Part shown: positions 1 through 64,000 of the stretch, in pieces | Numbering within the stretch: the stretch's first letter is position 1 | How the letters are laid out: every line of letters starts with the position of its first letter | Assembly (NCBI RefSeq): GCF_958304185.1 | Contig: NZ_OY284437.1 | Location: 62,001-126,000, forward strand | Reading direction: 5' to 3' | Length of the DNA: 64,000 nucleotides | Origin: an uncultured Erythrobacter sp. | GTDB lineage: Bacteria; Pseudomonadota; Alphaproteobacteria; Sphingomonadales; Sphingomonadaceae | The notes under the pieces: generated by a model | The model's database searches: none | What the model was told of the DNA's origin: nothing | Seen by the model: only the letters and a program-made list of their open reading frames with translations | Program-made: the position numbers and the translations under genes

Positions 1-879
1 AGTCCAGTCGCGCAGGCGACGGGTGAGGGCGGGGCCTTCGTGCATGAAGTCGGGTGAGAAGAACCCCTCGATCCTGAGCCGCCGCATCAGCACCTGATCG
101 AATTCGCGGGGGCTCGTGCGCCCGCCGCCGGTGTAATCGGCGAGCAAGCCGCACACCGCGATGCGGCCATAGTGGTTCATCCGGGTCAGCACCTGATCGA
201 GCAGCGCTCCGCCGACATTGTCGAAGTAGATGTCGAAACCGCCCGCTGCGTCGAGCTGCCCGCCCACATCCGCAGCCTTGTAATCGACCGCTCCGGCGAT
301 CCCCAATTCATCGGTCAGGTAAGCGCACTTCGCAGCGCCGCCCGCAATCCCCCACGCCTCGCAGCCGAGCAGCTTGGCGACCTGCACCGCGAGTATCCCC
401 GTCGCCCCGGCGGCGGCGGAGACCAGCACCCGGTCGCCCGGCTTGGCTGCGCCGGTCTGTTCAATACCCCATAGTGCGGTCCAGCCGTTCATCCCCAGCG
501 GGCCGAACCACGCGCGGCGGTCGGTGACTGTGGGGTCGAGCACAATCGCGCCGGACATAACCGCATCGACCGTGCTGATATCCGCCCATTGCCCGAAGGC
601 GCGCACCAGATCGCCGGGCGCAAAGCCATCGGCGCGGCTTTCGATTACCTCGCCCAGCACCAACCCCGACATCGGGATTCCGAGCGGGAGCGGCGGCTGA
701 TACCCGTCCTCACGGTCGGTCAGCCACATCCGGGTGCCGGCATCCATCGACAGGTGCGAATTGCGGATGCGGATTTCGCCTGTCCCCAGCGGGGCGAGCG
801 GCGCCTCGTCCAGCTCCAGCGCGGCGGCGAAATCAGTGCCTTCGGGGCGGCGCGCGATGCGCCAGAAACGGTTCTGCAT
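1..879 (-). CDS. NADP-dependent MDR oxidoreductase (CurA/prostaglandin-reductase-like), 3' end cut by window
   Basis: The frame is open on the minus strand from an ATG at 879 to the window edge, giving 293 codons without a stop, so the C-terminus is missing. The N-terminus carries a GroES-like region typical of zinc-independent medium-chain reductases. A Rossmann segment follows (AAAGATGILAVQVAK), then a stretch reading YFDNVGG, which is characteristic of the 2-alkenal/curcumin/prostaglandin reductase branch. No zinc-ligand cysteine cluster is seen. Members reduce activated C=C bonds of enones with NADPH. The gene is divergent from the NmrA-like gene at 1025 with about 145 bp between the starts, and both may belong to the neighbouring catabolic cluster. 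The family is clear; the substrate is unknown. Confidence 0.85.
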   Translation of the reverse strand, partial: MQNRFWRIARRPEGTDFAAALELDEAPLAPLGTGEIRIRNSHLSMDAGTRMWLTDREDGYQPPLPLGIPMSGLVLGEVIESRADGFAPGDLVRAFGQWADISTVDAVMSGAIVLDPTVTDRRAWFGPLGMNGWTALWGIEQTGAAKPGDRVLVSAAAGATGILAVQVAKLLGCEAWGIAGGAAKCAYLTDELGIAGAVDYKAADVGGQLDAAGGFDIYFDNVGGALLDQVLTRMNHYGRIAVCGLLADYTGGGRTSPREFDQVLMRRLRIEGFFSPDFMHEGPALTRRLRDWT

Positions 880-1024
880 CCCACCACATTCCGGGCGCTG
901 CGCCGCTACGGCAACCCCGCCTTTTCGCTAGGGGCCAAACCCGTGCGGCTATCAATTTGGCGCGGTGCGTGAAGGGAGGGCGCTTCCTAGTCTGCCCGTC
1001 AATCATAATACGGGAGAGACACGA

Positions 1025-1972
1025 ATGGCACTTATCACAGTGATCGGCGCAAGCGGCCGGCAAGGCCTGGCGCAGGTGCGTCAGGCGCTTGCCGCCGGGT
1101 ACGATGTGCGCGCCATCTCGCGCCGTCCGGACGCGCTGGAGGGCGCGCCGGTCGAGGGGGTGGAGCGGGTCGAGGTGCGGTCGATGGATCTCTACGACAC
1201 CTCAACCTTCGCCGAAGCGCTCGAAGGCAGCGATTACATCTTCTACACCCACCCGCTGCAAGCCCGCGCGGACCGTGCCTATCTGATCGGCGAGGTCGGC
1301 AAGGCCGCCGCGCATATCGGCGTGAAGCGCGTGGTGTGGAACACTTCGAGCTGGATCCCGGACAAGCCGGGCGATCCCTTCACCTATGGCGAGAACACCA
1401 AGGGCATCAACGCCCTGTGGCGTTCGGGCGCGCCGGGGACGGTGTTCGGTTCGGTGCTGTTCATGGACAATCTGCTGACCAACTGGGCGCGGCCGTTCAT
1501 CGTCAATGAGGGCCGGTATGTGTATCCGCACAACCCCAACCTTCAGGCGAACTGGATCAGCCTTGATGACGTCGCCCGCTTCATGCTGGCGAGCCTCGAG
1601 CGGCCCGACATGGAAGGCGCATGGCTGAATATCGGCGGGCCGGAGCGGCTGGTCGGCAAGCAGGTGACGCAGTGCCTGTCGGAAGCTCTGGGCAAGGAGA
1701 TCACATACGATCCCTGCACCCCGGAAGAATTCGGCCGCTATCTGGTCGAAGCGGCGGGCGACACGATGGCCCCGGAAATGCGCGACCAATTCGCCAAGGG
1801 CATCCAGGCCTTCTACGAATACAACAACGACGCCCCGACCAAGCCCTTCGCGGTCGACATGGACCACGTCTACGAGCGCTTCCCGGAACTGGAAGGCAAG
1901 CTCGAGCCGCTGGGCGAATGGACCAAGCGGCAAGAATGGGGCGAGAGCAACTATCGGCCCGCGTTTGGGTGA
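1025..1972 (+). CDS. NmrA-family NAD(P)-binding reductase-like protein
   Basis: The protein has 315 residues and begins with a Rossmann fold (VIGASGRQG near residues 6-14), the GxxGxxG form found in NmrA/isoflavone-reductase-like atypical SDRs. I chose the ATG at 1025 because a GGGAGAG ribosome-binding site lies just upstream and the glycine motif then falls at the usual place. A longer frame from 965 would add 20 unrelated residues. Family members are NAD(P)H-dependent reductases or redox sensors. The C-terminal half (residues about 175-315) resembles the substrate-binding part of this family. It sits beside the Rieske oxygenases and may process a product, but that is inference. A GC-rich hairpin at 1984-2005 follows the stop. 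Confidence 0.8.
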   Translation: MALITVIGASGRQGLAQVRQALAAGYDVRAISRRPDALEGAPVEGVERVEVRSMDLYDTSTFAEALEGSDYIFYTHPLQARADRAYLIGEVGKAAAHIGVKRVVWNTSSWIPDKPGDPFTYGENTKGINALWRSGAPGTVFGSVLFMDNLLTNWARPFIVNEGRYVYPHNPNLQANWISLDDVARFMLASLERPDMEGAWLNIGGPERLVGKQVTQCLSEALGKEITYDPCTPEEFGRYLVEAAGDTMAPEMRDQFAKGIQAFYEYNNDAPTKPFAVDMDHVYERFPELEGKLEPLGEWTKRQEWGESNYRPAFG

Positions 1973-1983
1973 TGCTTTTGTAG

Positions 1984-2005
1984 CGGGGGCGCCTCCGCGC
2001 CCCCG
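1984..2005 (+). terminator. GC-rich hairpin after NmrA-like gene
   Basis: A near-perfect inverted repeat with CGGGGGCGC and GCGCCCCCG arms and a CTCC loop lies 12 bp after the stop. There is no T-run behind it, so it may be a factor-dependent terminator or simply a stable 3' stem. Confidence 0.4.
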
Positions 2006-2114
2006 TCCTCGCTAGGCGCGCAGCGAAGCTGCGCCCGCTGCGGGCGGCCGGTCGGCCTTGCGACGCCTACGGCGTCGGTTCAGCGCGAACCTGACACTTC
2101 ACGGCCTTCACCGC

Positions 2115-2193
2115 CACCCCAGCGCAAGCTGGGGCCTAGAGCCTCTTGGTGTAGAGCTTGCCGCCCTAGGTCCCAGCTTGCGCTGGGATGACA
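2115..2193. repeat. REP-like inverted repeat pair
   Basis: Two GC-rich palindromic units face each other: CCCCAGCGCAAGCTGGGG with CCTAGA, and CCTAGG with TCCCAGCTTGCGCTGGGATG. About 25 bp separate them in the gap between the convergent genes ending at 1972 and 2207. Each unit can form its own hairpin and the two can also pair with each other. The layout resembles dispersed intergenic REP/BIME-type elements of sphingomonads. I see only this copy in the window. Confidence 0.5.
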
Positions 2194-2206
2194 AAGATTG
2201 GCGACG

Positions 2207-3436
2207 CTACTCCGCCGCTTGCCTTTGCTCGGCTGCGAAAATCTGCACCAGCTCCTCGTCGCTCGCGCGCGTCAGACGCTCGGCCCATTGGTGGAACACC
2301 TGTCCGCCCTTTTCATTGCGGCCGAACAACACCTCTATCATCAGCCCCGATTGCAGCGCCTGATGCTGGCGCTTGCCGGTGGCGTAATCCTCGTCGCGGA
2401 CCACGATTTCGAGGAAGTTGAACTGGTCGTGCGCCGCCTGGACCTGCTCGGGCGTTTCGGGCTGATTTTCCATGACGTAGTACTGGGTGGTGTAGCTTTC
2501 ACCGACCGTGGCGCCGGGGAACAGCTGGCTGACCAGCGCCCCGCGCTGCCCGCCGCCGTAGAAGCTGGCGATCGAGATGTGCGGGAAGATCGTCCACACG
2601 CCCTGCACCAGCACTTCCTGCGGCAGATCGTCATCGGCCAGTGCTTCGAGGTCGAGCGCCTGATCGTCATCCCCCTGCACCTTGATCGCGAACTTCGACG
2701 GGGTCGACAGGCGCTGGTGCGGGCCAAAGGCGAAGTAGTTGGCGCGGTTGTAGAAGTCCGCGCCGAAGGTGTCCTTGTGCAGCACCGGCAGGTGGTAGAA
2801 ATCGAGATAGCCGTCATAGGCCGTCTTCCAGTTCGGCCCGGGGATCGTACGCTGCGCGAACAGCGTCCAGCCATCGAACTCGAACGCCTTGAGCAGATCG
2901 TCATAGCCGCACAGGTAATCGGGGATGCTGAGCTTGGAATGGGGATCGAGCGTCACCCAGATCAGCCCCGCCGCCTCGTGGACCGGGAACTTGGTCAGGC
3001 AATGCTGGCTCTTGTCGATCTTGCCGAAATCCTGCGAGTCTGCGACGCCGATCAGGTCGCCATCCGCCTTGAAGGTCCAGCCGTGATAGCCGCAGGTGAA
3101 GCGGCTGGCATTGCCGCAGCCGGCCGCCAGCGGATTGCCGCGGTGGGTGCACATGTTGAGGAAGGCTCCCATGCTGCCGTCCTTCTGGCGGGATAGCAGC
3201 AGCGGCACGCCGCAGATGTCCATCGCCTTGAAATCGCCGGGGTTGGGTAGCTCGCACGAGGGCGCCACCATCAGCGGCAGGCGGCGGAAGATCTGCTTCT
3301 TTTCCAGCTCGAACAGATCAGGGTCGGTATAGGCCTTGGCGGGAATGCGGACGATATCGTCGGCATATTCCATCGTATCGGCCGCGCCGTGGGCGACCAG
3401 ACTGCGGGTCATTTCGACCAGCGTTTCGCGTGACAT
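2207..3436 (-). CDS. Rieske ring-hydroxylating oxygenase, alpha subunit (first copy)
   Basis: This 409-residue protein is a large subunit of the Rieske non-heme iron oxygenase family. The [2Fe-2S] motif is C96-x-H98 (CTHRG) and C115-x-x-H118 (CGYHGW). The mononuclear iron site is in the C-terminal domain, with H215 and H220 in the FYHLPVLH segment and a nearby acidic residue at D212 placed to bridge the centres. Length matches alpha subunits. Such enzymes insert O2 into aromatic, heterocyclic or N-methyl/O-methyl substrates using electrons from a separate reductase or ferredoxin, which is not encoded nearby. It lies downstream of and in the same direction as the TonB-dependent receptor and the second oxygenase. 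The substrate cannot be read from the sequence. Confidence 0.9.
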   Translation of the reverse strand: MSRETLVEMTRSLVAHGAADTMEYADDIVRIPAKAYTDPDLFELEKKQIFRRLPLMVAPSCELPNPGDFKAMDICGVPLLLSRQKDGSMGAFLNMCTHRGNPLAAGCGNASRFTCGYHGWTFKADGDLIGVADSQDFGKIDKSQHCLTKFPVHEAAGLIWVTLDPHSKLSIPDYLCGYDDLLKAFEFDGWTLFAQRTIPGPNWKTAYDGYLDFYHLPVLHKDTFGADFYNRANYFAFGPHQRLSTPSKFAIKVQGDDDQALDLEALADDDLPQEVLVQGVWTIFPHISIASFYGGGQRGALVSQLFPGATVGESYTTQYYVMENQPETPEQVQAAHDQFNFLEIVVRDEDYATGKRQHQALQSGLMIEVLFGRNEKGGQVFHQWAERLTRASDEELVQIFAAEQRQAAE

Positions 3437-3542
3437 GCTTGTTCTCCCGGACTGTTGCGGGAAGCATCCGCCTTACAGCCTGCCGGGGCAATGCTCACTT
3501 TTGGCAGAGCAGGCTGACCGGCGCGCTTCGGCGCAAAAGCAA

Positions 3543-3570
3543 AGGGGCGAGCCATCGCTGGCCCGCCCCC
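3543..3570 (-). terminator. Terminator downstream of TonB-dependent receptor
   Basis: Read on the minus strand, the sequence just after the receptor stop forms a stem of GGGGCG/CGCCCC extended by GGC/GCC, followed by TTTGCTTTT. It fits a rho-independent terminator separating the receptor from the oxygenase gene at 3436. Confidence 0.55.
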
Positions 3571-3592
3571 CGCTTTCCCAATGCTGGAACGA

Positions 3593-6040
3593 TCAGAACT
3601 TGAAGCTGATTTCCGCAAAGATCTGACGGCCGCGGTTCTGGGTGAGGAAGATGTCATCACCGGTGGGCGACAGGAACGGACGCCCGCCGCTGGTGATCAC
3701 GAAGACCTTGTCGCCCAGGTTCTGGCCGACCAGCGAGAGCTTCCAGTTGCCATCCGGATGACCGACCGAGACGTTCGCATCAAACAGCCAGAAGCTCGGC
3801 TGCCTGAAATCATTGAGCGATGTTTCGTCAGTGATGTAGCCATCATTGTAGGCCGCGTTGCCCGACAGGAACAATTCGAGGCTATTGGAAAGCGGGATCG
3901 CCCAGTCTGCCGCGACGTTGCCCGACCATTCGGGGGCCTGGCTGCCGCGACGACCCTTGAGGTTGATCGTGCCGCCCTGGCCGCCCGGCTGGAGGAAGTC
4001 GTCGGTGTACTTGGCATCGAGATAGGAGATGTTCGACGAGAAGCTCAGCCCGTCGACCGGAGTGCGCCATTTGGCTTCCATGTCGACGCCCTTGGTGGTC
4101 AGCTCACCCGCGTTGCTGGTGATGAACTGCACCGTCTGCGCGTTGAAGTTCTGCACTTGCAGATCCTTGAACACATATTGGTAAGCCGTCATGTTCAGCG
4201 TGATGTCGCGGTTCGACCACTGCGACTTGAAGCCGATTTCGCCGCCGATCGCTTCTTCCGACTTGAAGATCAGCGAGCTGAAATCGCCGCTCGCCGCTGC
4301 CGCGCTGAGGCTGTTTGACGGCAGTGCCGAGTTGTCGATCCCGCCCGACTTGAAGCCGGTCTTGAACGAAGCGAAGATGTTGAAATCCTCGTTCGCCTGA
4401 TACTTCAACGTCACTTCGGGCGAGAAGTTGTCATCGGCGAAGTTGATCGGGCCGGAGAAGAAGCCCGGCCGCACAAAGGTCGGGCCGAACAGGAAGGTGT
4501 GGACGTAAGGCACGCTGATGGTCTGGACCTTCTGCTCGTCCGTCCAGCGGACCCCGCCCGACAGTTCCAGCTTTTCCGTGAGGTCGATCATCGCGCTGCC
4601 GAAGAACGACAGGGCTTCGGTCTTGGTGAGGTGGGTCTTGTCCCAGTCATAGGTGAAGCCGGTCGCCGGGTCAGGCCCGAGGAACGAGATGTTCACGCCC
4701 TGTTGCGAGGTGTCGAAGGTGATCGTGCGGTCTTCGTAGAACGCGCCGAGCATGAAGTTGAAGGCGCCATCGAAGTCCGAGGCAAGGCGCAGTTCCTGGG
4801 TGTATTGTTCAAGGTTGTTGATCGGGTCGGATGAACCCGCGCCGCCCGGCAGGCGGGTGCCATTGGGGCCGGGGATGAAGCCGCCGTAGGAATAGCTCTC
4901 GAAATCGACCGCCTTCATGTTGAGGATGCCGGTGACTGAGGTCAGCTGGAGTTTTTCGGTCAGGTCGAGTTCGAATTGCAGGCGGCCGAACCAGATGTCC
5001 GTCTCACCAAACGGCACGCCGTTGCGGCCTGCGGCTTTCGACGGGGTCGGCACGCCGCTGGCGAGCGGCCCCGCGGCGTCGGTGAAGTAGTAGCGCTGGT
5101 CAGTGACGTTGCAATCATAGCCCGCCGGCAGGTTCACTGCGCCGCCGATCAGGAAGATCGAGTCCGCGACGCCGTTCGCCCCGCAAGACACTTCGCCCGT
5201 GCCCAGCGCACCGTCGTTCTCGTGCTTGGTGTATTGCACCTTCACGTTGGCGCGGAACATATCCGACGGCTGCCAGTCGAGGGTCACGCGGCCGATGAAG
5301 TCGGTCAGGCCGCGCTTCTGATTGACCGCCGGAGAGCCGGGCTGGGCGAGCTGGAATTCGTCAATATCGTTGAACTGGGCGGCAATGCGAATGCCAAGCG
5401 TGTCGGACAGCGGGCCGGAAATGTAGCCGTTGAGCAGGTAGCCCTTCTCTTCGAATTCATAATTGGCGCGCATCCCGACTTCCCAGTCGGACGTGGGGTT
5501 GGCCGAACGCAGCGAGAGCACGCCTGCCGTGGCCGACTTGCCGAAGAACAGCGACTGCGGCCCGCGCAGCACGTCGATCTGTTCGACATCGAAGAAGCCG
5601 GCCTGCACCATGCGCATGGTCGACACGATGACGCCGTCATATTCGAACGCCACGGCGGAATCGAACGCTGCCGAGATGTTCGACGAACCCACGCCGCGCA
5701 AGCTGAGCTGGCCGCCCGAACCCGAACCGCCGACCTGCACGTTGAGGGTAGGCACGCGGCTGGTCACATCGGCGACCTGGTCAATATTGAAGCGCTGGAG
5801 CGTCTCGCCGCCGATCGCGGTCACGGTCACAGGAACTTCTTGCAGAGTTTCGTTCTGGCGGCGGGCCTGCACCACGATCACCTGATCGTCCTGGACAGTA
5901 TCCGCTTCAGCCGCCGCATCCTGCGCGAAGGCAGTGCTCGGCATGGCGGCAAAACCGCTCAGTGCGGCGCCGCACAGCAGGGTGCGGCGTATGCCGTCCA
6001 CGCGGACGCCAGATGCAATTCGGGCACGAAGTGTATTCAT
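3593..6040 (-). CDS. TonB-dependent outer-membrane receptor
   Basis: I start the gene at the ATG at 6040, giving 815 residues. It follows a purine-rich stretch and yields a clean signal peptide ending near AFAQDAAAE. The frame is open further to 6115, but that extension lacks signal features. A TonB-box-like segment (DDQVIVVQARR) precedes a plug domain with the LRGVGSS and VLRGPQSLFFGKSATAG motifs at the usual places. A long beta-barrel ends in a terminal Phe (AEISFKF), as expected for Bam-inserted proteins. The protein should import a ligand across the outer membrane using TonB energy. Its place between two Rieske oxygenases suggests the ligand is their substrate rather than iron, as for many sphingomonad receptors; this is inference. 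Confidence 0.92.
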   Translation of the reverse strand: MNTLRARIASGVRVDGIRRTLLCGAALSGFAAMPSTAFAQDAAAEADTVQDDQVIVVQARRQNETLQEVPVTVTAIGGETLQRFNIDQVADVTSRVPTLNVQVGGSGSGGQLSLRGVGSSNISAAFDSAVAFEYDGVIVSTMRMVQAGFFDVEQIDVLRGPQSLFFGKSATAGVLSLRSANPTSDWEVGMRANYEFEEKGYLLNGYISGPLSDTLGIRIAAQFNDIDEFQLAQPGSPAVNQKRGLTDFIGRVTLDWQPSDMFRANVKVQYTKHENDGALGTGEVSCGANGVADSIFLIGGAVNLPAGYDCNVTDQRYYFTDAAGPLASGVPTPSKAAGRNGVPFGETDIWFGRLQFELDLTEKLQLTSVTGILNMKAVDFESYSYGGFIPGPNGTRLPGGAGSSDPINNLEQYTQELRLASDFDGAFNFMLGAFYEDRTITFDTSQQGVNISFLGPDPATGFTYDWDKTHLTKTEALSFFGSAMIDLTEKLELSGGVRWTDEQKVQTISVPYVHTFLFGPTFVRPGFFSGPINFADDNFSPEVTLKYQANEDFNIFASFKTGFKSGGIDNSALPSNSLSAAAASGDFSSLIFKSEEAIGGEIGFKSQWSNRDITLNMTAYQYVFKDLQVQNFNAQTVQFITSNAGELTTKGVDMEAKWRTPVDGLSFSSNISYLDAKYTDDFLQPGGQGGTINLKGRRGSQAPEWSGNVAADWAIPLSNSLELFLSGNAAYNDGYITDETSLNDFRQPSFWLFDANVSVGHPDGNWKLSLVGQNLGDKVFVITSGGRPFLSPTGDDIFLTQNRGRQIFAEISFKF

Positions 6041-6252
6041 GGTCGTCTCTCCCCTTCGGACCGCGGCTCTCCCGCGTGCCCTGTAATTCCCCAACCCGTC
6101 AGCGTGTCTCCTCACGCCTTTCGGTATGTCTCGCGGGTCTATGTTACAGGGGCGCGCGCGCCATTCGCAAAAGCGATAGTGAGCCGGTCAAACTGCGGCA
6201 AAAACGTCACACGGGCTCGGCAAAGCGGCCAAAACCATCTGATGCCGTAACG

Positions 6253-7578
6253 TCATTCGGCCGCCGCGCGGGCCTCTGCTCCGGCGTGCGCGGCCTCGCG
6301 CTCCATCTGGCTGACGCGCGGATCATTGGGCCATACCCATTCAGCGCCGATCACCGGATCGACCCTCAGGTGCTCGGGCACATTCCCCGGCCCGATCATC
6401 CGGTCGAGGCTCTGGTGGAAGGAATAGATCCGCGCCTCCTGGTAGGACAGCGGCACCGACCGGAACGCCGAGCCCTGCATCGACTGCTGGATCGCTTCGC
6501 CGAACTGGGTGTCTTCGAGAATGATCGGGCTCATTTGCCGCCCGTTCGGCTGCGTCTCGTCAGGGACAGTCCAAAGATCAGGCGCGGGCGCGTCGCCCCA
6601 ATCCAGCGCCATCGTCACCAGCTCGAGCCGGGTGGTGCCGAGCGAGGTCGGCCAGAACACCAGCGGCGGCACGAAGTAGTTGCTCAAGGGGCTGACCCAG
6701 TTGGGGAACAGCGTGTAGCTTTGGGTGCAGGTGCGGCCCAGCTCGCCCACGCTGTCGATCTGTCGCCAGCCCGGCGGGCTGTCGATTGCGCGAACGTGCT
6801 CACGGTCGGTGGTGACGGGCGGCGGAGCGAGCATCCGGGCGTGGCCATTGGGATAGATGGTGTTGAGGTTACGCCTACTGTCCACCAGCGGCGCGACCGT
6901 GTTGGGGTGGATGAAGGGCACATGGTAGACCTCCATGTTGGCCTCCATCGCCACCTTCCAGTTGCACTGGAGATCGAAGGAGTGCCGCGCGGCGAGCTTG
7001 ATGCGGTCGAAGGCGAACTCCTCCCATTCGCGCGCCAGCGGGCCAAGCCAGTCGAGCAGCGGCATCGCCTCCATGTCGAAGTTGACGTAGATGATCTTGC
7101 CGAACAGCTCGCACCGAACGGGTAGCAGCCCGCGGCAGCTCATGTCGAAATCGGCCGGGAAGTCGCGCCGTTCGGGCACGCCGACAAGGCTCCCGTCGGT
7201 CTTGTAGGTCCAGTTGTGATAGCCGCACATGAGGCGGCTGGACTTGCCGCGATCCTCGGTCACCACCGGCGCGCCGCGATGGCGGCAGGTGTTGTGGAAG
7301 GCGCGCACTGTGCCGTCCATGCCATGCACAATCACGATCGGATCGCCCGCATTGTGCCAGCGCATATAGCAGCCGGGTTCCGGGATCTCGTCCAGATGCC
7401 CGGCGAACAGCCAGCTCTTGCGGAACACGTGTTGCTGTTCGAGCGCGAAATATTCGGGCGAGGTGTAGCGCCCGGCGGGCATATCGGGCAGCACGGGGAA
7501 GCCTTCAGGCTGCGCGGTGCGCTGACCTTCCCACTCCATCAGCGCCTTCAGCCGCGCGATTTCTTCCGGCTCCATCAT
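6253..7578 (-). CDS. Rieske ring-hydroxylating oxygenase, alpha subunit (second copy)
   Basis: This 441-residue protein is a second, clearly distinct Rieske oxygenase large subunit. Cluster ligands are C98/H100 (CRHRG) and C118/H121 (CGYHNW). The catalytic iron ligands are H219 and H224 in the VYHVPFIH segment, with E216 as the acidic neighbour. The start is the ATG at 7578 (a second ATG follows at 7575), preceded by GAGAGGCGGAA. An open extension to 7818 overlaps the divergent SDR gene and is rejected. It reads away from the SDR/MFS pair and towards the TonB receptor, about 210 bp apart. No small beta subunit, ferredoxin or reductase gene is adjacent, so electrons must come from elsewhere. 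Confidence 0.9.
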   Translation of the reverse strand: MMEPEEIARLKALMEWEGQRTAQPEGFPVLPDMPAGRYTSPEYFALEQQHVFRKSWLFAGHLDEIPEPGCYMRWHNAGDPIVIVHGMDGTVRAFHNTCRHRGAPVVTEDRGKSSRLMCGYHNWTYKTDGSLVGVPERRDFPADFDMSCRGLLPVRCELFGKIIYVNFDMEAMPLLDWLGPLAREWEEFAFDRIKLAARHSFDLQCNWKVAMEANMEVYHVPFIHPNTVAPLVDSRRNLNTIYPNGHARMLAPPPVTTDREHVRAIDSPPGWRQIDSVGELGRTCTQSYTLFPNWVSPLSNYFVPPLVFWPTSLGTTRLELVTMALDWGDAPAPDLWTVPDETQPNGRQMSPIILEDTQFGEAIQQSMQGSAFRSVPLSYQEARIYSFHQSLDRMIGPGNVPEHLRVDPVIGAEWVWPNDPRVSQMEREAAHAGAEARAAAE

Positions 7579-7708
7579 TTCCGCCTCTCCTCGGCTGCGC
7601 AGGTTACACCGCTGCGTCCCGCCAGCGTCCTCGCGCTTTCGACAGTGGCACGGACCCGCCCGCCCGATAGGCTGGCGACATATCGAAAAAGCTTTTGGGA
7701 GAGAGCAT

Positions 7709-8488
7709 ATGGCGGGACGGGTAGCGGGCAGGGTAGCGCTCGTGACAGGCGGGGCGATGGGTCTGGGCAAGGCCGATTGCGAGGCGCTGGCGCGCGAGGG
7801 TGCGAAGGTGATCGTCACCGACCGCGATGCCGAACTCGCCCATCAGGTCGCAGCCGCGATTGGCGGCGATGCGATGGCGCTGGATGTCACCAGCGAAGAG
7901 CAATGGATCGAAGTGATGCGCGCCGTGAAGGAGCGCCACGGCGGGCTGGATATTCTCGTCAACAACGCGGGCAATGTGATCTTCGAAAGCATCGAGGATT
8001 GCAGCTTGGCGCACTTCAAGCTGCATCTCGACATACACGTGGTCGGCACGTTCCTCGGGTGCAAATATGCCGTGCCGCTGATGAAGCATCGCCACGAAAC
8101 GGTCGGCGGGGGCGGGTCGTCGATCATCAACATGGCCTCGACCGCGGCGCTGATGGGTTATGGCAATATCCCAGCCTATGGCGCGGCCAAGGCCGGGATT
8201 GCGGGCATGACCCGCAGCCTTGCGGTCGATTTCCAGGACAAGGGCTACGGCATCCGCGTCAATGCGCTGGCGCCGGGCGGGATCGAAACCCCGATGGTGA
8301 TGGGCATTTCCGGGCGCGGCGGCGAAAAGCCGATGGACATTCCCGAAGGTCCGCTGGCGATGGATGCGCTCGGCCATCCCAAGGATGTTGCGGGTTGCGT
8401 GCTGTTCCTCGCTTCGGACGAAGCGCGCTTTCTCAATGGCCTGACGATCCCGGTGGACAATGGCCTCTACGCCCGTCCCCACCACTGA
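7709..8488 (+). CDS. SDR family oxidoreductase (dehydrogenase)
   Basis: A classical short-chain dehydrogenase of 259 residues. The cofactor motif is VTGGAMGLGKAD near residue 12, NNAG is present, and the catalytic set is Ser in the INMAS segment with Tyr-x-x-x-Lys (YGAAK). The ATG at 7709 has a GGGAGAGAG ribosome-binding site. The gene is divergent from the second oxygenase, with about 130 bp for shared control, and its 3' end overlaps the MFS gene by 29 bp, so the two are probably co-transcribed. It may oxidise an alcohol or dihydrodiol made by the oxygenases; that role is inferred from context only. Confidence 0.88.
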   Translation: MAGRVAGRVALVTGGAMGLGKADCEALAREGAKVIVTDRDAELAHQVAAAIGGDAMALDVTSEEQWIEVMRAVKERHGGLDILVNNAGNVIFESIEDCSLAHFKLHLDIHVVGTFLGCKYAVPLMKHRHETVGGGGSSIINMASTAALMGYGNIPAYGAAKAGIAGMTRSLAVDFQDKGYGIRVNALAPGGIETPMVMGISGRGGEKPMDIPEGPLAMDALGHPKDVAGCVLFLASDEARFLNGLTIPVDNGLYARPHH

Positions 8489-9794
8489 GGCTTCAGGCGG
8501 TTATCGCTGGCCAAAGCCCGGCGATCAGCCGGGCGGTTATCGCTGGTACGTGCTTGGTCTGCTCACGCTGACGAGTGCGTTCAGTGTCGCGGATCGGCTG
8601 GTGTTCGGCATTCTGGTGCAGGACATCAAGGCCGAGTTCGCGCTGTCGGATTTCGAGCTTGGCCTGCTGGGCGGCGCGGCGTTTTCGCTGGTCTATGTGC
8701 TGGCAGGCTTCCCGGCGGCGCGGCTGGCGGACCGGTCGACCCGCAAGAACATCGTCGCAAGCGCGATCAGCTTCTGGAGCCTGATGACCGCCGCCTGCGG
8801 GATGGCCACCGGCTTCTGGACCTTGTTCGCCGCGCGCACTGGCGTCGGCGTGGGGGAGGGCTGTTCCGGGCCATCCTCGCAAAGCCTCGTCGCCGATTTC
8901 TTCGCGCGCCATGAACTTGCCAAGGCGATGGGCTATCTGACCTTGGGGTCGACCGTCGGCACGGCATCAGGGCTGGTGTTCGGCGGGCAGTTGGCAGAGA
9001 TGTTCAATTGGCGCTGGGCCTTCATCCTGATGGGCCTGCCGGGCTTGCTGCTCGGCCTCGTGATCTTCCTCACCGTGCGCGAGCCCAAGCGTGGGCGCTA
9101 TGCGCCGCCGGGCACTGATATGGCGCAGCTGCCGCTCGGTCGCACGATCATGAGCCTCATCACCAATCGGGTGTTCATGGGGCTGGCGCTCGGCTGGGCG
9201 GTGCAGATCATGATCGGCTATGCGCTCGCCTTCTGGATGGCGGCGGTGATGCTGCGGCAATTCCCGATTTCGACCGGGGATGTCGGGCTGTATCTCGGGC
9301 TGACGTTCTTCCTTGGCGGGATACCGGGGCCGCTTATCGGCGGATACCTCACCCACTGGCTGACCTTGCGCGACGAACGCTGGCGCGCGTGGCTGCCGGG
9401 CTTGGTGAGCCTTGGCTGCGTGGCCCCGCTGGCGCTGAGCCTGACCTCGACCGGGTTCACCACGTTTCTCGGCTGGTTCGGGGTCGCCTATGCGATCTAC
9501 GTGGCGAGCCAGGCCGGGATCATGTCGGGCATCCAGGCGGCGGTTGAGCCTGCCAGCCGGGGCTTTGCTGTGGCGATCGCGCTGTTCTTCAACAATCTGG
9601 TCGGACAGGCACTGGGGTTGGCCGTGATCGGTGCGGTGAGCGATGCGATGGGCCCCACCTACGGCGATAGTTCATTGGCAGTGGCGGTGTTCGGCGTGTG
9701 CCTTGTTTCGGGCCTGCTGTCGCTGGCGATCTTCGTGTGGACCGCGGCGCAGATGGGGCCGACCGGCTATCTGGAGAAGATGCGCGGGGGCTAG
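8460..9794 (+). CDS. MFS transporter
   Basis: A 444-residue major facilitator protein with about 12 hydrophobic segments. The conserved loop after TM2 (AARLADRSTRKNI) and the long central loop near residues 200-225 are visible. It resembles the spinster-like branch common in sphingomonad catabolic clusters. The start at 8460 lies inside the preceding SDR gene. The short cytoplasmic N-terminus contains a repeated GGYRW. It probably moves a substrate or product of the pathway across the inner membrane; direction and ligand are unknown. Confidence 0.85.
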   Translation: MASTPVPTTEASGGYRWPKPGDQPGGYRWYVLGLLTLTSAFSVADRLVFGILVQDIKAEFALSDFELGLLGGAAFSLVYVLAGFPAARLADRSTRKNIVASAISFWSLMTAACGMATGFWTLFAARTGVGVGEGCSGPSSQSLVADFFARHELAKAMGYLTLGSTVGTASGLVFGGQLAEMFNWRWAFILMGLPGLLLGLVIFLTVREPKRGRYAPPGTDMAQLPLGRTIMSLITNRVFMGLALGWAVQIMIGYALAFWMAAVMLRQFPISTGDVGLYLGLTFFLGGIPGPLIGGYLTHWLTLRDERWRAWLPGLVSLGCVAPLALSLTSTGFTTFLGWFGVAYAIYVASQAGIMSGIQAAVEPASRGFAVAIALFFNNLVGQALGLAVIGAVSDAMGPTYGDSSLAVAVFGVCLVSGLLSLAIFVWTAAQMGPTGYLEKMRGG

Positions 9795-9803
9795 TTCGGG
9801 CGG

Positions 9804-10583
9804 TTAGAATCCCGGATGGATCGCCATCATCGCGCCATCCACCAGCATCTCCGCCCCGGTCATGAACGGGCATTCGTCGCTGGCGAGAAAGGCGATCGCT
9901 GCCGCCGTCTCAGCCGGATCGGCGAGGCGGTTCAGCGGTGAGGTTTTCGCCACGGCCGCGATCAGGCCGGGGGCCTGCACTTCCGCCGCTTCAAGAATTC
10001 CGGTCATGGTCGCGCCGGGGATCACGGTGTTGCACCGGATATTGAGGCCGCGCTGGGCGCACCATGTCGCCACGGACTTGGACAGCACCCGCACCGCGCC
10101 CTTGCTGGCCGAGTAGCCGACATCGGTGGGCAGCGGCGCCATCGCGGTGGTCGAGGCGATGTTGACGATCGCGCCATTCGATCCGCCCGGATTGTCGCGC
10201 ATCGCCGCAATCGCTGCCCGGCAGCCCGCCATCGTGCCGGAAAGGTTCACGGCCAGCACCCGGTCCCACGCGGCAAACATCGCCTCGTCATCCAGATCGC
10301 CGATGCCTGCGCCCGACACCATCCCGGCATTGTTGACGAGGATATCGAGCCGCCCGAAGGCCGCCACCGCGCGGGCCACGATCTGCGGCCACAGCGTGCG
10401 GTCAGAGACGTCCTGCACGACGAACTCTGCGCCAACCTCGGCACACAGCGATTCGCCAGCGGCGGCATCAAGGTCGGTGCCGAGCACCTCGGCCCCGTCG
10501 GCCCGCAACCGCCGCAACGTCGCCGCGCCAATGCCGCTGGCGCAGCCGGTGACGATGGCGACCTTGCCTCTAAGGTCAGGCAT
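9804..10583 (-). CDS. SDR family oxidoreductase
   Basis: A classical SDR of 259 residues with VTGCASGIGAAT near residue 12, NNAG, a catalytic Ser in the NIAST segment and YSASK as the Tyr/Lys pair. The start codon overlaps the TAA of the upstream GST gene by one base (TAATG), so translation is probably coupled and the two form an operon on the minus strand. The gene converges with the MFS gene, with only 9 bp between stops. It is likely another dehydrogenase of the catabolic set; the substrate is not evident. Confidence 0.87.
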   Translation of the reverse strand: MPDLRGKVAIVTGCASGIGAATLRRLRADGAEVLGTDLDAAAGESLCAEVGAEFVVQDVSDRTLWPQIVARAVAAFGRLDILVNNAGMVSGAGIGDLDDEAMFAAWDRVLAVNLSGTMAGCRAAIAAMRDNPGGSNGAIVNIASTTAMAPLPTDVGYSASKGAVRVLSKSVATWCAQRGLNIRCNTVIPGATMTGILEAAEVQAPGLIAAVAKTSPLNRLADPAETAAAIAFLASDECPFMTGAEMLVDGAMMAIHPGF

Positions 10584-11230
10584 TACTCGGCCATCGTCCA
10601 GATCACGGCGCAGGGGCGCTGGTTGTGGGTTTCAACGAAGCGCGCGAGATTGTCGGTTCCCTCGGGCAGCTTCCAGCCCACCGTGAAGCCGAAATTGGCA
10701 AAGGCGAACATGATCAGGTCGGCAAAGGTGAAGCGGCCCAGCGCGATGTGGTTGCTCCCACCGAGGTAGGCATCGAACATCCGCCACTTCTCGTCCGCCA
10801 ACGCGAACAGCTCCGCCCCGGCCTCGGGCGAGACGACGGTCATGCGCGGTTCGAACATCGGGCGGCCGGTGGTGGCGCGGAAGCCCATCGTCATCGGCAC
10901 GACAACTTCCTGATCGAACAAACGCACCCATTTGCGCACCTCGGCGCGTTCCAGCGGAGTTTCGCCGAACAGGTTGGGCGCGGGGTGCAGTTCCTCGACA
11001 TATTCGCAGATCGGCCAGCTTTCGGTGAGGCAGGTGCCGTCATCCAGCTCCAGCGTCGGCGTGGTGCCCTGCGGGTTCTTGCCCATGTAACCCGCATCCT
11101 GCCGGTTCTGCCCGGTGATGATGTCGTAATGGACGCGGGTGAAATCGCGACCTTCCTCCAGCCCCTTTTCGATCATGAACATCCGCACAAGGCGCGGGTT
11201 GGGGCCGAGGCTGGAATGGAGCGTGGTCAT
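10583..11230 (-). CDS. Glutathione S-transferase
   Basis: A 215-residue GST. The N-terminal thioredoxin-like domain has the conserved cis-Pro segment (GTTPTLELDDG) followed by LTESWPICEYVEE, the glutathione gamma-glutamyl binding motif. An all-helical C-terminal domain follows. The ATG at 11230 is preceded by a GGGAGAG site, and an in-frame extension to 11311 has no support. GSTs conjugate or isomerise electrophiles, or act in ring cleavage and ether cleavage in sphingomonads. Being translationally coupled to an SDR in a Rieske-oxygenase neighbourhood suggests a detoxifying or catabolic role. Confidence 0.87.
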   Translation of the reverse strand: MTTLHSSLGPNPRLVRMFMIEKGLEEGRDFTRVHYDIITGQNRQDAGYMGKNPQGTTPTLELDDGTCLTESWPICEYVEELHPAPNLFGETPLERAEVRKWVRLFDQEVVVPMTMGFRATTGRPMFEPRMTVVSPEAGAELFALADEKWRMFDAYLGGSNHIALGRFTFADLIMFAFANFGFTVGWKLPEGTDNLARFVETHNQRPCAVIWTMAE

Positions 11231-11339
11231 GGATGTTCTCTCCCGGAGTGATTTTCCAATGGTTCTAGGGGCGCAAAGCCCGCCCGTCGCCCTCATAAAT
11301 GCGCTAGGCAAGCGCGCTGTATTGCGCCACTAAGGCACC

Positions 11340-11858
11340 ATGGATCACGCGCCCGCCATCACGCCTGCCAACCGCCCGCTCGACGACGAGGGGGAGCTGA
11401 GCAAGCTGCACCCCGGTTACGCCCATGCGCTGAGACTGCGCACCACGCTGACCGCGATCCCGTTCCTGATTGGCGCGCTGGTGGCTGAGGCGGCGATCCG
11501 CGATCTCGCGCTGATCCCGCAGGGGATCATCGCCGGGACAGTCTTGGTGATCGCGCTGGCGCTGATCATTCGCGTGCCGGCGACCCGTTACAACGCGCGC
11601 GGCTACCAGATCAGTGCTGACCGGCTGCGGGTGGTGCGCGGATTGCTGTTCCGGTCGGACACGGTGGTACCGTTCGGGCGAGTGCAGCATATTGATGTGC
11701 ATCAAGGCCCGCTCGACCGGTTCTTCGGCATAGCCACTTTGACGCTCCACACCGCGGGCAATCACAATGCCAGCGTGTCGCTTCCCGGTCTCGGCGAGGA
11801 GCTGGCGCGCGAGATGCGGGAGGAGATCCGCGCCCATATCCGCCGCGAGACTGTATGA
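11340..11858 (+). CDS. Bacterial PH-domain membrane protein (YdbS-like)
   Basis: A 172-residue membrane protein. Two hydrophobic helices at about residues 38-80 are followed by a bacterial pleckstrin-homology-like (bPH2) domain beginning around YQISADRLRVVRGLLFRSD. The segment VVPFGRVQHIDVHQGPLDR is typical of YdbS proteins. The stop overlaps the next start (ATGA), so it forms a two-gene operon with the larger YdbT-like protein. In other bacteria such pairs are membrane proteins of uncertain function, linked to resistance to antimicrobial compounds. Confidence 0.82.
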   Translation: MDHAPAITPANRPLDDEGELSKLHPGYAHALRLRTTLTAIPFLIGALVAEAAIRDLALIPQGIIAGTVLVIALALIIRVPATRYNARGYQISADRLRVVRGLLFRSDTVVPFGRVQHIDVHQGPLDRFFGIATLTLHTAGNHNASVSLPGLGEELAREMREEIRAHIRRETV

Positions 11859-13414
11859 GCGAGCCGCAGCGCACCGCGCCGATCAGCGTCATCCTCGGCG
11901 CAATCGGCAGCCTCCGCAGCGCGATTTTCCCGGCGATCGCCATCGCTTTCTCCGGCATCGGCGGCGACGGGCGGTTCCTGATCGCGCTCGGCGTCGGTCT
12001 GGCGTCGGTCGTGATCGGCACCGCCTTCAGCTACGCCCACTGGCGGCGGTTGACCTACACCATTGGGGAGACCGACATCCGGGTCGAAAGCGGCCTGTTC
12101 AGTCGCTCGGCGCGGTCGGTGCCCTATGAGCGCATTCAGGATGTCAGCCTCGAAGCCAAGCCGCTCCCGCGCCTGTTCGGGCTGGTGGCGGTCAAGTTTG
12201 AGACCGGGGCGGGCGGGGCCGATGACCTTGCGCTGCAATACCTCACCGATGCCCAAGGCGAGGATTTGCGCCAGCTGGTGCGTGAACGCCGCGATGACGA
12301 GGCAGTAGTCAGCGTCGCCGACCCGGAGGCCCCGGTTCGCAGCGAGCCTGAGGCTGGCGAAGTGCTCTATGCTCTGACGCCCGGGCGCCTGCTCACCTTT
12401 GGCCTGTTCGAATTCTCGCTCGCGGTGTTCGCGGTGCTGGGCGGCGCGCTGCAATATGTCGACAATGTTTCGGACATCGACGTCTGGAATGTCGATCTGT
12501 GGCGCGGCTGGCTGAGCGAGCAGGGCAGCACGGTGGCGAGCCTTGGCTTGTTTGTGCAGGCCGCAGCGGCGATTGCCGGGCTGCTGGGGCTGGTCGTGAT
12601 CGGCATGGCGACCGGCGTGGTGCGCACGGGCTTGCGCGATTGGGGCTTTACCCTGACCCGCTCTGCGCGAGGGTTCCGGCGGCAGCGCGGGCTGCTCACC
12701 CGCACCGATGTGGTGATGCCCGCGCACCGGGTGCAGGGTTTGGTGATCGGCACTGGCCTCGTGCGCTACCGCTTCGGCTGGCACGGACTGAGCTTCGTCA
12801 GCCTAGCCCAGGATGCGGAAGGCGAGAGTCACATCGTCGCCCCCTTCGCCAAGATGGAGGAGATCGCGCCCATCGTCAGCGCAGCGGGCTTCCGCCTGCC
12901 GGATGACAGCACGCAGTGGCACCGCGCCAGCACGCGCCAGCGCACCGACACTGTGGTCTTCGGCTCGGCGGTGTTTGTGCTGGCGGCGATCCCGGTCGCG
13001 ATCTTCGCCCCCTTCGGGCTGTTTCTTCTGCCGCTCGGGGCAGCGGTGCTGGCAGCGGGCGCGAACCTGTATGCCTGGGAGTTCCGCCGCCACGCGATCG
13101 ACGCCTCGCAGGTCTATGCCAGCCACGGGTTCTTTTCGCCGACCCGCCAGATCGCGACCCGGTTGAAGCTCCATTCAGTCGAGATCGCGCAGGGGCCACT
13201 TGCCCGCCTGCGCGGCTATGCAACGGTGCATCTCGGGCTGGCCGGAGGGACTTTCGCGATGCAGGGCGTGCCACTGGCCGAAGCCCGGGCCTTGCGGGCG
13301 AGCGTGCTGGAAACCATCGCTTCGACTGATTTCTCGCGGTTGGATCAGGCCCCTCAGAATCAGGCCTTGAGCGAGCCCCACTCGGAGTTTTCCGAGAACT
13401 TCTTGGCGACGTAA
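11855..13414 (+). CDS. Bacterial PH-domain membrane protein (YdbT-like)
   Basis: A 519-residue protein with paired transmembrane segments separated by repeated bPH2 domains, the YdbT layout. PH-type motifs recur: PYERIQDVSLEAKPLPRLFG near residue 90, VVMPAHRVQGL near residue 285, and a third copy around residues 425-450 (KLHSVEIAQGPLARLRG). It overlaps the upstream YdbS-like gene by 4 bp and its 3' end overlaps the convergent GNAT gene by 55 bp. Function is unknown beyond a probable membrane-associated complex with its partner. Confidence 0.82.
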   Translation: MSEPQRTAPISVILGAIGSLRSAIFPAIAIAFSGIGGDGRFLIALGVGLASVVIGTAFSYAHWRRLTYTIGETDIRVESGLFSRSARSVPYERIQDVSLEAKPLPRLFGLVAVKFETGAGGADDLALQYLTDAQGEDLRQLVRERRDDEAVVSVADPEAPVRSEPEAGEVLYALTPGRLLTFGLFEFSLAVFAVLGGALQYVDNVSDIDVWNVDLWRGWLSEQGSTVASLGLFVQAAAAIAGLLGLVVIGMATGVVRTGLRDWGFTLTRSARGFRRQRGLLTRTDVVMPAHRVQGLVIGTGLVRYRFGWHGLSFVSLAQDAEGESHIVAPFAKMEEIAPIVSAAGFRLPDDSTQWHRASTRQRTDTVVFGSAVFVLAAIPVAIFAPFGLFLLPLGAAVLAAGANLYAWEFRRHAIDASQVYASHGFFSPTRQIATRLKLHSVEIAQGPLARLRGYATVHLGLAGGTFAMQGVPLAEARALRASVLETIASTDFSRLDQAPQNQALSEPHSEFSENFLAT

Positions 13415-13677
13415 GAACAATCGGGGCGGATCAGGAAGCCTTGCCGCTGCGCATCCTCGACCATCCGGTCCACTAGCGCGCCCGCCACGCCGCGCCCGCC
13501 GATCACCCGCGGCACGATGGTGTGGGCGGCGATGCGGATATCCACGCCGTCACGCTCCCCGCCCGGTTCCCATTCCAGATAGCCTTCATCCGAAGCACCT
13601 TCGACCACCGCGACATAGCGTCCGCCTTGACCCGCCACGTGGTGGGTGATTGTCAGCTTTGTCGGTTCCTCGCTCAC
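13360..13677 (-). CDS. Small GNAT-like N-acetyltransferase (YjdJ/COG2388 type)
   Basis: A 105-residue protein matching the short GNAT-like family: the segment IGGRGVAGALVDRMVEDA is the acetyl-CoA-binding loop and helix, followed by RPDCSYVAKKF, the conserved Cys-containing end. Its 3' end overlaps the convergent PH-domain gene by 55 bp, which is unusual but compatible with both being real because each carries family motifs there. The substrate is unknown. Confidence 0.8.
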   Translation of the reverse strand: MSEEPTKLTITHHVAGQGGRYVAVVEGASDEGYLEWEPGGERDGVDIRIAAHTIVPRVIGGRGVAGALVDRMVEDAQRQGFLIRPDCSYVAKKFSENSEWGSLKA

Positions 13678-13729
13678 TCACGTTACTCCTGCTTGTAATG
13701 GCTGCGCTGGCGGTTAGAGGCGACAATCC

Positions 13730-14764
13730 ATGACCCCAGCCCAAACCTTCCCGTTCAAACCCTTCCTGTCCGACAACGCCGCGCCCGTCCACCCCCGGCT
13801 GTGGGAGGCGATGCGCAAGGCCGATGAAGCGGACAACCCATACGATGGGGACGCGCTCTCGGCTGAGCTCGACGCACGCTTCACCGCGCTGTTCGGGCGC
13901 GATTGTGCAGCGCTGTGGGTGGCGACGGGGACGGCGGCGAATTGTCTGGCGCTTGCCACGATGTGCGCGCCGCACGGCGGAGTGGTGTGTCACCGCGAGG
14001 CGCATATCGAAGTGGACGAAGGCGGCGCGCCGGGCTTCTTCCTCCACGGCGCCAAGCTGATGCTGGCCGAAGGCGAGGGCGCCAAGCTGACGCCCGAGGA
14101 TATCGCCGCGTTGATCGACCCGATCCGCAATGATGTGCATCAGGTGCAGCCCCACGCCATCGCGATCACGCAGGCCAGCGAGTATGGCCGCGCCTATTCT
14201 CCAGCAGAACTTGCGGCGCTGGGAGCCTTCGCCAAGGAGCGCCGTCTCGGCCTCCACATGGACGGTGCGCGCTTCGCCAATGCGGCGGCGTATCTCGGCG
14301 GTTCGCCTGAGACAGCGGCGCGTGCGGCCAGCGGCCCGGTCGATAGTCTCGCCTTCGGCTTCATTAAGAACGGCGGGATGGGGGCCGAAGCAGTGGTGCT
14401 GTTCGATCCCGAAGCCGCCATGCAAGTGCGCTATCGCCGCAAGCGCGCCGGGCACCTGCAATGCAAGGGCCGCTATCTCGCCGCGCAGATCCTCGCGATG
14501 CTGGACGATGGGCTGTGGCTCGCCAATGCCGCCCACGCCAACGCGGCGGCGCAGGAGGTCGCGGCGGGCTGCGCCGACCGGCTGCTCCACCCGGTCGAAG
14601 CGAACGAGCTGTTCGTGCACCTGACCGAGGCCGAGCGCGCGGCGCTGCGGGCGAAGGACTTTGCCTTTTACGATTGGGGCCCGACATCGGCCCGCTTCGT
14701 CACCGCGTGGAACACCCGGCCGGAAGACGCGCAGGCGCTGGGCAAGGCCATCGCCGCGCTATGA
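13730..14764 (+). CDS. Low-specificity threonine aldolase / beta-eliminating lyase family, PLP enzyme
   Basis: A 344-residue fold-type I PLP enzyme. An N-terminal SDNAAPVHP region is followed by GTAANCLAL. HMDGARFANA supplies the PLP-contacting Asp and Arg, and FGFIKNGG carries the Schiff-base lysine. This pattern is that of low-specificity L-threonine aldolases, which cleave threonine or allo-threonine to glycine and acetaldehyde. Beta-eliminating lyases such as tryptophanase share the family, so substrate choice is not certain. The stop overlaps the downstream EamA transporter start (ATGA), indicating an operon in which the transporter may export an amino-acid-like compound. Confidence 0.82.
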   Translation: MTPAQTFPFKPFLSDNAAPVHPRLWEAMRKADEADNPYDGDALSAELDARFTALFGRDCAALWVATGTAANCLALATMCAPHGGVVCHREAHIEVDEGGAPGFFLHGAKLMLAEGEGAKLTPEDIAALIDPIRNDVHQVQPHAIAITQASEYGRAYSPAELAALGAFAKERRLGLHMDGARFANAAAYLGGSPETAARAASGPVDSLAFGFIKNGGMGAEAVVLFDPEAAMQVRYRRKRAGHLQCKGRYLAAQILAMLDDGLWLANAAHANAAAQEVAAGCADRLLHPVEANELFVHLTEAERAALRAKDFAFYDWGPTSARFVTAWNTRPEDAQALGKAIAAL

Positions 14765-15675
14765 GCGAAGTGTCGGCGCCGTCGATGCTCAGCCCCAAGG
14801 TGCTGATCCCCTTCATGCTAACTGGCACGATCTGGGGCTCGACCTGGTTCGTCATCACCGGGCAGATTTCCGACGTTCCGGCCGCGTGGGGCGTGTTCTA
14901 CCGCTTCATGCTGGCGACCCCGGCGCTGTTCGCGCTGGCGGTGGTGATGGGCAATCGGCTGAAGCTGAACCGGCCCGAGCATCTGTTGGCGCTCGGTGTC
15001 GGCATTGCGCAGTTCAGCGGCAACTTCCTGTTCGTCTACCATGCGGAAAGTCACATCACGTCGGGCATCGTCGCGGTGATGTTTGCGCTGCTGATGGTGC
15101 CGAATGCGGTGTTCGCGAAGGTGTTCATCGGCGAGCAGGTGCAGGGCGGCTTCATCGGCGGGAGCCTCGTGGCGATTGCGGGCGTGGGGATGCTGCTGGT
15201 GCACGAATGGAACGCGGCGCCACTCGGCGGCAATGTGGGCCTCGGGATCGTGCTCGCGATTGGCGGGATGCTGGCGGCCTCTATTGCCAATGTGGTGCAG
15301 GCCAACCCCACCGGGCGCGGCGTGCCGATGGTGAGCTTTCTGGCCTGGGCGATGGTCTATGGCACCGCTTTCGATCTGATCTACGCGCTGGCCACGGTCG
15401 GCCCGCCGCAGGTGCCGAGCGCATGGCAGTTCTGGGCAGGGACGGCGTACCTCGCGATCATCGGATCGGTGGTGACCTTCCCGCTGCACTACAATCTGGT
15501 GCGCGAGATCGGCGCGGGGCGCACGGCCTATAACGGGATCGTCACCGTGTGCGTGGCGATGGGGCTGTCGACCCTGTTCGAGGGCTTCAAGTGGGATGCG
15601 CTCTCGGCAGGCGGCATGGCGCTGGCGCTGGTGGGCATGGGGCTGGCGCTTCGGTCGAAGCAGAAGAAGAAGTAA
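14761..15675 (+). CDS. EamA/DMT-family transporter
   Basis: A 304-residue membrane protein with ten predicted hydrophobic segments in two EamA repeats. The first repeat begins with GTIWGSTWFVI and the second around residue 155. The start at 14761 overlaps the upstream aldolase stop by 4 bp; a longer open frame from 14461 is out-of-gene read-through. DMT transporters of this type often export amino acids or metabolites. The ligand is not identifiable. Confidence 0.82.
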   Translation: MSEVSAPSMLSPKVLIPFMLTGTIWGSTWFVITGQISDVPAAWGVFYRFMLATPALFALAVVMGNRLKLNRPEHLLALGVGIAQFSGNFLFVYHAESHITSGIVAVMFALLMVPNAVFAKVFIGEQVQGGFIGGSLVAIAGVGMLLVHEWNAAPLGGNVGLGIVLAIGGMLAASIANVVQANPTGRGVPMVSFLAWAMVYGTAFDLIYALATVGPPQVPSAWQFWAGTAYLAIIGSVVTFPLHYNLVREIGAGRTAYNGIVTVCVAMGLSTLFEGFKWDALSAGGMALALVGMGLALRSKQKKK

Positions 15676-15679
15676 GGGG

Positions 15680-15833
15680 TTCACGCAGAGACGCAGAGAA
15701 ACAGGGGAGACGCAGAGATACTGCGTCGAGCTGAAGGCTCGCTATATCCGGTCAGGCCTTGGATGGGGTGGGCCTGCGGCGCAGGGGGCACTTCCTCCGC
15801 GTCTTCCGTTACTTCTCCGCGTCTCTGCGTGAA
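15680..15833. repeat. Intergenic inverted repeat with CGCAGAGACGC arms
   Basis: The left arm at 15680-15700 reads TTCACGCAGAGACGCAGAGAA. The right arm at 15813-15833 is its reverse complement with a single mismatch, and further short GACGC matches extend both arms inward. About 110 bp lie between them. The element fills the gap between the convergent EamA and epimerase genes. It looks like a dispersed intergenic repeat rather than a plain terminator. Confidence 0.6.
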
Positions 15834-15864
15834 ACCTGCAACGCCTGCGGGTCGCCACGATTCA

Positions 15865-16659
15865 TTAGAGGAGAGCGGCGAGTCCTTCCACATAGGTCGG
15901 AGAACGCGGCATCCACCCCAGCACCCGCTTGGCCTTGCCATTGGCGACCCGGCGGTTCTCCATGTAGAACCCGCGCGCCATTTCGGAGAGGTTCGCCTCC
16001 TCCAGAGTCTCCAGCGGCGGTGGCTCCAGGCCGAGCAACTGGCAGGCGTGTTCGGTGACTTCGTTGCCGCTGCACGGCAGATCATCGCCGAGGTTGTAGG
16101 CCCCTGCGGGCGAACCCTGCGTCAGGGCGGCAACCACGCCGCTGACGATGTCGTCAACATGGACACGGCTGAACACCTGATCCGGCAGGTCGATCCGCCG
16201 CGCCTTGCCCTCCCGCACCCGGTCTAATGCACTGCGGCCCGGCCCATAAATCCCTGGCAGGCGGAACACCCGCGCGCTCATGTTGAGCCACGCGAGATCA
16301 GCTTCGGCCCGCGCGTTCCTGCGGCCCTCTCCGCCCTCGGCGATGGTGGGCGTCGCCTCGTCGACCCACGCGCCCGCGCGGTCGCCATAGACGCCGGTGG
16401 AGGAGAGGTAGAACAGTTCTCGCCCCTTCAGCATCTCGCCATAGGCACCCAGCACCGGATCGCCCCCGCTGGCCCGGTCGGGCGGGACGGAGGAGAGGAT
16501 GTGCGTCGCCTCACCCAGCGCCGTCAGCACGGCCGCCCGGTCGCTAAAGACGATATCGCCCGCGCTGCCCGTTGCGCTGACCCGCCAGCCACGCGTCCGC
16601 ATCGCCTCGGCAATGCGTGCCGCAGTGTAGCCCAGCCCGAAGATCAGCAAATGCGCCAT
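15865..16659 (-). CDS. NAD(P)-dependent epimerase-like protein (YeeZ-type extended SDR)
   Basis: This protein of about 264 residues begins with a Rossmann motif (FGLGYTA) two strands from the N-terminus. It then has SSTGVYGD, where Ser and Tyr align with SDR catalytic residues, and RLPGIYGPGRSALD plus VHVDDIV, which are typical of NAD-dependent epimerases. The family is the YeeZ group. A GTG six bases upstream at 16665 is an alternative start. Substrate and reaction are unknown. The gene is divergent from pepN with about 50 bp between starts. Confidence 0.8.
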   Translation of the reverse strand: MAHLLIFGLGYTAARIAEAMRTRGWRVSATGSAGDIVFSDRAAVLTALGEATHILSSVPPDRASGGDPVLGAYGEMLKGRELFYLSSTGVYGDRAGAWVDEATPTIAEGGEGRRNARAEADLAWLNMSARVFRLPGIYGPGRSALDRVREGKARRIDLPDQVFSRVHVDDIVSGVVAALTQGSPAGAYNLGDDLPCSGNEVTEHACQLLGLEPPPLETLEEANLSEMARGFYMENRRVANGKAKRVLGWMPRSPTYVEGLAALL

Positions 16660-16711
16660 GGGCACAACCTAAAGATTGGACGGCTGCGCGAATCAACCTA
16701 AATCGGCGCTT

Positions 16712-19375
16712 ATGGACATCGCAACCACCCCCATCACCCCCGACGGCAACCCCGAACTCGCCGACGCTGCCCCCACCCCGCACGAGCCGCCGGTCATCCG
16801 GCGCGAGGATTACCAGCCATTTGCGTGGCTGGTGCCGACCACGCAGCTCGACTTCGGCTTGGGTCTGGAGGCTACTACCGTGACCGCGACCTTGCAGGTC
16901 GAGCGCAACCCCGCTGCCGCAGCCAGCCATGAGCTCTATCTCAACGGCGATAGTCTGAAAGCGCAAAGCGTCACGGTCGACGGCGCTCCGGCCGACTGGC
17001 GGATGGACGGCCCCGATCTCGTTGTGACTCTGCCGGGCGAAGCGCACAGCGTCACCATCGTCACGCAAATCAACCCCAGCGCCAACACCCAGCTAATGGG
17101 CCTCTATGCGTCGAACGGGATGCTCTGCACCCAGTGCGAATCGGAGGGCTTCCGCCGCATCACATTCTTCCCCGACCGGCCCGATGTGCTCTCGACCTAT
17201 GCCGTGCGGATGGCGGGCGACAAAGCCGCTTTCCCGATCCTGCTGTGCAACGGCAACCGCACGGCGGCAGGTGAAGGTGAAGGCGGCACCCATTGGGCCG
17301 AGTGGCACGATCCCTGGCCCAAGCCGTCCTACCTCTTCGCGTTGGTGGCTGGCGATTTGGTGGCGAACTCCAAGCCCTTCGTCACGGTCTCGGGCCGCGA
17401 AGTCGAGTGCAATGTCTGGGTCCGGGCTGAAGACCTCGCGCGCACCGACCACGCGCTGGAATCGCTCCATCGTTCGATGCAGTGGGACGAGGAGGTGTTC
17501 GGCCGCGAATATGACCTTGATCTCTACAACATCGTCGCTGTTTCCGACTTCAACATGGGGGCGATGGAGAACAAGGGACTCAACGTCTTCAACACCAAAT
17601 ACGTGCTGGCCGATCCCGATACCGCGACGGACGCGGACTTCGACGCGGTCGAAGGCGTGATCGCGCATGAATATTTCCACAATTGGTCGGGCAACCGCAT
17701 CACCTGCCGCGATTGGTTCCAGCTGAGCCTGAAGGAAGGCTTCACCGTGCTGCGCGACCAGCTGTTCTCGCAGGATATGCGCGGCGAAGCGGTCAAGCGG
17801 ATCGAGGATGTGCGCATCTTACGCGCCGCCCAGTTCCCCGAGGATTCGGGGCCGCTCGCGCACCCGATCCGCCCGGACTCCTACCGTGAGATCAGCAACT
17901 TCTACACCGCAACCGTCTATAACAAGGGCGCCGAAGTGATCCGCATGATGCGCTCGATGGTGGGCGTGGAGCGGTTCCGCGCGGGCACCGATCTCTATTT
18001 CGACCGCCACGATGGCGAGGCTGCCACTTGCGAAGATTTCATCAAGGCGATCGAGGACGGCGCGGGGATCGACCTTACGCAGTTCCGGCGCTGGTATTCG
18101 CAGGCAGGCACGCCGCGCGTCACTGTGTCGCAGGCGGTCGAGGGTGACACGCTCAAGCTGACCCTCAAGCAGACCGTCCCCGTCACCCCCGGCCAGCTCG
18201 ACAAGCTGCCGATGCCGATCCCGCTGCGGGTTGCGGTGCATTCGCGCGGGCAGGGCGCGCTGGGCGAAGAACAGCTGATCGTGCTGACGGATGAGGAGCA
18301 GAGCTTCTCCCTCCCGCTGACCGGCCCCGATCCGGTGGTCTCGATCAACCGCGGCTTCACCGCCCCGGTGGTGATCGAGCGTGCTTTGCAGCGCGAGGAT
18401 CTCGTGTTCCTCGCCGCGCATGACGATGATCCCTTCGCTCGGTCTGAAGCCTTACAGGAGCTCGCGGTCAGCCACCTCGTTGCGGCGGCCAGCGGCGGGC
18501 AGGCGGCGCAGGAACAGGCGGCGGGCGAAGCGGCGATCATCGGCGCGTTCCGGTCGAGCCTGACGGACAATGCGCTCGACGATGCAATGCGCGGCGAGCT
18601 GATGGTTCTCCCGTCCGAAACCTATCTGTTCGAGGTGATGGCGACCGGCGACCGCAAGGCTGATCCCGGCGCGATCCACACCGCGCGTGAAGGGCTGAAG
18701 GCCGCGATCGGCACGGCGCTGGCGGACGAATTGAATGCGCTTCATGCGCGGGCCTTGGCATTGTCGCTGGACGATCCGGCAGGACGCGGCGCGCGCAAGG
18801 TTAAGACCATCGCGCTGGGACTGATCGCCGCTGCTGATCCGGCGCGCGCGGCTGAGCTTGCCGCTGCGCAATATGACGCTGCGGACAATATGACCGACCG
18901 GCAGGGCGCATTGATGGTGCTCTGCGGGCTCGACGGTCCTGAGCGCGAGGCCAAGCTGGCGGATTTTTATGCCCGCTACCGCGACAATGCGCTGGTGGTG
19001 GACAAGTGGTTCACCTTGCAAGCGCTCTCGCTCCATCCCGATGTGATCGCGCACGTCCGCAAGCTTGCCGAGCACCCGGACTTCACGATGAAGAACCCCA
19101 ACCGTGTGCGATCCTTGCACATGGCCTTCGCGGGCAATCCCAAGGGCTTCCACAAGGCCGATGGTGAGGGCTACCGCATGGTCGCCGATGTGATCCTCGC
19201 GCTCGATCCGATCAACCCGCAGACGGCGGCGCGCTTCGTGCCTGCGCTGGGCCGCTGGCGGCGTATCGAGCCGGGCCGGGCGGCGCTGATGAAGGGTGAG
19301 TTGGAGCGGATCATGGCGGCGGGCAACTTGTCGCGCGATACCTTCGAACAGGTCAGCCGCAGTCTGGAAGGCTGA
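16712..19375 (+). CDS. pepN: Aminopeptidase N (M1 zinc metallopeptidase)
   Basis: The protein has 887 residues, the size of bacterial PepN. The exopeptidase motif GAMEN is at residues 283-287 and the zinc site HEYFH at 319-323, with the third ligand Glu further along in the family pattern. The C-terminal half is the alpha-helical PepN domain. The ATG at 16712 is preferred over a TTG at 16676. PepN removes N-terminal residues from peptides in the cytoplasm during protein turnover. The stop lies one base before the GTG of the pgeF-like gene, so the two are probably co-expressed. Confidence 0.94.
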   Translation: MDIATTPITPDGNPELADAAPTPHEPPVIRREDYQPFAWLVPTTQLDFGLGLEATTVTATLQVERNPAAAASHELYLNGDSLKAQSVTVDGAPADWRMDGPDLVVTLPGEAHSVTIVTQINPSANTQLMGLYASNGMLCTQCESEGFRRITFFPDRPDVLSTYAVRMAGDKAAFPILLCNGNRTAAGEGEGGTHWAEWHDPWPKPSYLFALVAGDLVANSKPFVTVSGREVECNVWVRAEDLARTDHALESLHRSMQWDEEVFGREYDLDLYNIVAVSDFNMGAMENKGLNVFNTKYVLADPDTATDADFDAVEGVIAHEYFHNWSGNRITCRDWFQLSLKEGFTVLRDQLFSQDMRGEAVKRIEDVRILRAAQFPEDSGPLAHPIRPDSYREISNFYTATVYNKGAEVIRMMRSMVGVERFRAGTDLYFDRHDGEAATCEDFIKAIEDGAGIDLTQFRRWYSQAGTPRVTVSQAVEGDTLKLTLKQTVPVTPGQLDKLPMPIPLRVAVHSRGQGALGEEQLIVLTDEEQSFSLPLTGPDPVVSINRGFTAPVVIERALQREDLVFLAAHDDDPFARSEALQELAVSHLVAAASGGQAAQEQAAGEAAIIGAFRSSLTDNALDDAMRGELMVLPSETYLFEVMATGDRKADPGAIHTAREGLKAAIGTALADELNALHARALALSLDDPAGRGARKVKTIALGLIAAADPARAAELAAAQYDAADNMTDRQGALMVLCGLDGPEREAKLADFYARYRDNALVVDKWFTLQALSLHPDVIAHVRKLAEHPDFTMKNPNRVRSLHMAFAGNPKGFHKADGEGYRMVADVILALDPINPQTAARFVPALGRWRRIEPGRAALMKGELERIMAAGNLSRDTFEQVSRSLEG

Positions 19376-19376
19376 G

Positions 19377-20129
19377 GTGGCAGGCTTCCAGATCGAACGC
19401 TCCGCCCTGCTCGAAGGCGTGCCGCATGGCTTCTTCGGCAGCGCGGGCGGGGTGCATCAGTTCGGCTTTGGCGGCCCGGGCGATCCTGCCGAGGTGCAGG
19501 CTCTGCGCGCCGCAGCTGCCGAGGCGATCCGGGCGAACGGACGCCTCGCCGCGCCGCATCAGGTGCATTCGCCCGATGTGGTGGTGGTGGACAAAAGCTG
19601 GGACGATTCCGCCGTGGGCCGCCCGGTCGCCGATGCGGTGGTGACGGCCACTCCGGGCATCGTGCTCGGGATCGTCACCGCCGACTGCGGCCCGATCCTG
19701 TTTGCCGACCGCCACGCCGGGGTCATCGGCGCGGCTCATGCCGGGTGGCGCGGGGCCGTGGACGGGGTGCTCGAAAACACCATTGCCGCGATGGAAGCGC
19801 TCGGGGCGCAGCGGGAGCGCATCGCAGCTGTGCTCGGGCCGACCATCGCGCAGCCGAGCTACGAGGTCGACGCGCCGTTCCGCGCGCATTTCGGCGCAGA
19901 TGCCGAGCCGTTCTTCGCCCCCGCTCCGGAGCGTGATGGCACGCCGCGTTGGCATTTCGATCTGCCCGGCTTCATCTTGGCGCAGCTGGCGGCGTCGGGC
20001 CTTAGTAAAATTGCGGATCTGGGGCGGGATACATTCTCCCATGTCGCGCGTTACCATTCCCACAGACGCTCTAGCCAAGCGGGTGAAGCCAATTATGGTC
20101 GGCAGATCAGTATGATCGCGCTGCCCTGA
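19377..20129 (+). CDS. pgeF: Polyphenol oxidase/laccase-domain protein PgeF (YfiH family)
   Basis: A 250-residue YfiH-family protein. The metal/active-site set is visible: H64 in APHQVHS, C104 in TADCGPIL and H121 in AAHAGWRG. I use the GTG at 19377, which has GGAAGG just upstream; no ATG lies before the first motif. An open extension to 19296 overlaps pepN. Members are purine nucleoside phosphorylases/deaminases and, in E. coli, a peptidoglycan-editing factor that hydrolyses misincorporated L-Ser. The coupling to pepN suggests constitutive housekeeping expression. Confidence 0.88.
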   Translation: MAGFQIERSALLEGVPHGFFGSAGGVHQFGFGGPGDPAEVQALRAAAAEAIRANGRLAAPHQVHSPDVVVVDKSWDDSAVGRPVADAVVTATPGIVLGIVTADCGPILFADRHAGVIGAAHAGWRGAVDGVLENTIAAMEALGAQRERIAAVLGPTIAQPSYEVDAPFRAHFGADAEPFFAPAPERDGTPRWHFDLPGFILAQLAASGLSKIADLGRDTFSHVARYHSHRRSSQAGEANYGRQISMIALP

Positions 20130-20359
20130 CACCGGCTTGCACGCAGGCGAACGCGGCTTGTTTAAAACACGGTTGGATTCTCGCAGGATTGCCGTTAATT
20201 GCCCCGCGCAAGTTTCGGGTGAGGTGCGCTCAAAGGCGCTGCCAGGTTCGAAGCAGGGATCAATCGACGGAATGGAATCGGGGCGCGAGCCCCGGCAGTG
20301 GAACACAACGCCGCGCGGGCCATTACCCCGCTGCGGCAGAACGAGCAGGGTAAGACGAA

Positions 20360-20923
20360 ATGGCTATTAACACGGCCGATACCAGCGCACTCAGCACCGA
20401 TGAAGGCGTTCGCCGTCGCGACTGGATCCACATTGCCGCGCTGAGCACGGCGGGCGTCGGCGGCGCATCGCTGCTGTTCCCGCTGATCAGCCAGATGGCA
20501 CCGTCGGAAGACGTGCTCGCCGCGAGCAGCACCGATGTCGATGTCGGCGCGATCCAGCCGGGCCAAAGCATCAAGACCACGTTCCGCAAGCAGCCGCTGT
20601 TCGTAAAGCGTCTCACGGCGGAAGAAATCGCCGCCGCCAAGAAGGACGACGCGGCTGACATGCGTGACCCCGCGACGCTTGCTTCGCGCACCAAGGAAGG
20701 TCACGAAGACATTCTGATCACCATGGGCGTCTGCACCCACCTCGGCTGCGTGCCGCTGGGCGCGGCCGAAGGTGAGAACAAGGGTGAATTCGGCGGGTAC
20801 TTCTGCCCCTGCCACGGTTCGCACTACGACGTGGCCGGCCGCATCCGCAAGGGCCCCGCGCCGCTCAACCTGAAGGTGCCGGAATATAGTTTTTCGTCAG
20901 ACACCGTCGTCCGCGTCGGGTGA
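20360..20923 (+). CDS. petA: Ubiquinol-cytochrome c reductase, Rieske iron-sulfur subunit
   Basis: A 187-residue bc1 Rieske protein. A twin-arginine-like RRRDW precedes the single N-terminal membrane helix (about residues 24-45), consistent with Tat export of a folded cluster protein. The [2Fe-2S] ligands are C125 and H127 in CTHLGC and C149 and H152 in CPCHGS, with C130/C151 forming the conserved disulfide. It transfers electrons from ubiquinol to cytochrome c1. It is the first gene of the petABC operon; about 230 bp of non-coding DNA precede it. Confidence 0.96.
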   Translation: MAINTADTSALSTDEGVRRRDWIHIAALSTAGVGGASLLFPLISQMAPSEDVLAASSTDVDVGAIQPGQSIKTTFRKQPLFVKRLTAEEIAAAKKDDAADMRDPATLASRTKEGHEDILITMGVCTHLGCVPLGAAEGENKGEFGGYFCPCHGSHYDVAGRIRKGPAPLNLKVPEYSFSSDTVVRVG

Positions 20924-20939
20924 GCCTTCGTATCTGAAC

Positions 20940-20957
20940 GATAATGATAATCGTCTG
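20940..20957. promoter_or_regulatory. Fur-box-like site between petA and petB
   Basis: The 13 bases GATAATGATAATC match the first 13 positions of the classical 19-bp Fur box. The surrounding ACGAT...ATCGT arms form a perfect small inverted repeat (20938-20954). It lies 17 bp after the petA stop and about 40 bp before the petB start. Whether an alphaproteobacterial Fur/Mur protein binds here is not known. Confidence 0.35.
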
Positions 20958-20990
20958 TTTCTTTAACTCAGATCAAGCCGAGAGAACGCC

Positions 20991-22352
20991 ATGAGTTTCG
21001 CCTGGGCCAAGCAGTATGAACCGCAGTCCGCTTTCACAAAGTGGTTGGACGAGAAATTGCCGTTTCCGCGGCTCGTCTATAACGCGGTAGGCGCCGGTTA
21101 TCCGGTGCCGCGCAACCTCAACTATATGTGGAATTTCGGCGTGCTCGCCGGCTTCTGCCTGATGTTGCAGATCGTCACCGGCGTCGTGCTGGCGATGCAT
21201 TATGCCGCCAACCAGGCGGTCGCGTTCGGCACGGTCGAGCACATCATGCGCAACGTCAACTATGGTTGGATGCTGCGTTACGCCCACGCTAACGGGGCGA
21301 GCTTCTTCTTCATCGTGATCTACCTGCACATTTTCCGCGGGTTCTTCTATTCGTCCTACAAGGCTCCGCGCGAGATGATCTGGCTGCTGGGCGTGGTGAT
21401 CTTCCTGCTGATGATGGCGACCGCCTTCATGGGCTACGTGCTGCCGTGGGGCCAGATGAGCTTCTGGGGCGCGCAGGTCATCACCGGCCTGTTCACTGCG
21501 ATCCCGTTCGTGGGTGAGCCGTTGCAGGTGTGGCTGCTGGGCGGCTTCGCGCCGGACAACGCCGCGCTGAACCGCTTCTTCTCGCTGCACTTCCTGCTGC
21601 CCTTCGTGATCGCGGGCGTCGTGATCCTGCACATCTGGGCGCTGCACATCCCCGGCTCGTCGAACCCGACCGGCGTGGAAGTGAAGCAAGAATCGGACAC
21701 CGTGCCGTTCCACCCCTACTACACGGCGAAGGACGGCTTCGGGCTCGGCGTGTTCATGATCCTGTTCACCACGATGGTGTTCTTCCTGCCCAACGCCTTG
21801 GGTCACCCGGACAACTACATCGAAGCGAACCCGCTCTCGACCCCGGCGCTGATCGTTCCGGAATGGTATTTCTACCCGTTCTACGCGATCCTGCGTGCCT
21901 TCACCGGTGACCTCACCATTCCGTTCACCGGCATCGTGCTGATCCCCGCCAAGCTGTTGGGCGTGATCGGGATGTTCGGTTCGATCCTGGTGTGGTTCAT
22001 CCTGCCCTGGCTGGACAAGAGCCCGGTGCGTTCGGGTCACTATCGTCCGCTGTTCCGCAAGTTCTTCTGGTTCGGCCTGATCCCGACCATGGCGGCGCTG
22101 TTCTACTTGGGTGGTGCCCACGCGGAAGAGCCCTACATCATGCTCAGCCAGATCTTCACGGCTTACTACTTCATGCACTTCCTGGTGATCCTGCCGATCA
22201 TCAGCCAGATCGAAGTGCCCAAGCCGCTGCCCTTCTCGATCACCGAAGCGGTGCTCGGCAAGGACAAGGCCGCGGAAGCTCCGCGCGCCGGAACGGTTGA
22301 CGGCACTGACGCTGGCACCGCCACTGATGGTTCGCTGCAACCGGCCGAGTAA
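20991..22352 (+). CDS. petB: Ubiquinol-cytochrome c reductase, cytochrome b subunit
   Basis: The protein has 453 residues with eight or more hydrophobic helices. Paired haem-ligand histidines occur in helix B (MHYAAN region) and helix D ([17 protein letters not shown]). The Qo-site motif appears as [13 protein letters not shown], and the segment [14 protein letters not shown] is diagnostic of cytochrome b. It carries the bL and bH haems and both quinone sites of complex III. It is preceded by a 67-bp gap containing a Fur-like site and followed by petC after 53 bp. A C-terminal tail of about 30 residues rich in Ala and acidic residues is extra. Confidence 0.97.
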
Positions 22353-22405
22353 TCGGCCGGGGCAGTCCCAAGCTATCTGAACCGACAACGAGAAAGAGTT
22401 CAGTC

Positions 22406-23263
22406 ATGTCTATTCGTCTCGGCGGCATCATTGCAGGCCTGGCCATCACCCTAGTTCTGGTGCTCTGGTCGCTTGCACCCGGTGTCTACAACTTCGCCTT
22501 CGGCCCGGCGCCGGAAAAGCAGCCTTCCTATGCCTTCTACGAGCATGGTGAAGGCCCGGCGAACGGCTTCTCGTTCGACGGTGCGTTCGGCAAGTGGGAC
22601 TATGCCCAGCTGCAACGCGGCTATCAGGTCTACAAAGAGGTCTGTTCGGCCTGCCACAGCCTGAAGTTCGTCGCGTTCCGCAACCTTCAGGACCTTGGCT
22701 ACACCGAGGCCGAGGTTGACGCCGAAGCCGCGAGCTGGACGGTTCCGGGCATCGATCCCGCCACCGGCGAGACAACCACCCGTCCAGGCGAGCCGACCGA
22801 TTACTTCCCGATGCCGTTTCCCAACGCCATCGCTGCGGCGGCTGCCAACAACAACGCGATCCCGCCTGATCTTTCGCTGATCACCAAGGCGCGTCATGAC
22901 GGTTCGAACTACGTCTATTCGCTGCTGACTGGTTATGGTGAGGCTGATCCGGCCAAGGCCGCCAAGGTTGGCTTCGAGACCCCTGATGGCCTCTATTTCA
23001 ACAAGCACTTCCCGAACGTGAACATTGCCATGGCCCCCCCGCTTGCGGTGGACGGTCAGGTGACTTTCGCTGACGGCACGGCCTCTACCATCCCCCAGAT
23101 GGCGACTGACGTGGCTGCGTTCCTGACCTGGACCGCCGAGCCTTCGCTGGTGGAGCGCAAGCAGACCGGTTGGTTCGTGATCGGCTTCCTGCTGTTCGCC
23201 ACCGTGCTGGCCTTCCTCAGCTACAAGCAGATCTGGGCCGGGCTGAAGCCGAAGAAGGGCTAA
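22406..23263 (+). CDS. petC: Ubiquinol-cytochrome c reductase, cytochrome c1
   Basis: A 285-residue cytochrome c1. An uncleaved or cleaved N-terminal hydrophobic segment (residues 5-24) is followed by the c-type haem site C80-S-A-C83-H84. The axial Met lies in the IAMAPPL segment and a C-terminal membrane anchor (about residues 252-276) ends in a basic tail. The protein accepts electrons from the Rieske subunit and passes them to soluble or membrane cytochrome c. It closes the petABC operon and a strong terminator-like hairpin follows at 23289. Confidence 0.96.
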   Translation: MSIRLGGIIAGLAITLVLVLWSLAPGVYNFAFGPAPEKQPSYAFYEHGEGPANGFSFDGAFGKWDYAQLQRGYQVYKEVCSACHSLKFVAFRNLQDLGYTEAEVDAEAASWTVPGIDPATGETTTRPGEPTDYFPMPFPNAIAAAAANNNAIPPDLSLITKARHDGSNYVYSLLTGYGEADPAKAAKVGFETPDGLYFNKHFPNVNIAMAPPLAVDGQVTFADGTASTIPQMATDVAAFLTWTAEPSLVERKQTGWFVIGFLLFATVLAFLSYKQIWAGLKPKKG

Positions 23264-23288
23264 GCCTGCCTCATCGAAACGCAGTAGT

Positions 23289-23328
23289 GCCCCGTCATCC
23301 CTTGCGGATGGCGGGGCGCTCTGCTTTT
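23289..23328 (+). terminator. Terminator-like hairpin after petC
   Basis: GCCCCG-TCATCC and GGATGG-CGGGGC form a long stem with a CTTGC loop, followed by CTGCTTTT. It sits 26 bp after the petC stop and before apt. Confidence 0.65.
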
Positions 23329-23355
23329 ACGGGGCTGAAACAGGGGCCTTTCGCT

Positions 23356-23907
23356 ATGGTTGCACCGCATCTCTCTCCCGCAGAGCTCAAGGCGCTGGTG
23401 CGTACCGTGCCGGACTTCCCGCATCCCGGCATCCAGTTCCGCGACATCACCACGCTGATCGGCCACCATCAAGGCATGGCGGCGAGCGTGCATCATCTCG
23501 CCGAGCTCGCCGATGCGGCCGGCGCGCATAAGATTGCTGGCATGGAGGCGCGCGGCTTTATCTTCGGGGCGGCGGTCGCGGTGGCGCTCGGTATCGGCTT
23601 TGTGCCGGTGCGCAAGCCGGGCAAGCTCCCGATCCCTACCATCGGTATCGACTACGCGCTTGAATATGGCACAGACCGGCTCGAGATGGACCCGGGCGCG
23701 GTCGAGCCCGGGCAGAAGGTCGTGATGGTCGATGACCTCATCGCCACCGGCGGCACGGCGCTCGCCTCGGCCGAGCTGCTGCGCATGGCGGGGGCGGTTG
23801 TCGAGCAAGCCCTGTTCGTGATCGACCTGCCCGACCTCGGCGGCGCGGTGCGGCTGCGCAGTGCGGGGATTGCGGTCAACGCATTGATGGAGTTCGAAGG
23901 CGACTGA
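23356..23907 (+). CDS. apt: Adenine phosphoribosyltransferase
   Basis: A 183-residue type I phosphoribosyltransferase. The PRPP-binding loop VVMVDDLIATGGTA and the N-terminal VPDFPHPGIQFRDIT are diagnostic for Apt, as is GMEARGFIFGAAVA. It salvages adenine with PRPP to AMP in the cytoplasm. The ATG at 23356 gives the normal length; the frame runs upstream into petC without family similarity. It sits alone between the petABC terminator and the Mrp operon. Confidence 0.95.
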   Translation: MVAPHLSPAELKALVRTVPDFPHPGIQFRDITTLIGHHQGMAASVHHLAELADAAGAHKIAGMEARGFIFGAAVAVALGIGFVPVRKPGKLPIPTIGIDYALEYGTDRLEMDPGAVEPGQKVVMVDDLIATGGTALASAELLRMAGAVVEQALFVIDLPDLGGAVRLRSAGIAVNALMEFEGD

Positions 23908-24049
23908 CCTTGGCTCCCTCGGCGGGCGCGTCAGGACAGGCCGGTTTGGGTTGTGCTGGGGCAAAGCCCTCGTCTATGCCTGATTGCGACGAGCACTATC
24001 GTCCCGCCGCAACGCCCAATTGTTTGAGTAAGGACCACCGGGGCCGCCA

Positions 24050-26887
24050 ATGGCTATTGCCTTGACGCTTTTGACGCTGGTGGCGCTCCCGTTTGTGGCC
24101 GCGCTGGCGATTGCGCTGCTGCATGGCGCGGGGCGGGCAGTGCACTCCGGCATTGCGGCGGGTGCGAGCGCAGGCGGGCTGGCGCTACTGAACACGCTGA
24201 CCGCGCCGGTGCTGGGCGGCGAGGTCCCCTCGGCGAGCTGGGCATGGGTGCCTGCGCTCGGTCTCGATCTAACGCTTATGGTCGACCCGCTGGGGTTGAT
24301 GTTTGCCGGGCTGATCCTCGGCATCGGCTTACTGGTGGTGATCTTCGGACATTTCTACCTCTATGCGGGTGAGGCCACCGGGCGCTTTTTCGCCAGTCTG
24401 ATGCTGTTTCAGGGCGCGATGCTGGGCATCGTGATCGCGGGCAATGTGCTGCTGCTGCTGGTGTTCTGGGAAATGACCAGCTTGGCCTCCTTCCTGCTGA
24501 TCGGGTTCTGGCAGCACAAGGCGGAGGCGCGCCAAGGCGCACGCATGGCACTGGCGGTCACAGGCGGCGGGGGCCTCGCGCTGATCGGGGGCATGGTGCT
24601 GCTGGGGCTGGTCGCGGGGAGCTTCGATCTCGCCACGATCCTTGAGCGAGGCGACATTGTTCGCGCATCGCCGCTTTACCCCGTTCTGCTGGGGCTGATC
24701 CTGCTGGGGTGCTTCACCAAGTCGGCGCAGTTCCCGTTCCACTTCTGGCTCCCTCACGCGATGGCCGCGCCGACCCCGGTGAGCGCCTATCTCCACTCGG
24801 CGACGATGGTGAAGGCCGGCGTGTTCCTGCTGGCGCGGCTGTGGCCGGTGCTGGCGGGGACCGAGCTCTACACGGTCACCGTCACCAGCGTGGGCCTGAC
24901 CACGATGATCTTCGGTGCGGTGGTGGCGCTGTTCCGGCATGATCTGAAGAGCATCCTTGCCTATTCCACCATCTCGCAGCTCGGGATGCTGGTGATGCTG
25001 CTCGGCTTTTCGCTGGAAGCGGCGGCGCTGGCGGCGGTGCTCCACATTCTCAACCACGCCGCGTTCAAGGCGGCGCTGTTCATGAGCGCCGGGATTGTTG
25101 AGCATGAGACCGGCACGCGTGACATCCAGCGGCTGGGCGGGCTGGCGAAGGCAATGCCGATCACTGCGCTGATTGCCACACTCGCCGCCGCCTCGATGGC
25201 AGGCCTGCCGCCGCTGGGCGGGTTCATCTCCAAGGAGCTGATGCTGTACGAGACGCCCAAGCTCGCGCTGCTGGGCCTGACGTGGCTGCTGCCAGTGCTG
25301 GCGACATTGGGCGCGACCTTCTCGGTCGGCTATTCGCTGCGGCTGGCGGTGCACCTGTTTTTCGGCCAATCGCGCGAGGCCGAACCCTTTGCCCGCGCGC
25401 ATGATCCGGGCGCTGGCATGTGGATCGCACCGGCGCTGCTGACCACGCTGGCAGTGCTGCTAGGTCTGATCCCGATGCTGCTCGCAGGCCCGCTGGTAGG
25501 CGCCGTGACCGCCGCCGTCACCGGAGCACCCGCGCCCGAGTTTGACCTTGCGCTGTGGCACGGGGTCAACCTCGCGCTGATCCTCAGCCTGATCGCGGTC
25601 GCGGGCGGCGCGCTGCTGCTGTGGCAGCACAGGCCCCTGCTCGCTGCATGGGAGCGCGCCAGCCTGCCCGATGCCAAGCGCATGTTCGAGCGCGGCTTCG
25701 CTTTCGCCGACAAATGGGTGCGCAAGGCGATTGTCGCCACTCACACACCGTCGCTGCAACGGATGCTGCTGGCGAGCTTCACTGTGATCGTGCTGCTGGT
25801 GATTGACGGCGCGCAGGCGGGCGGCGGGGTGCTGACGGGTGGCCGCGCGCTCCTGCCTGCCACGCCCGTTGCGGTCGTCGCCTGGGTGCTGCTGATCGCG
25901 GCGACGGCGGCGGTGGTGAACGATTCGCGCAACCGCCTGCGGGTGCTGATCTATGTCAGCGTCATTGGTCTGGTGGTCAGTCTCACCTTCGTGCAGTTCT
26001 CCGCGCCCGATCTCGCGCTCACGCAAATTTCGGTCGAGGTGGTGACGATCCTGCTGCTGCTCCTCGCGCTCAACCTCCTGCCCAAAAGCCCGCCGCTGCT
26101 GTCCACCGCCCCGCGCAAATGGCGTGACGGCGCGCTGGCGATCACCGGCGGCGTGGCTGTAGGCGGGATCGCCTGGGCAATGCTGACCCGCGATCCGGGG
26201 CCGAGCATTGCCGCCTATCACTTGGCCAATGCCAAATCGGGCGGGGGTGGGACCAATGTGGTCAACGTCATCCTTGTCGATTTCCGTGCCTTCGACACCC
26301 TCGGAGAGATCATCGTGCTCGGCATCGCCGGACTCGGCATTTTCGCACTGCTGGAAAGCACCGCCACCGGCGCGGCGGGTGCGCGGCTGCGGGCATGGCG
26401 TGACGACATGCCGCATTCGCCCGAGCGCCATCCGATGATGCTGGTGGTTGCCAGCCGCATCGTCTTGCCGCTGACGCTGACCGTGGCGATCTATCTGTTC
26501 CTGCGCGGGCATAACCAGCCGGGCGGCGGGTTCATCGCCGCGCTGGTGGCGGCGATCGCCTTCCTTGTTCAATACCTCGCCGCCGGGTTTGACTGGTCCG
26601 ACGCGCGCAAGCGGTTTGGCGAGCATCAGCTGATCGCCTGGGGCGTACTGGTGGCGATGGCGACAGGGCTCGGCTCGTTCCTGTTCGGCGCGAAGTTCAT
26701 GACTTCGACCTTCGGCTATTTCACGCTCCCGCTGATCGGCAAGTTCGAACTGGCCAGTGCGATGCTGTTCGATACTGGCGTGTTCCTCACCGTGTTCGGT
26801 GCCGTCATGCTGGCGCTCGCGCAACTCAGCCACATCGCCCAGCGTGCAGCCCGCGCCGCACGCAAGAGCGGGGAGGGCGGAGCATGA
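24050..26887 (+). CDS. mrpA: Mrp-type Na+/H+ antiporter subunit A (A/B fusion)
   Basis: A 945-residue membrane protein. The N-terminal part (about residues 1-480) is the NuoL-like proton-channel module with conserved GLMFAGLILGIG and FWLPHAMAAPTPVSAYLHSATMV (17 of these residues hug the key Lys/His region). The C-terminal part (about 790-945) contains the MrpB domain (RIVLPLTLTVAIYLFLRGHN), so A and B are fused, as usual in alphaproteobacterial (Pha-type) systems. It is the first gene of mrpACDEFG, all overlapping by 4 bp. The complex exchanges cytoplasmic Na+ or K+ for protons, supporting salt and alkali tolerance. Confidence 0.95.
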   Translation: MAIALTLLTLVALPFVAALAIALLHGAGRAVHSGIAAGASAGGLALLNTLTAPVLGGEVPSASWAWVPALGLDLTLMVDPLGLMFAGLILGIGLLVVIFGHFYLYAGEATGRFFASLMLFQGAMLGIVIAGNVLLLLVFWEMTSLASFLLIGFWQHKAEARQGARMALAVTGGGGLALIGGMVLLGLVAGSFDLATILERGDIVRASPLYPVLLGLILLGCFTKSAQFPFHFWLPHAMAAPTPVSAYLHSATMVKAGVFLLARLWPVLAGTELYTVTVTSVGLTTMIFGAVVALFRHDLKSILAYSTISQLGMLVMLLGFSLEAAALAAVLHILNHAAFKAALFMSAGIVEHETGTRDIQRLGGLAKAMPITALIATLAAASMAGLPPLGGFISKELMLYETPKLALLGLTWLLPVLATLGATFSVGYSLRLAVHLFFGQSREAEPFARAHDPGAGMWIAPALLTTLAVLLGLIPMLLAGPLVGAVTAAVTGAPAPEFDLALWHGVNLALILSLIAVAGGALLLWQHRPLLAAWERASLPDAKRMFERGFAFADKWVRKAIVATHTPSLQRMLLASFTVIVLLVIDGAQAGGGVLTGGRALLPATPVAVVAWVLLIAATAAVVNDSRNRLRVLIYVSVIGLVVSLTFVQFSAPDLALTQISVEVVTILLLLLALNLLPKSPPLLSTAPRKWRDGALAITGGVAVGGIAWAMLTRDPGPSIAAYHLANAKSGGGGTNVVNVILVDFRAFDTLGEIIVLGIAGLGIFALLESTATGAAGARLRAWRDDMPHSPERHPMMLVVASRIVLPLTLTVAIYLFLRGHNQPGGGFIAALVAAIAFLVQYLAAGFDWSDARKRFGEHQLIAWGVLVAMATGLGSFLFGAKFMTSTFGYFTLPLIGKFELASAMLFDTGVFLTVFGAVMLALAQLSHIAQRAARAARKSGEGGA

Positions 26888-27279
26888 GCTACGAGTTCCT
26901 TGTGGCGAGCGCGATTGGCGTGCTGGTGGCCGGCGGCATCTACCTTGCGCTGCGGGCGCGCACCTTTCAGGTAGTGCTCGGCCTCACGCTGATCTCCTAC
27001 GCGGTCAACCTGTTCCTGTTCGCTTCCGGGCGGTTGGTGGTGGGGCGCCCGCCGATCTGGGATAAGGCGGTGAGCGATTACACCGACCCTCTGCCGCAGG
27101 CGCTGGTGCTGACCGCGATCGTCATCACCTTCGGCATGACCGCCTTTGTGGTGATCCTGTCCTTGCGCAGTTTCCTTGAGACCGGCAGCGACCATGTCGA
27201 TGGCGACAATGTGCCGTGTGACGCGCAGGACGGCATGGCTGGCAGCACCGCCGAAGACGGGGAGGAGACGCGCCCGTGA
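26884..27279 (+). CDS. mrpC: Mrp antiporter subunit C
   Basis: A 131-residue NuoK-like subunit with three membrane segments. The GLTLISYAVNLFLFASG and DPLPQALVLTAIVITFG motifs are the NuoK/MrpC core, including the conserved PQALVLTAIVI helix. The C-terminal 30 residues form an acidic tail. Start and stop both overlap the neighbours by ATGA, so translation is coupled with mrpA and mrpD. Confidence 0.95.
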   Translation: MSYEFLVASAIGVLVAGGIYLALRARTFQVVLGLTLISYAVNLFLFASGRLVVGRPPIWDKAVSDYTDPLPQALVLTAIVITFGMTAFVVILSLRSFLETGSDHVDGDNVPCDAQDGMAGSTAEDGEETRP

Positions 27280-28796
27280 CGCTCGCCGACCATCTCCCGA
27301 TCCTGCCGGTCATCATCCCTGCGCTAGCCGCGCCGATCGTGCTGCTGGTGATGCGGCGGCGGCCGGCGCTGGGCGTTGCTGTTTCCGTGGCCTCGTGCCT
27401 TGCCTTGCTGGCCACCGCGATCACGCTGATGATGCAAGTGAGCGACGGCACGATCCTCGCCTACGCCGTGGGCGAATGGCCTGCGCCCTTCGGCATCGTG
27501 CTGGTGGCCGACCGGCTGGCCGCGATGATGCTGGTGCTGACCGCGTGCCTCGCGCTGATCGCGTTGCTGCACGCGCTGGTGACCCGCGCGGACCGCAAGG
27601 GGTGGCATTTTCTTACCCTGTTCCAGTTCCAGCTGATGGGCCTGAACGGCGCGTTCCTGACTGGCGATCTGTTTAACCTGTTCGTCTTCTTCGAGGTGCT
27701 GCTCATCGCCTCTTACGGCCTGATGCTGCACGGCCAAGGCCCGGCGCGGCTGAAGGCGGGCGTGCAATATGTCGTGGTGAACCTCGTCGGTTCCTCCCTG
27801 TTCCTGATCGCGCTGGGGATGCTCTACGCGCTGACCGGCACGCTCAACATGGCCGACATGGGCCTGCGCGTGGCCGCGGTTCCGCCCGAGGATCAGGGCC
27901 TGCTGCGGATCGCCGCGCTGCTGCTGGTGAGCGTGTTTGCGCTAAAGGCGGCGGTGGCGCCGCTGCACCTGTGGTTGGTGCGGACCTACGCGGTCTCGAC
28001 CCCGGCGGTGGCGGCGTTGTTTGCGATCATGACCAAGGTCGGCGTCTATTCGCTGATCCGGGTGGTGCCGCAGGTGTTCGGAGACGGCGCGGGCGCGGCG
28101 GCGTGGGTACCGGCGCCCTATCTGCTGCCCGCCGCTATGGTGAGCGCTGTTATCGGCTTTGCGGGCGTGTTCGTTGCGCGCACCCTGTCCGAGCAGACCG
28201 CCTATGCCGTGATCGGATCGACCGGCACGCTGCTGATCGCGGTCGCCGGCTGGAGCGCCGGGAGCCTTGGCGCGGGCCTATATTACCTCGCCCATTCGAC
28301 GCTGGCGGCGGCCGCACTGTTTCTGGTGGCGGATGTTGTCGCGCGGCGGCGCGGTGCCTTTGGAGACAACGCCAGTCCTGGCCCGGTCTTCGTGCAGCGC
28401 GGCTGGATCGCGCTCTTGTTCATGGCCGCAGCGATTGCGACGACCGGCCTCCCGCCGCTGTCTGGCTTCATCGGGAAATTGCTGATCCTCAAATCCGTCG
28501 CCGCCCTCCCCGACTGGGGCTGGGCGTGGGGCGTCATCCTCGGGACGACCTTTATTGGCGTGGTCGGGTTCGCTCGGGTGGGGAGCGCGGTGTTCTGGAA
28601 GACGGCTGGCGAGGGTACCGCACCCACCGGCCCTGCCACCCGCGCTGACCTCGCCGCGCCAGCCATCGCATTGGCGCTGCTTGCTGCGCTGGCGGCGGGA
28701 GCGGGTTGGGCGAGCGCCTATGCCGATTCTACCGCCGCGCAGGTGCTCGATCCTGCGGAAAGCGCCCGCGCGGTGCTGACGGAGGGGGGACAATGA
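27276..28796 (+). CDS. mrpD: Mrp antiporter subunit D
   Basis: A 506-residue NuoN/NuoM-like proton-channel subunit with about 14 hydrophobic helices. FFEVLLIASYGLML contains the conserved membrane Glu, and APLHLWLVRTYAVSTPAVAALF matches the broken-helix Lys/His region of antiporter-like subunits. With MrpA it forms the ion pathway. It overlaps mrpC and mrpE by 4 bp. Confidence 0.95.
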   Translation: MTLADHLPILPVIIPALAAPIVLLVMRRRPALGVAVSVASCLALLATAITLMMQVSDGTILAYAVGEWPAPFGIVLVADRLAAMMLVLTACLALIALLHALVTRADRKGWHFLTLFQFQLMGLNGAFLTGDLFNLFVFFEVLLIASYGLMLHGQGPARLKAGVQYVVVNLVGSSLFLIALGMLYALTGTLNMADMGLRVAAVPPEDQGLLRIAALLLVSVFALKAAVAPLHLWLVRTYAVSTPAVAALFAIMTKVGVYSLIRVVPQVFGDGAGAAAWVPAPYLLPAAMVSAVIGFAGVFVARTLSEQTAYAVIGSTGTLLIAVAGWSAGSLGAGLYYLAHSTLAAAALFLVADVVARRRGAFGDNASPGPVFVQRGWIALLFMAAAIATTGLPPLSGFIGKLLILKSVAALPDWGWAWGVILGTTFIGVVGFARVGSAVFWKTAGEGTAPTGPATRADLAAPAIALALLAALAAGAGWASAYADSTAAQVLDPAESARAVLTEGGQ

Positions 28797-29281
28797 CGAA
28801 CCGCCTCTTGCCGCATCCCGGCCTCAGCCTGCTGCTGGTGGTGATGTGGGTGGTGATGGTGAGCGACCTCACCTTCGGCACGCTGTTCCTCGGGATCGTG
28901 TTCGGCATTCTGGTGCCGATCTTCACCGCGCCATGGTGGCCGGAGCGGCCGCCAGTGCGGTTTGTCCCTGCGCTCGGCTATCTCGGGATCGTGCTGTGGG
29001 ACATCGTGGTCGCCAATTTCCACGTCGCCGCGATCATCCTGTTCAAGCCCAATCGCGACCTGCGCCCCGCGTGGCTGACCATCCCGCTCGACCTCACCTC
29101 GCCCGAGGCAATTACGGTGTTTGCAGGCACGATCAGCCTGACGCCAGGTACGGTTTCGAGCGATATCTCGGCTTGCGGCCAATATCTGCTGGTTCATGCC
29201 TTGCACGCGCCTGATCCGGCGAGTGAGGTCGCCAAGGTCAAGGCCCGGTATGAGGCGCGGCTGAAGGAGATTTTCCGATGA
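28793..29281 (+). CDS. mrpE: Mrp antiporter subunit E
   Basis: A 162-residue MrpE with two N-terminal hydrophobic segments and a soluble C-terminal half. The PGTVSSDIS and LLVHALHAPD segments are typical of the family. The start at 28793 overlaps the mrpD stop; a longer frame from 28706 is a shadow of mrpD. The subunit is needed for full assembly and activity in characterised systems. Confidence 0.93.
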   Translation: MTNRLLPHPGLSLLLVVMWVVMVSDLTFGTLFLGIVFGILVPIFTAPWWPERPPVRFVPALGYLGIVLWDIVVANFHVAAIILFKPNRDLRPAWLTIPLDLTSPEAITVFAGTISLTPGTVSSDISACGQYLLVHALHAPDPASEVAKVKARYEARLKEIFR

Positions 29282-29559
29282 CCGGCCCCATGCTCCCTTG
29301 GGCGCTCGCCTTCGGTTTTGCTGCGCTGGGCGCGGCGCTGGCGCTGAACCTGTGGCGTCTGTTCAAGGGGCCGGGGGTCGCCGACCGCATTCTTGCGCTC
29401 GATACGATGGTGATCAACGTGATCGGGATCATCGTGCTCACCGGCATCGCCTCGGGCAGCGGCACGTCCTTCGAAGCGGCGCTGTTGCTGGCGATGGTGG
29501 GGTTTGTTGGCACGGTGTCCTATGCCAAGTTCCTGTTGCGCGGGGACATCATCGAATGA
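29278..29559 (+). CDS. mrpF: Mrp antiporter subunit F
   Basis: A 93-residue small membrane subunit with three helices. GPGVADRILALDTMVINVI is the family signature, with the conserved Asp. It overlaps mrpE and mrpG by 4 bp. Confidence 0.93.
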   Translation: MTGPMLPWALAFGFAALGAALALNLWRLFKGPGVADRILALDTMVINVIGIIVLTGIASGSGTSFEAALLLAMVGFVGTVSYAKFLLRGDIIE

Positions 29560-29981
29560 GCGGCGCCGCACCAGCCTATGCCGATCTGATCGTCAGCGCG
29601 CTGGTGGTGCTGGGCGGCGCTTTTGCGCTGATCGGCAGCTGGGGACTGGTGCGCCTGCCGTCGCTGATGGAGCGGCTCCACGGCCCGACCAAGGCGACGA
29701 CGCTGGGGCTGGGGGCGATGCTGGTCGGATCGGTGGTATGGTTCCAGCTGGCCGAGGGCGTGTGGACCACGCATGAGCTTTTGGTCTCGGTGTTCCTGTT
29801 CGTCACCGCGCCGATCAGCGCCAATATGATCGCCAAGGTCCACCTCCACCGGCTGCGGCAGGGCGAGGTGAGCGAGGGCGCAGGCCCGGCTGGCCCTCCC
29901 GAACCGCCGCCCGGCGCAGCTGACTGGGCAACCCATGAAGCGCCGCACGAAGGCACGCCGGGCGACTTCGTGGGCGACTAG
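29556..29981 (+). CDS. mrpG: Mrp antiporter subunit G
   Basis: A 141-residue MrpG with three hydrophobic helices. GLVRLPSLMERLHGPTKATT is the diagnostic segment, followed by a Pro/Gly/acidic-rich cytoplasmic tail of about 35 residues. It is the last gene of the Mrp operon. The ATG at 29556 overlaps the mrpF stop. Confidence 0.93.
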   Translation: MSGAAPAYADLIVSALVVLGGAFALIGSWGLVRLPSLMERLHGPTKATTLGLGAMLVGSVVWFQLAEGVWTTHELLVSVFLFVTAPISANMIAKVHLHRLRQGEVSEGAGPAGPPEPPPGAADWATHEAPHEGTPGDFVGD

Positions 29982-30193
29982 CCGACAGGCATATTCCCAT
30001 CAGCGATGAGCCGAGCTTTCGCGCTCGCGACTGCGGACCCGTCCGCCAAGCCTGTGTTCATCCGCGATAATGTTAGTGGTGAGGACAGTTTTGTCGCCTG
30101 CGATCAGCATGGCGGCTCCCTGGGATTGCGGTTGGCGAGCGGCCTTTGGCTGCGCCGTGCTTTCCCCTTGCAACGGCAGAAGGACACGCCCCC

Positions 30194-31999
30194 ATGCTCG
30201 CAACAACGACGCCCGATCTCGAACTCTGGCCGATCGGCAATTGCCAGGTCAGCGCGCTGGTCGACCGCGAAGGCGCAATAGTGTGGGCTTGCGTCCCGCG
30301 GGTCGATGGCGATCCGGTGTTCTGTTCGCTGCTCAACGCGGACAACCGCGATACCGGCATCTGGCGATTCGAACTGGTCGGACAAGTAAGCGCCACCCAG
30401 GAATATATCCGCAACACGCCAATCCTCGTCACCCGGCTTGAGGCGGAGGATGGCAGCGCGGTCGAAGTGCTCGATTTCTGCCCGCGCTATGAAGGCAAAG
30501 GGCGGATGTACCGGCCTGTGGCGATCAGCCGGATCGTGCGCCCGGTGGCGGGTAGCCCGCGCATCCGCGTCGTGCTCCGCCCGATGCGCGATTACGGCGC
30601 GGCGGTGGCGGAGACCACCCACGGCTCCAACCACATCCGCTATCTGGTCGGCCCGCAAGCGCTGCGCCTCAGCACTGACGCGCCGGTCGGCTATATCCTT
30701 GAACAGCGGGTCTTCCGCATCGAACAGGACATGCATTTCTTCCTCGGCCCGGACGAGCCCTTTGCTGGCAATCTGCGCGAGGAGACCCGCCGCATGGAGC
30801 AGGCCACTCGCAACTACTGGCAGCGCTGGGTTCGGGGGCTGGCCACGCCGTTCCAGTGGCAACAGGAGGTCATCCGCTGTGCCATCACCCTGAAGCTGTG
30901 CCAGCACGAGGAAACCGGCGCGATCGTTGCGGCGCTGACCACCTCGATCCCCGAAGCGCCCCATTCGGAGCGCAACTGGGACTACCGCTACTGCTGGATC
31001 CGCGATTCCTACTACACCGTGCAGGCCTTGAACCGGCTGGGTGCGCTTGATGTGCTGGAGAAGTATCTCGCCTATCTGCGCAACATCGTCGATGGGGCCA
31101 AGGGCGGGCAGATCCAGCCGCTGTATTCGGTGATGGGCGTGGCTGAACTGGGCGAAGCCACCGCCCCCGCGCTTCCGGGCTATCGCGGCATGGGGCCGGT
31201 CAGGGTCGGCAACGCGGCTTACAAGCAGGTGCAGCACGACTGCTACGGCCAGATAGTTCTGCCGACGGTGCAGGCCTTCATCGACCAGCGCCTGCTGCGG
31301 ATCGCCGACGGCCGGGATTTCGAGAGCCTCGAACAGGTCGGCGAAATGGCGTGGGCGATGCACGATCAGCCCGACGCTGGTCTGTGGGAATTCCGCACAC
31401 GGCAGGAGGTTCACACCTATTCGGCCGTGATGAGCTGGGCAGCGTGCGACCGGCTGGCGATGGCGGCAGACTGGCTCGGCAAGGCGGATCGCGCGGAACT
31501 CTGGCGAGAACGTGCCGACGCCATCCGGGCGCGGATCGAACAGGATGCGTGGGTCGAAAACGGCCCGGAAGGGGGCCACTACGGCGCGAGCTTCGAAAGT
31601 GACTATCTTGATGCGAGCCTGCTCCAGATGGTCGAACTGCGCTTCCTCGCCCCTGACAATCCGCGCTTCCTGTCCACCTTCGCGGCGGTCGAACGGCAGT
31701 TGCGGCGCGGCGATTTCATGCTGCGTTACGCCGCCGAAGACGATTTCGGCGCGCCCGAAACCGCCTTCAACGTCTGCACCTTCTGGTTGATCGAAGCGCT
31801 CCACATGGCAGGCAGAGGCGACGAAGCCCGCCGCCTGTTCGAAACGATGCTGAGCCACACCACCCGCTCAGGCCTGCTGAGCGAAGACCTCGACTACAAC
31901 AACGGCGAGCTATGGGGCAATTTCCCGCAGACTTACTCGCTGGTCGGCGTAATCAACTGCGCCGGGCTGCTGTCCAAGCCGTGGAGCGATGTGCGGTAA
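30194..31999 (+). CDS. Glycoside hydrolase family 15 protein (glucoamylase/trehalase-like)
   Basis: The protein has 601 residues with the GH15 layout of an N-terminal beta-sandwich (to about residue 220) and an (alpha/alpha)6 barrel. WDYRYCWIRDSYYTVQAL near residue 265 is the strongest signature. The carboxy end LLSEDLDYNNGELWGNFPQTYSL carries the family's conserved acidic residue and NFPQ stretch. No signal peptide is seen, so it is cytoplasmic. Members cleave alpha-glucosidic bonds; many cytoplasmic ones are trehalases. The ATG at 30194 is preceded by AGAAGGA. No trehalose or glycogen gene is adjacent, so the substrate is open. Confidence 0.88.
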   Translation: MLATTTPDLELWPIGNCQVSALVDREGAIVWACVPRVDGDPVFCSLLNADNRDTGIWRFELVGQVSATQEYIRNTPILVTRLEAEDGSAVEVLDFCPRYEGKGRMYRPVAISRIVRPVAGSPRIRVVLRPMRDYGAAVAETTHGSNHIRYLVGPQALRLSTDAPVGYILEQRVFRIEQDMHFFLGPDEPFAGNLREETRRMEQATRNYWQRWVRGLATPFQWQQEVIRCAITLKLCQHEETGAIVAALTTSIPEAPHSERNWDYRYCWIRDSYYTVQALNRLGALDVLEKYLAYLRNIVDGAKGGQIQPLYSVMGVAELGEATAPALPGYRGMGPVRVGNAAYKQVQHDCYGQIVLPTVQAFIDQRLLRIADGRDFESLEQVGEMAWAMHDQPDAGLWEFRTRQEVHTYSAVMSWAACDRLAMAADWLGKADRAELWRERADAIRARIEQDAWVENGPEGGHYGASFESDYLDASLLQMVELRFLAPDNPRFLSTFAAVERQLRRGDFMLRYAAEDDFGAPETAFNVCTFWLIEALHMAGRGDEARRLFETMLSHTTRSGLLSEDLDYNNGELWGNFPQTYSLVGVINCAGLLSKPWSDVR

Positions 32000-32124
32000 C
32001 GGGGCCTGACTGACGTCCGCGGGCTGGGCACGGAGAAATACCGGCACGCCTGCGTTTCTTTATGGCCGACACCTGCTAATACTAACATAGTTTAGGTATT
32101 TCGCGACGACGGAAGCGACCGGTT

Positions 32125-34812
32125 ATGGATAGTAGCACGCTTACGACCCTCCTCGATACGGTCTCGCAAGGCGTGGTTGTGTTCGGTGCCGATCGCAAGA
32201 TCGTGTATTGTAATCAGGCATTTCTCGACATCACCGGGTTTGATCGGTCAGAAATGTCGGGCGCCTTGTGCGGCATCATGCAAGGGCCCGATACGGATTG
32301 CGCGGCCATCGCTGCCATCGACGCAGCGATCGAGGCGCGGCAAGCCTTCTCCGGGGAGATTCGGAACAACCGCAAGTCGGGTGAGACCTTCTGGAACGAT
32401 CTCACCTTCAGGCCTGAATTCAATGCCGATGGGTCATTCCGCCATTTCATCGGCATATCGCGGGACATCACCCGACAAAAGAACGCCGAGCTCAAGGCGG
32501 AAAAGCTCGAACTCGATCACCAGTTCATGATGGAGAACGTCCTCTCGGGCGTCGTGCTGCACAAGGCCGACACGGAAATCGTCTATGCCAACCCAAAGGC
32601 CCTTAAGTTACTTGGAGTAGCTAAAGATTCTGCTTTTGGAGCCGTGAACACTGATCCGCTCTGGTCTTTCATACGAGAAGACCGCTCGCCTTTGCCGGTC
32701 GAAGAATATCCGGTAAATCGCGCCGTGGTTGAACGAAAGCCGATCCGCGGTATGGTGTTCGGCAACAGGCGCCACAGCGATGGCAAGCTTATCTGGCTGA
32801 TCTGCAACGCGTTCCCCTTGCTGGATAGCAATGGCAACGTTGACAAGGTGCTCACCAGCTTCACCGAGATAACGCAAATCAAGGAAGCTGAGCGCGAGAC
32901 GAAGATTTACCGGGAACGCTTTGAACTGGCGGCGCGTGCGACCCAGGATGTGGTCTTCGAATGGGACATCGAAACCGGTGCGTACTGGGCAAACGAGTCG
33001 TTCGAGACGATCTATGGCTATCCCGCACCGAGCCATGTCAGCATGGATGACCTAAGCGCTATCAGCGCCGTGGAAGCCGATCATGACCTTCTGCGCCGCG
33101 TGGCGCTCGACGCTATTGAATCCGGCAAGAAACGCTTTTCCGTCGATTACGGGTTTAACCGCCCCGATGGCTCGCAAGGCCGTGCGGCCGTGCGCGGCTT
33201 TGTTGTGCGCGACGAGACCGGCAAGCCGCTCCGGATCATCGGCACCAGTACCGATATCGGCCAGTTGACTGATGCCATGCACGCGCTCGAGGCATCGGAG
33301 GAACGGTTCCGGATCATCGCCGACACCGTCAGCGACGTGTTGTGGGATCGCGATTTCGATACCAATGCCCTGTGGGTCACCCCGGACTGGCCCGACCGGC
33401 TCGGTGTCGCGATCGATCCCGATGTGAGCCAAGAGCGGTACTTTCTCGATCACGTCGAGCCCGAGGACGCTTTACGGGTGCAACGTTCGTTTCTCGAAGT
33501 CATCAAGTCTGATGCAGCGCAATGGGAGATACAATACGTCCTGATCGGCAGCGACGGGACCAAGGTCGATCTGGCGGTCAAGGCGGCCATCCTGCGCAAT
33601 CCGGATGGCAGAGCCCTTCGCATGCTCGGCAATGCCCGCAACGTGACAATCGAGAAGCGTCAACAGGAAGGCTACTCGCGCGCGCGGGCGCTCGAGGCGG
33701 TGGGCCAGCTGACAGGCGGCGTAGCACACGACTTCAACAATCAGCTGATGATCATCCAGGGCAATGCCGAGTTTCTGGAAATGAGCGGCCTTGACGAAGA
33801 ACAGGCCGACTCCGTTGCTCTCATATATCAGGCATGTGGGAGTGCCGCCGACCTAACCCAGCGGCTCCTCTCCTTCTCCCGCCAGTCGCATTTGCAGACC
33901 GGGCGCGTCGATCTGACCAAATTGGTGCCGTCGACGGTCGCACTGCTCAGGGCGGGCATTCCCGAATCCATCACCATCCAGTGCAGGGTTCCGTCAGAGA
34001 TCTGGCAGGCGAAGGCCGATGCCAATGCGCTGGAACAGGCGATCGTGAACCTTGCGGTCAATGCCCGGGACGCGATGCCGGCCGGCGGGGACATTGTCAT
34101 CAATTGCGAGAATGTAACGATCTCGCCCGAGATGCAGCCCTTGCAATCGGAACTTGCACTGGGCGATTATGTCGTCGTCTCGGTGACGGACAATGGCGCA
34201 GGGATGCCGCCTGAAGTTCTCGCCAAGGTGTTTGAACCCTTCTTCACGACCAAGGACGTGGGCAAGGGAACCGGCCTTGGTCTGAGCACAGTTTACGGCT
34301 TTGCCAAACAATCCGATGGGCACGTGACCATTCACAGCAAGCCTGAACAGGGCACGACCATCAAGCTTTTCCTTCCCCGTTTCCTCGAGCTGGAAGTGGA
34401 ACAGGAACAGATGACCGCAACCGAAAAGGCGCGCCCCGGAAACGGGCAGCGGATTCTGCTGGTCGAGGACCAAGCTGAACTCAGGGGCCATGTCGAGAAA
34501 ATGCTCACCAAAATGGGCTATCTCGTCACCGCAGTGGAGGACGGGAAGCAGGCGCTTTCGTTGATCGATCGCGGCATGGCGTTCGATCTCCTGTTTACCG
34601 ATGTGATTATGCCTGGCGGCATGAATGGACAGCAGCTCGCCGAAGCGGTCAGGAAACTCGATCCTGGCATGAAGGTGCTGTTCACTTCCGGCTATCCCGC
34701 CTTCGCCTTCGAACACCTCCAGCTGGACGAGATCGAACACATGAAGCTTCTCAAGAAGCCTTATAGATCGACCGAACTCACAGCCGTCCTTGCAGAAATA
34801 TTCGACTCCTAA
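32125..34812 (+). CDS. LOV/PAS hybrid sensor histidine kinase with receiver domain (copy 1)
   Basis: 895 residues, soluble. An N-terminal LOV-like PAS domain (1-118) has Cys49 at the photoactive position ([10 protein letters not shown]) and FMN-type asparagines N81 and N91 around RKSGETFW. Three further PAS domains follow at about 130-250, 260-385 and 390-515. The kinase core has H-box [11 protein letters not shown] near 535, N-box NARDAMP near 650, G-boxes including [12 protein letters not shown], and a C-terminal receiver (about 773-890) with the phospho-Asp in [11 protein letters not shown]. The LOV motif is atypical: Leu replaces Asn before the Cys, the phosphate-binding Arg positions are Gly and Asp, and the usual Gln in the last strand is Ser. 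A paralogue of nearly equal length lies at 48796. A blue-light or redox role is plausible but unproven. Confidence 0.88.
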
Positions 34813-34817
34813 GCTAA

Positions 34818-35009
34818 GCTTCGAGGTCGGTTTGGGAATTTCCACCCCTCGCAAAAAGCGAGGCTGAAGCCGCGTGGATCATCGACTCACCGCATCACAG
34901 TTATCGCGACAAGCCGTTTTTCACGTTTGGCGCGCCGCCTTATGTGGCCCCCGGCACGCATCGCTACCTGACCAGAACAATGGTTCAGACAACGTCTCGC
35001 GGTGCGTGA
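34818..35009 (+). other. Possible protein-coding remnant upstream of katG
   Basis: One frame without its own start runs from the stop at 34815 to a TGA at 35007. It reads like protein over about 40 codons (for example DSPHHSYRDKPFFTFG). I do not recognise it. It may be a decayed gene end or chance in GC-rich DNA. Confidence 0.15.
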
Positions 35010-35037
35010 TGATCAACAGACCAGAACGGGGCTACAA

Positions 35038-37299
35038 ATGATTAGCAAAATGAAGGGGCTGCTGCTCCTGTCCTCCAGCCTTATGCTTGCCTTGCCCGCG
35101 GCGGCCACGCCTCCGGGGTTTAACGAGCCCAGCATGGGCCGCGCGGCGATGCCGCAAACCGAAGCAGCCCCGCGCAACGTGCAAGGCTGGTGGCCGGACG
35201 TCGTCGACCTCAATCGCCTGCGCCAGAACGAATACAACCCCGACCCCAATGGCGCGGATTTCGATTACGCGGCCGAATTCGCCAAGCTCGATCTGAAGGC
35301 GGTGAAGGCCGACATCAACGCGGCGCTGACGGATTCGCAGGAGTGGTGGCCGGCCGATTACGGCAATTATGCCGGGCTGTTCATCCGCCTCGCCTGGCAC
35401 TCGGCAGGCACCTATCGTTCGGGCGACGGGCGCGGGGGTTCTGACGGCGGGCAGATCCGCTTTGAACCGCTCAATTCTTGGCCAGACAACGGCAACCTCG
35501 ACAAGGCTCGCCGCGTGCTGTGGCCGGTGAAGCAGAAGTACGGCGCGGCGCTTTCGTGGTCGGACCTCATCATCCTGGCAGGCAATGTCGCGCTCGAGAA
35601 CACCGGCTTCAAGACCTTCGGCTTTGCCGGTGGCCGCGCCGATGCGTGGGAGCCGGAGCTGGTCTATTGGGGTCCGGAAACCAAGTTTCTGACGTCGGAG
35701 CGCAACGCCGAGGGCGAAAACCTCGACACCCCGCTCGCCGCTTCGGAAATGGGTCTGATCTACGTCAACCCCGAAGGGCCGGAAGGCAATCCCGATATCC
35801 TCAAGTCCGCCCAGCAGATCCGCACCACCTTTGGCCGGATGGGAATGAATGACGAGGAAACCGCCGCGCTGGTGATCGGCGGGCACACCATCGGCAAGAT
35901 GCACGGCGCGCGCAAGGCAGCCGATTGCGTTGGCAAGGAGCCCGCTGCCGAAGGCGTCGAGGCGCAGGGCTTGGGCTGGAAGAACACCTGCGGCACCGGC
36001 GTCGGCAAGGATGCGACCACCAGCGGCCTTGAAGGCGCATGGACGGTTACGCCGATTCAGTGGAGCAGCAACTACCTTGAAAACCTCTATGGTTTCGAAT
36101 GGAAGCAGACCACCAGCCCGGCCGGTGCCAAGCAATGGGAGCCGGTCAATGCGGCAGACGTGAAGGTGGTTCCCGACGCGTTCGATCCCAACGTCACGCA
36201 TTCGCCAGTGATGCTGACTACTGATCTCGCGCTACGCTACGACCCGGCCTATGGCGCGATTACAAGCCGCTGGGCCAAGGACCCTAAGGCGATGGACGCG
36301 GCCTTCGCCCGTGCATGGTTCAAGCTGACCCACCGCGATCTTGGCCCCAAGGCCCGCTATGTCGGGCCGGAAGTTCCGGCTGAAGACCTGATCTGGCAGG
36401 ACCCGCTGCCGAAGGCAGATTACGCCATTGTCGAAGCGGGCGACATTGCCCAGCTCAAGCAGGCCATCCGCGCCACCGGGCTCAGCCGCTCCGACTTGGT
36501 TCGCACCGCATGGGCTTCGGCGGTCACTTTCCGTGACACCGATATGCGCGGTGGTGCCAACGGTGCGCGCATCCGCCTTGCGCCGCAGAAGGACTGGGGC
36601 GTGAATGATCCCGCCACGCTCGCCAAGGTGGTCACCGCGCTCGAAGCCGTGCAGGCGAAGTTCAACGCTGGCGCGGGTGCCAAGAAGGTGTCGATCGCCG
36701 ATCTCGTGGTGCTCGGCGGTGTCGTCGCCGTCGAGGACGCGGCAAAGGCGGCGGGGCAGAGTGTCACCGTGTCTTTCACTGCGGGTCGGACCGATGCGAC
36801 CGAGGCCCACACTGACGCCAAGAGCTTCGAACTGCTGCGCCCGGCCGCCGACGCCTTCCGCAATTTTTACAGCGACAAGGCCAGCCTGACGCCAACCCAG
36901 ATGTTGATCGATCAGGCTGACACGTTGGGACTGACCGTGCCGGAGATGACGGTGCTGCTGGCAGGGATGCGGATGCTCGACGCCAATAGCGGCGGCGCCA
37001 AGCATGGGGTGTTCACCGATCGTCCCGGCACGCTTAGCAACGACTTCTTCGTGAACCTGCTCGACATGGGCAACACTTGGAAGCCGGCTGAGACCAAGGG
37101 CGTCTATGAGGGCCGTGACCGGGCGACCGGCGCGCTGAAGTGGACCGCCACCGAAGTCGATCTGGTGTTCGGCTCCAATTCGGAACTGCGCGCCGTGGCG
37201 GAAACCTATGCGGTGAAGGGCGGAGAAGCAAAGTTCGCGCAGGACTTTGCCAAGGCCTGGAACAAGGTGATGATGCTCGACCGCTTCGATCTGCGGTAA
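35038..37299 (+). CDS. katG: Catalase-peroxidase with signal peptide (exported KatG)
   Basis: 753 residues from the ATG at 35038, giving a clear signal peptide (about residues 6-23, ending PAAAT). A GTG at 35002 would add 12 polar residues and is less likely. The distal haem side has Arg117, Trp120 and His121 in [11 protein letters not shown]. The proximal His is in [10 protein letters not shown]. Trp120, the Tyr of [11 protein letters not shown] and the Met of GRMGMND are all placed to form the Met-Tyr-Trp cross-link needed for catalase activity. The second half is the non-catalytic duplicate domain. It removes peroxide, here probably in the periplasm, as for KatP-type enzymes. A terminator-like hairpin follows at 37314. 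Confidence 0.93.
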
Positions 37300-37313
37300 G
37301 GCAAGATGACTGC

Positions 37314-37343
37314 GAGGCGCCGGGCTTACTGTCCGGCGCCTCC
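37314..37343. terminator. Bidirectional terminator between katG and efflux operon
   Basis: GAGGCGCC and GGCGCCTC pair with an extended GG/CC step around a short loop. The stem lies between the convergent katG stop (37299) and the outer-membrane efflux gene stop (37346). Confidence 0.6.
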
Positions 37344-37345
37344 CT

Positions 37346-38800
37346 TCAGGGCTGCCCGTCCGTTCGCTGCTCGGCGACGGTTTCCCCTCCAAGTGCGCGG
37401 TATAGGGCGACCCGGTTGCTGGCTTCGATCAGCTGCGTCGCGAGAAGCGTGCGCTGCGCGGCATAGGACGCGCGCTGCGCATCGAGGCTGGCAAGGAAGG
37501 AATCGATCCCGCCGCGATAGCGCAGATCGGCAAGACTGAAGTTATCTTCGGCCGCATCGACGAACGCGCGGTTGGCGCGCAGCTGTTCGGTGATCGTGCC
37601 GCGGCGCGCGAGCGCGTCGGCAACATCGCGGAACGCAGCCTGTATTGCGCGCTCGTAGCCTGCCACCGCTGCATCGCGCTGCGCCTCGGTCTGGGCCACA
37701 CCGGCCTGCGCCGCGCCGCCTGCGAACAGCGAATAACGTACATTGGCACCCGCCGAATAATTGAACGCAGCGCCCGTGAACAAGGTGGACAGCGCATTGC
37801 TCGCAAAGCCAGCAAGCCCCGTCAGCGTGATCCGCGGGAACAGCGCCGCGCGCGCCGCGCCAATTTCGGCATTGGCCGCGCGCAGTTCGTATTCCGCCTG
37901 CATCACATCGGGGCGGCGCAGCAGAATCGCAGAATCGAGGCCGGCGGGAAGCGTGCGCACCGCCTCGCCCGCGTCGGCGATTGATTGCGGCAGCAGCCTG
38001 TCGTCTACAGGCGCGCCGATCAGCAGTTGCAGCGCGTTGATATCCTGCGCGAGCGCGGTTTTCTGCTGCGCAATATCGGCTTCGGCGGTGGCAAGGATCT
38101 GTTCCGCCTGCCGCAGATCGGTGCGCGGCGCGATACCACCGTCGAGCCGCAGCCGGGTCAGCTTCACCTGCTCGCGCGCATTGGTGGCCGTATCCTCGGC
38201 AAGCTTGAGAAGTGAGCGATCGGCGGCATAGGTCAGCCACGCATCGGCGATATCGCCAATCAGCGTCAGCCGCGTTGCCCGCGCGGCGGCCTCCGTGCCG
38301 AAATAGCGATTGAGCGCGGCATCGGACAGCGATTGCAACCGTCCGAACAGGTCGACCTCGAACGCCGTCGTGCTCACATCAGCGGTGTAGCGAACCCCCG
38401 CAGTCGAGCGGCTAGCCGACGGATCATTGCCGATGTCGACGTCCTGATTGCGGTTCTGGTTGGCTGTGCCGTTGTCGAACTGGGTGCGATTAGCGCCCAC
38501 GCCGATCTGGGGCAGCTGGCCCGCGCGCTGAATCCGGAACTGGGCGCGCGCGGCGGCGATGTTCGCGGCGGCCACGCGCAGGTCGCGATTATTGGCAAGC
38601 GCCTGTTCGATCACCTGCGCCAGCCGCGGGTCGGTAAAGACCTCGCGGTAGGTCATCACCGGCAGTGCGGCCTCGCTCTGCGCAAGATAGGCATCGCCCA
38701 CCGGCCATGATGCCGGGACGGGCGGGGCGGGCTGCACATATTTGGGCGCCATCGAACAGCCCGAAAGCAACGCCAGCGCGATCAACACCCCGCTTCTCAT
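37346..38800 (-). CDS. Outer-membrane efflux lipoprotein (NodT/OprM family)
   Basis: 484 residues beginning with a lipoprotein signal (LALLSGCSMAPKY), so Cys15 would be lipid-modified. Two outer-membrane-factor repeats follow, rich in alanine coiled-coil, with ANRDLRVAAANIAAARAQ near residue 70 and LLRRPDVMQAEYELRAANA in the second half, both typical of OprM/NodT proteins. The start overlaps the stop of the RND pump (ATGA). It provides the outer-membrane channel of the tripartite pump. Confidence 0.93.
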   Translation of the reverse strand: MRSGVLIALALLSGCSMAPKYVQPAPPVPASWPVGDAYLAQSEAALPVMTYREVFTDPRLAQVIEQALANNRDLRVAAANIAAARAQFRIQRAGQLPQIGVGANRTQFDNGTANQNRNQDVDIGNDPSASRSTAGVRYTADVSTTAFEVDLFGRLQSLSDAALNRYFGTEAAARATRLTLIGDIADAWLTYAADRSLLKLAEDTATNAREQVKLTRLRLDGGIAPRTDLRQAEQILATAEADIAQQKTALAQDINALQLLIGAPVDDRLLPQSIADAGEAVRTLPAGLDSAILLRRPDVMQAEYELRAANAEIGAARAALFPRITLTGLAGFASNALSTLFTGAAFNYSAGANVRYSLFAGGAAQAGVAQTEAQRDAAVAGYERAIQAAFRDVADALARRGTITEQLRANRAFVDAAEDNFSLADLRYRGGIDSFLASLDAQRASYAAQRTLLATQLIEASNRVALYRALGGETVAEQRTDGQP

Positions 38801-41800
38801 GCCGCGCCTCGTTCGGTTGCAGCGGGCGGCGTGCTTGGGCCGAGATGCAGCTTCTTGAGCGTGTCGCGGGTGGTGCGGCGCACGATTACGAAGAACAGCG
38901 GAATAAAGAAGATCGCCAGCACCGTCGCGGTCAGCATCCCGCCGATTACCGATGTGCCGATGGCGATGCGGCTATTCGCTCCCGCGCCGCTCGACAGCGC
39001 TAGCGGCAGTACGCCAAAGATGAAGGCGAGGCTGGTCATCAGGATCGGGCGCAGGCGCAGGCGGGCCGCTTCCAGTGCGGCATCGATCACCCTTGCGCCG
39101 CGCTTTTCGGCTTGCTCGGCAAATTCGATCACCAGAATGGCGTTCTTTGCCGCCAGCCCCATCGTGGTCAGGAGCCCGATCTGGAGAAAGACGTCGTTCT
39201 CAAGGCCCCGCAGCGTTACGGCGAAGACTGCGCCGACCAGCCCGAGCGGAATCACCAGCATCACCGCCACCGGGATGGTCCAGCTTTCATAGAGCGCGGC
39301 AAGGCACAGGAAGACCACCAGCAGCGACAGCGCATAGAGCAACGGCGCCTGACCGGAGGACAGCCGTTCCTGGAACGACAGGCCCGACCAGGCGACGCTG
39401 ACGCCCGGGATGTCCTTGGCCAGCGCCTCGACCCGGTCCATCGCTGCACCCGAGCTTTCGCCCGGCGCGGCCTGACCGTCGAACTGGAAACTGGGATAGC
39501 CCTGAAAGCGCGACAGCGTGGTTGGCGTGGTCGACCAGCGGGTGCGGGCAAAAGAGGAAAAGGGCGCCATCTGCCCGTTATCGCCGCGCACGAACCACCG
39601 CCCGATATCGTCCGGCGTCGCGCGGTAGGGCGCATCGGCCTGAACAAAGACGCGCTTCACCCGCCCGCGATCGATGAAGTCGTTAACGTATTGCCCGCCC
39701 CACGCGGCTGACAGGGTGGCGTTCACATCCGCCTGATTGAGCCCCAAGGCGGCGAGCTTGGGCTGGTCGATATCCACCTGCATGGTCTGCACATCGGGCA
39801 GCTCGCCGAGGCGCACACCGGCGAGGGCGGGATCTCCCTCCGCCGCCGCCAACAGCTTGTCGCGCGCGGCGGCGAATTCCTCGCGGCTCATCCCGCTGGT
39901 GTTCTGGAGTTGGAGGCTGAAGCCGTTGGTCTGGCCCAGCCCGCGGATGGCCGCCGGCACAAGGACATTCACCTGCGCATCACGGAACCCGGCAAATGCC
40001 TTATTGGCCCGCTCGCTGATGCCATCGGCAGAATTCTCCTCGCCTTTGCGCTTCGACCAGTCGACGAAATTGACGAAGCCCTGTCCGGTATTCTGCCCAG
40101 CCGCACCCTGTCCGCCGCCCGCAACGCTGAACATGACCGCGATGTTCTTGCGCTCATCCTCCAGCATGTACTTTTCGATGGCGAGCTGCACCTCGCGCGT
40201 GCGCCCCAGCGTTGCACCGGCTGGCAGGCGGTACTGGAGCCGCACCGATCCTTGATCCTCGGTCGGCAGAAAGCCGGTCGGCAGGCGCACAAACAGCACG
40301 GCCAGCAGAACCAGCACGATCGCGTAGATCGCCAGGAACAACCACTTGCGGTCGACTACCCGCTCCACGGCCACCACGTATTTGTCAGTGCCGCGCGCAA
40401 AGGTGGTGTTGAACCATGACTGGGCCTTTGCCAGAGCTTCGGCCCCGCGAGGCCAGGTGCGTTGCAGGCGGCTTTCCTGTTCGTCGGCAGAATGGCGCTT
40501 CTGCCGCAGCAGCGTCGCAGTGAGTGCAGGGCTCAGGATCAGCGCTACTAGCGCCGACAGCACCATGGCGGAGACAATCGTGATCGAAAACTGGCGATAG
40601 ATCACGCCTGTCGACCCGCCGAAGAACGCCATGGGCAGGAACACCGCGGACAGCACAACCGCAATGGCGACCAGTGCCACCTGGATCTCGCCCATCGACT
40701 GGATCGTCGCCTCCTTGGGCGTCATGTCGGGGTTTTCTTCGAGCAGGCGTTCGACATTCTCGACGACCACAATCGCATCATCGACCAGCAGGCCGATTGC
40801 CAGCACCAGCCCGAACAGCGTCAACGTGTTGATCGAGAACCCTGCGACATAAAAGATGGCGAAAGTGCCCAGCAACACCACCGGCACCGCAATGGTCGGG
40901 ATCAGGGTTGCGCGCCAACTTTGCAGGAACACGAACATGACGAGCACCACAAGCAGGATCGCTTCGATCAGCGTCTGCACCACCTCGTCAATCGACAGGC
41001 GGATGAAGGCCGTGCTGTCATTGGCATAATCGACGTTATAGCCCGCCGGAAAGCTGGGCTTGGCATCGGCAACGGCCTGTTTGACGAGATCGGCGGTGGC
41101 AAGCGCATCGGCGCCCGGCGCAAGCGAGATGGCGAGGCCAGCCCCTGGGTGCCCGTTGATCCGGCTGGATGCCGAATAGTTTTCCGCGCCCAGCTCAACC
41201 CGTGCGACATCGCTCAGCCGCACGATCGCGCCGCTCTGTTCGGACTTGAGGATGATCGCCTTGAATTCGTCCACGGTGCGCAAGCGCGATTGCGAGGTGA
41301 CCGTGGCATTGAGCTGGTTGCTGTCCGGTTGCGGCACCCCGCCGACTTCGCCGGCCGCGACCTCGGTGTTCTGGTTGCGGATCGCTGTGATGATATCGCC
41401 CGGCATCAGCCCGACCGAAGCAAGCCGGTCCGGATCGAGCCAGACCCGCATCGCGTAAGGAGAGCCAAACACGTTGGTTTCCCCCACGCCTTCGATCCGC
41501 GAAAGTTCGTCCTGGAGGTTCGAAACCAGAAAATCGGACACGTCGATATTGGTGCTGCGATCGGTCTCATCATAGACGCCGACGATCATCAGGAAATCGG
41601 GGTTGGATTTGGTAACGCGCAGCCCCTGTTGCTGCACCTGTTGCGGCAACCGGGCGAGCGCCTGTTGCACCTGGTTCTGCACCTGCACCTGCGCAATATC
41701 GGGATCGGTTCCCTTCTCGAAAGTGGCGCTGATCGTCACCTGTCCGCGCGAGGTGGAGCTGGAATTGAAATAGAGCAGCCCGTCGATCCCGGTGAGTTGC

Positions 41801-42000
41801 TGTTCGATGATCTGGGTGACGCTGTTTTCCAGCGTCTCTGCCGAGGCACCGGGGAAGGTCGCGCGGATATTGACCTGCGGCGGGGCGACGTCGGGATATT
41901 GCTCGATGGGAAGCAGGGTGATCGATCCGATGCCTGCCAGCATCGTGATGATCGCCAGCACCCAGGCAAAGATCGGCCGTTCGATGAAAATGCGCGACAT
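38797..42000 (-). CDS. RND multidrug efflux permease (HAE1/AcrB type)
   Basis: 1067 residues, the usual AcrB/MexB length. It begins MSRIFIERPIFAWVLAIIT with the first transmembrane helix, has two large periplasmic loops after TM1 and TM7, and GLLVDDAIVVVENVE carries the paired Asp of the proton relay in TM4. PYRATPDDIGRWFVR is typical of the porter domain. It exports hydrophobic and amphipathic compounds from the periplasm or inner-membrane leaflet using the proton gradient. It lies 9 bp after the adaptor gene and overlaps the outer-membrane gene. No TetR- or MarR-type repressor gene is adjacent. Confidence 0.95.
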   Translation of the reverse strand: MSRIFIERPIFAWVLAIITMLAGIGSITLLPIEQYPDVAPPQVNIRATFPGASAETLENSVTQIIEQQLTGIDGLLYFNSSSTSRGQVTISATFEKGTDPDIAQVQVQNQVQQALARLPQQVQQQGLRVTKSNPDFLMIVGVYDETDRSTNIDVSDFLVSNLQDELSRIEGVGETNVFGSPYAMRVWLDPDRLASVGLMPGDIITAIRNQNTEVAAGEVGGVPQPDSNQLNATVTSQSRLRTVDEFKAIILKSEQSGAIVRLSDVARVELGAENYSASSRINGHPGAGLAISLAPGADALATADLVKQAVADAKPSFPAGYNVDYANDSTAFIRLSIDEVVQTLIEAILLVVLVMFVFLQSWRATLIPTIAVPVVLLGTFAIFYVAGFSINTLTLFGLVLAIGLLVDDAIVVVENVERLLEENPDMTPKEATIQSMGEIQVALVAIAVVLSAVFLPMAFFGGSTGVIYRQFSITIVSAMVLSALVALILSPALTATLLRQKRHSADEQESRLQRTWPRGAEALAKAQSWFNTTFARGTDKYVVAVERVVDRKWLFLAIYAIVLVLLAVLFVRLPTGFLPTEDQGSVRLQYRLPAGATLGRTREVQLAIEKYMLEDERKNIAVMFSVAGGGQGAAGQNTGQGFVNFVDWSKRKGEENSADGISERANKAFAGFRDAQVNVLVPAAIRGLGQTNGFSLQLQNTSGMSREEFAAARDKLLAAAEGDPALAGVRLGELPDVQTMQVDIDQPKLAALGLNQADVNATLSAAWGGQYVNDFIDRGRVKRVFVQADAPYRATPDDIGRWFVRGDNGQMAPFSSFARTRWSTTPTTLSRFQGYPSFQFDGQAAPGESSGAAMDRVEALAKDIPGVSVAWSGLSFQERLSSGQAPLLYALSLLVVFLCLAALYESWTIPVAVMLVIPLGLVGAVFAVTLRGLENDVFLQIGLLTTMGLAAKNAILVIEFAEQAEKRGARVIDAALEAARLRLRPILMTSLAFIFGVLPLALSSGAGANSRIAIGTSVIGGMLTATVLAIFFIPLFFVIVRRTTRDTLKKLHLGPSTPPAATERGAA

Positions 42001-42009
42001 GGCCGCGCC

Positions 42010-43197
42010 TCAGCCCTTCGTATCGGGCTTGGGTGGAGCGATCACCTGCGGCTTGCTGGCAGCAACGGGCCGGATCGGCGCGCCCGGCCTGATTTTGGCG
42101 ATGCCTTGTACGATCACCTTGTCGCCCGGCTTCAGTCCACCTGTCACCACCCAGTCAGAGCCAACCGTACGGCTCGCCTCGACCTTGCGTTCGGCGGCCT
42201 TGTTGTCGGCATCGACAACGAACACGCTCGCTTCTCCGCGCGCATTGCGGGTCACCGCCGCCTGCGGCACGAGGATCGCGCCCGTATCGATTGCTTGATC
42301 GAACCGCGCCCGCACGAACATTCCGGGCAGCAGCAATCCGTTCGGATTGGTGAAGCGTGCGCGCAGCGTCACCGTGCCCGTCTCCGGATTGACCATCACT
42401 TCGGAGAATTGGACGATCCCTTGCGGGCCATACTCGGTCCCGTCCTCAAGGATCAGGCGCACCGCTGTGCTGGCCGGAACGGCGCCGCCTTGCACCAGCG
42501 ATCGGCGCAACGTGAGCAGATCGGCGCTCGATTGCTGGATATCGACAAAGATCGGGTCCACGCCCTGGATCACCACCAGCGGCTCGGCCTGATTGCCGGT
42601 GACCAGCGCGCCCACCGTGACCAGCGAGCGGCCGATGCGACCTGTGATCGGCGCGGGCACGCGGGTGAACTGGAGGTTGATATTGGCCGTCTGGAGCTGC
42701 GCGCGCGCTTGCTGCACCGAGGCTGCTGCCTGGCGCGCGGCGGCCTGTGCATCAGTGTAGTCCTGCAACGCTACCGCCTGCGCTTCGGCCAGCGGCTTCA
42801 ATCGCTCGGCACGGACGCGGGTGGCTTCGGCATTGGCGAGTGCGCTGTTGAGGTTAGCGTTCGCCTCTGCGGCGCCAGCGCGAAACAGGCGCGGGTCGAT
42901 TTCATAGAGGGTCTGCCCCGCCTTTACCAAAGCCCCTTCGGTGAAGAACCGCCGGCGGATCAGCCCGCTGACCTGCGGCCGCACCTCGGACATTTCGAAC
43001 GCCGTGACACGTCCGGCAAGCTCGACCGGAATCGGCACGGAACTGGCCTTGACCACGACAAAGCCGACCTCCGGTACAGGCCGCTCGCGCCCTCCATCGC
43101 CTGCATCACCCGAACAACCAGCCAGCGCCAGCGCAGCGAGCCCGGCGATAGCTAAACGGAAGATGTGCGGTGGTTTGGTCGGGGCAGGGAGAGAGAT
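42010..43197 (-). CDS. RND periplasmic adaptor (membrane fusion protein), start uncertain
   Basis: The protein has the MexA/AcrA adaptor layout: the N-terminal beta-barrel strand, the lipoyl half (RRRFFTEGALVKAGQTLYEID), a coiled-coil hairpin, and the second lipoyl half (APITGRIGRSLVTVGALV). It ends KPDTKG. The first GTG in the conserved part is at 43056, but the same frame upstream encodes a good lipoprotein signal (IAGLAALALAGCSGD, Cys near 43110). That segment has no ATG, GTG or TTG before an in-frame TAG at 43245-43243. The coordinate given uses an ATC at 43197 only as a placeholder. Either a rare non-ATG start is used or there is an indel. It links pump and outer-membrane channel. Confidence 0.82.
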   Translation of the reverse strand: MSLPAPTKPPHIFRLAIAGLAALALAGCSGDAGDGGRERPVPEVGFVVVKASSVPIPVELAGRVTAFEMSEVRPQVSGLIRRRFFTEGALVKAGQTLYEIDPRLFRAGAAEANANLNSALANAEATRVRAERLKPLAEAQAVALQDYTDAQAAARQAAASVQQARAQLQTANINLQFTRVPAPITGRIGRSLVTVGALVTGNQAEPLVVIQGVDPIFVDIQQSSADLLTLRRSLVQGGAVPASTAVRLILEDGTEYGPQGIVQFSEVMVNPETGTVTLRARFTNPNGLLLPGMFVRARFDQAIDTGAILVPQAAVTRNARGEASVFVVDADNKAAERKVEASRTVGSDWVVTGGLKPGDKVIVQGIAKIRPGAPIRPVAASKPQVIAPPKPDTKG

Positions 43198-43477
43198 AAC
43201 AGTCTCGCAGAAAATTGGCCGTATGAGGGCTGATGACGGCCCCTAGTTACGGCATTGATCCATGGTAGGCTTTGGGTGCCGCGTGCGACCTGCCTTGTTT
43301 TTCCTTCGCGTCACCACGAAGCTTCCTTGCACCTGAAACGCCCGGTGGCCAGCCTGCAAATATGCAAACCTAGCGTTTTCTGCGACGAGCGGTTTGCTTT
43401 TGGCCCCATAATTCCCGGTGAGCGCCTCATCTCGCCGCACTGCCGCTGGGTCAGCCCGAGGGGAACAAGTTAAGCCG

Positions 43478-45601
43478 CTATTGATCCAGGAGCTTGCGGA
43501 TGGTTTCGGCCAATTCTGTCCGGCGAAAGGGTTTGCTTAAGACGCTCAATGGGTTTTGGAGGCGTCGTTCCCGCATCAGTGGGTCTTCGCTGTAGCCTGA
43601 TGCCAGTAGCACCCTTAATCCCGGCTGTTGCTCTAGCGCGACCTCCACCAACTGCCTGCCGTTCATCTCGCCGGGCATGACGACATCGGTGAACAGCAGA
43701 TCGAAGGGCGGGCTTTCCGCCAAAATCTGCAAGGCGTCAGCGGCCGATCCTGCGGCCACGATGGTGTAGCCGAGCCGCTCCAGCTGGACGACAAGGCTCT
43801 GCCGAACCAAAGCGTCATCCTCGACCACAAGAATGCGCTCCGCCCGACCCGTTGGGGTCTGCTGCGCTTCGGGTTGAGCAGGCTGGATTTCATCATCATC
43901 GGTTGCTGGGAAATAGAGGGATATCGTGGTGCCGCTCATGAGCTCCGACGCGATCTCGGCGATCCCGTGCGACTGACGCACAAACCCCCACACCATCGAA
44001 AGGCCGAGGCCTGAGCCTTGGCCCACCTCCTTCGTCGTGAAGAAAGGCTCGAACGCGCGTTCGATATCCTGTGGCGGCATCCCGCAGCCGTCATCCGCGA
44101 CAGTGATCATGACATAGCGGTCACCAACCCAGTCTTCTTGGCGCCGCAGATCATCCGCTCCAACGGTGGTGTTAAATGCCGTGATGATGATTTTGCCGCC
44201 ATTCGGCATGGCATCGCGCGCATTGATCACGAGGTTCAAAATAGCATTTTCCAGCTGGCCTGGATCGACCTCGACGGCCCAGACATCGGAAGCAGCCGTA
44301 AGCGAAATCGCGATGTTTGCAGGAATGGTCCGGCGGATCAGCGCTTCAATGCCCGCGAACAATTCACTGAGATGGAGCTTGGTGGGCGACAAGGTCTGAA
44401 GCCGCGCGAAGGATAGCAATCTGCTCGTGAGCATAGCTCCGCGTTCTGCTGCCTGCATCGTGGTTTCCGCCAGCCAGCGCGAATCTGCGTCCGCAGCATG
44501 GATTTGCGAGAGCTCCTCAGCGTTGCCGAGTATGATTGTCAGCAGATTATTGAAATCATGCGCCAACCCGCCAGTCAGTTGGCCCACAGCTTCCATCTTG
44601 TGTGCCTGCCGCAATTTCTTTTCGAGAGCATTGAATTCCGACACATCGGTGGAGCTGCCGATAATCCGGCTGGGCTTTCCTTCGTCATCATGCAGGATCA
44701 TGGCGCGTTCGACCATGTCGACAACTTCGCCATCGGCGCAAACAAAACGGAATTGGCACAGCCATGTCCGATGGCCGTTTGCGATGGCTGCTTGCAGGCT
44801 TTTGACAACCCGCTCGCGGTCGTCTGGGTGGATCCAGTTCTCGCGGGCGTGCGGATTCGTCGCGAATTCGCGCGGGTCGTAGCCGTAGCTGTCGCGCAGC
44901 TTTTCGTTCCACCAAACCGTGCCTTGGGCAAGGTCAATGTCGCAGACAAGATCATCGGTTGCGAGGGAGAGCAAGCGGAAGCGTTCCTCGCTCACGCGGA
45001 GCGTAGCGGCACTCCGTTCCGTCTCTTCGGCAAGCGCAGCGCGCCTGATCTCCTGGTCGCGGTGTTTCGAGAATAAACCGATGAAGGCCACGAAAGCATA
45101 GTAACTGATCGTGTAAGACAAGACGGTGGCAATGCCGACCGCGTCAGTCAAATCGGTCAGCATGAACACGATCATGGGCGCCGGGCCGATGTTCACCAGA
45201 ACCCCGATCCGGCTTTTGTAAAAGCCAAAGTTGGTGAAGTGGTGGAACACAACCAGCGGGAAGAACCAAGCCATGTAAGGCAGGGTGCGGGACGTCTGAT
45301 CGGTGGTGGCGTAGGCGATGATCGCCCCTGCGTTGAGATGCACGCAATAGTAGACTGTGAGGCACCCCGTGATCACACCGGTCGCCATTGCTGGCCGGAT
45401 CGACACTGCGATCAACAAGCTGCCGGTTACGATGGCAGCAATGCCTAGCACCCACGACTCCGGCCCGGATATGTTGCCGAGGCCGACAGCAACGACTGTT
45501 CCCAGCATTGCCCCGACAAATGCAATGATCAGTGATAATCTGACCGAGTTCTGCGCTTGCCTGCGGCGATAACTGAAGCGGCTGATGTCCGTATCGTTCA
45601 T
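43478..45601 (-). CDS. Membrane-bound PAS hybrid histidine kinase with receiver domain
   Basis: 707 residues from the ATG at 45601, which has a GAAGG-type site; an alternative ATG at 45631 has none. About six hydrophobic helices occupy residues 20-185. A PAS domain of the PAS-3 type follows (about 205-330, with W near ARENWIHPDDRERV), then a kinase core with H-box GGLAHDFNNLL, N-box NARDAMP and GSGLGLSMVWGF, and a receiver with phospho-Asp in LLFTDVVMPGE. The core closely resembles that of the two LOV kinases, so these are paralogues. It faces away from the LuxR-HTH/hydrolase gene with about 150 bp between starts, suggesting functional linkage. The signal sensed is unknown. Confidence 0.87.
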   Translation of the reverse strand: MNDTDISRFSYRRRQAQNSVRLSLIIAFVGAMLGTVVAVGLGNISGPESWVLGIAAIVTGSLLIAVSIRPAMATGVITGCLTVYYCVHLNAGAIIAYATTDQTSRTLPYMAWFFPLVVFHHFTNFGFYKSRIGVLVNIGPAPMIVFMLTDLTDAVGIATVLSYTISYYAFVAFIGLFSKHRDQEIRRAALAEETERSAATLRVSEERFRLLSLATDDLVCDIDLAQGTVWWNEKLRDSYGYDPREFATNPHARENWIHPDDRERVVKSLQAAIANGHRTWLCQFRFVCADGEVVDMVERAMILHDDEGKPSRIIGSSTDVSEFNALEKKLRQAHKMEAVGQLTGGLAHDFNNLLTIILGNAEELSQIHAADADSRWLAETTMQAAERGAMLTSRLLSFARLQTLSPTKLHLSELFAGIEALIRRTIPANIAISLTAASDVWAVEVDPGQLENAILNLVINARDAMPNGGKIIITAFNTTVGADDLRRQEDWVGDRYVMITVADDGCGMPPQDIERAFEPFFTTKEVGQGSGLGLSMVWGFVRQSHGIAEIASELMSGTTISLYFPATDDDEIQPAQPEAQQTPTGRAERILVVEDDALVRQSLVVQLERLGYTIVAAGSAADALQILAESPPFDLLFTDVVMPGEMNGRQLVEVALEQQPGLRVLLASGYSEDPLMRERRLQNPLSVLSKPFRRTELAETIRKLLDQ

Positions 45602-45750
45602 GCCCGGGCTGCCTTCAGTGAGATACCGCATTTATAGACTAGCACAGCGGCTTAACATTTTCGTGCATCTCAGCGACTTTTACCCGCCGGGCCGGCCACC
45701 GAATAGCATGATACGGCTCGGATGATTTAACCCATTTAGGGGGATGTCGT

Positions 45751-47478
45751 GTGGCGGTTTGCAAGCCTATCACTTGCACCGTTCCATCAGAGGGCGGCGG
45801 CGTAGTGCATAAGGTCGATGTCATCCATCCGGATCAACGCAAGGGCGGCCCCGATGAGATTGGCTCTGACCAGGGTTGGTTGCAGGTTCAGTTCGCACGG
45901 CTTGAAGCGCAGTCCGAGGGGTTCTGGTTCGAAACCTACAACGATAAGCGCTTCGGGCCGACCATCGCCATTGTCGGCGACGGCGCGCAGATGTGCCGGA
46001 TCATCTTCGATCCCGCATTGATAACCGATCCACTGCCGGCAGGCAGCCTATGCGTGTTGCGGCCAGACTGGAACCTGATCGAAGCGCAATTGCACGGCTT
46101 CGCTCAGGATTTCGGAATGTCGCCATCGGTCACCCGGCTGGTCGTCGCATTGTTCCAATCGGGCGATGTCCGGGCAGCGGCGGCAAGCGCAGGCCTGGCT
46201 TATGAAACCGCGCGCGAATATCTCGGCGCAGCGCGCCAGATGGTGGGCGCGACCAACCTTCAGAACCTCATCACGCTCATCGGACTGGGCATTGCCCGGA
46301 CCGGCAGCAATGCGGAAGAAAGCGACGCTTTGCTCGCCTATGCCTATGGCCTGTCCGAAAGGCAAACCCAGATCGCGGGCCTGATCGCCAATGGCGCCGC
46401 GCGGCAGGAGGTGGCGCGCACGCTGGCGGTGTCCGAAGCTCTGGTGAAGAAGGAACTGGCGCATATCTTCGCCGCCGTCGATGTCGCCAATGCTGCGGCC
46501 CTAGCGCGCACGATGGTGGAGCTCCGGCTGCTTGCGATCGCGACCACCCTGCATGACGGACACGATCCTTTCCCCGAGGCGGTTCACCACGTTCTCACCC
46601 TAACCGCGCGCGATGGACGGGTGATCGCGGCGAGCGACTATGGCCCGCGCTCGGGCGAGCCGCTGTTCGTGCTGCATTCCAGCATGACCAATCGCCCGGT
46701 CAATCGCGCGCTGGTCGAAGCGTTGCAAAACAACGGCTATCGGCCGATTGCCATCGACCGGCCCGGCTTTGGCGGAACTGATGCGGCTCCGGAGGAATGC
46801 CGGGGTGACGACTATTTCAACCTTGCCGCAAGCGACATCGTCGACGTCTGCGGAGCCAAGGGCTGGGCGCGCATCAAGCTGGTGTCGCGCGGGGCGGCGC
46901 AGATCATCCTCGCACTGCAACGGCAATGCCCCGAATTGATCGCAGCGGCCGTGATCATGAATCCCGATCCCGATGCCCGGTCGAGCTCCAAGCAAAGCGG
47001 ATTTCTGGCGGCGATGAAGCGCAACTTCGTGCGGCGGCCGTGGGCGGCCGGTCTGATGTCGCGCTGGGCTGTGCAATCGCTGACCTTCGCACGGGTGCGC
47101 GACAACGTCCTGCGCTCGGCCGCGGGCTGTCCGGCCGATGAAAAGATCATGGCCGATCCCTTGCATATGCAAGACTACTATCGGGGCGTCACAGCCTTTC
47201 GCGAAGGCAAGCTCGATGGCTTCGTGCGTGAACAGACGGCGCTCGCGACCGTCGGCATGCCGCAGCCGTTGCGCGGGACCCACCGGCTGACGCTGCTGGT
47301 GGGCGATCAGGACAGCATCCACGATCCGCATGAAACAATGCGATATTGGCGCAAGGTTCTACCCGATGCGCACATCGCGATGGTACCCGGCGCAGGGCGT
47401 TTCATGAGCTTCAGTCACCCCGGTTTGGCAGTAAAAGCGCTCACCCGGCAGGCGGCGACGCGGCAACCGCTGCTTTAA
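45751..47478 (+). CDS. Two LuxR-like HTH regions fused to an alpha/beta-hydrolase domain
   Basis: 575 residues from a GTG at 45751 with AGGGGGG upstream. Residues about 120-178 look like a degenerate LuxR-type HTH (FGMSPSVTRLVVALFQSGDV, then TAREYLGAARQMVG). Residues about 200-258 form a second and better one (YGLSERQTQIAGLIANGAA, then LVKKELAHIF). Residues about 282-570 are an alpha/beta hydrolase with RPGFGGTD and GDQDSIHDP. The nucleophile elbow reads LVSRGAA (Ser379), lacking the first Gly of GxSxG, and the usual catalytic His after GAG appears as Arg (PGAGRF). It may therefore bind rather than hydrolyse a ligand. It could be a ligand-responsive transcription factor; no target is evident. 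Confidence 0.72.
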   Translation: MAVCKPITCTVPSEGGGVVHKVDVIHPDQRKGGPDEIGSDQGWLQVQFARLEAQSEGFWFETYNDKRFGPTIAIVGDGAQMCRIIFDPALITDPLPAGSLCVLRPDWNLIEAQLHGFAQDFGMSPSVTRLVVALFQSGDVRAAAASAGLAYETAREYLGAARQMVGATNLQNLITLIGLGIARTGSNAEESDALLAYAYGLSERQTQIAGLIANGAARQEVARTLAVSEALVKKELAHIFAAVDVANAAALARTMVELRLLAIATTLHDGHDPFPEAVHHVLTLTARDGRVIAASDYGPRSGEPLFVLHSSMTNRPVNRALVEALQNNGYRPIAIDRPGFGGTDAAPEECRGDDYFNLAASDIVDVCGAKGWARIKLVSRGAAQIILALQRQCPELIAAAVIMNPDPDARSSSKQSGFLAAMKRNFVRRPWAAGLMSRWAVQSLTFARVRDNVLRSAAGCPADEKIMADPLHMQDYYRGVTAFREGKLDGFVREQTALATVGMPQPLRGTHRLTLLVGDQDSIHDPHETMRYWRKVLPDAHIAMVPGAGRFMSFSHPGLAVKALTRQAATRQPLL

Positions 47479-47568
47479 GCGCTCTAACCCCCCCCAATCG
47501 GATATGCCGCCGCTTTCGCGCCTGGTTAACGTCCGGCGCAATGCACGGATTGGCGAATGGGGAACACA

Positions 47569-48561
47569 ATGAAACGGTATCTAGCGATCGCAGTATTGGC
47601 CATGGTGGTGGCGGGGCCTTTGGCGCTGCCAGCCCAAGGCGCCGACCCCAAGCCGGCTATCAAGATCGACAAGCCTGCCGCGATGAATGCGTCGAAGCAG
47701 GTGGTGGTCGGCAGCTTTGTGGTCGCCTTCCTGACCGAACGGCGTGACAGTGCCAAGGCGGGCGGCGGGCTATTGGGATCGGGCTTCGGCGGCAAATCTT
47801 CGGCGCGCAGCACGCTGGCGGGCCTGACTGACGCCGACTTTCAGGCCGCGACCGATGCGGCCTATGCCGATTTCGAACGGCAGATAACTGCGGCCGGCTA
47901 CACCGTTGCGGATCGCGCGGCGGTGCTGGCGGCGGTCACTGAGGGCGGCGCGAAGGCTCAGGAGAATGGCGCGGAGAAGGACTTGATCCTTGGCCGCGAT
48001 TCCAAAGCTGAAGCCCGGCTGTTCGCACCTTCGGGCTGGGGTGGTCCGCTGATCGCGCGCGAATTTCTGGGCCTGATGGGCCCCGGAGGCTTCAACGGTG
48101 CCCGCAGCGCAATCATGATGACCATGAAGGGGCAGGAATTCGCCAAAGCCAGCGGTCAGGCGGTGGTCAATGTCTTCTATGTCGTCGATTTCGCGCAGGC
48201 TGAAACCTATGGCGGCGCTTTCCGCAATGTCTCGGCGGTCAACGTCAAAGCGGGGTTGGCGACAGTGCCCGAAGCGAGCAAGCTCGTGGTCTTTGCACCA
48301 AAGGGGCAGATCGGCACAGCCACCTTGCGTGAACCAATCGCGGTGGGCGGTGCGTTTGGCGAGTTTGCTGACACGCAAAGCGGCGGCGAAAAGGCGCTCA
48401 ACACTGCTGCCAACGTAATCGGCTTTCTGGGCGGCATCGGTACCAACAGCTCGAAAAAGTACACTATGACAGCCGATCCCGCCGCCTGGCGTAACGGGCT
48501 CTCGGAGTTGATGAACGCCACCAATGCGCAATTCACCGCGGCGATGAATGGATCACGTTGA
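47569..48561 (+). CDS. Exported protein of unknown function
   Basis: 330 residues from the ATG at 47569 (GGGGAA upstream), with a signal peptide (residues about 1-24, ending PAQGA). I do not recognise a family. After the signal there is a conserved-looking VVVGSFVVAFL strand, a Gly/Ser-rich stretch (about 64-75) and an alternating beta/alpha pattern with segments such as VVNVFYVVDFAQAET and KLVVFAPKGQIG. The body has no transmembrane helix and no Cys pairs. Codon use and GC are like the neighbours. It follows the hydrolase-fusion gene in the same direction with 90 bp between, so co-transcription is possible. Confidence 0.65.
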   Translation: MKRYLAIAVLAMVVAGPLALPAQGADPKPAIKIDKPAAMNASKQVVVGSFVVAFLTERRDSAKAGGGLLGSGFGGKSSARSTLAGLTDADFQAATDAAYADFERQITAAGYTVADRAAVLAAVTEGGAKAQENGAEKDLILGRDSKAEARLFAPSGWGGPLIAREFLGLMGPGGFNGARSAIMMTMKGQEFAKASGQAVVNVFYVVDFAQAETYGGAFRNVSAVNVKAGLATVPEASKLVVFAPKGQIGTATLREPIAVGGAFGEFADTQSGGEKALNTAANVIGFLGGIGTNSSKKYTMTADPAAWRNGLSELMNATNAQFTAAMNGSR

Positions 48562-48795
48562 GGCCTACGCGGTTGGATCGCGCTTCTCACCGCCAGCGCC
48601 GCGACGCTGGCGGTGAAGACAGACCGGGGACCGTCCACCCCGTCATGTGAGGCACCAACCTCAATCTCCCAACCATAGCCCAATAAACAATTCCCTCGAC
48701 CGGTGCACATCCGCTACCAATGTCATCTGTGACATGGTTGGCGGCCACGATCATTGGCTCAGTTGCGCCAACTAAGCGCTAGAGTGGGGATGGGA

Positions 48796-51486
48796 ATGGG
48801 TGGGGCCTTCTATACAAACATGCTGGACGCTGTCTCCGACGGGGTCGTGGCGTTTAACCCAGACCGACAGATTATTTATTGTAATCAGGCTTTTCTTGAT
48901 ATCACTGGGCTCGACCGCAGCGATCTAGATCAGGGACTCTGTGCGGTTATTCAAGGCGCCGATACAGATCCTCTTACCATCGCCAGGATTGATGAAGCGC
49001 TCGCCAACGGCACGCCGTTTGATGGCGAAATTCTCAATTACCGCAAATCCGGCGAAGCCTTCTGGAACCATTTGTCATTCAAGCCGGAGACCGACGCGAC
49101 GGGTAGCGTAACCCATTTTATCGGGATTTCGCGCGATGTGACAGCCAACCGCAGTACGCAGACACGTTATTCCCAGCTGGAGCGGGATTACGAGTTCATC
49201 TTCGAGAATGTGCTGGCTGGGATTATCATCCGTGATCCGGACTCTCGTGTCCGCTACATCAACCCCAAGGCGAGGGAAATGCTCGGCCTGACCGGAGACG
49301 GCACGATGGACGCGGCGGCCGTGGAGCGCGGCTGGCAGTTCCTTCGTCCTGATGGATCGGTGATGCCGCCCGCGGAGTTCCCGTTCTACCGTGCTCTACG
49401 GGAGCGCGCTACGGTGCGAGGTGTGTTGCTGGGGCACAGGCGTACATTGGACGGCAAGATCGTTTGGGCGCTCTGCGACGCGTTCCTCGCCAATGATGAC
49501 AAGGGCGATGTGGCTGCGGTGCTTGTGAGCTTTACCGACGTCTCACGCCTCATCGAAAGCGAGCAAACCGCCCACGCATATCGCGAACGCTTCGAACTTG
49601 CCGCGCGCGCGAGCCAAGATGTGATTTTCGAATGGAACATCGAAACGGGTGCATTCAGTGCCAACGAAGCGTTCAAGACCGTCTATGGCTATGAACCGCC
49701 CGATATCATGGGGCCCGGCAATCTCGACGCCCGCAATGCCGTTGAAGCCGATCAGCACGCGGTACGCGATGTCACACTAAAGGCCATTGCATCGGGCGAT
49801 GAGCGCTTTTCCGTCGACCACATGATCAATCGTCCTGATGGATCGATCGGCCATATCGTGATCCGGGCCTTCATAGTCCGCAATCCGCAAGGCGAGGCCT
49901 TACGCGTGATCGGGACGGCGACCGACATTGGCCAACTTACAGCCGCGCTTGCTGCACTGGAGGAATCCGAGACTCGATTCCGGATCATCGCTGACACGGT
50001 CAGTGACATCCTGTGGGATCACAATTTCGAAACCGGGCGATTGTGGATGACGCCGGATTGGAACATCAAGCTGGGCTTGGAGGCACCGCCAGAGCCTGTC
50101 ACGACGAATGGATGGGTGGACCTGATTGACCCGGCAGATCTTGAAGTGACGCTCGAATCCTATCGCGAAGCATTGAAATCGAATGCGGCGCAGTGGGAGA
50201 GAGAATACCAAGTGGTAGGCGCGGATCAGCGCAAGATCGACGTGGCGGTGAAGGCGTGCATCCTGCGCCGTCCCGATGGCAAGGCTTACCGCGTACTGGG
50301 CAGCGTGCGCGACGTAACCAACTTGAAGCGCCAGCAGGAAGGCTACAGCCGCGCCCGCGCGCTTGAGGCCGTGGGACAGCTGACCGGCGGCATCGCACAT
50401 GACTTCAACAATCTCCTGATGATCATCCTCGGTAATGCCGAATTGCTGGGCATGAGCCCTCTCAGTGATCCCGATGCCGAAAGTGTCGCCTTGATCGGCC
50501 ATGCGGCGGAAAACGCAGCCACTTTGACCAAGCGCTTGCTGGCATTTTCCGGACAAAACCGGCTTCAGGCCAGCCGCGTCGATATGACGACATTGCTAGA
50601 AAACATGTGGCCTCTCCTGCGCGCTGGGCTGCCGGAAAGCATTTCCGTGACCCGGAGCATCGATGAACACATCTGGGAGCCGAATGTCGATGCCAACAGC
50701 CTTGAGCAGGCGATCATCAATCTTGCCATGAATGCAAAGGACGCCATGCCGAGCGGCGGAGAAATCTCGATCCTTTGCGAGAACCATGTGGTGACAGATG
50801 ACATGGTGCCCAATGCATCAGGCTTGGCAGCTGGTCGCTATGTGCTTTTGTCCTTCTCAGACACCGGCGGTGGCATGTCGGAGGAGGTCTTAAGCAAGGC
50901 TGTCGAACCCTATTTCACGACCAAGGAATTCGGCAAAGGTACCGGGCTAGGCCTAAGTACGGTCTATGGCTTTGTCACCCAGTCAGGCGGCAGTTTGACG
51001 ATCCATAGCGAGGAGGGTGCGGGAACCACGGTCAATCTTTATCTGACCGCCGGTGCGGGGCACGATTTGCATGATACCCATGACACCGTCGAGGTGGGGC
51101 ACAACCCAACGTCCCGACATCATCGCATTCTAGTTGTGGAAGACCAGCCAGACGTACGCGCGCATGTCGAAAGGTTGCTTTCGCGACTCGGATACGCGGT
51201 TGTTGCGGCGAGCGATGCCGTATCGGCCCTTGCGATCTTGAAAGAAGGGCAGACGTTTGATCTGCTCTATACCGATATCATCATGCCTGGCGGTATGAAC
51301 GGCCAGGAACTCAGCAAAGCCGCCAAGCAAATCGCGCCGCAGATGAGAGTGCTTTTCACCTCAGGTTATCCGGCAGCCGCGTTCGAGCACCTTGGTATCG
51401 AAGATCAGACCAGTATCAATATCCTGCGCAAACCGTATAGGGCAAAGGAGCTTGAGGATGCCATCGCCAAAGCGATCTCCGACTGA
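48796..51486 (+). CDS. LOV/PAS hybrid sensor histidine kinase with receiver domain (copy 2)
   Basis: 896 residues from the ATG at 48796, chosen because it aligns residue-for-residue with the start of the paralogue at 32125; a second ATG at 48790 and a TTG at 48754 are alternatives. The domain order is the same: LOV-like PAS (Cys49 in CAVIQGADTD; N81 and N91 around RKSGEAFW), three PAS domains, H-box GGIAHDFNNLL, N-box [19 protein letters not shown], and a receiver with phospho-Asp in LLYTDIIMPGG. It shares the unusual substitutions of copy 1: Leu before the Cys, no phosphate-binding Arg, and Ser in place of the signalling Gln (GISRDVT). No output gene is adjacent in the same operon. Confidence 0.88.
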   Translation: MGGAFYTNMLDAVSDGVVAFNPDRQIIYCNQAFLDITGLDRSDLDQGLCAVIQGADTDPLTIARIDEALANGTPFDGEILNYRKSGEAFWNHLSFKPETDATGSVTHFIGISRDVTANRSTQTRYSQLERDYEFIFENVLAGIIIRDPDSRVRYINPKAREMLGLTGDGTMDAAAVERGWQFLRPDGSVMPPAEFPFYRALRERATVRGVLLGHRRTLDGKIVWALCDAFLANDDKGDVAAVLVSFTDVSRLIESEQTAHAYRERFELAARASQDVIFEWNIETGAFSANEAFKTVYGYEPPDIMGPGNLDARNAVEADQHAVRDVTLKAIASGDERFSVDHMINRPDGSIGHIVIRAFIVRNPQGEALRVIGTATDIGQLTAALAALEESETRFRIIADTVSDILWDHNFETGRLWMTPDWNIKLGLEAPPEPVTTNGWVDLIDPADLEVTLESYREALKSNAAQWEREYQVVGADQRKIDVAVKACILRRPDGKAYRVLGSVRDVTNLKRQQEGYSRARALEAVGQLTGGIAHDFNNLLMIILGNAELLGMSPLSDPDAESVALIGHAAENAATLTKRLLAFSGQNRLQASRVDMTTLLENMWPLLRAGLPESISVTRSIDEHIWEPNVDANSLEQAIINLAMNAKDAMPSGGEISILCENHVVTDDMVPNASGLAAGRYVLLSFSDTGGGMSEEVLSKAVEPYFTTKEFGKGTGLGLSTVYGFVTQSGGSLTIHSEEGAGTTVNLYLTAGAGHDLHDTHDTVEVGHNPTSRHHRILVVEDQPDVRAHVERLLSRLGYAVVAASDAVSALAILKEGQTFDLLYTDIIMPGGMNGQELSKAAKQIAPQMRVLFTSGYPAAAFEHLGIEDQTSINILRKPYRAKELEDAIAKAISD

Positions 51487-51686
51487 TTGATCTCGCTGGT
51501 TTTTTGGCTTCGAGTCTCCTTAAAACTGATCCTTGCTCTGGAATCAGCATTGCGGGGGATGCAAATCAGGCAGCGCGAAATTGATCTTTTCCTGTCCGCA
51601 GTAAGTCATTCTTAGCAGAGGAAAAAGCGCGGTGTTCTGGGAGATTGAGTTGAGGCAGACGTCAACTTACGAACGCGACGGCAAGA

Positions 51687-52742
51687 GTGAAATTGCATCC
51701 CGAAATTAACAGAAATTTTGCTTGCTTCAGGTATCTCTCGCTCATGGGAACCGGAAGAAAAATCGACCGGCGTAAAGCGCAACCCCAAGCCATTCGGCTT
51801 GGGCAACCTTTATTCATGCATGTCCCGAGAGCAGTCGCCGAGCCCGTGTTGACGGCCTGTGCACTGATCACAATTATTGCAAGCAACGCCGCTTCCGAAG
51901 TTTCCTTTGGCCCATTCTTATTGGTCATTTGCGCCTTTGGCGCTTGGTTCTTGGGCAACAGATTTGCACTCTTGCTTAGTTTATTTGTTGCTTCTATTCA
52001 GATACTTAATGGCCACGCCCCCGCTCTCGAGGGCAGCCCCCTAATCATGGCGTTGAAATTTCTCAGTGTGCTAGCGGTCGTCTTAATGTTGGGCGTGGCA
52101 CGTGCCGCGCTTGAACTCGAGTGGCGGTATGCCAGAGTTGACCAATTGACGGGAGCGCTCAATCGGAAGGCATTCTTTGAGGCCATCAAGAGCGAGGGAA
52201 GCCGAACAGGCCTCGCCGTCTTGGTATATGCCGACGTCGATGGCCTCAAGCTTATCAACGACCGGTTTGGCCATGATGTAGGAGACCGGGCCCTTAGCGG
52301 CTTTGCAGATCGCATTAAGAACGCGATCAGAAGGGACGACATTTTCGCCCGACTAGGTGGTGACGAATTTGCGATCATTCTAAAAGTGCGTGACACGCAG
52401 GCCGCGGAATTGGTGGCAAAGCGGCTGAATGATGCACTCAATCTAGACCCTCTCAAGGGAGAGATTGATATACGATGCAGTATAGGTGTGTTGGTTTTGC
52501 CGAAGGGCTCGAAGTCTATCGACGCCGAACTCAAGCAAGCGGACGCGTTAATGTACCATGCCAAGAAGGCTAAGGTCGGCATGATGATGGCAATTTCGAT
52601 AGAGGGCGACATGCAAGATTTCGCACCGCCAGCTCTAAGCACCAATTCCGAAGGTCAACAAAGAGCCGCAGTGCGTACGGCCCGGCGCGCCGCTGGTTGT
52701 GCAAGAAGTGATGATACGCCTGAAGGCACTTTAGCAGCTTGA
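51687..52742 (+). CDS. Membrane diguanylate cyclase (GGDEF)
   Basis: 351 residues from a GTG at 51687; an ATG at 51744 is a possible later start. Two or three hydrophobic segments (about 52-70, 75-108 and 122-141) anchor a GGDEF domain with the intact motif at residues 224-228. Metal ligands lie in ADVDG near 182-186, and an RxxD inhibitory I-site is at R215-D218, five residues before GGDEF. It should make c-di-GMP from two GTP with product inhibition. The last 40 residues are low-complexity. It lies 200 bp after the second LOV kinase, and a tandem PilZ gene follows 3 kb downstream. Confidence 0.85.
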   Translation: MKLHPEINRNFACFRYLSLMGTGRKIDRRKAQPQAIRLGQPLFMHVPRAVAEPVLTACALITIIASNAASEVSFGPFLLVICAFGAWFLGNRFALLLSLFVASIQILNGHAPALEGSPLIMALKFLSVLAVVLMLGVARAALELEWRYARVDQLTGALNRKAFFEAIKSEGSRTGLAVLVYADVDGLKLINDRFGHDVGDRALSGFADRIKNAIRRDDIFARLGGDEFAIILKVRDTQAAELVAKRLNDALNLDPLKGEIDIRCSIGVLVLPKGSKSIDAELKQADALMYHAKKAKVGMMMAISIEGDMQDFAPPALSTNSEGQQRAAVRTARRAAGCARSDDTPEGTLAA

Positions 52743-52933
52743 AAGTGCTTCACGGCACGCTCTTGCAACCGGCACCGCTGACGCGGCATCTCCGCTGCTC
52801 GCCCATCTGACGACATACGGGGAGATGCACGCTCGCTTCTCGCTATGACCGCGGGAACAGTGTGGGCTGGTCACGCATGCGGGCGCAATAACCGCCCATG
52901 CGCTCCCAATTTGCAAATCCGATTTCCGATATC

Positions 52934-52976
52934 GAGGACCCGTATTCATACGGGGTTCGTCCTCACCGTTTTTTTC
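52934..52976 (+). terminator. Strong rho-independent terminator without obvious gene
   Basis: GAGGAC with CCGTAT and ATACGG with GTCCTC form a long stem around a TC loop, followed within 4 bases by seven T residues. It ends about 230 bp after the diguanylate-cyclase stop at 52742. It may end that transcript or a short untranslated RNA from 52743-52960. Confidence 0.6.
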
Positions 52977-53073
52977 CGCGCTGACACTATTAACTATGAT
53001 GCCTCAACAGATGGAGCTCGCCGTTGCGATCTTTCATGATGGCAAATGGCAAGTTGCGGGATTTATGAAGTCG

Positions 53074-53077
53074 AGGC
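53074..53077. repeat. Target-site duplication AGGC (left copy)
   Basis: AGGC precedes the left inverted repeat at 53078 and is repeated immediately after the right inverted repeat at 54317-54320. A 4-bp duplication is what IS407-type IS3 elements make. Confidence 0.85.
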
Positions 53078-53103
53078 TGACGTGCTCCCCTGATTGTTAC
53101 CAT

Positions 53104-54000
53104 TCAGAGGTAGAGTCTCGCTCCTTCATGATGGTTGTTTGATGGGTTGGCAACGTGTCTGGGGGCATGCCCCCAGACACGTTGGCCGGCGATCTCGGCG
53201 GGGGTCTTGCCGCCCAGTTTGGAGTGTGGCCTGACCGTGTTGTAATCGTGCCGCCAGGCAGCGAGCACGAACCGGGCATGGGCCAGCGAGGTGAACAGGG
53301 TCTCGTTGAGGCATTCATCCCGCAGGCGGCCATTGAAGCTCTCCACGAAGCCGTTCTGCATCGGCTTGCCCGGCGCGATGTAGTGCCACTCGACCCGCCG
53401 CTCCTGCGACCAGCGCAGGATCGCCGACGAGGTCAGTTCGGTGCCGTTGTCGCTGACCACCGTGTGCGGCTTGCCGCGGCTGCCCATCAAGCTGGTCAGT
53501 TCCCGGGCAACTCGAGCCCCGGACAGGGACGTATCGGCCACCAGCGCCAAGCACTCCCGCGTGTAGTCATCGACCACGCACAGGATGCGGAAGCGCCTAC
53601 CGCAGATCAGGCTGTCAGAGACGAAGTCGAGCGACCAACGCTGGTTCGGACCATCGGGCAGCACCATCGGTCTGCGCGTGCCCAACGCCCTCTTGCGCCC
53701 GCCACGGCGCCGCACGCGCAGTCCTTCCTCGCGATAGATGCGCAGCAGCTTCTTGTGGTTGGGTGTGATGCCCTCCCGCGCCAGCAGATAGCCCAGGCGG
53801 CGATAGCCGAACCGGCGACGCTCCGCCGCCAGCTCGCGCAACCTTTGCCGCAGAGCCCCGTCATCCGGCCTTGTCGGCTCGTAACGGATCACCCTGCGGC
53901 TCACACCAACCAATGCACACGCCCGACGCTCGCTCACCCCGTGATGCTCCCGGGCATGGGCGACGGCTTCCCGCTTAGCGCCGGGCGTTACCATTTTTTT
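53104..54000 (-). CDS. IS3-family transposase OrfB (DDE integrase domain)
   Basis: About 296 residues from an ATG at 53994, or made as an OrfAB fusion by -1 slippage on the A7 run (53994-54000). An HTH_21-like segment ([20 protein letters not shown]) precedes the rve domain. DDE residues are the Asp of SLDFVSD, the Asp of VVSDNGTE and the Glu of [17 protein letters not shown]. The open frame starts at 54135, but the upstream part lies inside orfA. The C-terminus is encoded by a perfect 34-bp palindrome (53151-53184). The fusion protein carries out transposition. Confidence 0.92.
53151..53184. repeat. Perfect 34-bp palindrome inside orfB 3' end
   Basis: CAACGTGTCTGGGGGC followed by its exact reverse complement centres on GCATGC. 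It lies 48 codons or fewer from the transposase stop and can form a very stable hairpin in RNA or a cruciform in DNA. Confidence 0.9.
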
Positions 54001-54254
54001 GATGCCAGATCCTTCAACACGGCATTGTCCAGCATGGCCTCGGCCAGCAGCTTCTTCAGCCGGGAGTTCTCCTCCTCGAGCGACCGCAGTCGCCGGGCTT
54101 CGGACACATCCAGACCGCCGAACTTCGACTTCCACTTGTAGAATGTCGCCGAGCTGATCCCGTGACGGCGGCAGACCTCCGCCGTCGCCATCCCAGCTTC
54201 CTGCTCCTTCAAGATCGCAATGATCTGCTCTTCGTTGAACCTGCTTCGCTTCAT
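53988..54254 (-). CDS. IS3-family transposase OrfA (HTH)
   Basis: 88 residues. An N-terminal helix-turn-helix ([20 protein letters not shown], then [14 protein letters not shown]) binds the element ends. A leucine-zipper-like stretch ([18 protein letters not shown]) serves for multimerisation. The last residues SKKW are followed by TAA at 53988. The AAAAAAA run at 53994-54000, ahead of TGG, is the programmed -1 frameshift site that joins OrfA to OrfB. Confidence 0.93.
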
Positions 54255-54320
54255 ATCGTCCGACTCCTTGCGTCAGACTCTACCAAAAAGCGGTCACATT
54301 TCAGGGGAGCACGTCAAGGC

Positions 54321-54875
54321 GTAGTAACAAACGTAGTCACGATTTGGTCAAGGTTGCCAGGCGTGTGATGGCTTGGTCTCCACCTGCGCCTGGCGCCTTG
54401 ACCAGCACTCCATCATGCATGGTAGGCCCTTCGGCTCTTTGTTCCCCTGCTGGTGCCGGGGCGAGCCTTAACGAAACAATGAGTTCCCTATTCAAGGCCA
54501 AGGGTGCGGGCGATTAACCCCGCATCAGAGCGAGGCCCTTGTCACACCCGAAAGCCTGAGTAGCAAAGGCCGCGAATTGCATCGCGGCGCGACGGTTGCT
54601 GATCCTCTACGACGAGTCAGCCGTCTTGCGGACGGTGGAGCTGATGCCGCGCCGGATCAAGCCGTTTCACCAACCCTTTTCTCACGCCGACGGACGCGGG
54701 CTAAAAAAGGATTTGAGGCTCTTGCACGGGTAAGGGCCGGTCACTGCTCGATCTTTAGTTAACCCGCAGTTACGGCTTTTTCCCGTACCACTCAGTGGGG
54801 CACTGGCTACGTTTTTCGAGGTAAAAGCACATAGTCTTCACATCCTATCGACTAGGCATAGTGAAGGGACAGGGC
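54321..54875. other. Gene-poor stretch between IS and small exported protein
   Basis: 555 bases without a convincing gene beyond the 3' half of the interrupted ORF (to 54517). A 61-codon frame at 54577-54762 is arginine-rich and resembles no family known to me. No tRNA, hairpin-plus-T-run or repeat stands out. Confidence 0.4.
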
Positions 54876-55268
54876 GTGAAGCGTTGGGCGGAATCCTCTC
54901 TAAGCAGGCTCGGAGCGCTAGCCGCGCTCATCTTCTTTTCTGAGGCAGCCAAGGCCGGATCACGGTTCGAGACGACCGCGATATCAAGCACGAAAGCGTC
55001 AGCACACCTCGATTTCACCATCGTGATCCCCGAGACTATTTATGTTGGCTCGACATGGGAGGCCGCAGATAAGAACACACCAAAGCCGTTGGCGACAAGC
55101 AGTCCTGACGGCGTCAAGCCCAGTGAGCCATATGTCGTTCTAACAAATGGCGGAACGCTTGCCTTCGCGCCATCAGGTACGGGTCTGGCGCGATCCGCAG
55201 AAATGGACAGCCAAAGAGAGCCTTCCGAAACTCCGCTGACCCGGGCATATCTTGTAGCCATGCCCTGA
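54876..55268 (+). CDS. Small exported protein of unknown function
   Basis: 130 residues from a GTG at 54876 with GGGACAGGG upstream; a GTG at 54861 is an alternative. A signal peptide (residues about 1-28, ending AAKAG) is followed by ASAHLDFTIVIPETIYVG, a beta-strand pattern seen in secreted or fimbrial-type proteins, and a Ser/Pro-rich tail. I do not assign a family. The gene stands alone between the IS element and the truncated kinase. Confidence 0.45.
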   Translation: MKRWAESSLSRLGALAALIFFSEAAKAGSRFETTAISSTKASAHLDFTIVIPETIYVGSTWEAADKNTPKPLATSSPDGVKPSEPYVVLTNGGTLAFAPSGTGLARSAEMDSQREPSETPLTRAYLVAMP

Positions 55269-55334
55269 GGTCAGAACCGTTCCAAAGCGCGGGTTGGTGC
55301 GAAAAGTGGGCCGCGCCCGCTATTTCGACTGGGT

Positions 55335-55841
55335 TCAGGTATTCGCCAGCTGATTGATGGCGTGATACAACTCTGCCGATCTGTAAGGCTTGCTCAGCAA
55401 GGCGAGCTGGTGCCAGCCATCAACCCCGATCTCATCGAACGCACTGGCCGGAAAGCCCGAAGTATAGAGCACCTTCAAGGTCGGCAAAATCTTCGAGGCC
55501 GCTGCTGCCAATTGCACGCCGTTCATCCCGCCGGGCATGACCACGTCGGTGAACAACACATCAAAATCCGTCTCCAGCTCCAAAACATCAAGGGCAGATT
55601 TTGCATCTGCCGCCGACGTTACGATATGTCCGGCTCGTTTCAGCAATTTCTCCACATGAGCTCGAACATCTGGCTGATCCTCGACGATGAGTATCTTCAT
55701 TTGGCTTGTGCCCAGGGAGCTTGCTCGCTCCTTTCTTGAACCTATCGATAACCCTGCACCTGCGGGGGTCGTCGGAAGATAGAGGCGGATGGAGGTGCCC
55801 TCGCCGACTTGGCTTTCAATCTGCAATCCGCCGTCTGCCAT
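55335..55841 (-). pseudogene. Truncated hybrid histidine kinase: end of ATPase domain plus receiver
   Basis: The first 25 residues match the last strand of a kinase ATPase domain (GGLQIESQVGEGTSIRLYLP). They are followed by a complete receiver (about 48-168) with acidic pocket VEDQ, phospho-Asp in LFTDVVMPGG and the conserved Lys (SKPYRS). The N-terminal sensor, H-box and N-box are gone, and an in-frame TGA lies directly before the first Met. The receiver is close in sequence to those of the LOV kinases. A lone receiver could still be made from an internal ATG at 55700, acting as a phosphate sink, but the locus is best read as a decapitated gene. Confidence 0.75.
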
Positions 55842-55936
55842 TCATGCGTCTCCCCCGCCTTCGGTCAAGGCGTAGTGGCAGTTCACTGCATCTACCACTG
55901 ACGCCGAGCGCCGCGCTGCGGCATTGCCGCTCAAGA

Positions 55937-56554
55937 TTAGGCGGTCATGCCACTGAGGGCCGGTAGCTGCGCCGGACTAGCGCATGGACGCGAATGATCC
56001 GGTGGTTGTTGCAGCCTTTCGACGAGACGACGAAACTCACCGGGGTGCATTGGCTCTGCAAAACGCACGCCCGCACATCCGTGCCTCGCCCAGCGGATTG
56101 TCGCCAGTTCAAAACAGCGTTCGGCAATCTTGAGCGAGACCAGTTGCCCTGCTTGGAACTTGTAGGGGCTGCTGATGCACGCCCCTCGAATTGACAGGTT
56201 GCTGATCATCACGTCCTCCTGATGACCGTTCACGAACAGGTGTGCGGAGAACGAGAGGGGCAGACGGACCGAGCGCGGCGGGAAGATTTGAGGACTGCCA
56301 TTCACCAGGCTATCCGGTTCCGCACTCACGCCAAAGCGCCCATCCTTTACCCACTTCACAACCCCGGTCCGCGGCCCTGCCGAGTCAAAGCAGTATTGGA
56401 TTTCATCGCCTTCAGCGGCACCCGGATAGGCATCAAGGCAGACCCCCGAGTCGGATACATTCCGCAAGGTCACATAAAACAGGCCCGACTGGGTCCGCAC
56501 ATAGGCGCTCCTAAACGTCGACGTTGCGCGAGGTTCGTGCCGCCTGTCCAACAT
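55937..56554 (-). CDS. Tandem PilZ-domain protein (c-di-GMP effector)
   Basis: 205 residues with two PilZ domains. The first has the RxxxR arginines (RRHEPR, residues 4-9) and NVSDSG (about residue 33). The second begins near RLPLSF and has NLSIRG around residue 121, but its RxxxR is less clear. PilZ domains bind c-di-GMP. No enzymatic or membrane domain is attached, so it may act by protein contact. It lies near a diguanylate cyclase (51687). The start at 56554 has AAAGGATGAAAG upstream. Confidence 0.8.
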   Translation of the reverse strand: MLDRRHEPRATSTFRSAYVRTQSGLFYVTLRNVSDSGVCLDAYPGAAEGDEIQYCFDSAGPRTGVVKWVKDGRFGVSAEPDSLVNGSPQIFPPRSVRLPLSFSAHLFVNGHQEDVMISNLSIRGACISSPYKFQAGQLVSLKIAERCFELATIRWARHGCAGVRFAEPMHPGEFRRLVERLQQPPDHSRPCASPAQLPALSGMTA

Positions 56555-56849
56555 CTTTCATCCTTTCATAAGCCAAGCGTTCTGGGCAATTTCTCTGCCC
56601 AGCAAACGTTTATTTAGAAAGGAGAACCAGAAAGTGTGCTCCCGACCCTGTAATGCCTTGTCAGGCCCATTGAGCAATAATTTACCACGTAAATGGTCGG
56701 CTTGGACGAACTTGCTCGTTACGCCTTGGCGCATACGCGTGACAGGTGTATTCTATGATTTGAGTTATAGCTTTGCCTCGCTCGATTGCCCACTGCGCAA
56801 ACGATATTGCGGTGGTGGAATTTTCCCGCGAACTTTGAAAGAAAAACTG

Positions 56850-57473
56850 ATGCAAAATCAGGCGGGTAAAGGGCCTTTAATCGCGATCGTAGATGATCAG
56901 CGCGATGTCCGGACGACCATCAGTAAGGGGCTGGAGCGGCACGGTTATCGTATCCATCCCTTTGCGAGCGGGGCAGACCTTCTCGAAGCTCTCGAATACC
57001 TGGAGCCCGACTGCATTCTGCTCGACTTCCGGATGCCAGTGCTGGACGGCATGGCGACCATGAAGGCTATCCCCGCTCATTGCCGGCATATTCCTGTGAT
57101 CTTTTTTACCTCGCATGGCGATGTGGCCCTCGCCGTCGAAGCCATGCAAAATGGTGCGCGTGACTTCATTGAAAAGCCGGGAACATTCGCAACCATTATC
57201 GCCAAGATTGAAGCCGCGCTGATTTCAAGCAAACCCTTGGTTGAAAAGTCGCATTCGGCTTCCGAAGCGCGCGATTTGATCGCAAGCCTGACCAAACGCG
57301 AGCACGAGGTCATGCGCCTGGCGTGTGACGGCATGCGAAACAAAGAGATCGCAGGCACGCTGAATTTGGGTGTGCGGACCGTCGAATCCTACCGGCATCA
57401 GGCCATCCAGAAGCTTGGCGAAAGCAAGCTCATCAACATCGCAAAGATTTTTCAGTCCGCTCAGAGCAGCTGA
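56850..57473 (+). CDS. FixJ/LuxR-type two-component response regulator
   Basis: 207 residues from the ATG at 56850 (GAAAGAAA upstream); a longer open frame from 56634 has no family features. The receiver (about 10-125) has DDQ acidic residues, phospho-Asp in CILLDFRMPVLDG, Thr in FFTSHGD and Lys in EKPG. The C-terminal LuxR HTH (about 145-205) reads LTKREHEVMRLACDGMRNKE. It is FixJ-like in length and in the DFRMPVLDG style. No cognate kinase is in the same operon, so any of the nearby hybrid kinases could feed it by phosphotransfer, though no Hpt protein is visible. Confidence 0.87.
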   Translation: MQNQAGKGPLIAIVDDQRDVRTTISKGLERHGYRIHPFASGADLLEALEYLEPDCILLDFRMPVLDGMATMKAIPAHCRHIPVIFFTSHGDVALAVEAMQNGARDFIEKPGTFATIIAKIEAALISSKPLVEKSHSASEARDLIASLTKREHEVMRLACDGMRNKEIAGTLNLGVRTVESYRHQAIQKLGESKLINIAKIFQSAQSS

Positions 57474-57699
57474 GACTGATCGGCGGGTGATCTTCAGGGA
57501 AGACGATGATCTTGCCGCCCGCACGCTCAAATGTTGCGGTGTAGTCACGCCCCTCCGTCTCACTTAGGCGGCGACCCTCGGCGAAACCTCGCTTTCCCGC
57601 AGCTGGGATAAGAGCAGGGCAGTTCTTGGCACGCCACATTTGACCACTGGACAAAAGGCAATCGCCTTCGCACCCTGCCGCCAGCAACCGGAGGCAATC

Positions 57700-59349
57700 A
57701 TGCGGCACTTCCTGACGTTTCTCTTCCTCGTGGCCTGGGCGTCGGTGGCGAATGCACAAGCCGCGCCTAGCGGTACCTACGACGAGCTTCTCGCCGTGCA
57801 TGAGGAACTCCAAGCCTACATGGTGCCCGCCTTCACGCCGAGCGTGGTACTCGATTCCGGAGCGCGGGTCGGTGAGATCTATGCTGACCCGCTGATGGCG
57901 GACAAACGCGCTGGTCTGACGCGCTTTGAGGAACGCCTCGCCGGCATGGCGGTCGATAGCTGGCCGCGCGATCAGCAGGCTGATTTCCTCGCTGTAAAGT
58001 CGCTGCTGAACGGCTACCGCTTCAATTTGGAGGTACTGCGGCCGTGGAAGCGCGACCCCGGCTTCTATCTGGATCCCCTGATGCGGGTCGCCTTCACCGA
58101 TCTGGGGGCAGGTGCGCAGGTGCGCGGGCGGCTGTCAGCGCAGCTCGCCGCCATTCCGCCGATGCTGTCGGCAGCGCGCGCCAACCTGACCGAGGCGGCC
58201 GGAGACTATGCGGACCTCGCGCTCTTCAACCTTGAGAACAGCGATGGGGTCAATCACTACCACCCCTACCGCGCCGTGCCGCCGCCCGGCATCATTGGCT
58301 GGTACGATGACCTCTTGGCGCGCAGCCGGGTCGATGCCCCTGAGCTTGAGCCTCAAGTCATGGCGGCGCGGGCCGCGATCATGGAGTTTGACGACTGGCT
58401 GCAGGCCGAGCGCGGACGCATGACTGCTCCGGCGGGCGTCGGTGCTGAGCGTTACGATTGGTACATCCGGCACGTGCGGATGATCCCCCTTACCTCTGCG
58501 GAAATGCTGACGCTCGCCGAACGGGAGCACGAGCGCATGACCGCCGCGCTCGCCATCCTGCGGCACCGCAATCGCAGTCTGCCGCAACTTGAGCTGTCCA
58601 CAAGCGCGCAAGAGCAGCAGGAGAAGGTTCGCCGAACCGACCAGCTCGTGCGGGAATTCCTCGTGCGCGAGGACATCATTACCATTCCTGAATTTGTGGG
58701 CGAGCTGGGCAGCAATACGCCTTGGATCGAGCGGCCGAGCGGCCCGAACTTCTGGGAGCAGATCCAGTTTCGCGATCCGATCCCTGACCATCTCCACGCA
58801 GTCATCCCCGGCCACCGCTTCGATGCTGTCCTTGGCGAGCGCGATAAGCGTCCCATCAGGGGCCGCTATAGCGACGGCGCGCGGGCCGAGGGCTGGGCGA
58901 CCTACCTCGAGGAGGCGCTGATGCTGGCAGGGGCCACGCAGCACACGCCGCGCGCGGACGAGTTCATGGAGCTATTCGGCATCTTCCGCGCAGCGCGGGT
59001 TCCTGCCGACATCGCCATGCAGCACAATCGCTGGAATGTCCGAGAGGCGGTGGACTATATGCGCGCAAAGACGCCCTGGCTCGACGAGGACGTGGCGCGC
59101 GTCGACGCGGAAATCTACCTGCGCCGCCCGCCGGGCTACGGGATCGCCTATACGATCGGTAAACTACAGATGGACGCGCTGCTGGCCGACCGCTCGCAGC
59201 AGCTGGGAGAGCGGTTTTCGCTGAGGGAATTCCACGACACATTCCTCGCCGCTGGAAAGCTGCCCATCGCCCTCATCCGCTACGAAATGACAGGACTGGA
59301 TGACGAAGTCGCGCTGTTCTGGAAGACTCCGCCTATTCCGGAAGAATAG
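57700..59349 (+). CDS. DUF885-family exported protein with altered zinc motif
   Basis: 549 residues from the ATG at 57700, which has a GGAGG site, with a signal peptide ending VANAQ (residues 16-20). The DUF885 pattern is present: long helical N-terminal half, RYDWYIRHVRMIPLTSAEML near 251 and a C-terminal helical region. The family usually has HExxPGHH; here the segment is HAVIPGHRF at 366-374, so the Glu is Ala and the last His is Arg. E397 in AEGWATYLEE is retained. It may be an inactive homologue or use another chemistry. The protein is probably periplasmic. Confidence 0.78.
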   Translation: MRHFLTFLFLVAWASVANAQAAPSGTYDELLAVHEELQAYMVPAFTPSVVLDSGARVGEIYADPLMADKRAGLTRFEERLAGMAVDSWPRDQQADFLAVKSLLNGYRFNLEVLRPWKRDPGFYLDPLMRVAFTDLGAGAQVRGRLSAQLAAIPPMLSAARANLTEAAGDYADLALFNLENSDGVNHYHPYRAVPPPGIIGWYDDLLARSRVDAPELEPQVMAARAAIMEFDDWLQAERGRMTAPAGVGAERYDWYIRHVRMIPLTSAEMLTLAEREHERMTAALAILRHRNRSLPQLELSTSAQEQQEKVRRTDQLVREFLVREDIITIPEFVGELGSNTPWIERPSGPNFWEQIQFRDPIPDHLHAVIPGHRFDAVLGERDKRPIRGRYSDGARAEGWATYLEEALMLAGATQHTPRADEFMELFGIFRAARVPADIAMQHNRWNVREAVDYMRAKTPWLDEDVARVDAEIYLRRPPGYGIAYTIGKLQMDALLADRSQQLGERFSLREFHDTFLAAGKLPIALIRYEMTGLDDEVALFWKTPPIPEE

Positions 59350-59431
59350 GCGCAAATTGCGGTCTACGCGCGCCAATCGGCTTGCTGAGGAGAATTTGTC
59401 TGAGGCGTTCCAGTGATTTGTGGGGAAGTGG

Positions 59432-59502
<71 letters not shown>

Positions 59503-59560
59503 TCGGGTTTCGGCGGTGCCCATGCCATTGAATCGCGCGGTGCGTCAATATCGGGCTGCG

Positions 59561-60436
59561 TCAGGCAGGCGCGATCACTGCCATATTGTCGATGAGACGC
59601 GTGTTGCCGATCCGGGCGGCGGCGAGGAGGCGAGCAGGGGATTTGCCCAAAGCGCCGAGCGGGGCCAGCGAGCGGCTGTCGGCCAACTCGGCATAATCGA
59701 CGCTGGCAAAGCCGGCTGCGAGGACGTCAGCCTGCAATCCTGCCAAAGCCGCTGCCACATCAGTGCCGCCTTCGATTGCGGCGATGGCGCTCCGCATCGC
59801 GCGGGGCAGGGCTGCTGCCGCGCGGCGATCATCGGACGTCAGGTAGCGGTTGCGGCTGCTCATCGCCAAGCCGTCTGCCTCGCGCACGGTCGGCACGCCG
59901 ATGATGGCGTCCACATGCGGGCGGGTGAGGTCGAGGTCACGGGCCATGGTGCGGATCACGGCGAGCTGCTGGAAATCCTTCTCACCGAAGAACGCCATGT
60001 CGGGGGCGACTTGGTTGAACAGCTTGCACACCACCGTCGCCACGCCGTCGAAATGGCCCGGACGGGCCGCGCCGCAAAGCCCGTCGCTTACGCCTGCAAC
60101 GCTGATATTGGTGGCGAAGCCGGATGGATACATCGCCTCGATACCCGGCGCCCACAGCAGGGCGACGCCTTCTGCCTCCAGCATCGCGGCGTCTGCCGCA
60201 AGTTGGCGGGGATAGGCGTCCAGATCCTCGTTCACGCCGAACTGCTTGGGATTGACGAAGATCGAAGCAACCACATGATCGGCTGCGGCCCGCGCGCGGC
60301 GAACCAGCGTGAGATGGCCATCGTGCAGCGCGCCCATGGTTGGCACCAGCGCAACCGTCGCCCCGCCGTGCCCATCGGATGCCCGCAACTGTGCCAAAGC
60401 GGTTCTCAACATTTGCAGCGACGTGACCGTTTGCAC
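59561..60436 (-). CDS. panC: Pantothenate synthetase
   Basis: 291 residues from the GTG at 60436, which has GGGAGG upstream; the open frame to 60613 is upstream noise. VPTMGALHDGHLTLV carries the first HxGH (as HDGH) nucleotide-binding signature, and SIFVNPKQFGVNEDLDAYPR is diagnostic. The second signature appears in FFGEKDFQQLAVI and SSRNRYLT. It joins pantoate and beta-alanine with ATP in coenzyme A biosynthesis. It is divergent from mipZ with about 100 bp between starts. Confidence 0.95.
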   Translation of the reverse strand: MQTVTSLQMLRTALAQLRASDGHGGATVALVPTMGALHDGHLTLVRRARAAADHVVASIFVNPKQFGVNEDLDAYPRQLAADAAMLEAEGVALLWAPGIEAMYPSGFATNISVAGVSDGLCGAARPGHFDGVATVVCKLFNQVAPDMAFFGEKDFQQLAVIRTMARDLDLTRPHVDAIIGVPTVREADGLAMSSRNRYLTSDDRRAAAALPRAMRSAIAAIEGGTDVAAALAGLQADVLAAGFASVDYAELADSRSLAPLGALGKSPARLLAAARIGNTRLIDNMAVIAPA

Positions 60437-60538
60437 CTGTGCGCCTCCCAGACTACACCATCGCCCGTGCCCTAGCGGCGCAAGCTGTCCCATTTCAAGC
60501 CGATCTGCCCTCGGGCCCCGCGAAGAGACCGACCGACC

Positions 60539-61405
60539 ATGCCGCCCGCCTCGCGCGCTCAACCTTCCGAACCCGTGCTCGCGGGTCGCCGTCTGCGCAA
60601 GGGGCAGGCTCACCGGATCGTGTTCGCCAACGAGAAAGGCGGCACTGGCAAGTCAACCACGGCGGTCCATGTTGCGGTGGCGCTGTCCTATCTCGGCGCG
60701 CGCGTGGCGTCGATCGATCTCGATCCCCGCCAACGCACCATGCACCGATATATCGAGAACCGGCTGACCACCCTGGAACGGCGCGGGCTCACGCTGCCGA
60801 CCCCGGATTGCGAGGTGTTTCGCGGCAATAGCACCGGCGATCTGCTCGGCATGATCCGGCGGTTGGAGGCAAGCTGCGATTTCCTGATCATCGACAATCC
60901 GGGGCGCGATGACCCCTATGCGCGGATTGCGGTCGAGCAGGCCGATACGCTGGTCACTCCGATGAATGACAGTTTCGTCGATTTCGACCTGATCGGGCAG
61001 GTCGATGCGGAGACCTTCAAGGTCAAGAAGCTGTCCTTCTTTGCCGAGCTGATCTGGGAGGCCCGGATGAAGCGCAGCCGTATGACCATCGAACAGCAGC
61101 GGCCCGAAATGGACTGGATTGTGGTCAGGAACCGCACCGGCCACGTCGAGGCGCGCAATCAGGCGCGTCTGCACAAAGCGCTGAGCGAGATGGCCAAGCG
61201 GGTCGGGTTCCGGGTGACCCAAGGCCTGTCGGAGCGCGTGATCTATCGCGAGCTGTTCCCGTCTGGCCTGACACTGCTCGACAAGGGACATCTGGGCGAG
61301 CTCGGCACCAGCCACCTCATCGCGCGGCAAGAGCTGCGCGCGCTGGTCAAGGCGCTGAGCCTGCCTGCCTTTGATCGTGAGCAGGGTGAGCTGGAGGTGG
61401 CATGA
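60539..61405 (+). CDS. mipZ: MipZ-like ParA-family ATPase (division-plane positioning)
   Basis: 288 residues. NEKGGTGKSTTAVHVAVAL at 31-49 is the deviant Walker A of ParA/MinD proteins. SIDLDPRQRTMHRYIENR near residue 60 and the DNPGRDD segment (about residue 121) match MipZ rather than plasmid ParA. MipZ forms a bipolar gradient on the nucleoid through ParB and inhibits FtsZ away from mid-cell. The stop overlaps the downstream J-domain gene (ATGA), so they are co-translated. The start at 60539 is the first ATG after the panC divergence. Confidence 0.85.
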   Translation: MPPASRAQPSEPVLAGRRLRKGQAHRIVFANEKGGTGKSTTAVHVAVALSYLGARVASIDLDPRQRTMHRYIENRLTTLERRGLTLPTPDCEVFRGNSTGDLLGMIRRLEASCDFLIIDNPGRDDPYARIAVEQADTLVTPMNDSFVDFDLIGQVDAETFKVKKLSFFAELIWEARMKRSRMTIEQQRPEMDWIVVRNRTGHVEARNQARLHKALSEMAKRVGFRVTQGLSERVIYRELFPSGLTLLDKGHLGELGTSHLIARQELRALVKALSLPAFDREQGELEVA

Positions 61406-61716
61406 AGTACGTTCTGCTGATTGTTGTCGCTTGCGTGTTCTGCCGCTGGGCTTTGGGCAAGTGGCCGTGGGAGTTCCTGCGCTCGCCTTCCACCCGCAGT
61501 CAGGCCATCTTCCGGGCGCGCAAACTGCTCGGGGTCGAAGCCGGGGCGGATCGCGAGGAGATCATCCTCGCGCATCGCCGCCTGACCACGCTGGTGCACC
61601 CTGACAAGGGCGGCACCACTGCCGCGATGCAGGAAGCCAATGCCGCGCGCGATCTGTTGCTGGCAGAATTGCCGGACCCGCCGGTGATTTCGTCGGACGA
61701 TGACCTGCCCCGCTAA
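61402..61716 (+). CDS. Small membrane-anchored J-domain protein
   Basis: 104 residues: one N-terminal hydrophobic segment (about 3-16) and a C-terminal J domain with the HPD motif at residues 66-68, followed by KGGTTAAMQEANAARDLL. It lacks the G/F-rich and zinc regions of DnaJ, so it is a type III J protein that would recruit DnaK to the membrane. It overlaps the mipZ stop by 4 bp, suggesting coupled expression. Confidence 0.85.
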   Translation: MKYVLLIVVACVFCRWALGKWPWEFLRSPSTRSQAIFRARKLLGVEAGADREEIILAHRRLTTLVHPDKGGTTAAMQEANAARDLLLAELPDPPVISSDDDLPR

Positions 61717-61873
61717 TCGGCGGCCCCACTGATCCGTCCTGGCCACATTGTTTGTGTTGGCTAATCCGTTGATCGGACAGGAATCTACGCTATCCTGCAA
61801 GGCGACGGCTTCCCATTTGAGCGGCTGCCATTCTAAGTGGCCCTGACAAAGCGGCAACGGAGTACCTCTTGCC

Positions 61874-63289
61874 ATGAAACACCAATTTCACCCGACCGTG
61901 CTGCGCGAATACGACATTCGCGGGATCATCGGCGAGACGCTGGGCGCGGATGATGCGCGCGCGATTGGCCGGGCGTTCGGCACCTTGCTGCGCGAAGCGG
62001 GCGGCACCACGGTGGCGGTGGGCTATGACGGGCGGGTCAGCTCGCCGATGCTGGAACACGCGCTGGTCGAAGGCCTGACCGCGAGCGGCTGCGATGTGGT
62101 GCGGATCGGCATGGGGGCGACCCCGATGCTGTATTACGCCGAAGCCTCAGCCGAGGAGGTGGATGGCGGCATTCAGATAACTGGCAGTCACAATCCCCCC
62201 AATTACAATGGCTTCAAGATGGTCTTTCAGGGGCGCCCGTTCTTCGGCGCCGATATCCAGAAGCTCGGGGAACTGGCAGCAGACGGGGCGTTCGCCAGCG
62301 GCACGGGCAACGTCACCACGCACGACATCCTTGGCGAATATGTCGAGCGCCTGCTCGAAGGCCTCGTCGGGATCGATCCCGCCAAGCTTGAAGGGTTGCG
62401 GGTCGGCTGGGATGCCGGGAATGGCGCGGCGGGCCCCGCGCTCGAAGCGCTGGCGGCCCGGCTGCCGGGGGAACACCATCTGCTTTTCACTGAAGTTGAC
62501 GGACATTTTCCCAACCACCATCCTGATCCGACGGTCGAAGCCAATCTGGTCGATCTGCGGGCACTCGTCGCGGAGAAGAACCTCGATTTCGGAATCGCTT
62601 TCGACGGCGATGGCGACCGGATCGGTGCGATCGACGGCACGGGCCGGGTGATCTGGGGCGATCAGCTGTTGATGATCTATGCCGAGGATCTGCTGAAGAA
62701 GCGGCCGCATTCCACGATTATCGCCGATGTGAAGGCCAGCCGCGCACTGTTTGAACGGGTGGCGGAACTGGGTGGCAAGCCGCTGATGTGGAAGACCGGC
62801 CATTCGCTCATAAAGTCCAAAATGAAGGAAACGGGTGCGCCGCTCGCGGGGGAGATGAGTGGCCACGTGTTTTTCGCGGACGAGTATTACGGCTTTGATG
62901 ACGCGCTCTACGCAGGAATACGGTTGCTCGCGGCCTCAGCCCGGCTCGGCAAGTCGGTGACCGAATTGCGCGGTGCGATCCCGCCAATGCTCAACACCCC
63001 CGAATTGCGGTTCCAAGTCGATGAAGTCCGCAAGTTTGCCGCCATGGCCGAAATCGCCGGACGGCTCACCTCCAACCCCGGCCCCGAGGTCGAGAGCGTC
63101 AACGCCACCGATGGCGTGCGGGTCAATACCGCTGACGGCTGGTGGCTGCTGCGCGCATCGAACACGCAGGACGTGCTGGTCGCCCGCGCGGAAAGCGAGA
63201 CGCCCGAGGGGCTCGAACGCCTGCTCGCGCAGATCGACGCGCAGCTGGCGGCATCGGGGCTGGAGCGCGGGGAATCGGTCGGGCACTGA
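61874..63289 (+). CDS. Phosphomannomutase/phosphoglucomutase
   Basis: 471 residues of the alpha-D-phosphohexomutase family. The phospho-serine site is S105 in TGSHNPP, metal binding is in FDGDGDR (about residue 250), sugar selection is in GEMSGHVFF (about residue 335), and the C-terminal phosphate loop contains RASNTQD. It interconverts hexose 1- and 6-phosphates for nucleotide-sugar and exopolysaccharide synthesis. In sphingomonads a bifunctional enzyme of this kind is known as PgmG. The ATG at 61874 opens the expected length. It stands alone. Confidence 0.93.
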   Translation: MKHQFHPTVLREYDIRGIIGETLGADDARAIGRAFGTLLREAGGTTVAVGYDGRVSSPMLEHALVEGLTASGCDVVRIGMGATPMLYYAEASAEEVDGGIQITGSHNPPNYNGFKMVFQGRPFFGADIQKLGELAADGAFASGTGNVTTHDILGEYVERLLEGLVGIDPAKLEGLRVGWDAGNGAAGPALEALAARLPGEHHLLFTEVDGHFPNHHPDPTVEANLVDLRALVAEKNLDFGIAFDGDGDRIGAIDGTGRVIWGDQLLMIYAEDLLKKRPHSTIIADVKASRALFERVAELGGKPLMWKTGHSLIKSKMKETGAPLAGEMSGHVFFADEYYGFDDALYAGIRLLAASARLGKSVTELRGAIPPMLNTPELRFQVDEVRKFAAMAEIAGRLTSNPGPEVESVNATDGVRVNTADGWWLLRASNTQDVLVARAESETPEGLERLLAQIDAQLAASGLERGESVGH

Positions 63290-63408
63290 TGTGGTTTTGA
63301 AGCCCGCCTGCACGGTCTGAAAGACGACGCTCAAGGGCATATGAGACGCCGGACTGGTGCGCGCTGCGCTGGTGCGGCAGTGAGGTATCGAGAAACAGGA
63401 GAGATTCG

Positions 63409-64000
63409 ATGAAGCACCTTATGCTGGCCGCCGCCGCCCTGATCGCCCTGCCGGGCGCTCTTGCCGCGCAGGACACAGTGCCTGAGGCGACCGCCGCAAC
63501 CGCCGCCGACAGCGACGGCATGGACGAAGCGATGGCGAAGCTGCGCGGCATGTTCCCCGCCGAACCTCTCACCGCTGAGCAGCAAGCCCGCCTCCCCGCC
63601 GCCGAGCGTCTGATCGCGCGGATCATTCCCGAAGGCACCATGGCCGAGATGATCGACAAGATGATGGGCGGGGTCCTCGGCCCGATCATGGAGCTGGGCC
63701 CTGACGGCGCCGCAACCACCATCGCCCGGCAGATCGGCGTGGAGACCTATGCGCTGGATCTCGACGAGGCCAAGGCGGGTGAGCTTGCCAGCCTGTTCGA
63801 TCCCGCGTGGCAGGAGCGTCAGAAGCGCGAGGCGGCGCTGTTTCCCGAAATGATGCGCGACATGATGGCGACGATGGAGCCGACCATGCGCAAGGCGATG
63901 TCCGAGCTTTACGCGATCCGCTTCACGGACAGCGAACTGGCCGAGATCGACGGCTTCTTCGCCACCGCGACGGGGACCAAATATGCCCGCGAATCCTTCC
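63409..64000 (+). CDS. DUF2059-like exported protein, 3' end cut by window
   Basis: The first 197 residues are visible. A signal peptide (residues about 1-20, ending GALAAQ) is followed by helical sequence rich in Met. AMSELYAIRFTDSELAEIDGFFAT near the right edge is the DUF2059 signature. The ATG at 63409 has AGGAGAG upstream. Function is unknown; the family is of exported or periplasmic proteins. The C-terminus continues beyond the window. Confidence 0.75.
   Translation, partial: MKHLMLAAAALIALPGALAAQDTVPEATAATAADSDGMDEAMAKLRGMFPAEPLTAEQQARLPAAERLIARIIPEGTMAEMIDKMMGGVLGPIMELGPDGAATTIARQIGVETYALDLDEAKAGELASLFDPAWQERQKREAALFPEMMRDMMATMEPTMRKAMSELYAIRFTDSELAEIDGFFATATGTKYARESF

Follow-up and report, generated by a model that had tools for sequence, protein, structure and literature searches.

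Can a LOV domain that keeps its adduct cysteine still serve as a sensor after several of the other residues typical of LOV domains have been replaced? This question is raised by two paralogous hybrid histidine kinases, here called P1 and P2, encoded in a 64,000-nucleotide stretch of an uncultured Erythrobacter sp. genome (hereafter, the window). Our preferred answer, a tentative one to which we assign a probability of roughly 45%, is that the N-terminal sensor of both proteins is a diverged Gln-less LOV domain, which would be flavin-based wherever Cys49 remains and would signal to a FixJ-type regulator.

P1 (32125..34812, + strand; 895 aa) and P2 (48796..51486, + strand; 896 aa) are encoded by intact open reading frames and share 53% identity over 892 columns with a single gap. 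Their nearly equal length and identical set of Pfam families (PAS, HisKA, HATPase_c, and receiver) agree with the initial annotation, which had described two proteins of the same length and domain order. In each protein, a LOV-like PAS domain (residues 8-120; 32146..32484 in P1 and 48817..49155 in P2, both + strand) precedes more PAS domains and a HisKA-HATPase-REC module (33703..34791 and 50374..51465, both + strand). The phospho-accepting His box, the N, G1, and G2 boxes, and the receiver Asp and Lys are all in place, as expected of functional hybrid histidine kinases. Among NCBIfam models, the kinase-receiver part of both proteins lies nearest to NF010076 (PRK13557), a family that includes LOV kinases. 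Whole-protein scores against this model are 457.5 bits for P1 and 440.3 bits for P2, both below the curated cut-off of 631. PRK13557-type hybrid kinases are thus the best-scoring family for the kinase and receiver, but the best-matching stretch begins at model position 135-136 of 540 and leaves the N-terminal end of the model uncovered, and P1 and P2 carry additional PAS domains. The G+C content of both genes (58.0% for P1, 57.2% for P2) is lower than the window mean of 63.1%.

In phmmer searches of PDB sequences, the highest-ranking matches of the two N-terminal domains were LOV domains (best E-values 1.4e-20 and 2e-23), the lists also including some rows not named LOV, such as 3ewk, "Sensor protein", in the P1 list. 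In the alignments with characterised LOV domains, Cys49 of both proteins (codons 32269..32271 and 48940..48942, + strand) sits on the LOV adduct cysteine, as had been proposed at the outset; the initial reading of L48, G50/A50, Q53, D66, N81, N91, and S112 was likewise correct. Both proteins thus keep Cys49, Gln53, and the ring-contact residues N81 and N91, which correspond to N94 and N104 of YtvA. Replaced are the asparagine preceding the cysteine (L48), one arginine (G50 in P1, A50 in P2), a second arginine (D66), and the last-strand glutamine (S112; codons 32458..32460 and 49129..49131, + strand). Instead of a GxNCRFLQ core with its Asn and Arg, P1 has GALCGIMQ and P2 has QGLCAVIQ. Compared with canonical LOVs, both proteins have an A-B loop that is shortened by three residues and is without the DNPI-like stretch that is typical of LOV domains and occurs in most of the canonical LOV rows aligned here. 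Both proteins also carry Cys29. An AlphaFold2 model of P2 residues 1-126 reached a mean pLDDT of 86.4, and a fold search with it returned 604 matches at E <= 0.001; all 50 rows listed were solved LOV domains, the best being 9vf7 with a TM-score of 0.93 by query length. Since the model was built on an alignment that holds canonical LOVs, this result speaks for compatibility with the fold rather than for flavin binding. The sequence comparisons support a LOV ancestry of the domain in both proteins.

A domain of LOV ancestry may nevertheless have become an ordinary PAS module that no longer binds flavin and serves in dimerisation or binds another small ligand, Cys49 and the two asparagines being leftovers of the LOV past. 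The loss of N48, both arginines, the glutamine, and the DNPI-like A-B loop would fit this explanation, last strands of the GISRD or GIVRD kind are common in generic PAS domains, and sensing could be done by the other PAS domains of the kinases. We regard it as possible but doubtful, in view of the conservation patterns described below. Counting against a flavin-binding domain are the loss of both phosphate-clamp arginine sites, one of which is now an aspartate, the repeated loss of Cys49 in the lineage, and the UBA7686 relative, which keeps the cysteine with a serine at N81; on the evidence as a whole, we would put flavin binding in P1 and P2 at near even odds.

Published LOV domains provide some precedent for such losses. 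The available sections of one study describe about 350 natural Gln-less LOVs, including one that is light-responsive in E. coli, and indicate that Gln-less LOVs signal (PMC9098866, Dietler et al, 2022). The available text of another describes about 70 Cys-less LOV-like proteins, one of which responds to chemical reduction and photoreduction (PMC4682037, Yee et al, 2015). In YtvA, according to the excerpt available, the binding of riboflavin is stronger than that of FMN, and the phosphate might therefore be unnecessary (PMC3836802), and mutation of two of the clustered arginines in PpSB1-LOV is given in the accessible part of its report as accelerating dark recovery 280-fold (PMC5314338). Within the sections available, the riboflavin preference of YtvA and the signalling by Gln-less LOVs weaken the case for an essential role of the glutamine and of the contacts to the phosphate. 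The altered flavin use suggested in the initial annotation, for example of riboflavin, is a possible property of P1 and P2.

As described in the same sections of PMC9098866, LOV-deltaQ domains resemble P1 and P2 in retaining the adduct cysteine and replacing the glutamine, Ser and Thr being among the reported replacements. However, that set was filtered for at least eight of nine LOV marker residues, the scheme that we also used for scoring (Dietler et al, PMC9098866), whereas P1 has five and P2 four, with the pre-Cys Asn and both phosphate arginines also lost and a shorter A-B loop. The LOV-deltaQ count is reached by the relatives G146 and G934 (9/9 each) and G924 (8/9). The Cys-less LOV-like proteins, so far as the available text of PMC4682037 describes them, are matched by a third paralog in the same genome and by three relatives, in which the Cys site is occupied by Pro, Arg, Phe, or Ser; in contrast, P1 and P2 keep the cysteine, and entry into the published set required almost all of the other markers, which are lost here. 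Among the titles and abstracts listed, our literature search found no report of a domain that keeps the cysteine and has lost the Asn, both Arg, the Gln, and the loop, and no title or abstract that names P1/P2-type proteins; the available portions of PMC6798134 and PMC12654162 contain nothing on them.

With the P1 domain as query, matches at E <= 0.001 occurred in 117 of 149 genomes of the family, and most of those inspected are canonical LOVs or PAS domains of other kinds; at E <= 1e-20, 30 of 396 genomes of the order matched. The P2 domain found matches in 29 of 114 genomes of the genus (E <= 1e-16); in the family, two of 397 genomes matched at E <= 1e-22, namely G146 and the genome of the window itself. 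Among 385 genomes of the class, 27 matched the G146 domain at E <= 1e-24, and the matches inspected were mostly canonical LOVs or other Gln-less LOVs with a long loop. The P1/P2 kinase family itself is present in eight of the 114 genus genomes (the window's own, G309, G397, G444, G481, G484, G489, and G496), and the remaining genus matches, among those inspected, belong to canonical LOVs or to different PAS domains. In genus g78, a match to the P1 domain (E <= 1e-20) is present in seven of 60 genomes, and in five of these it lies in an open frame of 899-915 codons; P1/P2-type members were seen in genera g1 and g78 only, among the genomes searched. A scan of named genomes yielded 24 loci, seven of which encode members of the P1/P2 family, and the closest named relatives come mainly from Porphyrobacter and Erythrobacter records, together with one Hyphomonas-labelled metagenome bin. 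In G309, a second LOV-related PAS domain, in which Pro occupies the Cys site (GSPRLCQ; L120:14253-14660, - strand), lies about 5 kb from the family kinase, and close relatives of this second domain are found in G540 and G422.

In a domain tree (102 columns, 89 rows; 24 of 86 inner branches open), P1 and P2 fall into one inner clade of nine domains with support of 100/99, together with SLTP_P1, SLTP_P2, UBA7686, TH134a, TH134b, G489, and G496. The clade persists at 100/98 after removal of nine key columns. All nine members carry Leu48, and the active-site glutamine is absent from all 15 family members, the third paralog set aside. The marker count declines in a graded manner: it is 9/9 and 8/9 in the three relatives named above, 7/9 in G293 and G928, 6/9 in G309, 5/9 in P1, TH134a, and TH134b, 4/9 in P2 and SLTP_P2, 3/9 in UBA7686, and between one and three of nine in the Cys-less copies. 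From the single inner clade and this gradient among relatives, we infer that the unusual residue set represents inherited erosion rather than two independent events, most simply begun by loss of the glutamine.

This history bears directly on the earlier argument that the occurrence of the same unusual set in both proteins indicates selection. That argument fails because one common ancestor passed the set to both copies, and independent selection on P1 and on P2 is rejected, both proteins lying in one clade with or without the key columns. The broader contention, selection rather than decay, holds in part: what fell away is the occurrence in two copies as its basis, and what stands is constraint on the domain, which is apparent from pairwise Nei-Gojobori counts made for each of seven domains. 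For three inner-clade pairs in which both proteins keep the cysteine, dN/dS of the LOV-like domain is 0.17 (P1-UBA7686), 0.14 (P1-TH134a, dS 1.07), and 0.11 (P2-SLTP_P2); the pairs P1-TH134b, TH134a-TH134b, and P1-P2 are saturated and yield no dN/dS, and values near saturation (dS 1.6-2.1) are 0.28 for P1-G309 and 0.25 for P1-G146. In the P1-UBA7686 and P2-SLTP_P2 pairs, dN/dS is higher for the LOV-like domain than for any of the other six, yet its values remain low, which indicates a constraint that is real but weaker than elsewhere in the protein. These values, far below 1, already disfavour plain decay of P1 and P2, in which the domain would drift without function in all copies. Plain decay could draw on three losses of the cysteine, on one frameshifted and truncated ortholog, on this top rank among the domains, and on the higher dN/dS of 0.35 and 0.32 in pairs with the Cys-less SLTP_P1; we nonetheless consider it very improbable.

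Cys49 itself has been replaced in three of the nine inner-clade members, by Arg in SLTP_P1, Phe in G489, and Ser in G496, and the tree places these as three separate changes. Outside the inner clade, the cysteine is kept in G309, G293, G928, G924, G934, and G146. Three losses among nine members imply that the kinase does not need Cys49, and they would be expected if the domain were an ordinary PAS module. What happens to the domain once the cysteine is gone argues against that explanation. In the one of the three Cys-loss lineages covered by our rate test, with TH134a as outgroup, the LOV-like domain of SLTP_P1 has accumulated 14 lineage-specific changes against two in P1 (p 0.004) and 14 against four in UBA7686, whereas the rest of the protein shows 22 against 25 in P1 (domain versus rest, Fisher p 0.007); in this ortholog, the loss thus goes with a speed-up of the LOV-like domain alone. 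Moreover, Q53 and N91 are invariant in all 12 Cys-keeping copies and N81 is present in 11 of them, the exception being UBA7686 with its serine. Every Cys-less copy, the third paralog included, has lost at least one of these three ring contacts (4/4, versus 1/12 with Cys; Fisher p 0.003), and the association is 3/3 without the third paralog (Fisher p 0.009); these statistics are post hoc, uncorrected for relatedness, and rest on three independent losses of the cysteine.

Within the inner clade, site 112 follows the same split, with Ser in all six Cys-keeping members and Val, Leu, and Val in the three Cys-less ones. Columns 49 and 112 are the only ones that follow this split among 300 columns invariant in the six. 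The comparison used 691 columns filled in all nine proteins, at residues <=704, the G496 protein ending at its contig end, and 82 of 386 invariant columns lie outside it. A general coupling of Cys49 and Ser112 had to be cut back: G928 (Val112) and G934 (Met112) keep the cysteine without Ser or Thr at this site, so that the link is only a local trend. In our reading of these patterns, the domain of P1 and P2 still has a Cys-linked task, one that is dispensable in the lineage.

The third paralog is a kinase of the P1/P2 kind encoded in the same genome (C3:66499-68715), with Pro at the Cys site and no PAS2. From residue 256 on, it is 68% identical to P1. Its N-terminal PAS domain groups with other PAS domains on the tree (97/81), which speaks against a first impression of the third paralog as a decayed copy of the P1/P2 sensor; the foreign grouping of the PAS domain on a kinase so similar to P1 makes it an apparent swap of the sensor domain. 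The window also contains a fragment of a related kinase (HATPase end and REC; 55335..55841, - strand), whose genome match reads through one TGA and which is probably a decayed further kinase copy; at the place in SLTP that matches this fragment, no kinase match was found. The P1 ortholog of E. ramosus has a frameshift inside the LOV-like domain, and its matches end at about residue 171.

The gene next to P1 encodes a catalase-peroxidase (HPI; 35002..37299, + strand), which is also the neighbour in SLTP, UBA7686, and E. ramosus. Its position directly downstream of P1 and of the SLTP and UBA7686 orthologs would suit a redox or thiol sensor, in which Cys49, perhaps together with Cys29, or a bound flavin would react with peroxide or the redox state rather than with light, and P1 would regulate the peroxidase. 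Such a sensor would also be in keeping with the presence of Cys29 in both proteins and with the response of a natural Cys-less LOV-like domain to chemical reduction and photoreduction in the available text of PMC4682037. However, neither the surroundings of P2 nor the examined loci of more distant relatives yielded a match to the peroxidase, and E. ramosus keeps an intact peroxidase match, 4.6 kb away, although its P1 ortholog is broken. Cys29, moreover, is kept in three of four copies without Cys49 and is Ala in four of the six outer members that keep Cys49. We therefore judge a redox or thiol sensor of this kind to be quite unlikely.

For the diverged Gln-less LOV that we prefer, the output that we propose is a FixJ-type REC-LuxR response regulator (56634..57473, + strand; start codon uncertain, REC from ORF residue 82-83), which scores 147 bits against a curated FixJ cut-off of 255. 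We surveyed 16 intact kinase loci, P1 and P2 included, plus the broken E. ramosus copy. In six of the 16, a homologue of this regulator (43-73% identity to that of the window) is directly adjacent to the kinase (G146, G293, G924, and G934) or one PilZ gene away from it (G489 and TH134b); it lies about 1.3 kb from the kinase in G928 and about 6 kb in G309. In SLTP, the homologue follows P2 at a distance of about 3 kb, and genes for GGDEF and PilZ proteins lie in between. In the window, the regulator lies 5.1 kb past P2, separated from it by genes for a GGDEF protein (diguanylate cyclase; 51687..52742, + strand), also downstream of SLTP_P2, and for an integrase-core (rve) transposase (53104-54135, - strand), by the kinase fragment, and by a PilZ gene (55937..56554, - strand) with homologues near the kinase in several relatives. 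P1 and its orthologs in SLTP and UBA7686 have no regulator homologue nearby, the catalase-peroxidase following instead, and none was found around the third paralog or on G496, where the contig is short. Given this distribution, a FixJ-type output with a connection to c-di-GMP is plausible for P2, but no more than an inference for P1. The arrangement resembles FixL/FixJ in pairing, in several relatives, a PAS-bearing kinase with an adjoining FixJ-type regulator; it differs in the LOV-derived sensor PAS, the hybrid receiver, and the regulator score below the FixJ cut-off.

We propose that P1 and P2 descend from a lineage of LOV domains whose known members all lack the active-site glutamine. Where Cys49 is kept, the domain would still hold a flavin, either riboflavin or loosely held FMN, and may respond to blue light or redox through adduct formation or flavin protonation. 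In place of the glutamine, Ser/Thr112 or water could act as relay, and the signal would reach the kinase by way of the other PAS domains and then go on to the FixJ-type regulator. In the Cys-less relatives, the pocket would be degenerating, with the kinase probably driven by its remaining PAS inputs.

The 3.29 Mb genome contains two Photo_RC matches, which are probably the L and M reaction-centre subunits, and four BLUF matches; a canonical LOV query matched only P1, P2, and the third paralog. A more far-reaching version of the proposal is conceivable, in which P1 and P2 would be rebuilt LOVs that bind riboflavin, dispense with the phosphate clamp, use Ser for Gln, feed a FixJ-type pathway, and form the sole LOV-derived light input of a bacterium with photosynthesis genes, the Cys-less sisters being redox or light-blind versions. 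In this full form, we consider it unlikely. In either form, the diverged LOV would add a candidate light or redox input for Erythrobacter/Porphyrobacter-type bacteria with photosynthesis genes.

LOV domains are widely used optogenetic parts. Gln and Cys have each been shown to be dispensable for LOV signalling. Here, one bacterial lineage provides a natural series that runs from full Gln-less LOVs (G146 and G934) through partial ones (G293 and G309) to P1 and P2 and to Cys-less copies, on similar kinases throughout. Such a series could show where flavin binding and the light response vanish and whether a LOV can run without the phosphate clamp.

Two further genes of the window lie between P1 and P2. 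An open reading frame at 45751-47478 (+ strand) combines an alpha/beta hydrolase with a match to a LuxR-type HTH, and the hybrid kinase encoded next to it (43478-45631, - strand) has a kinase part of the same type as P1.
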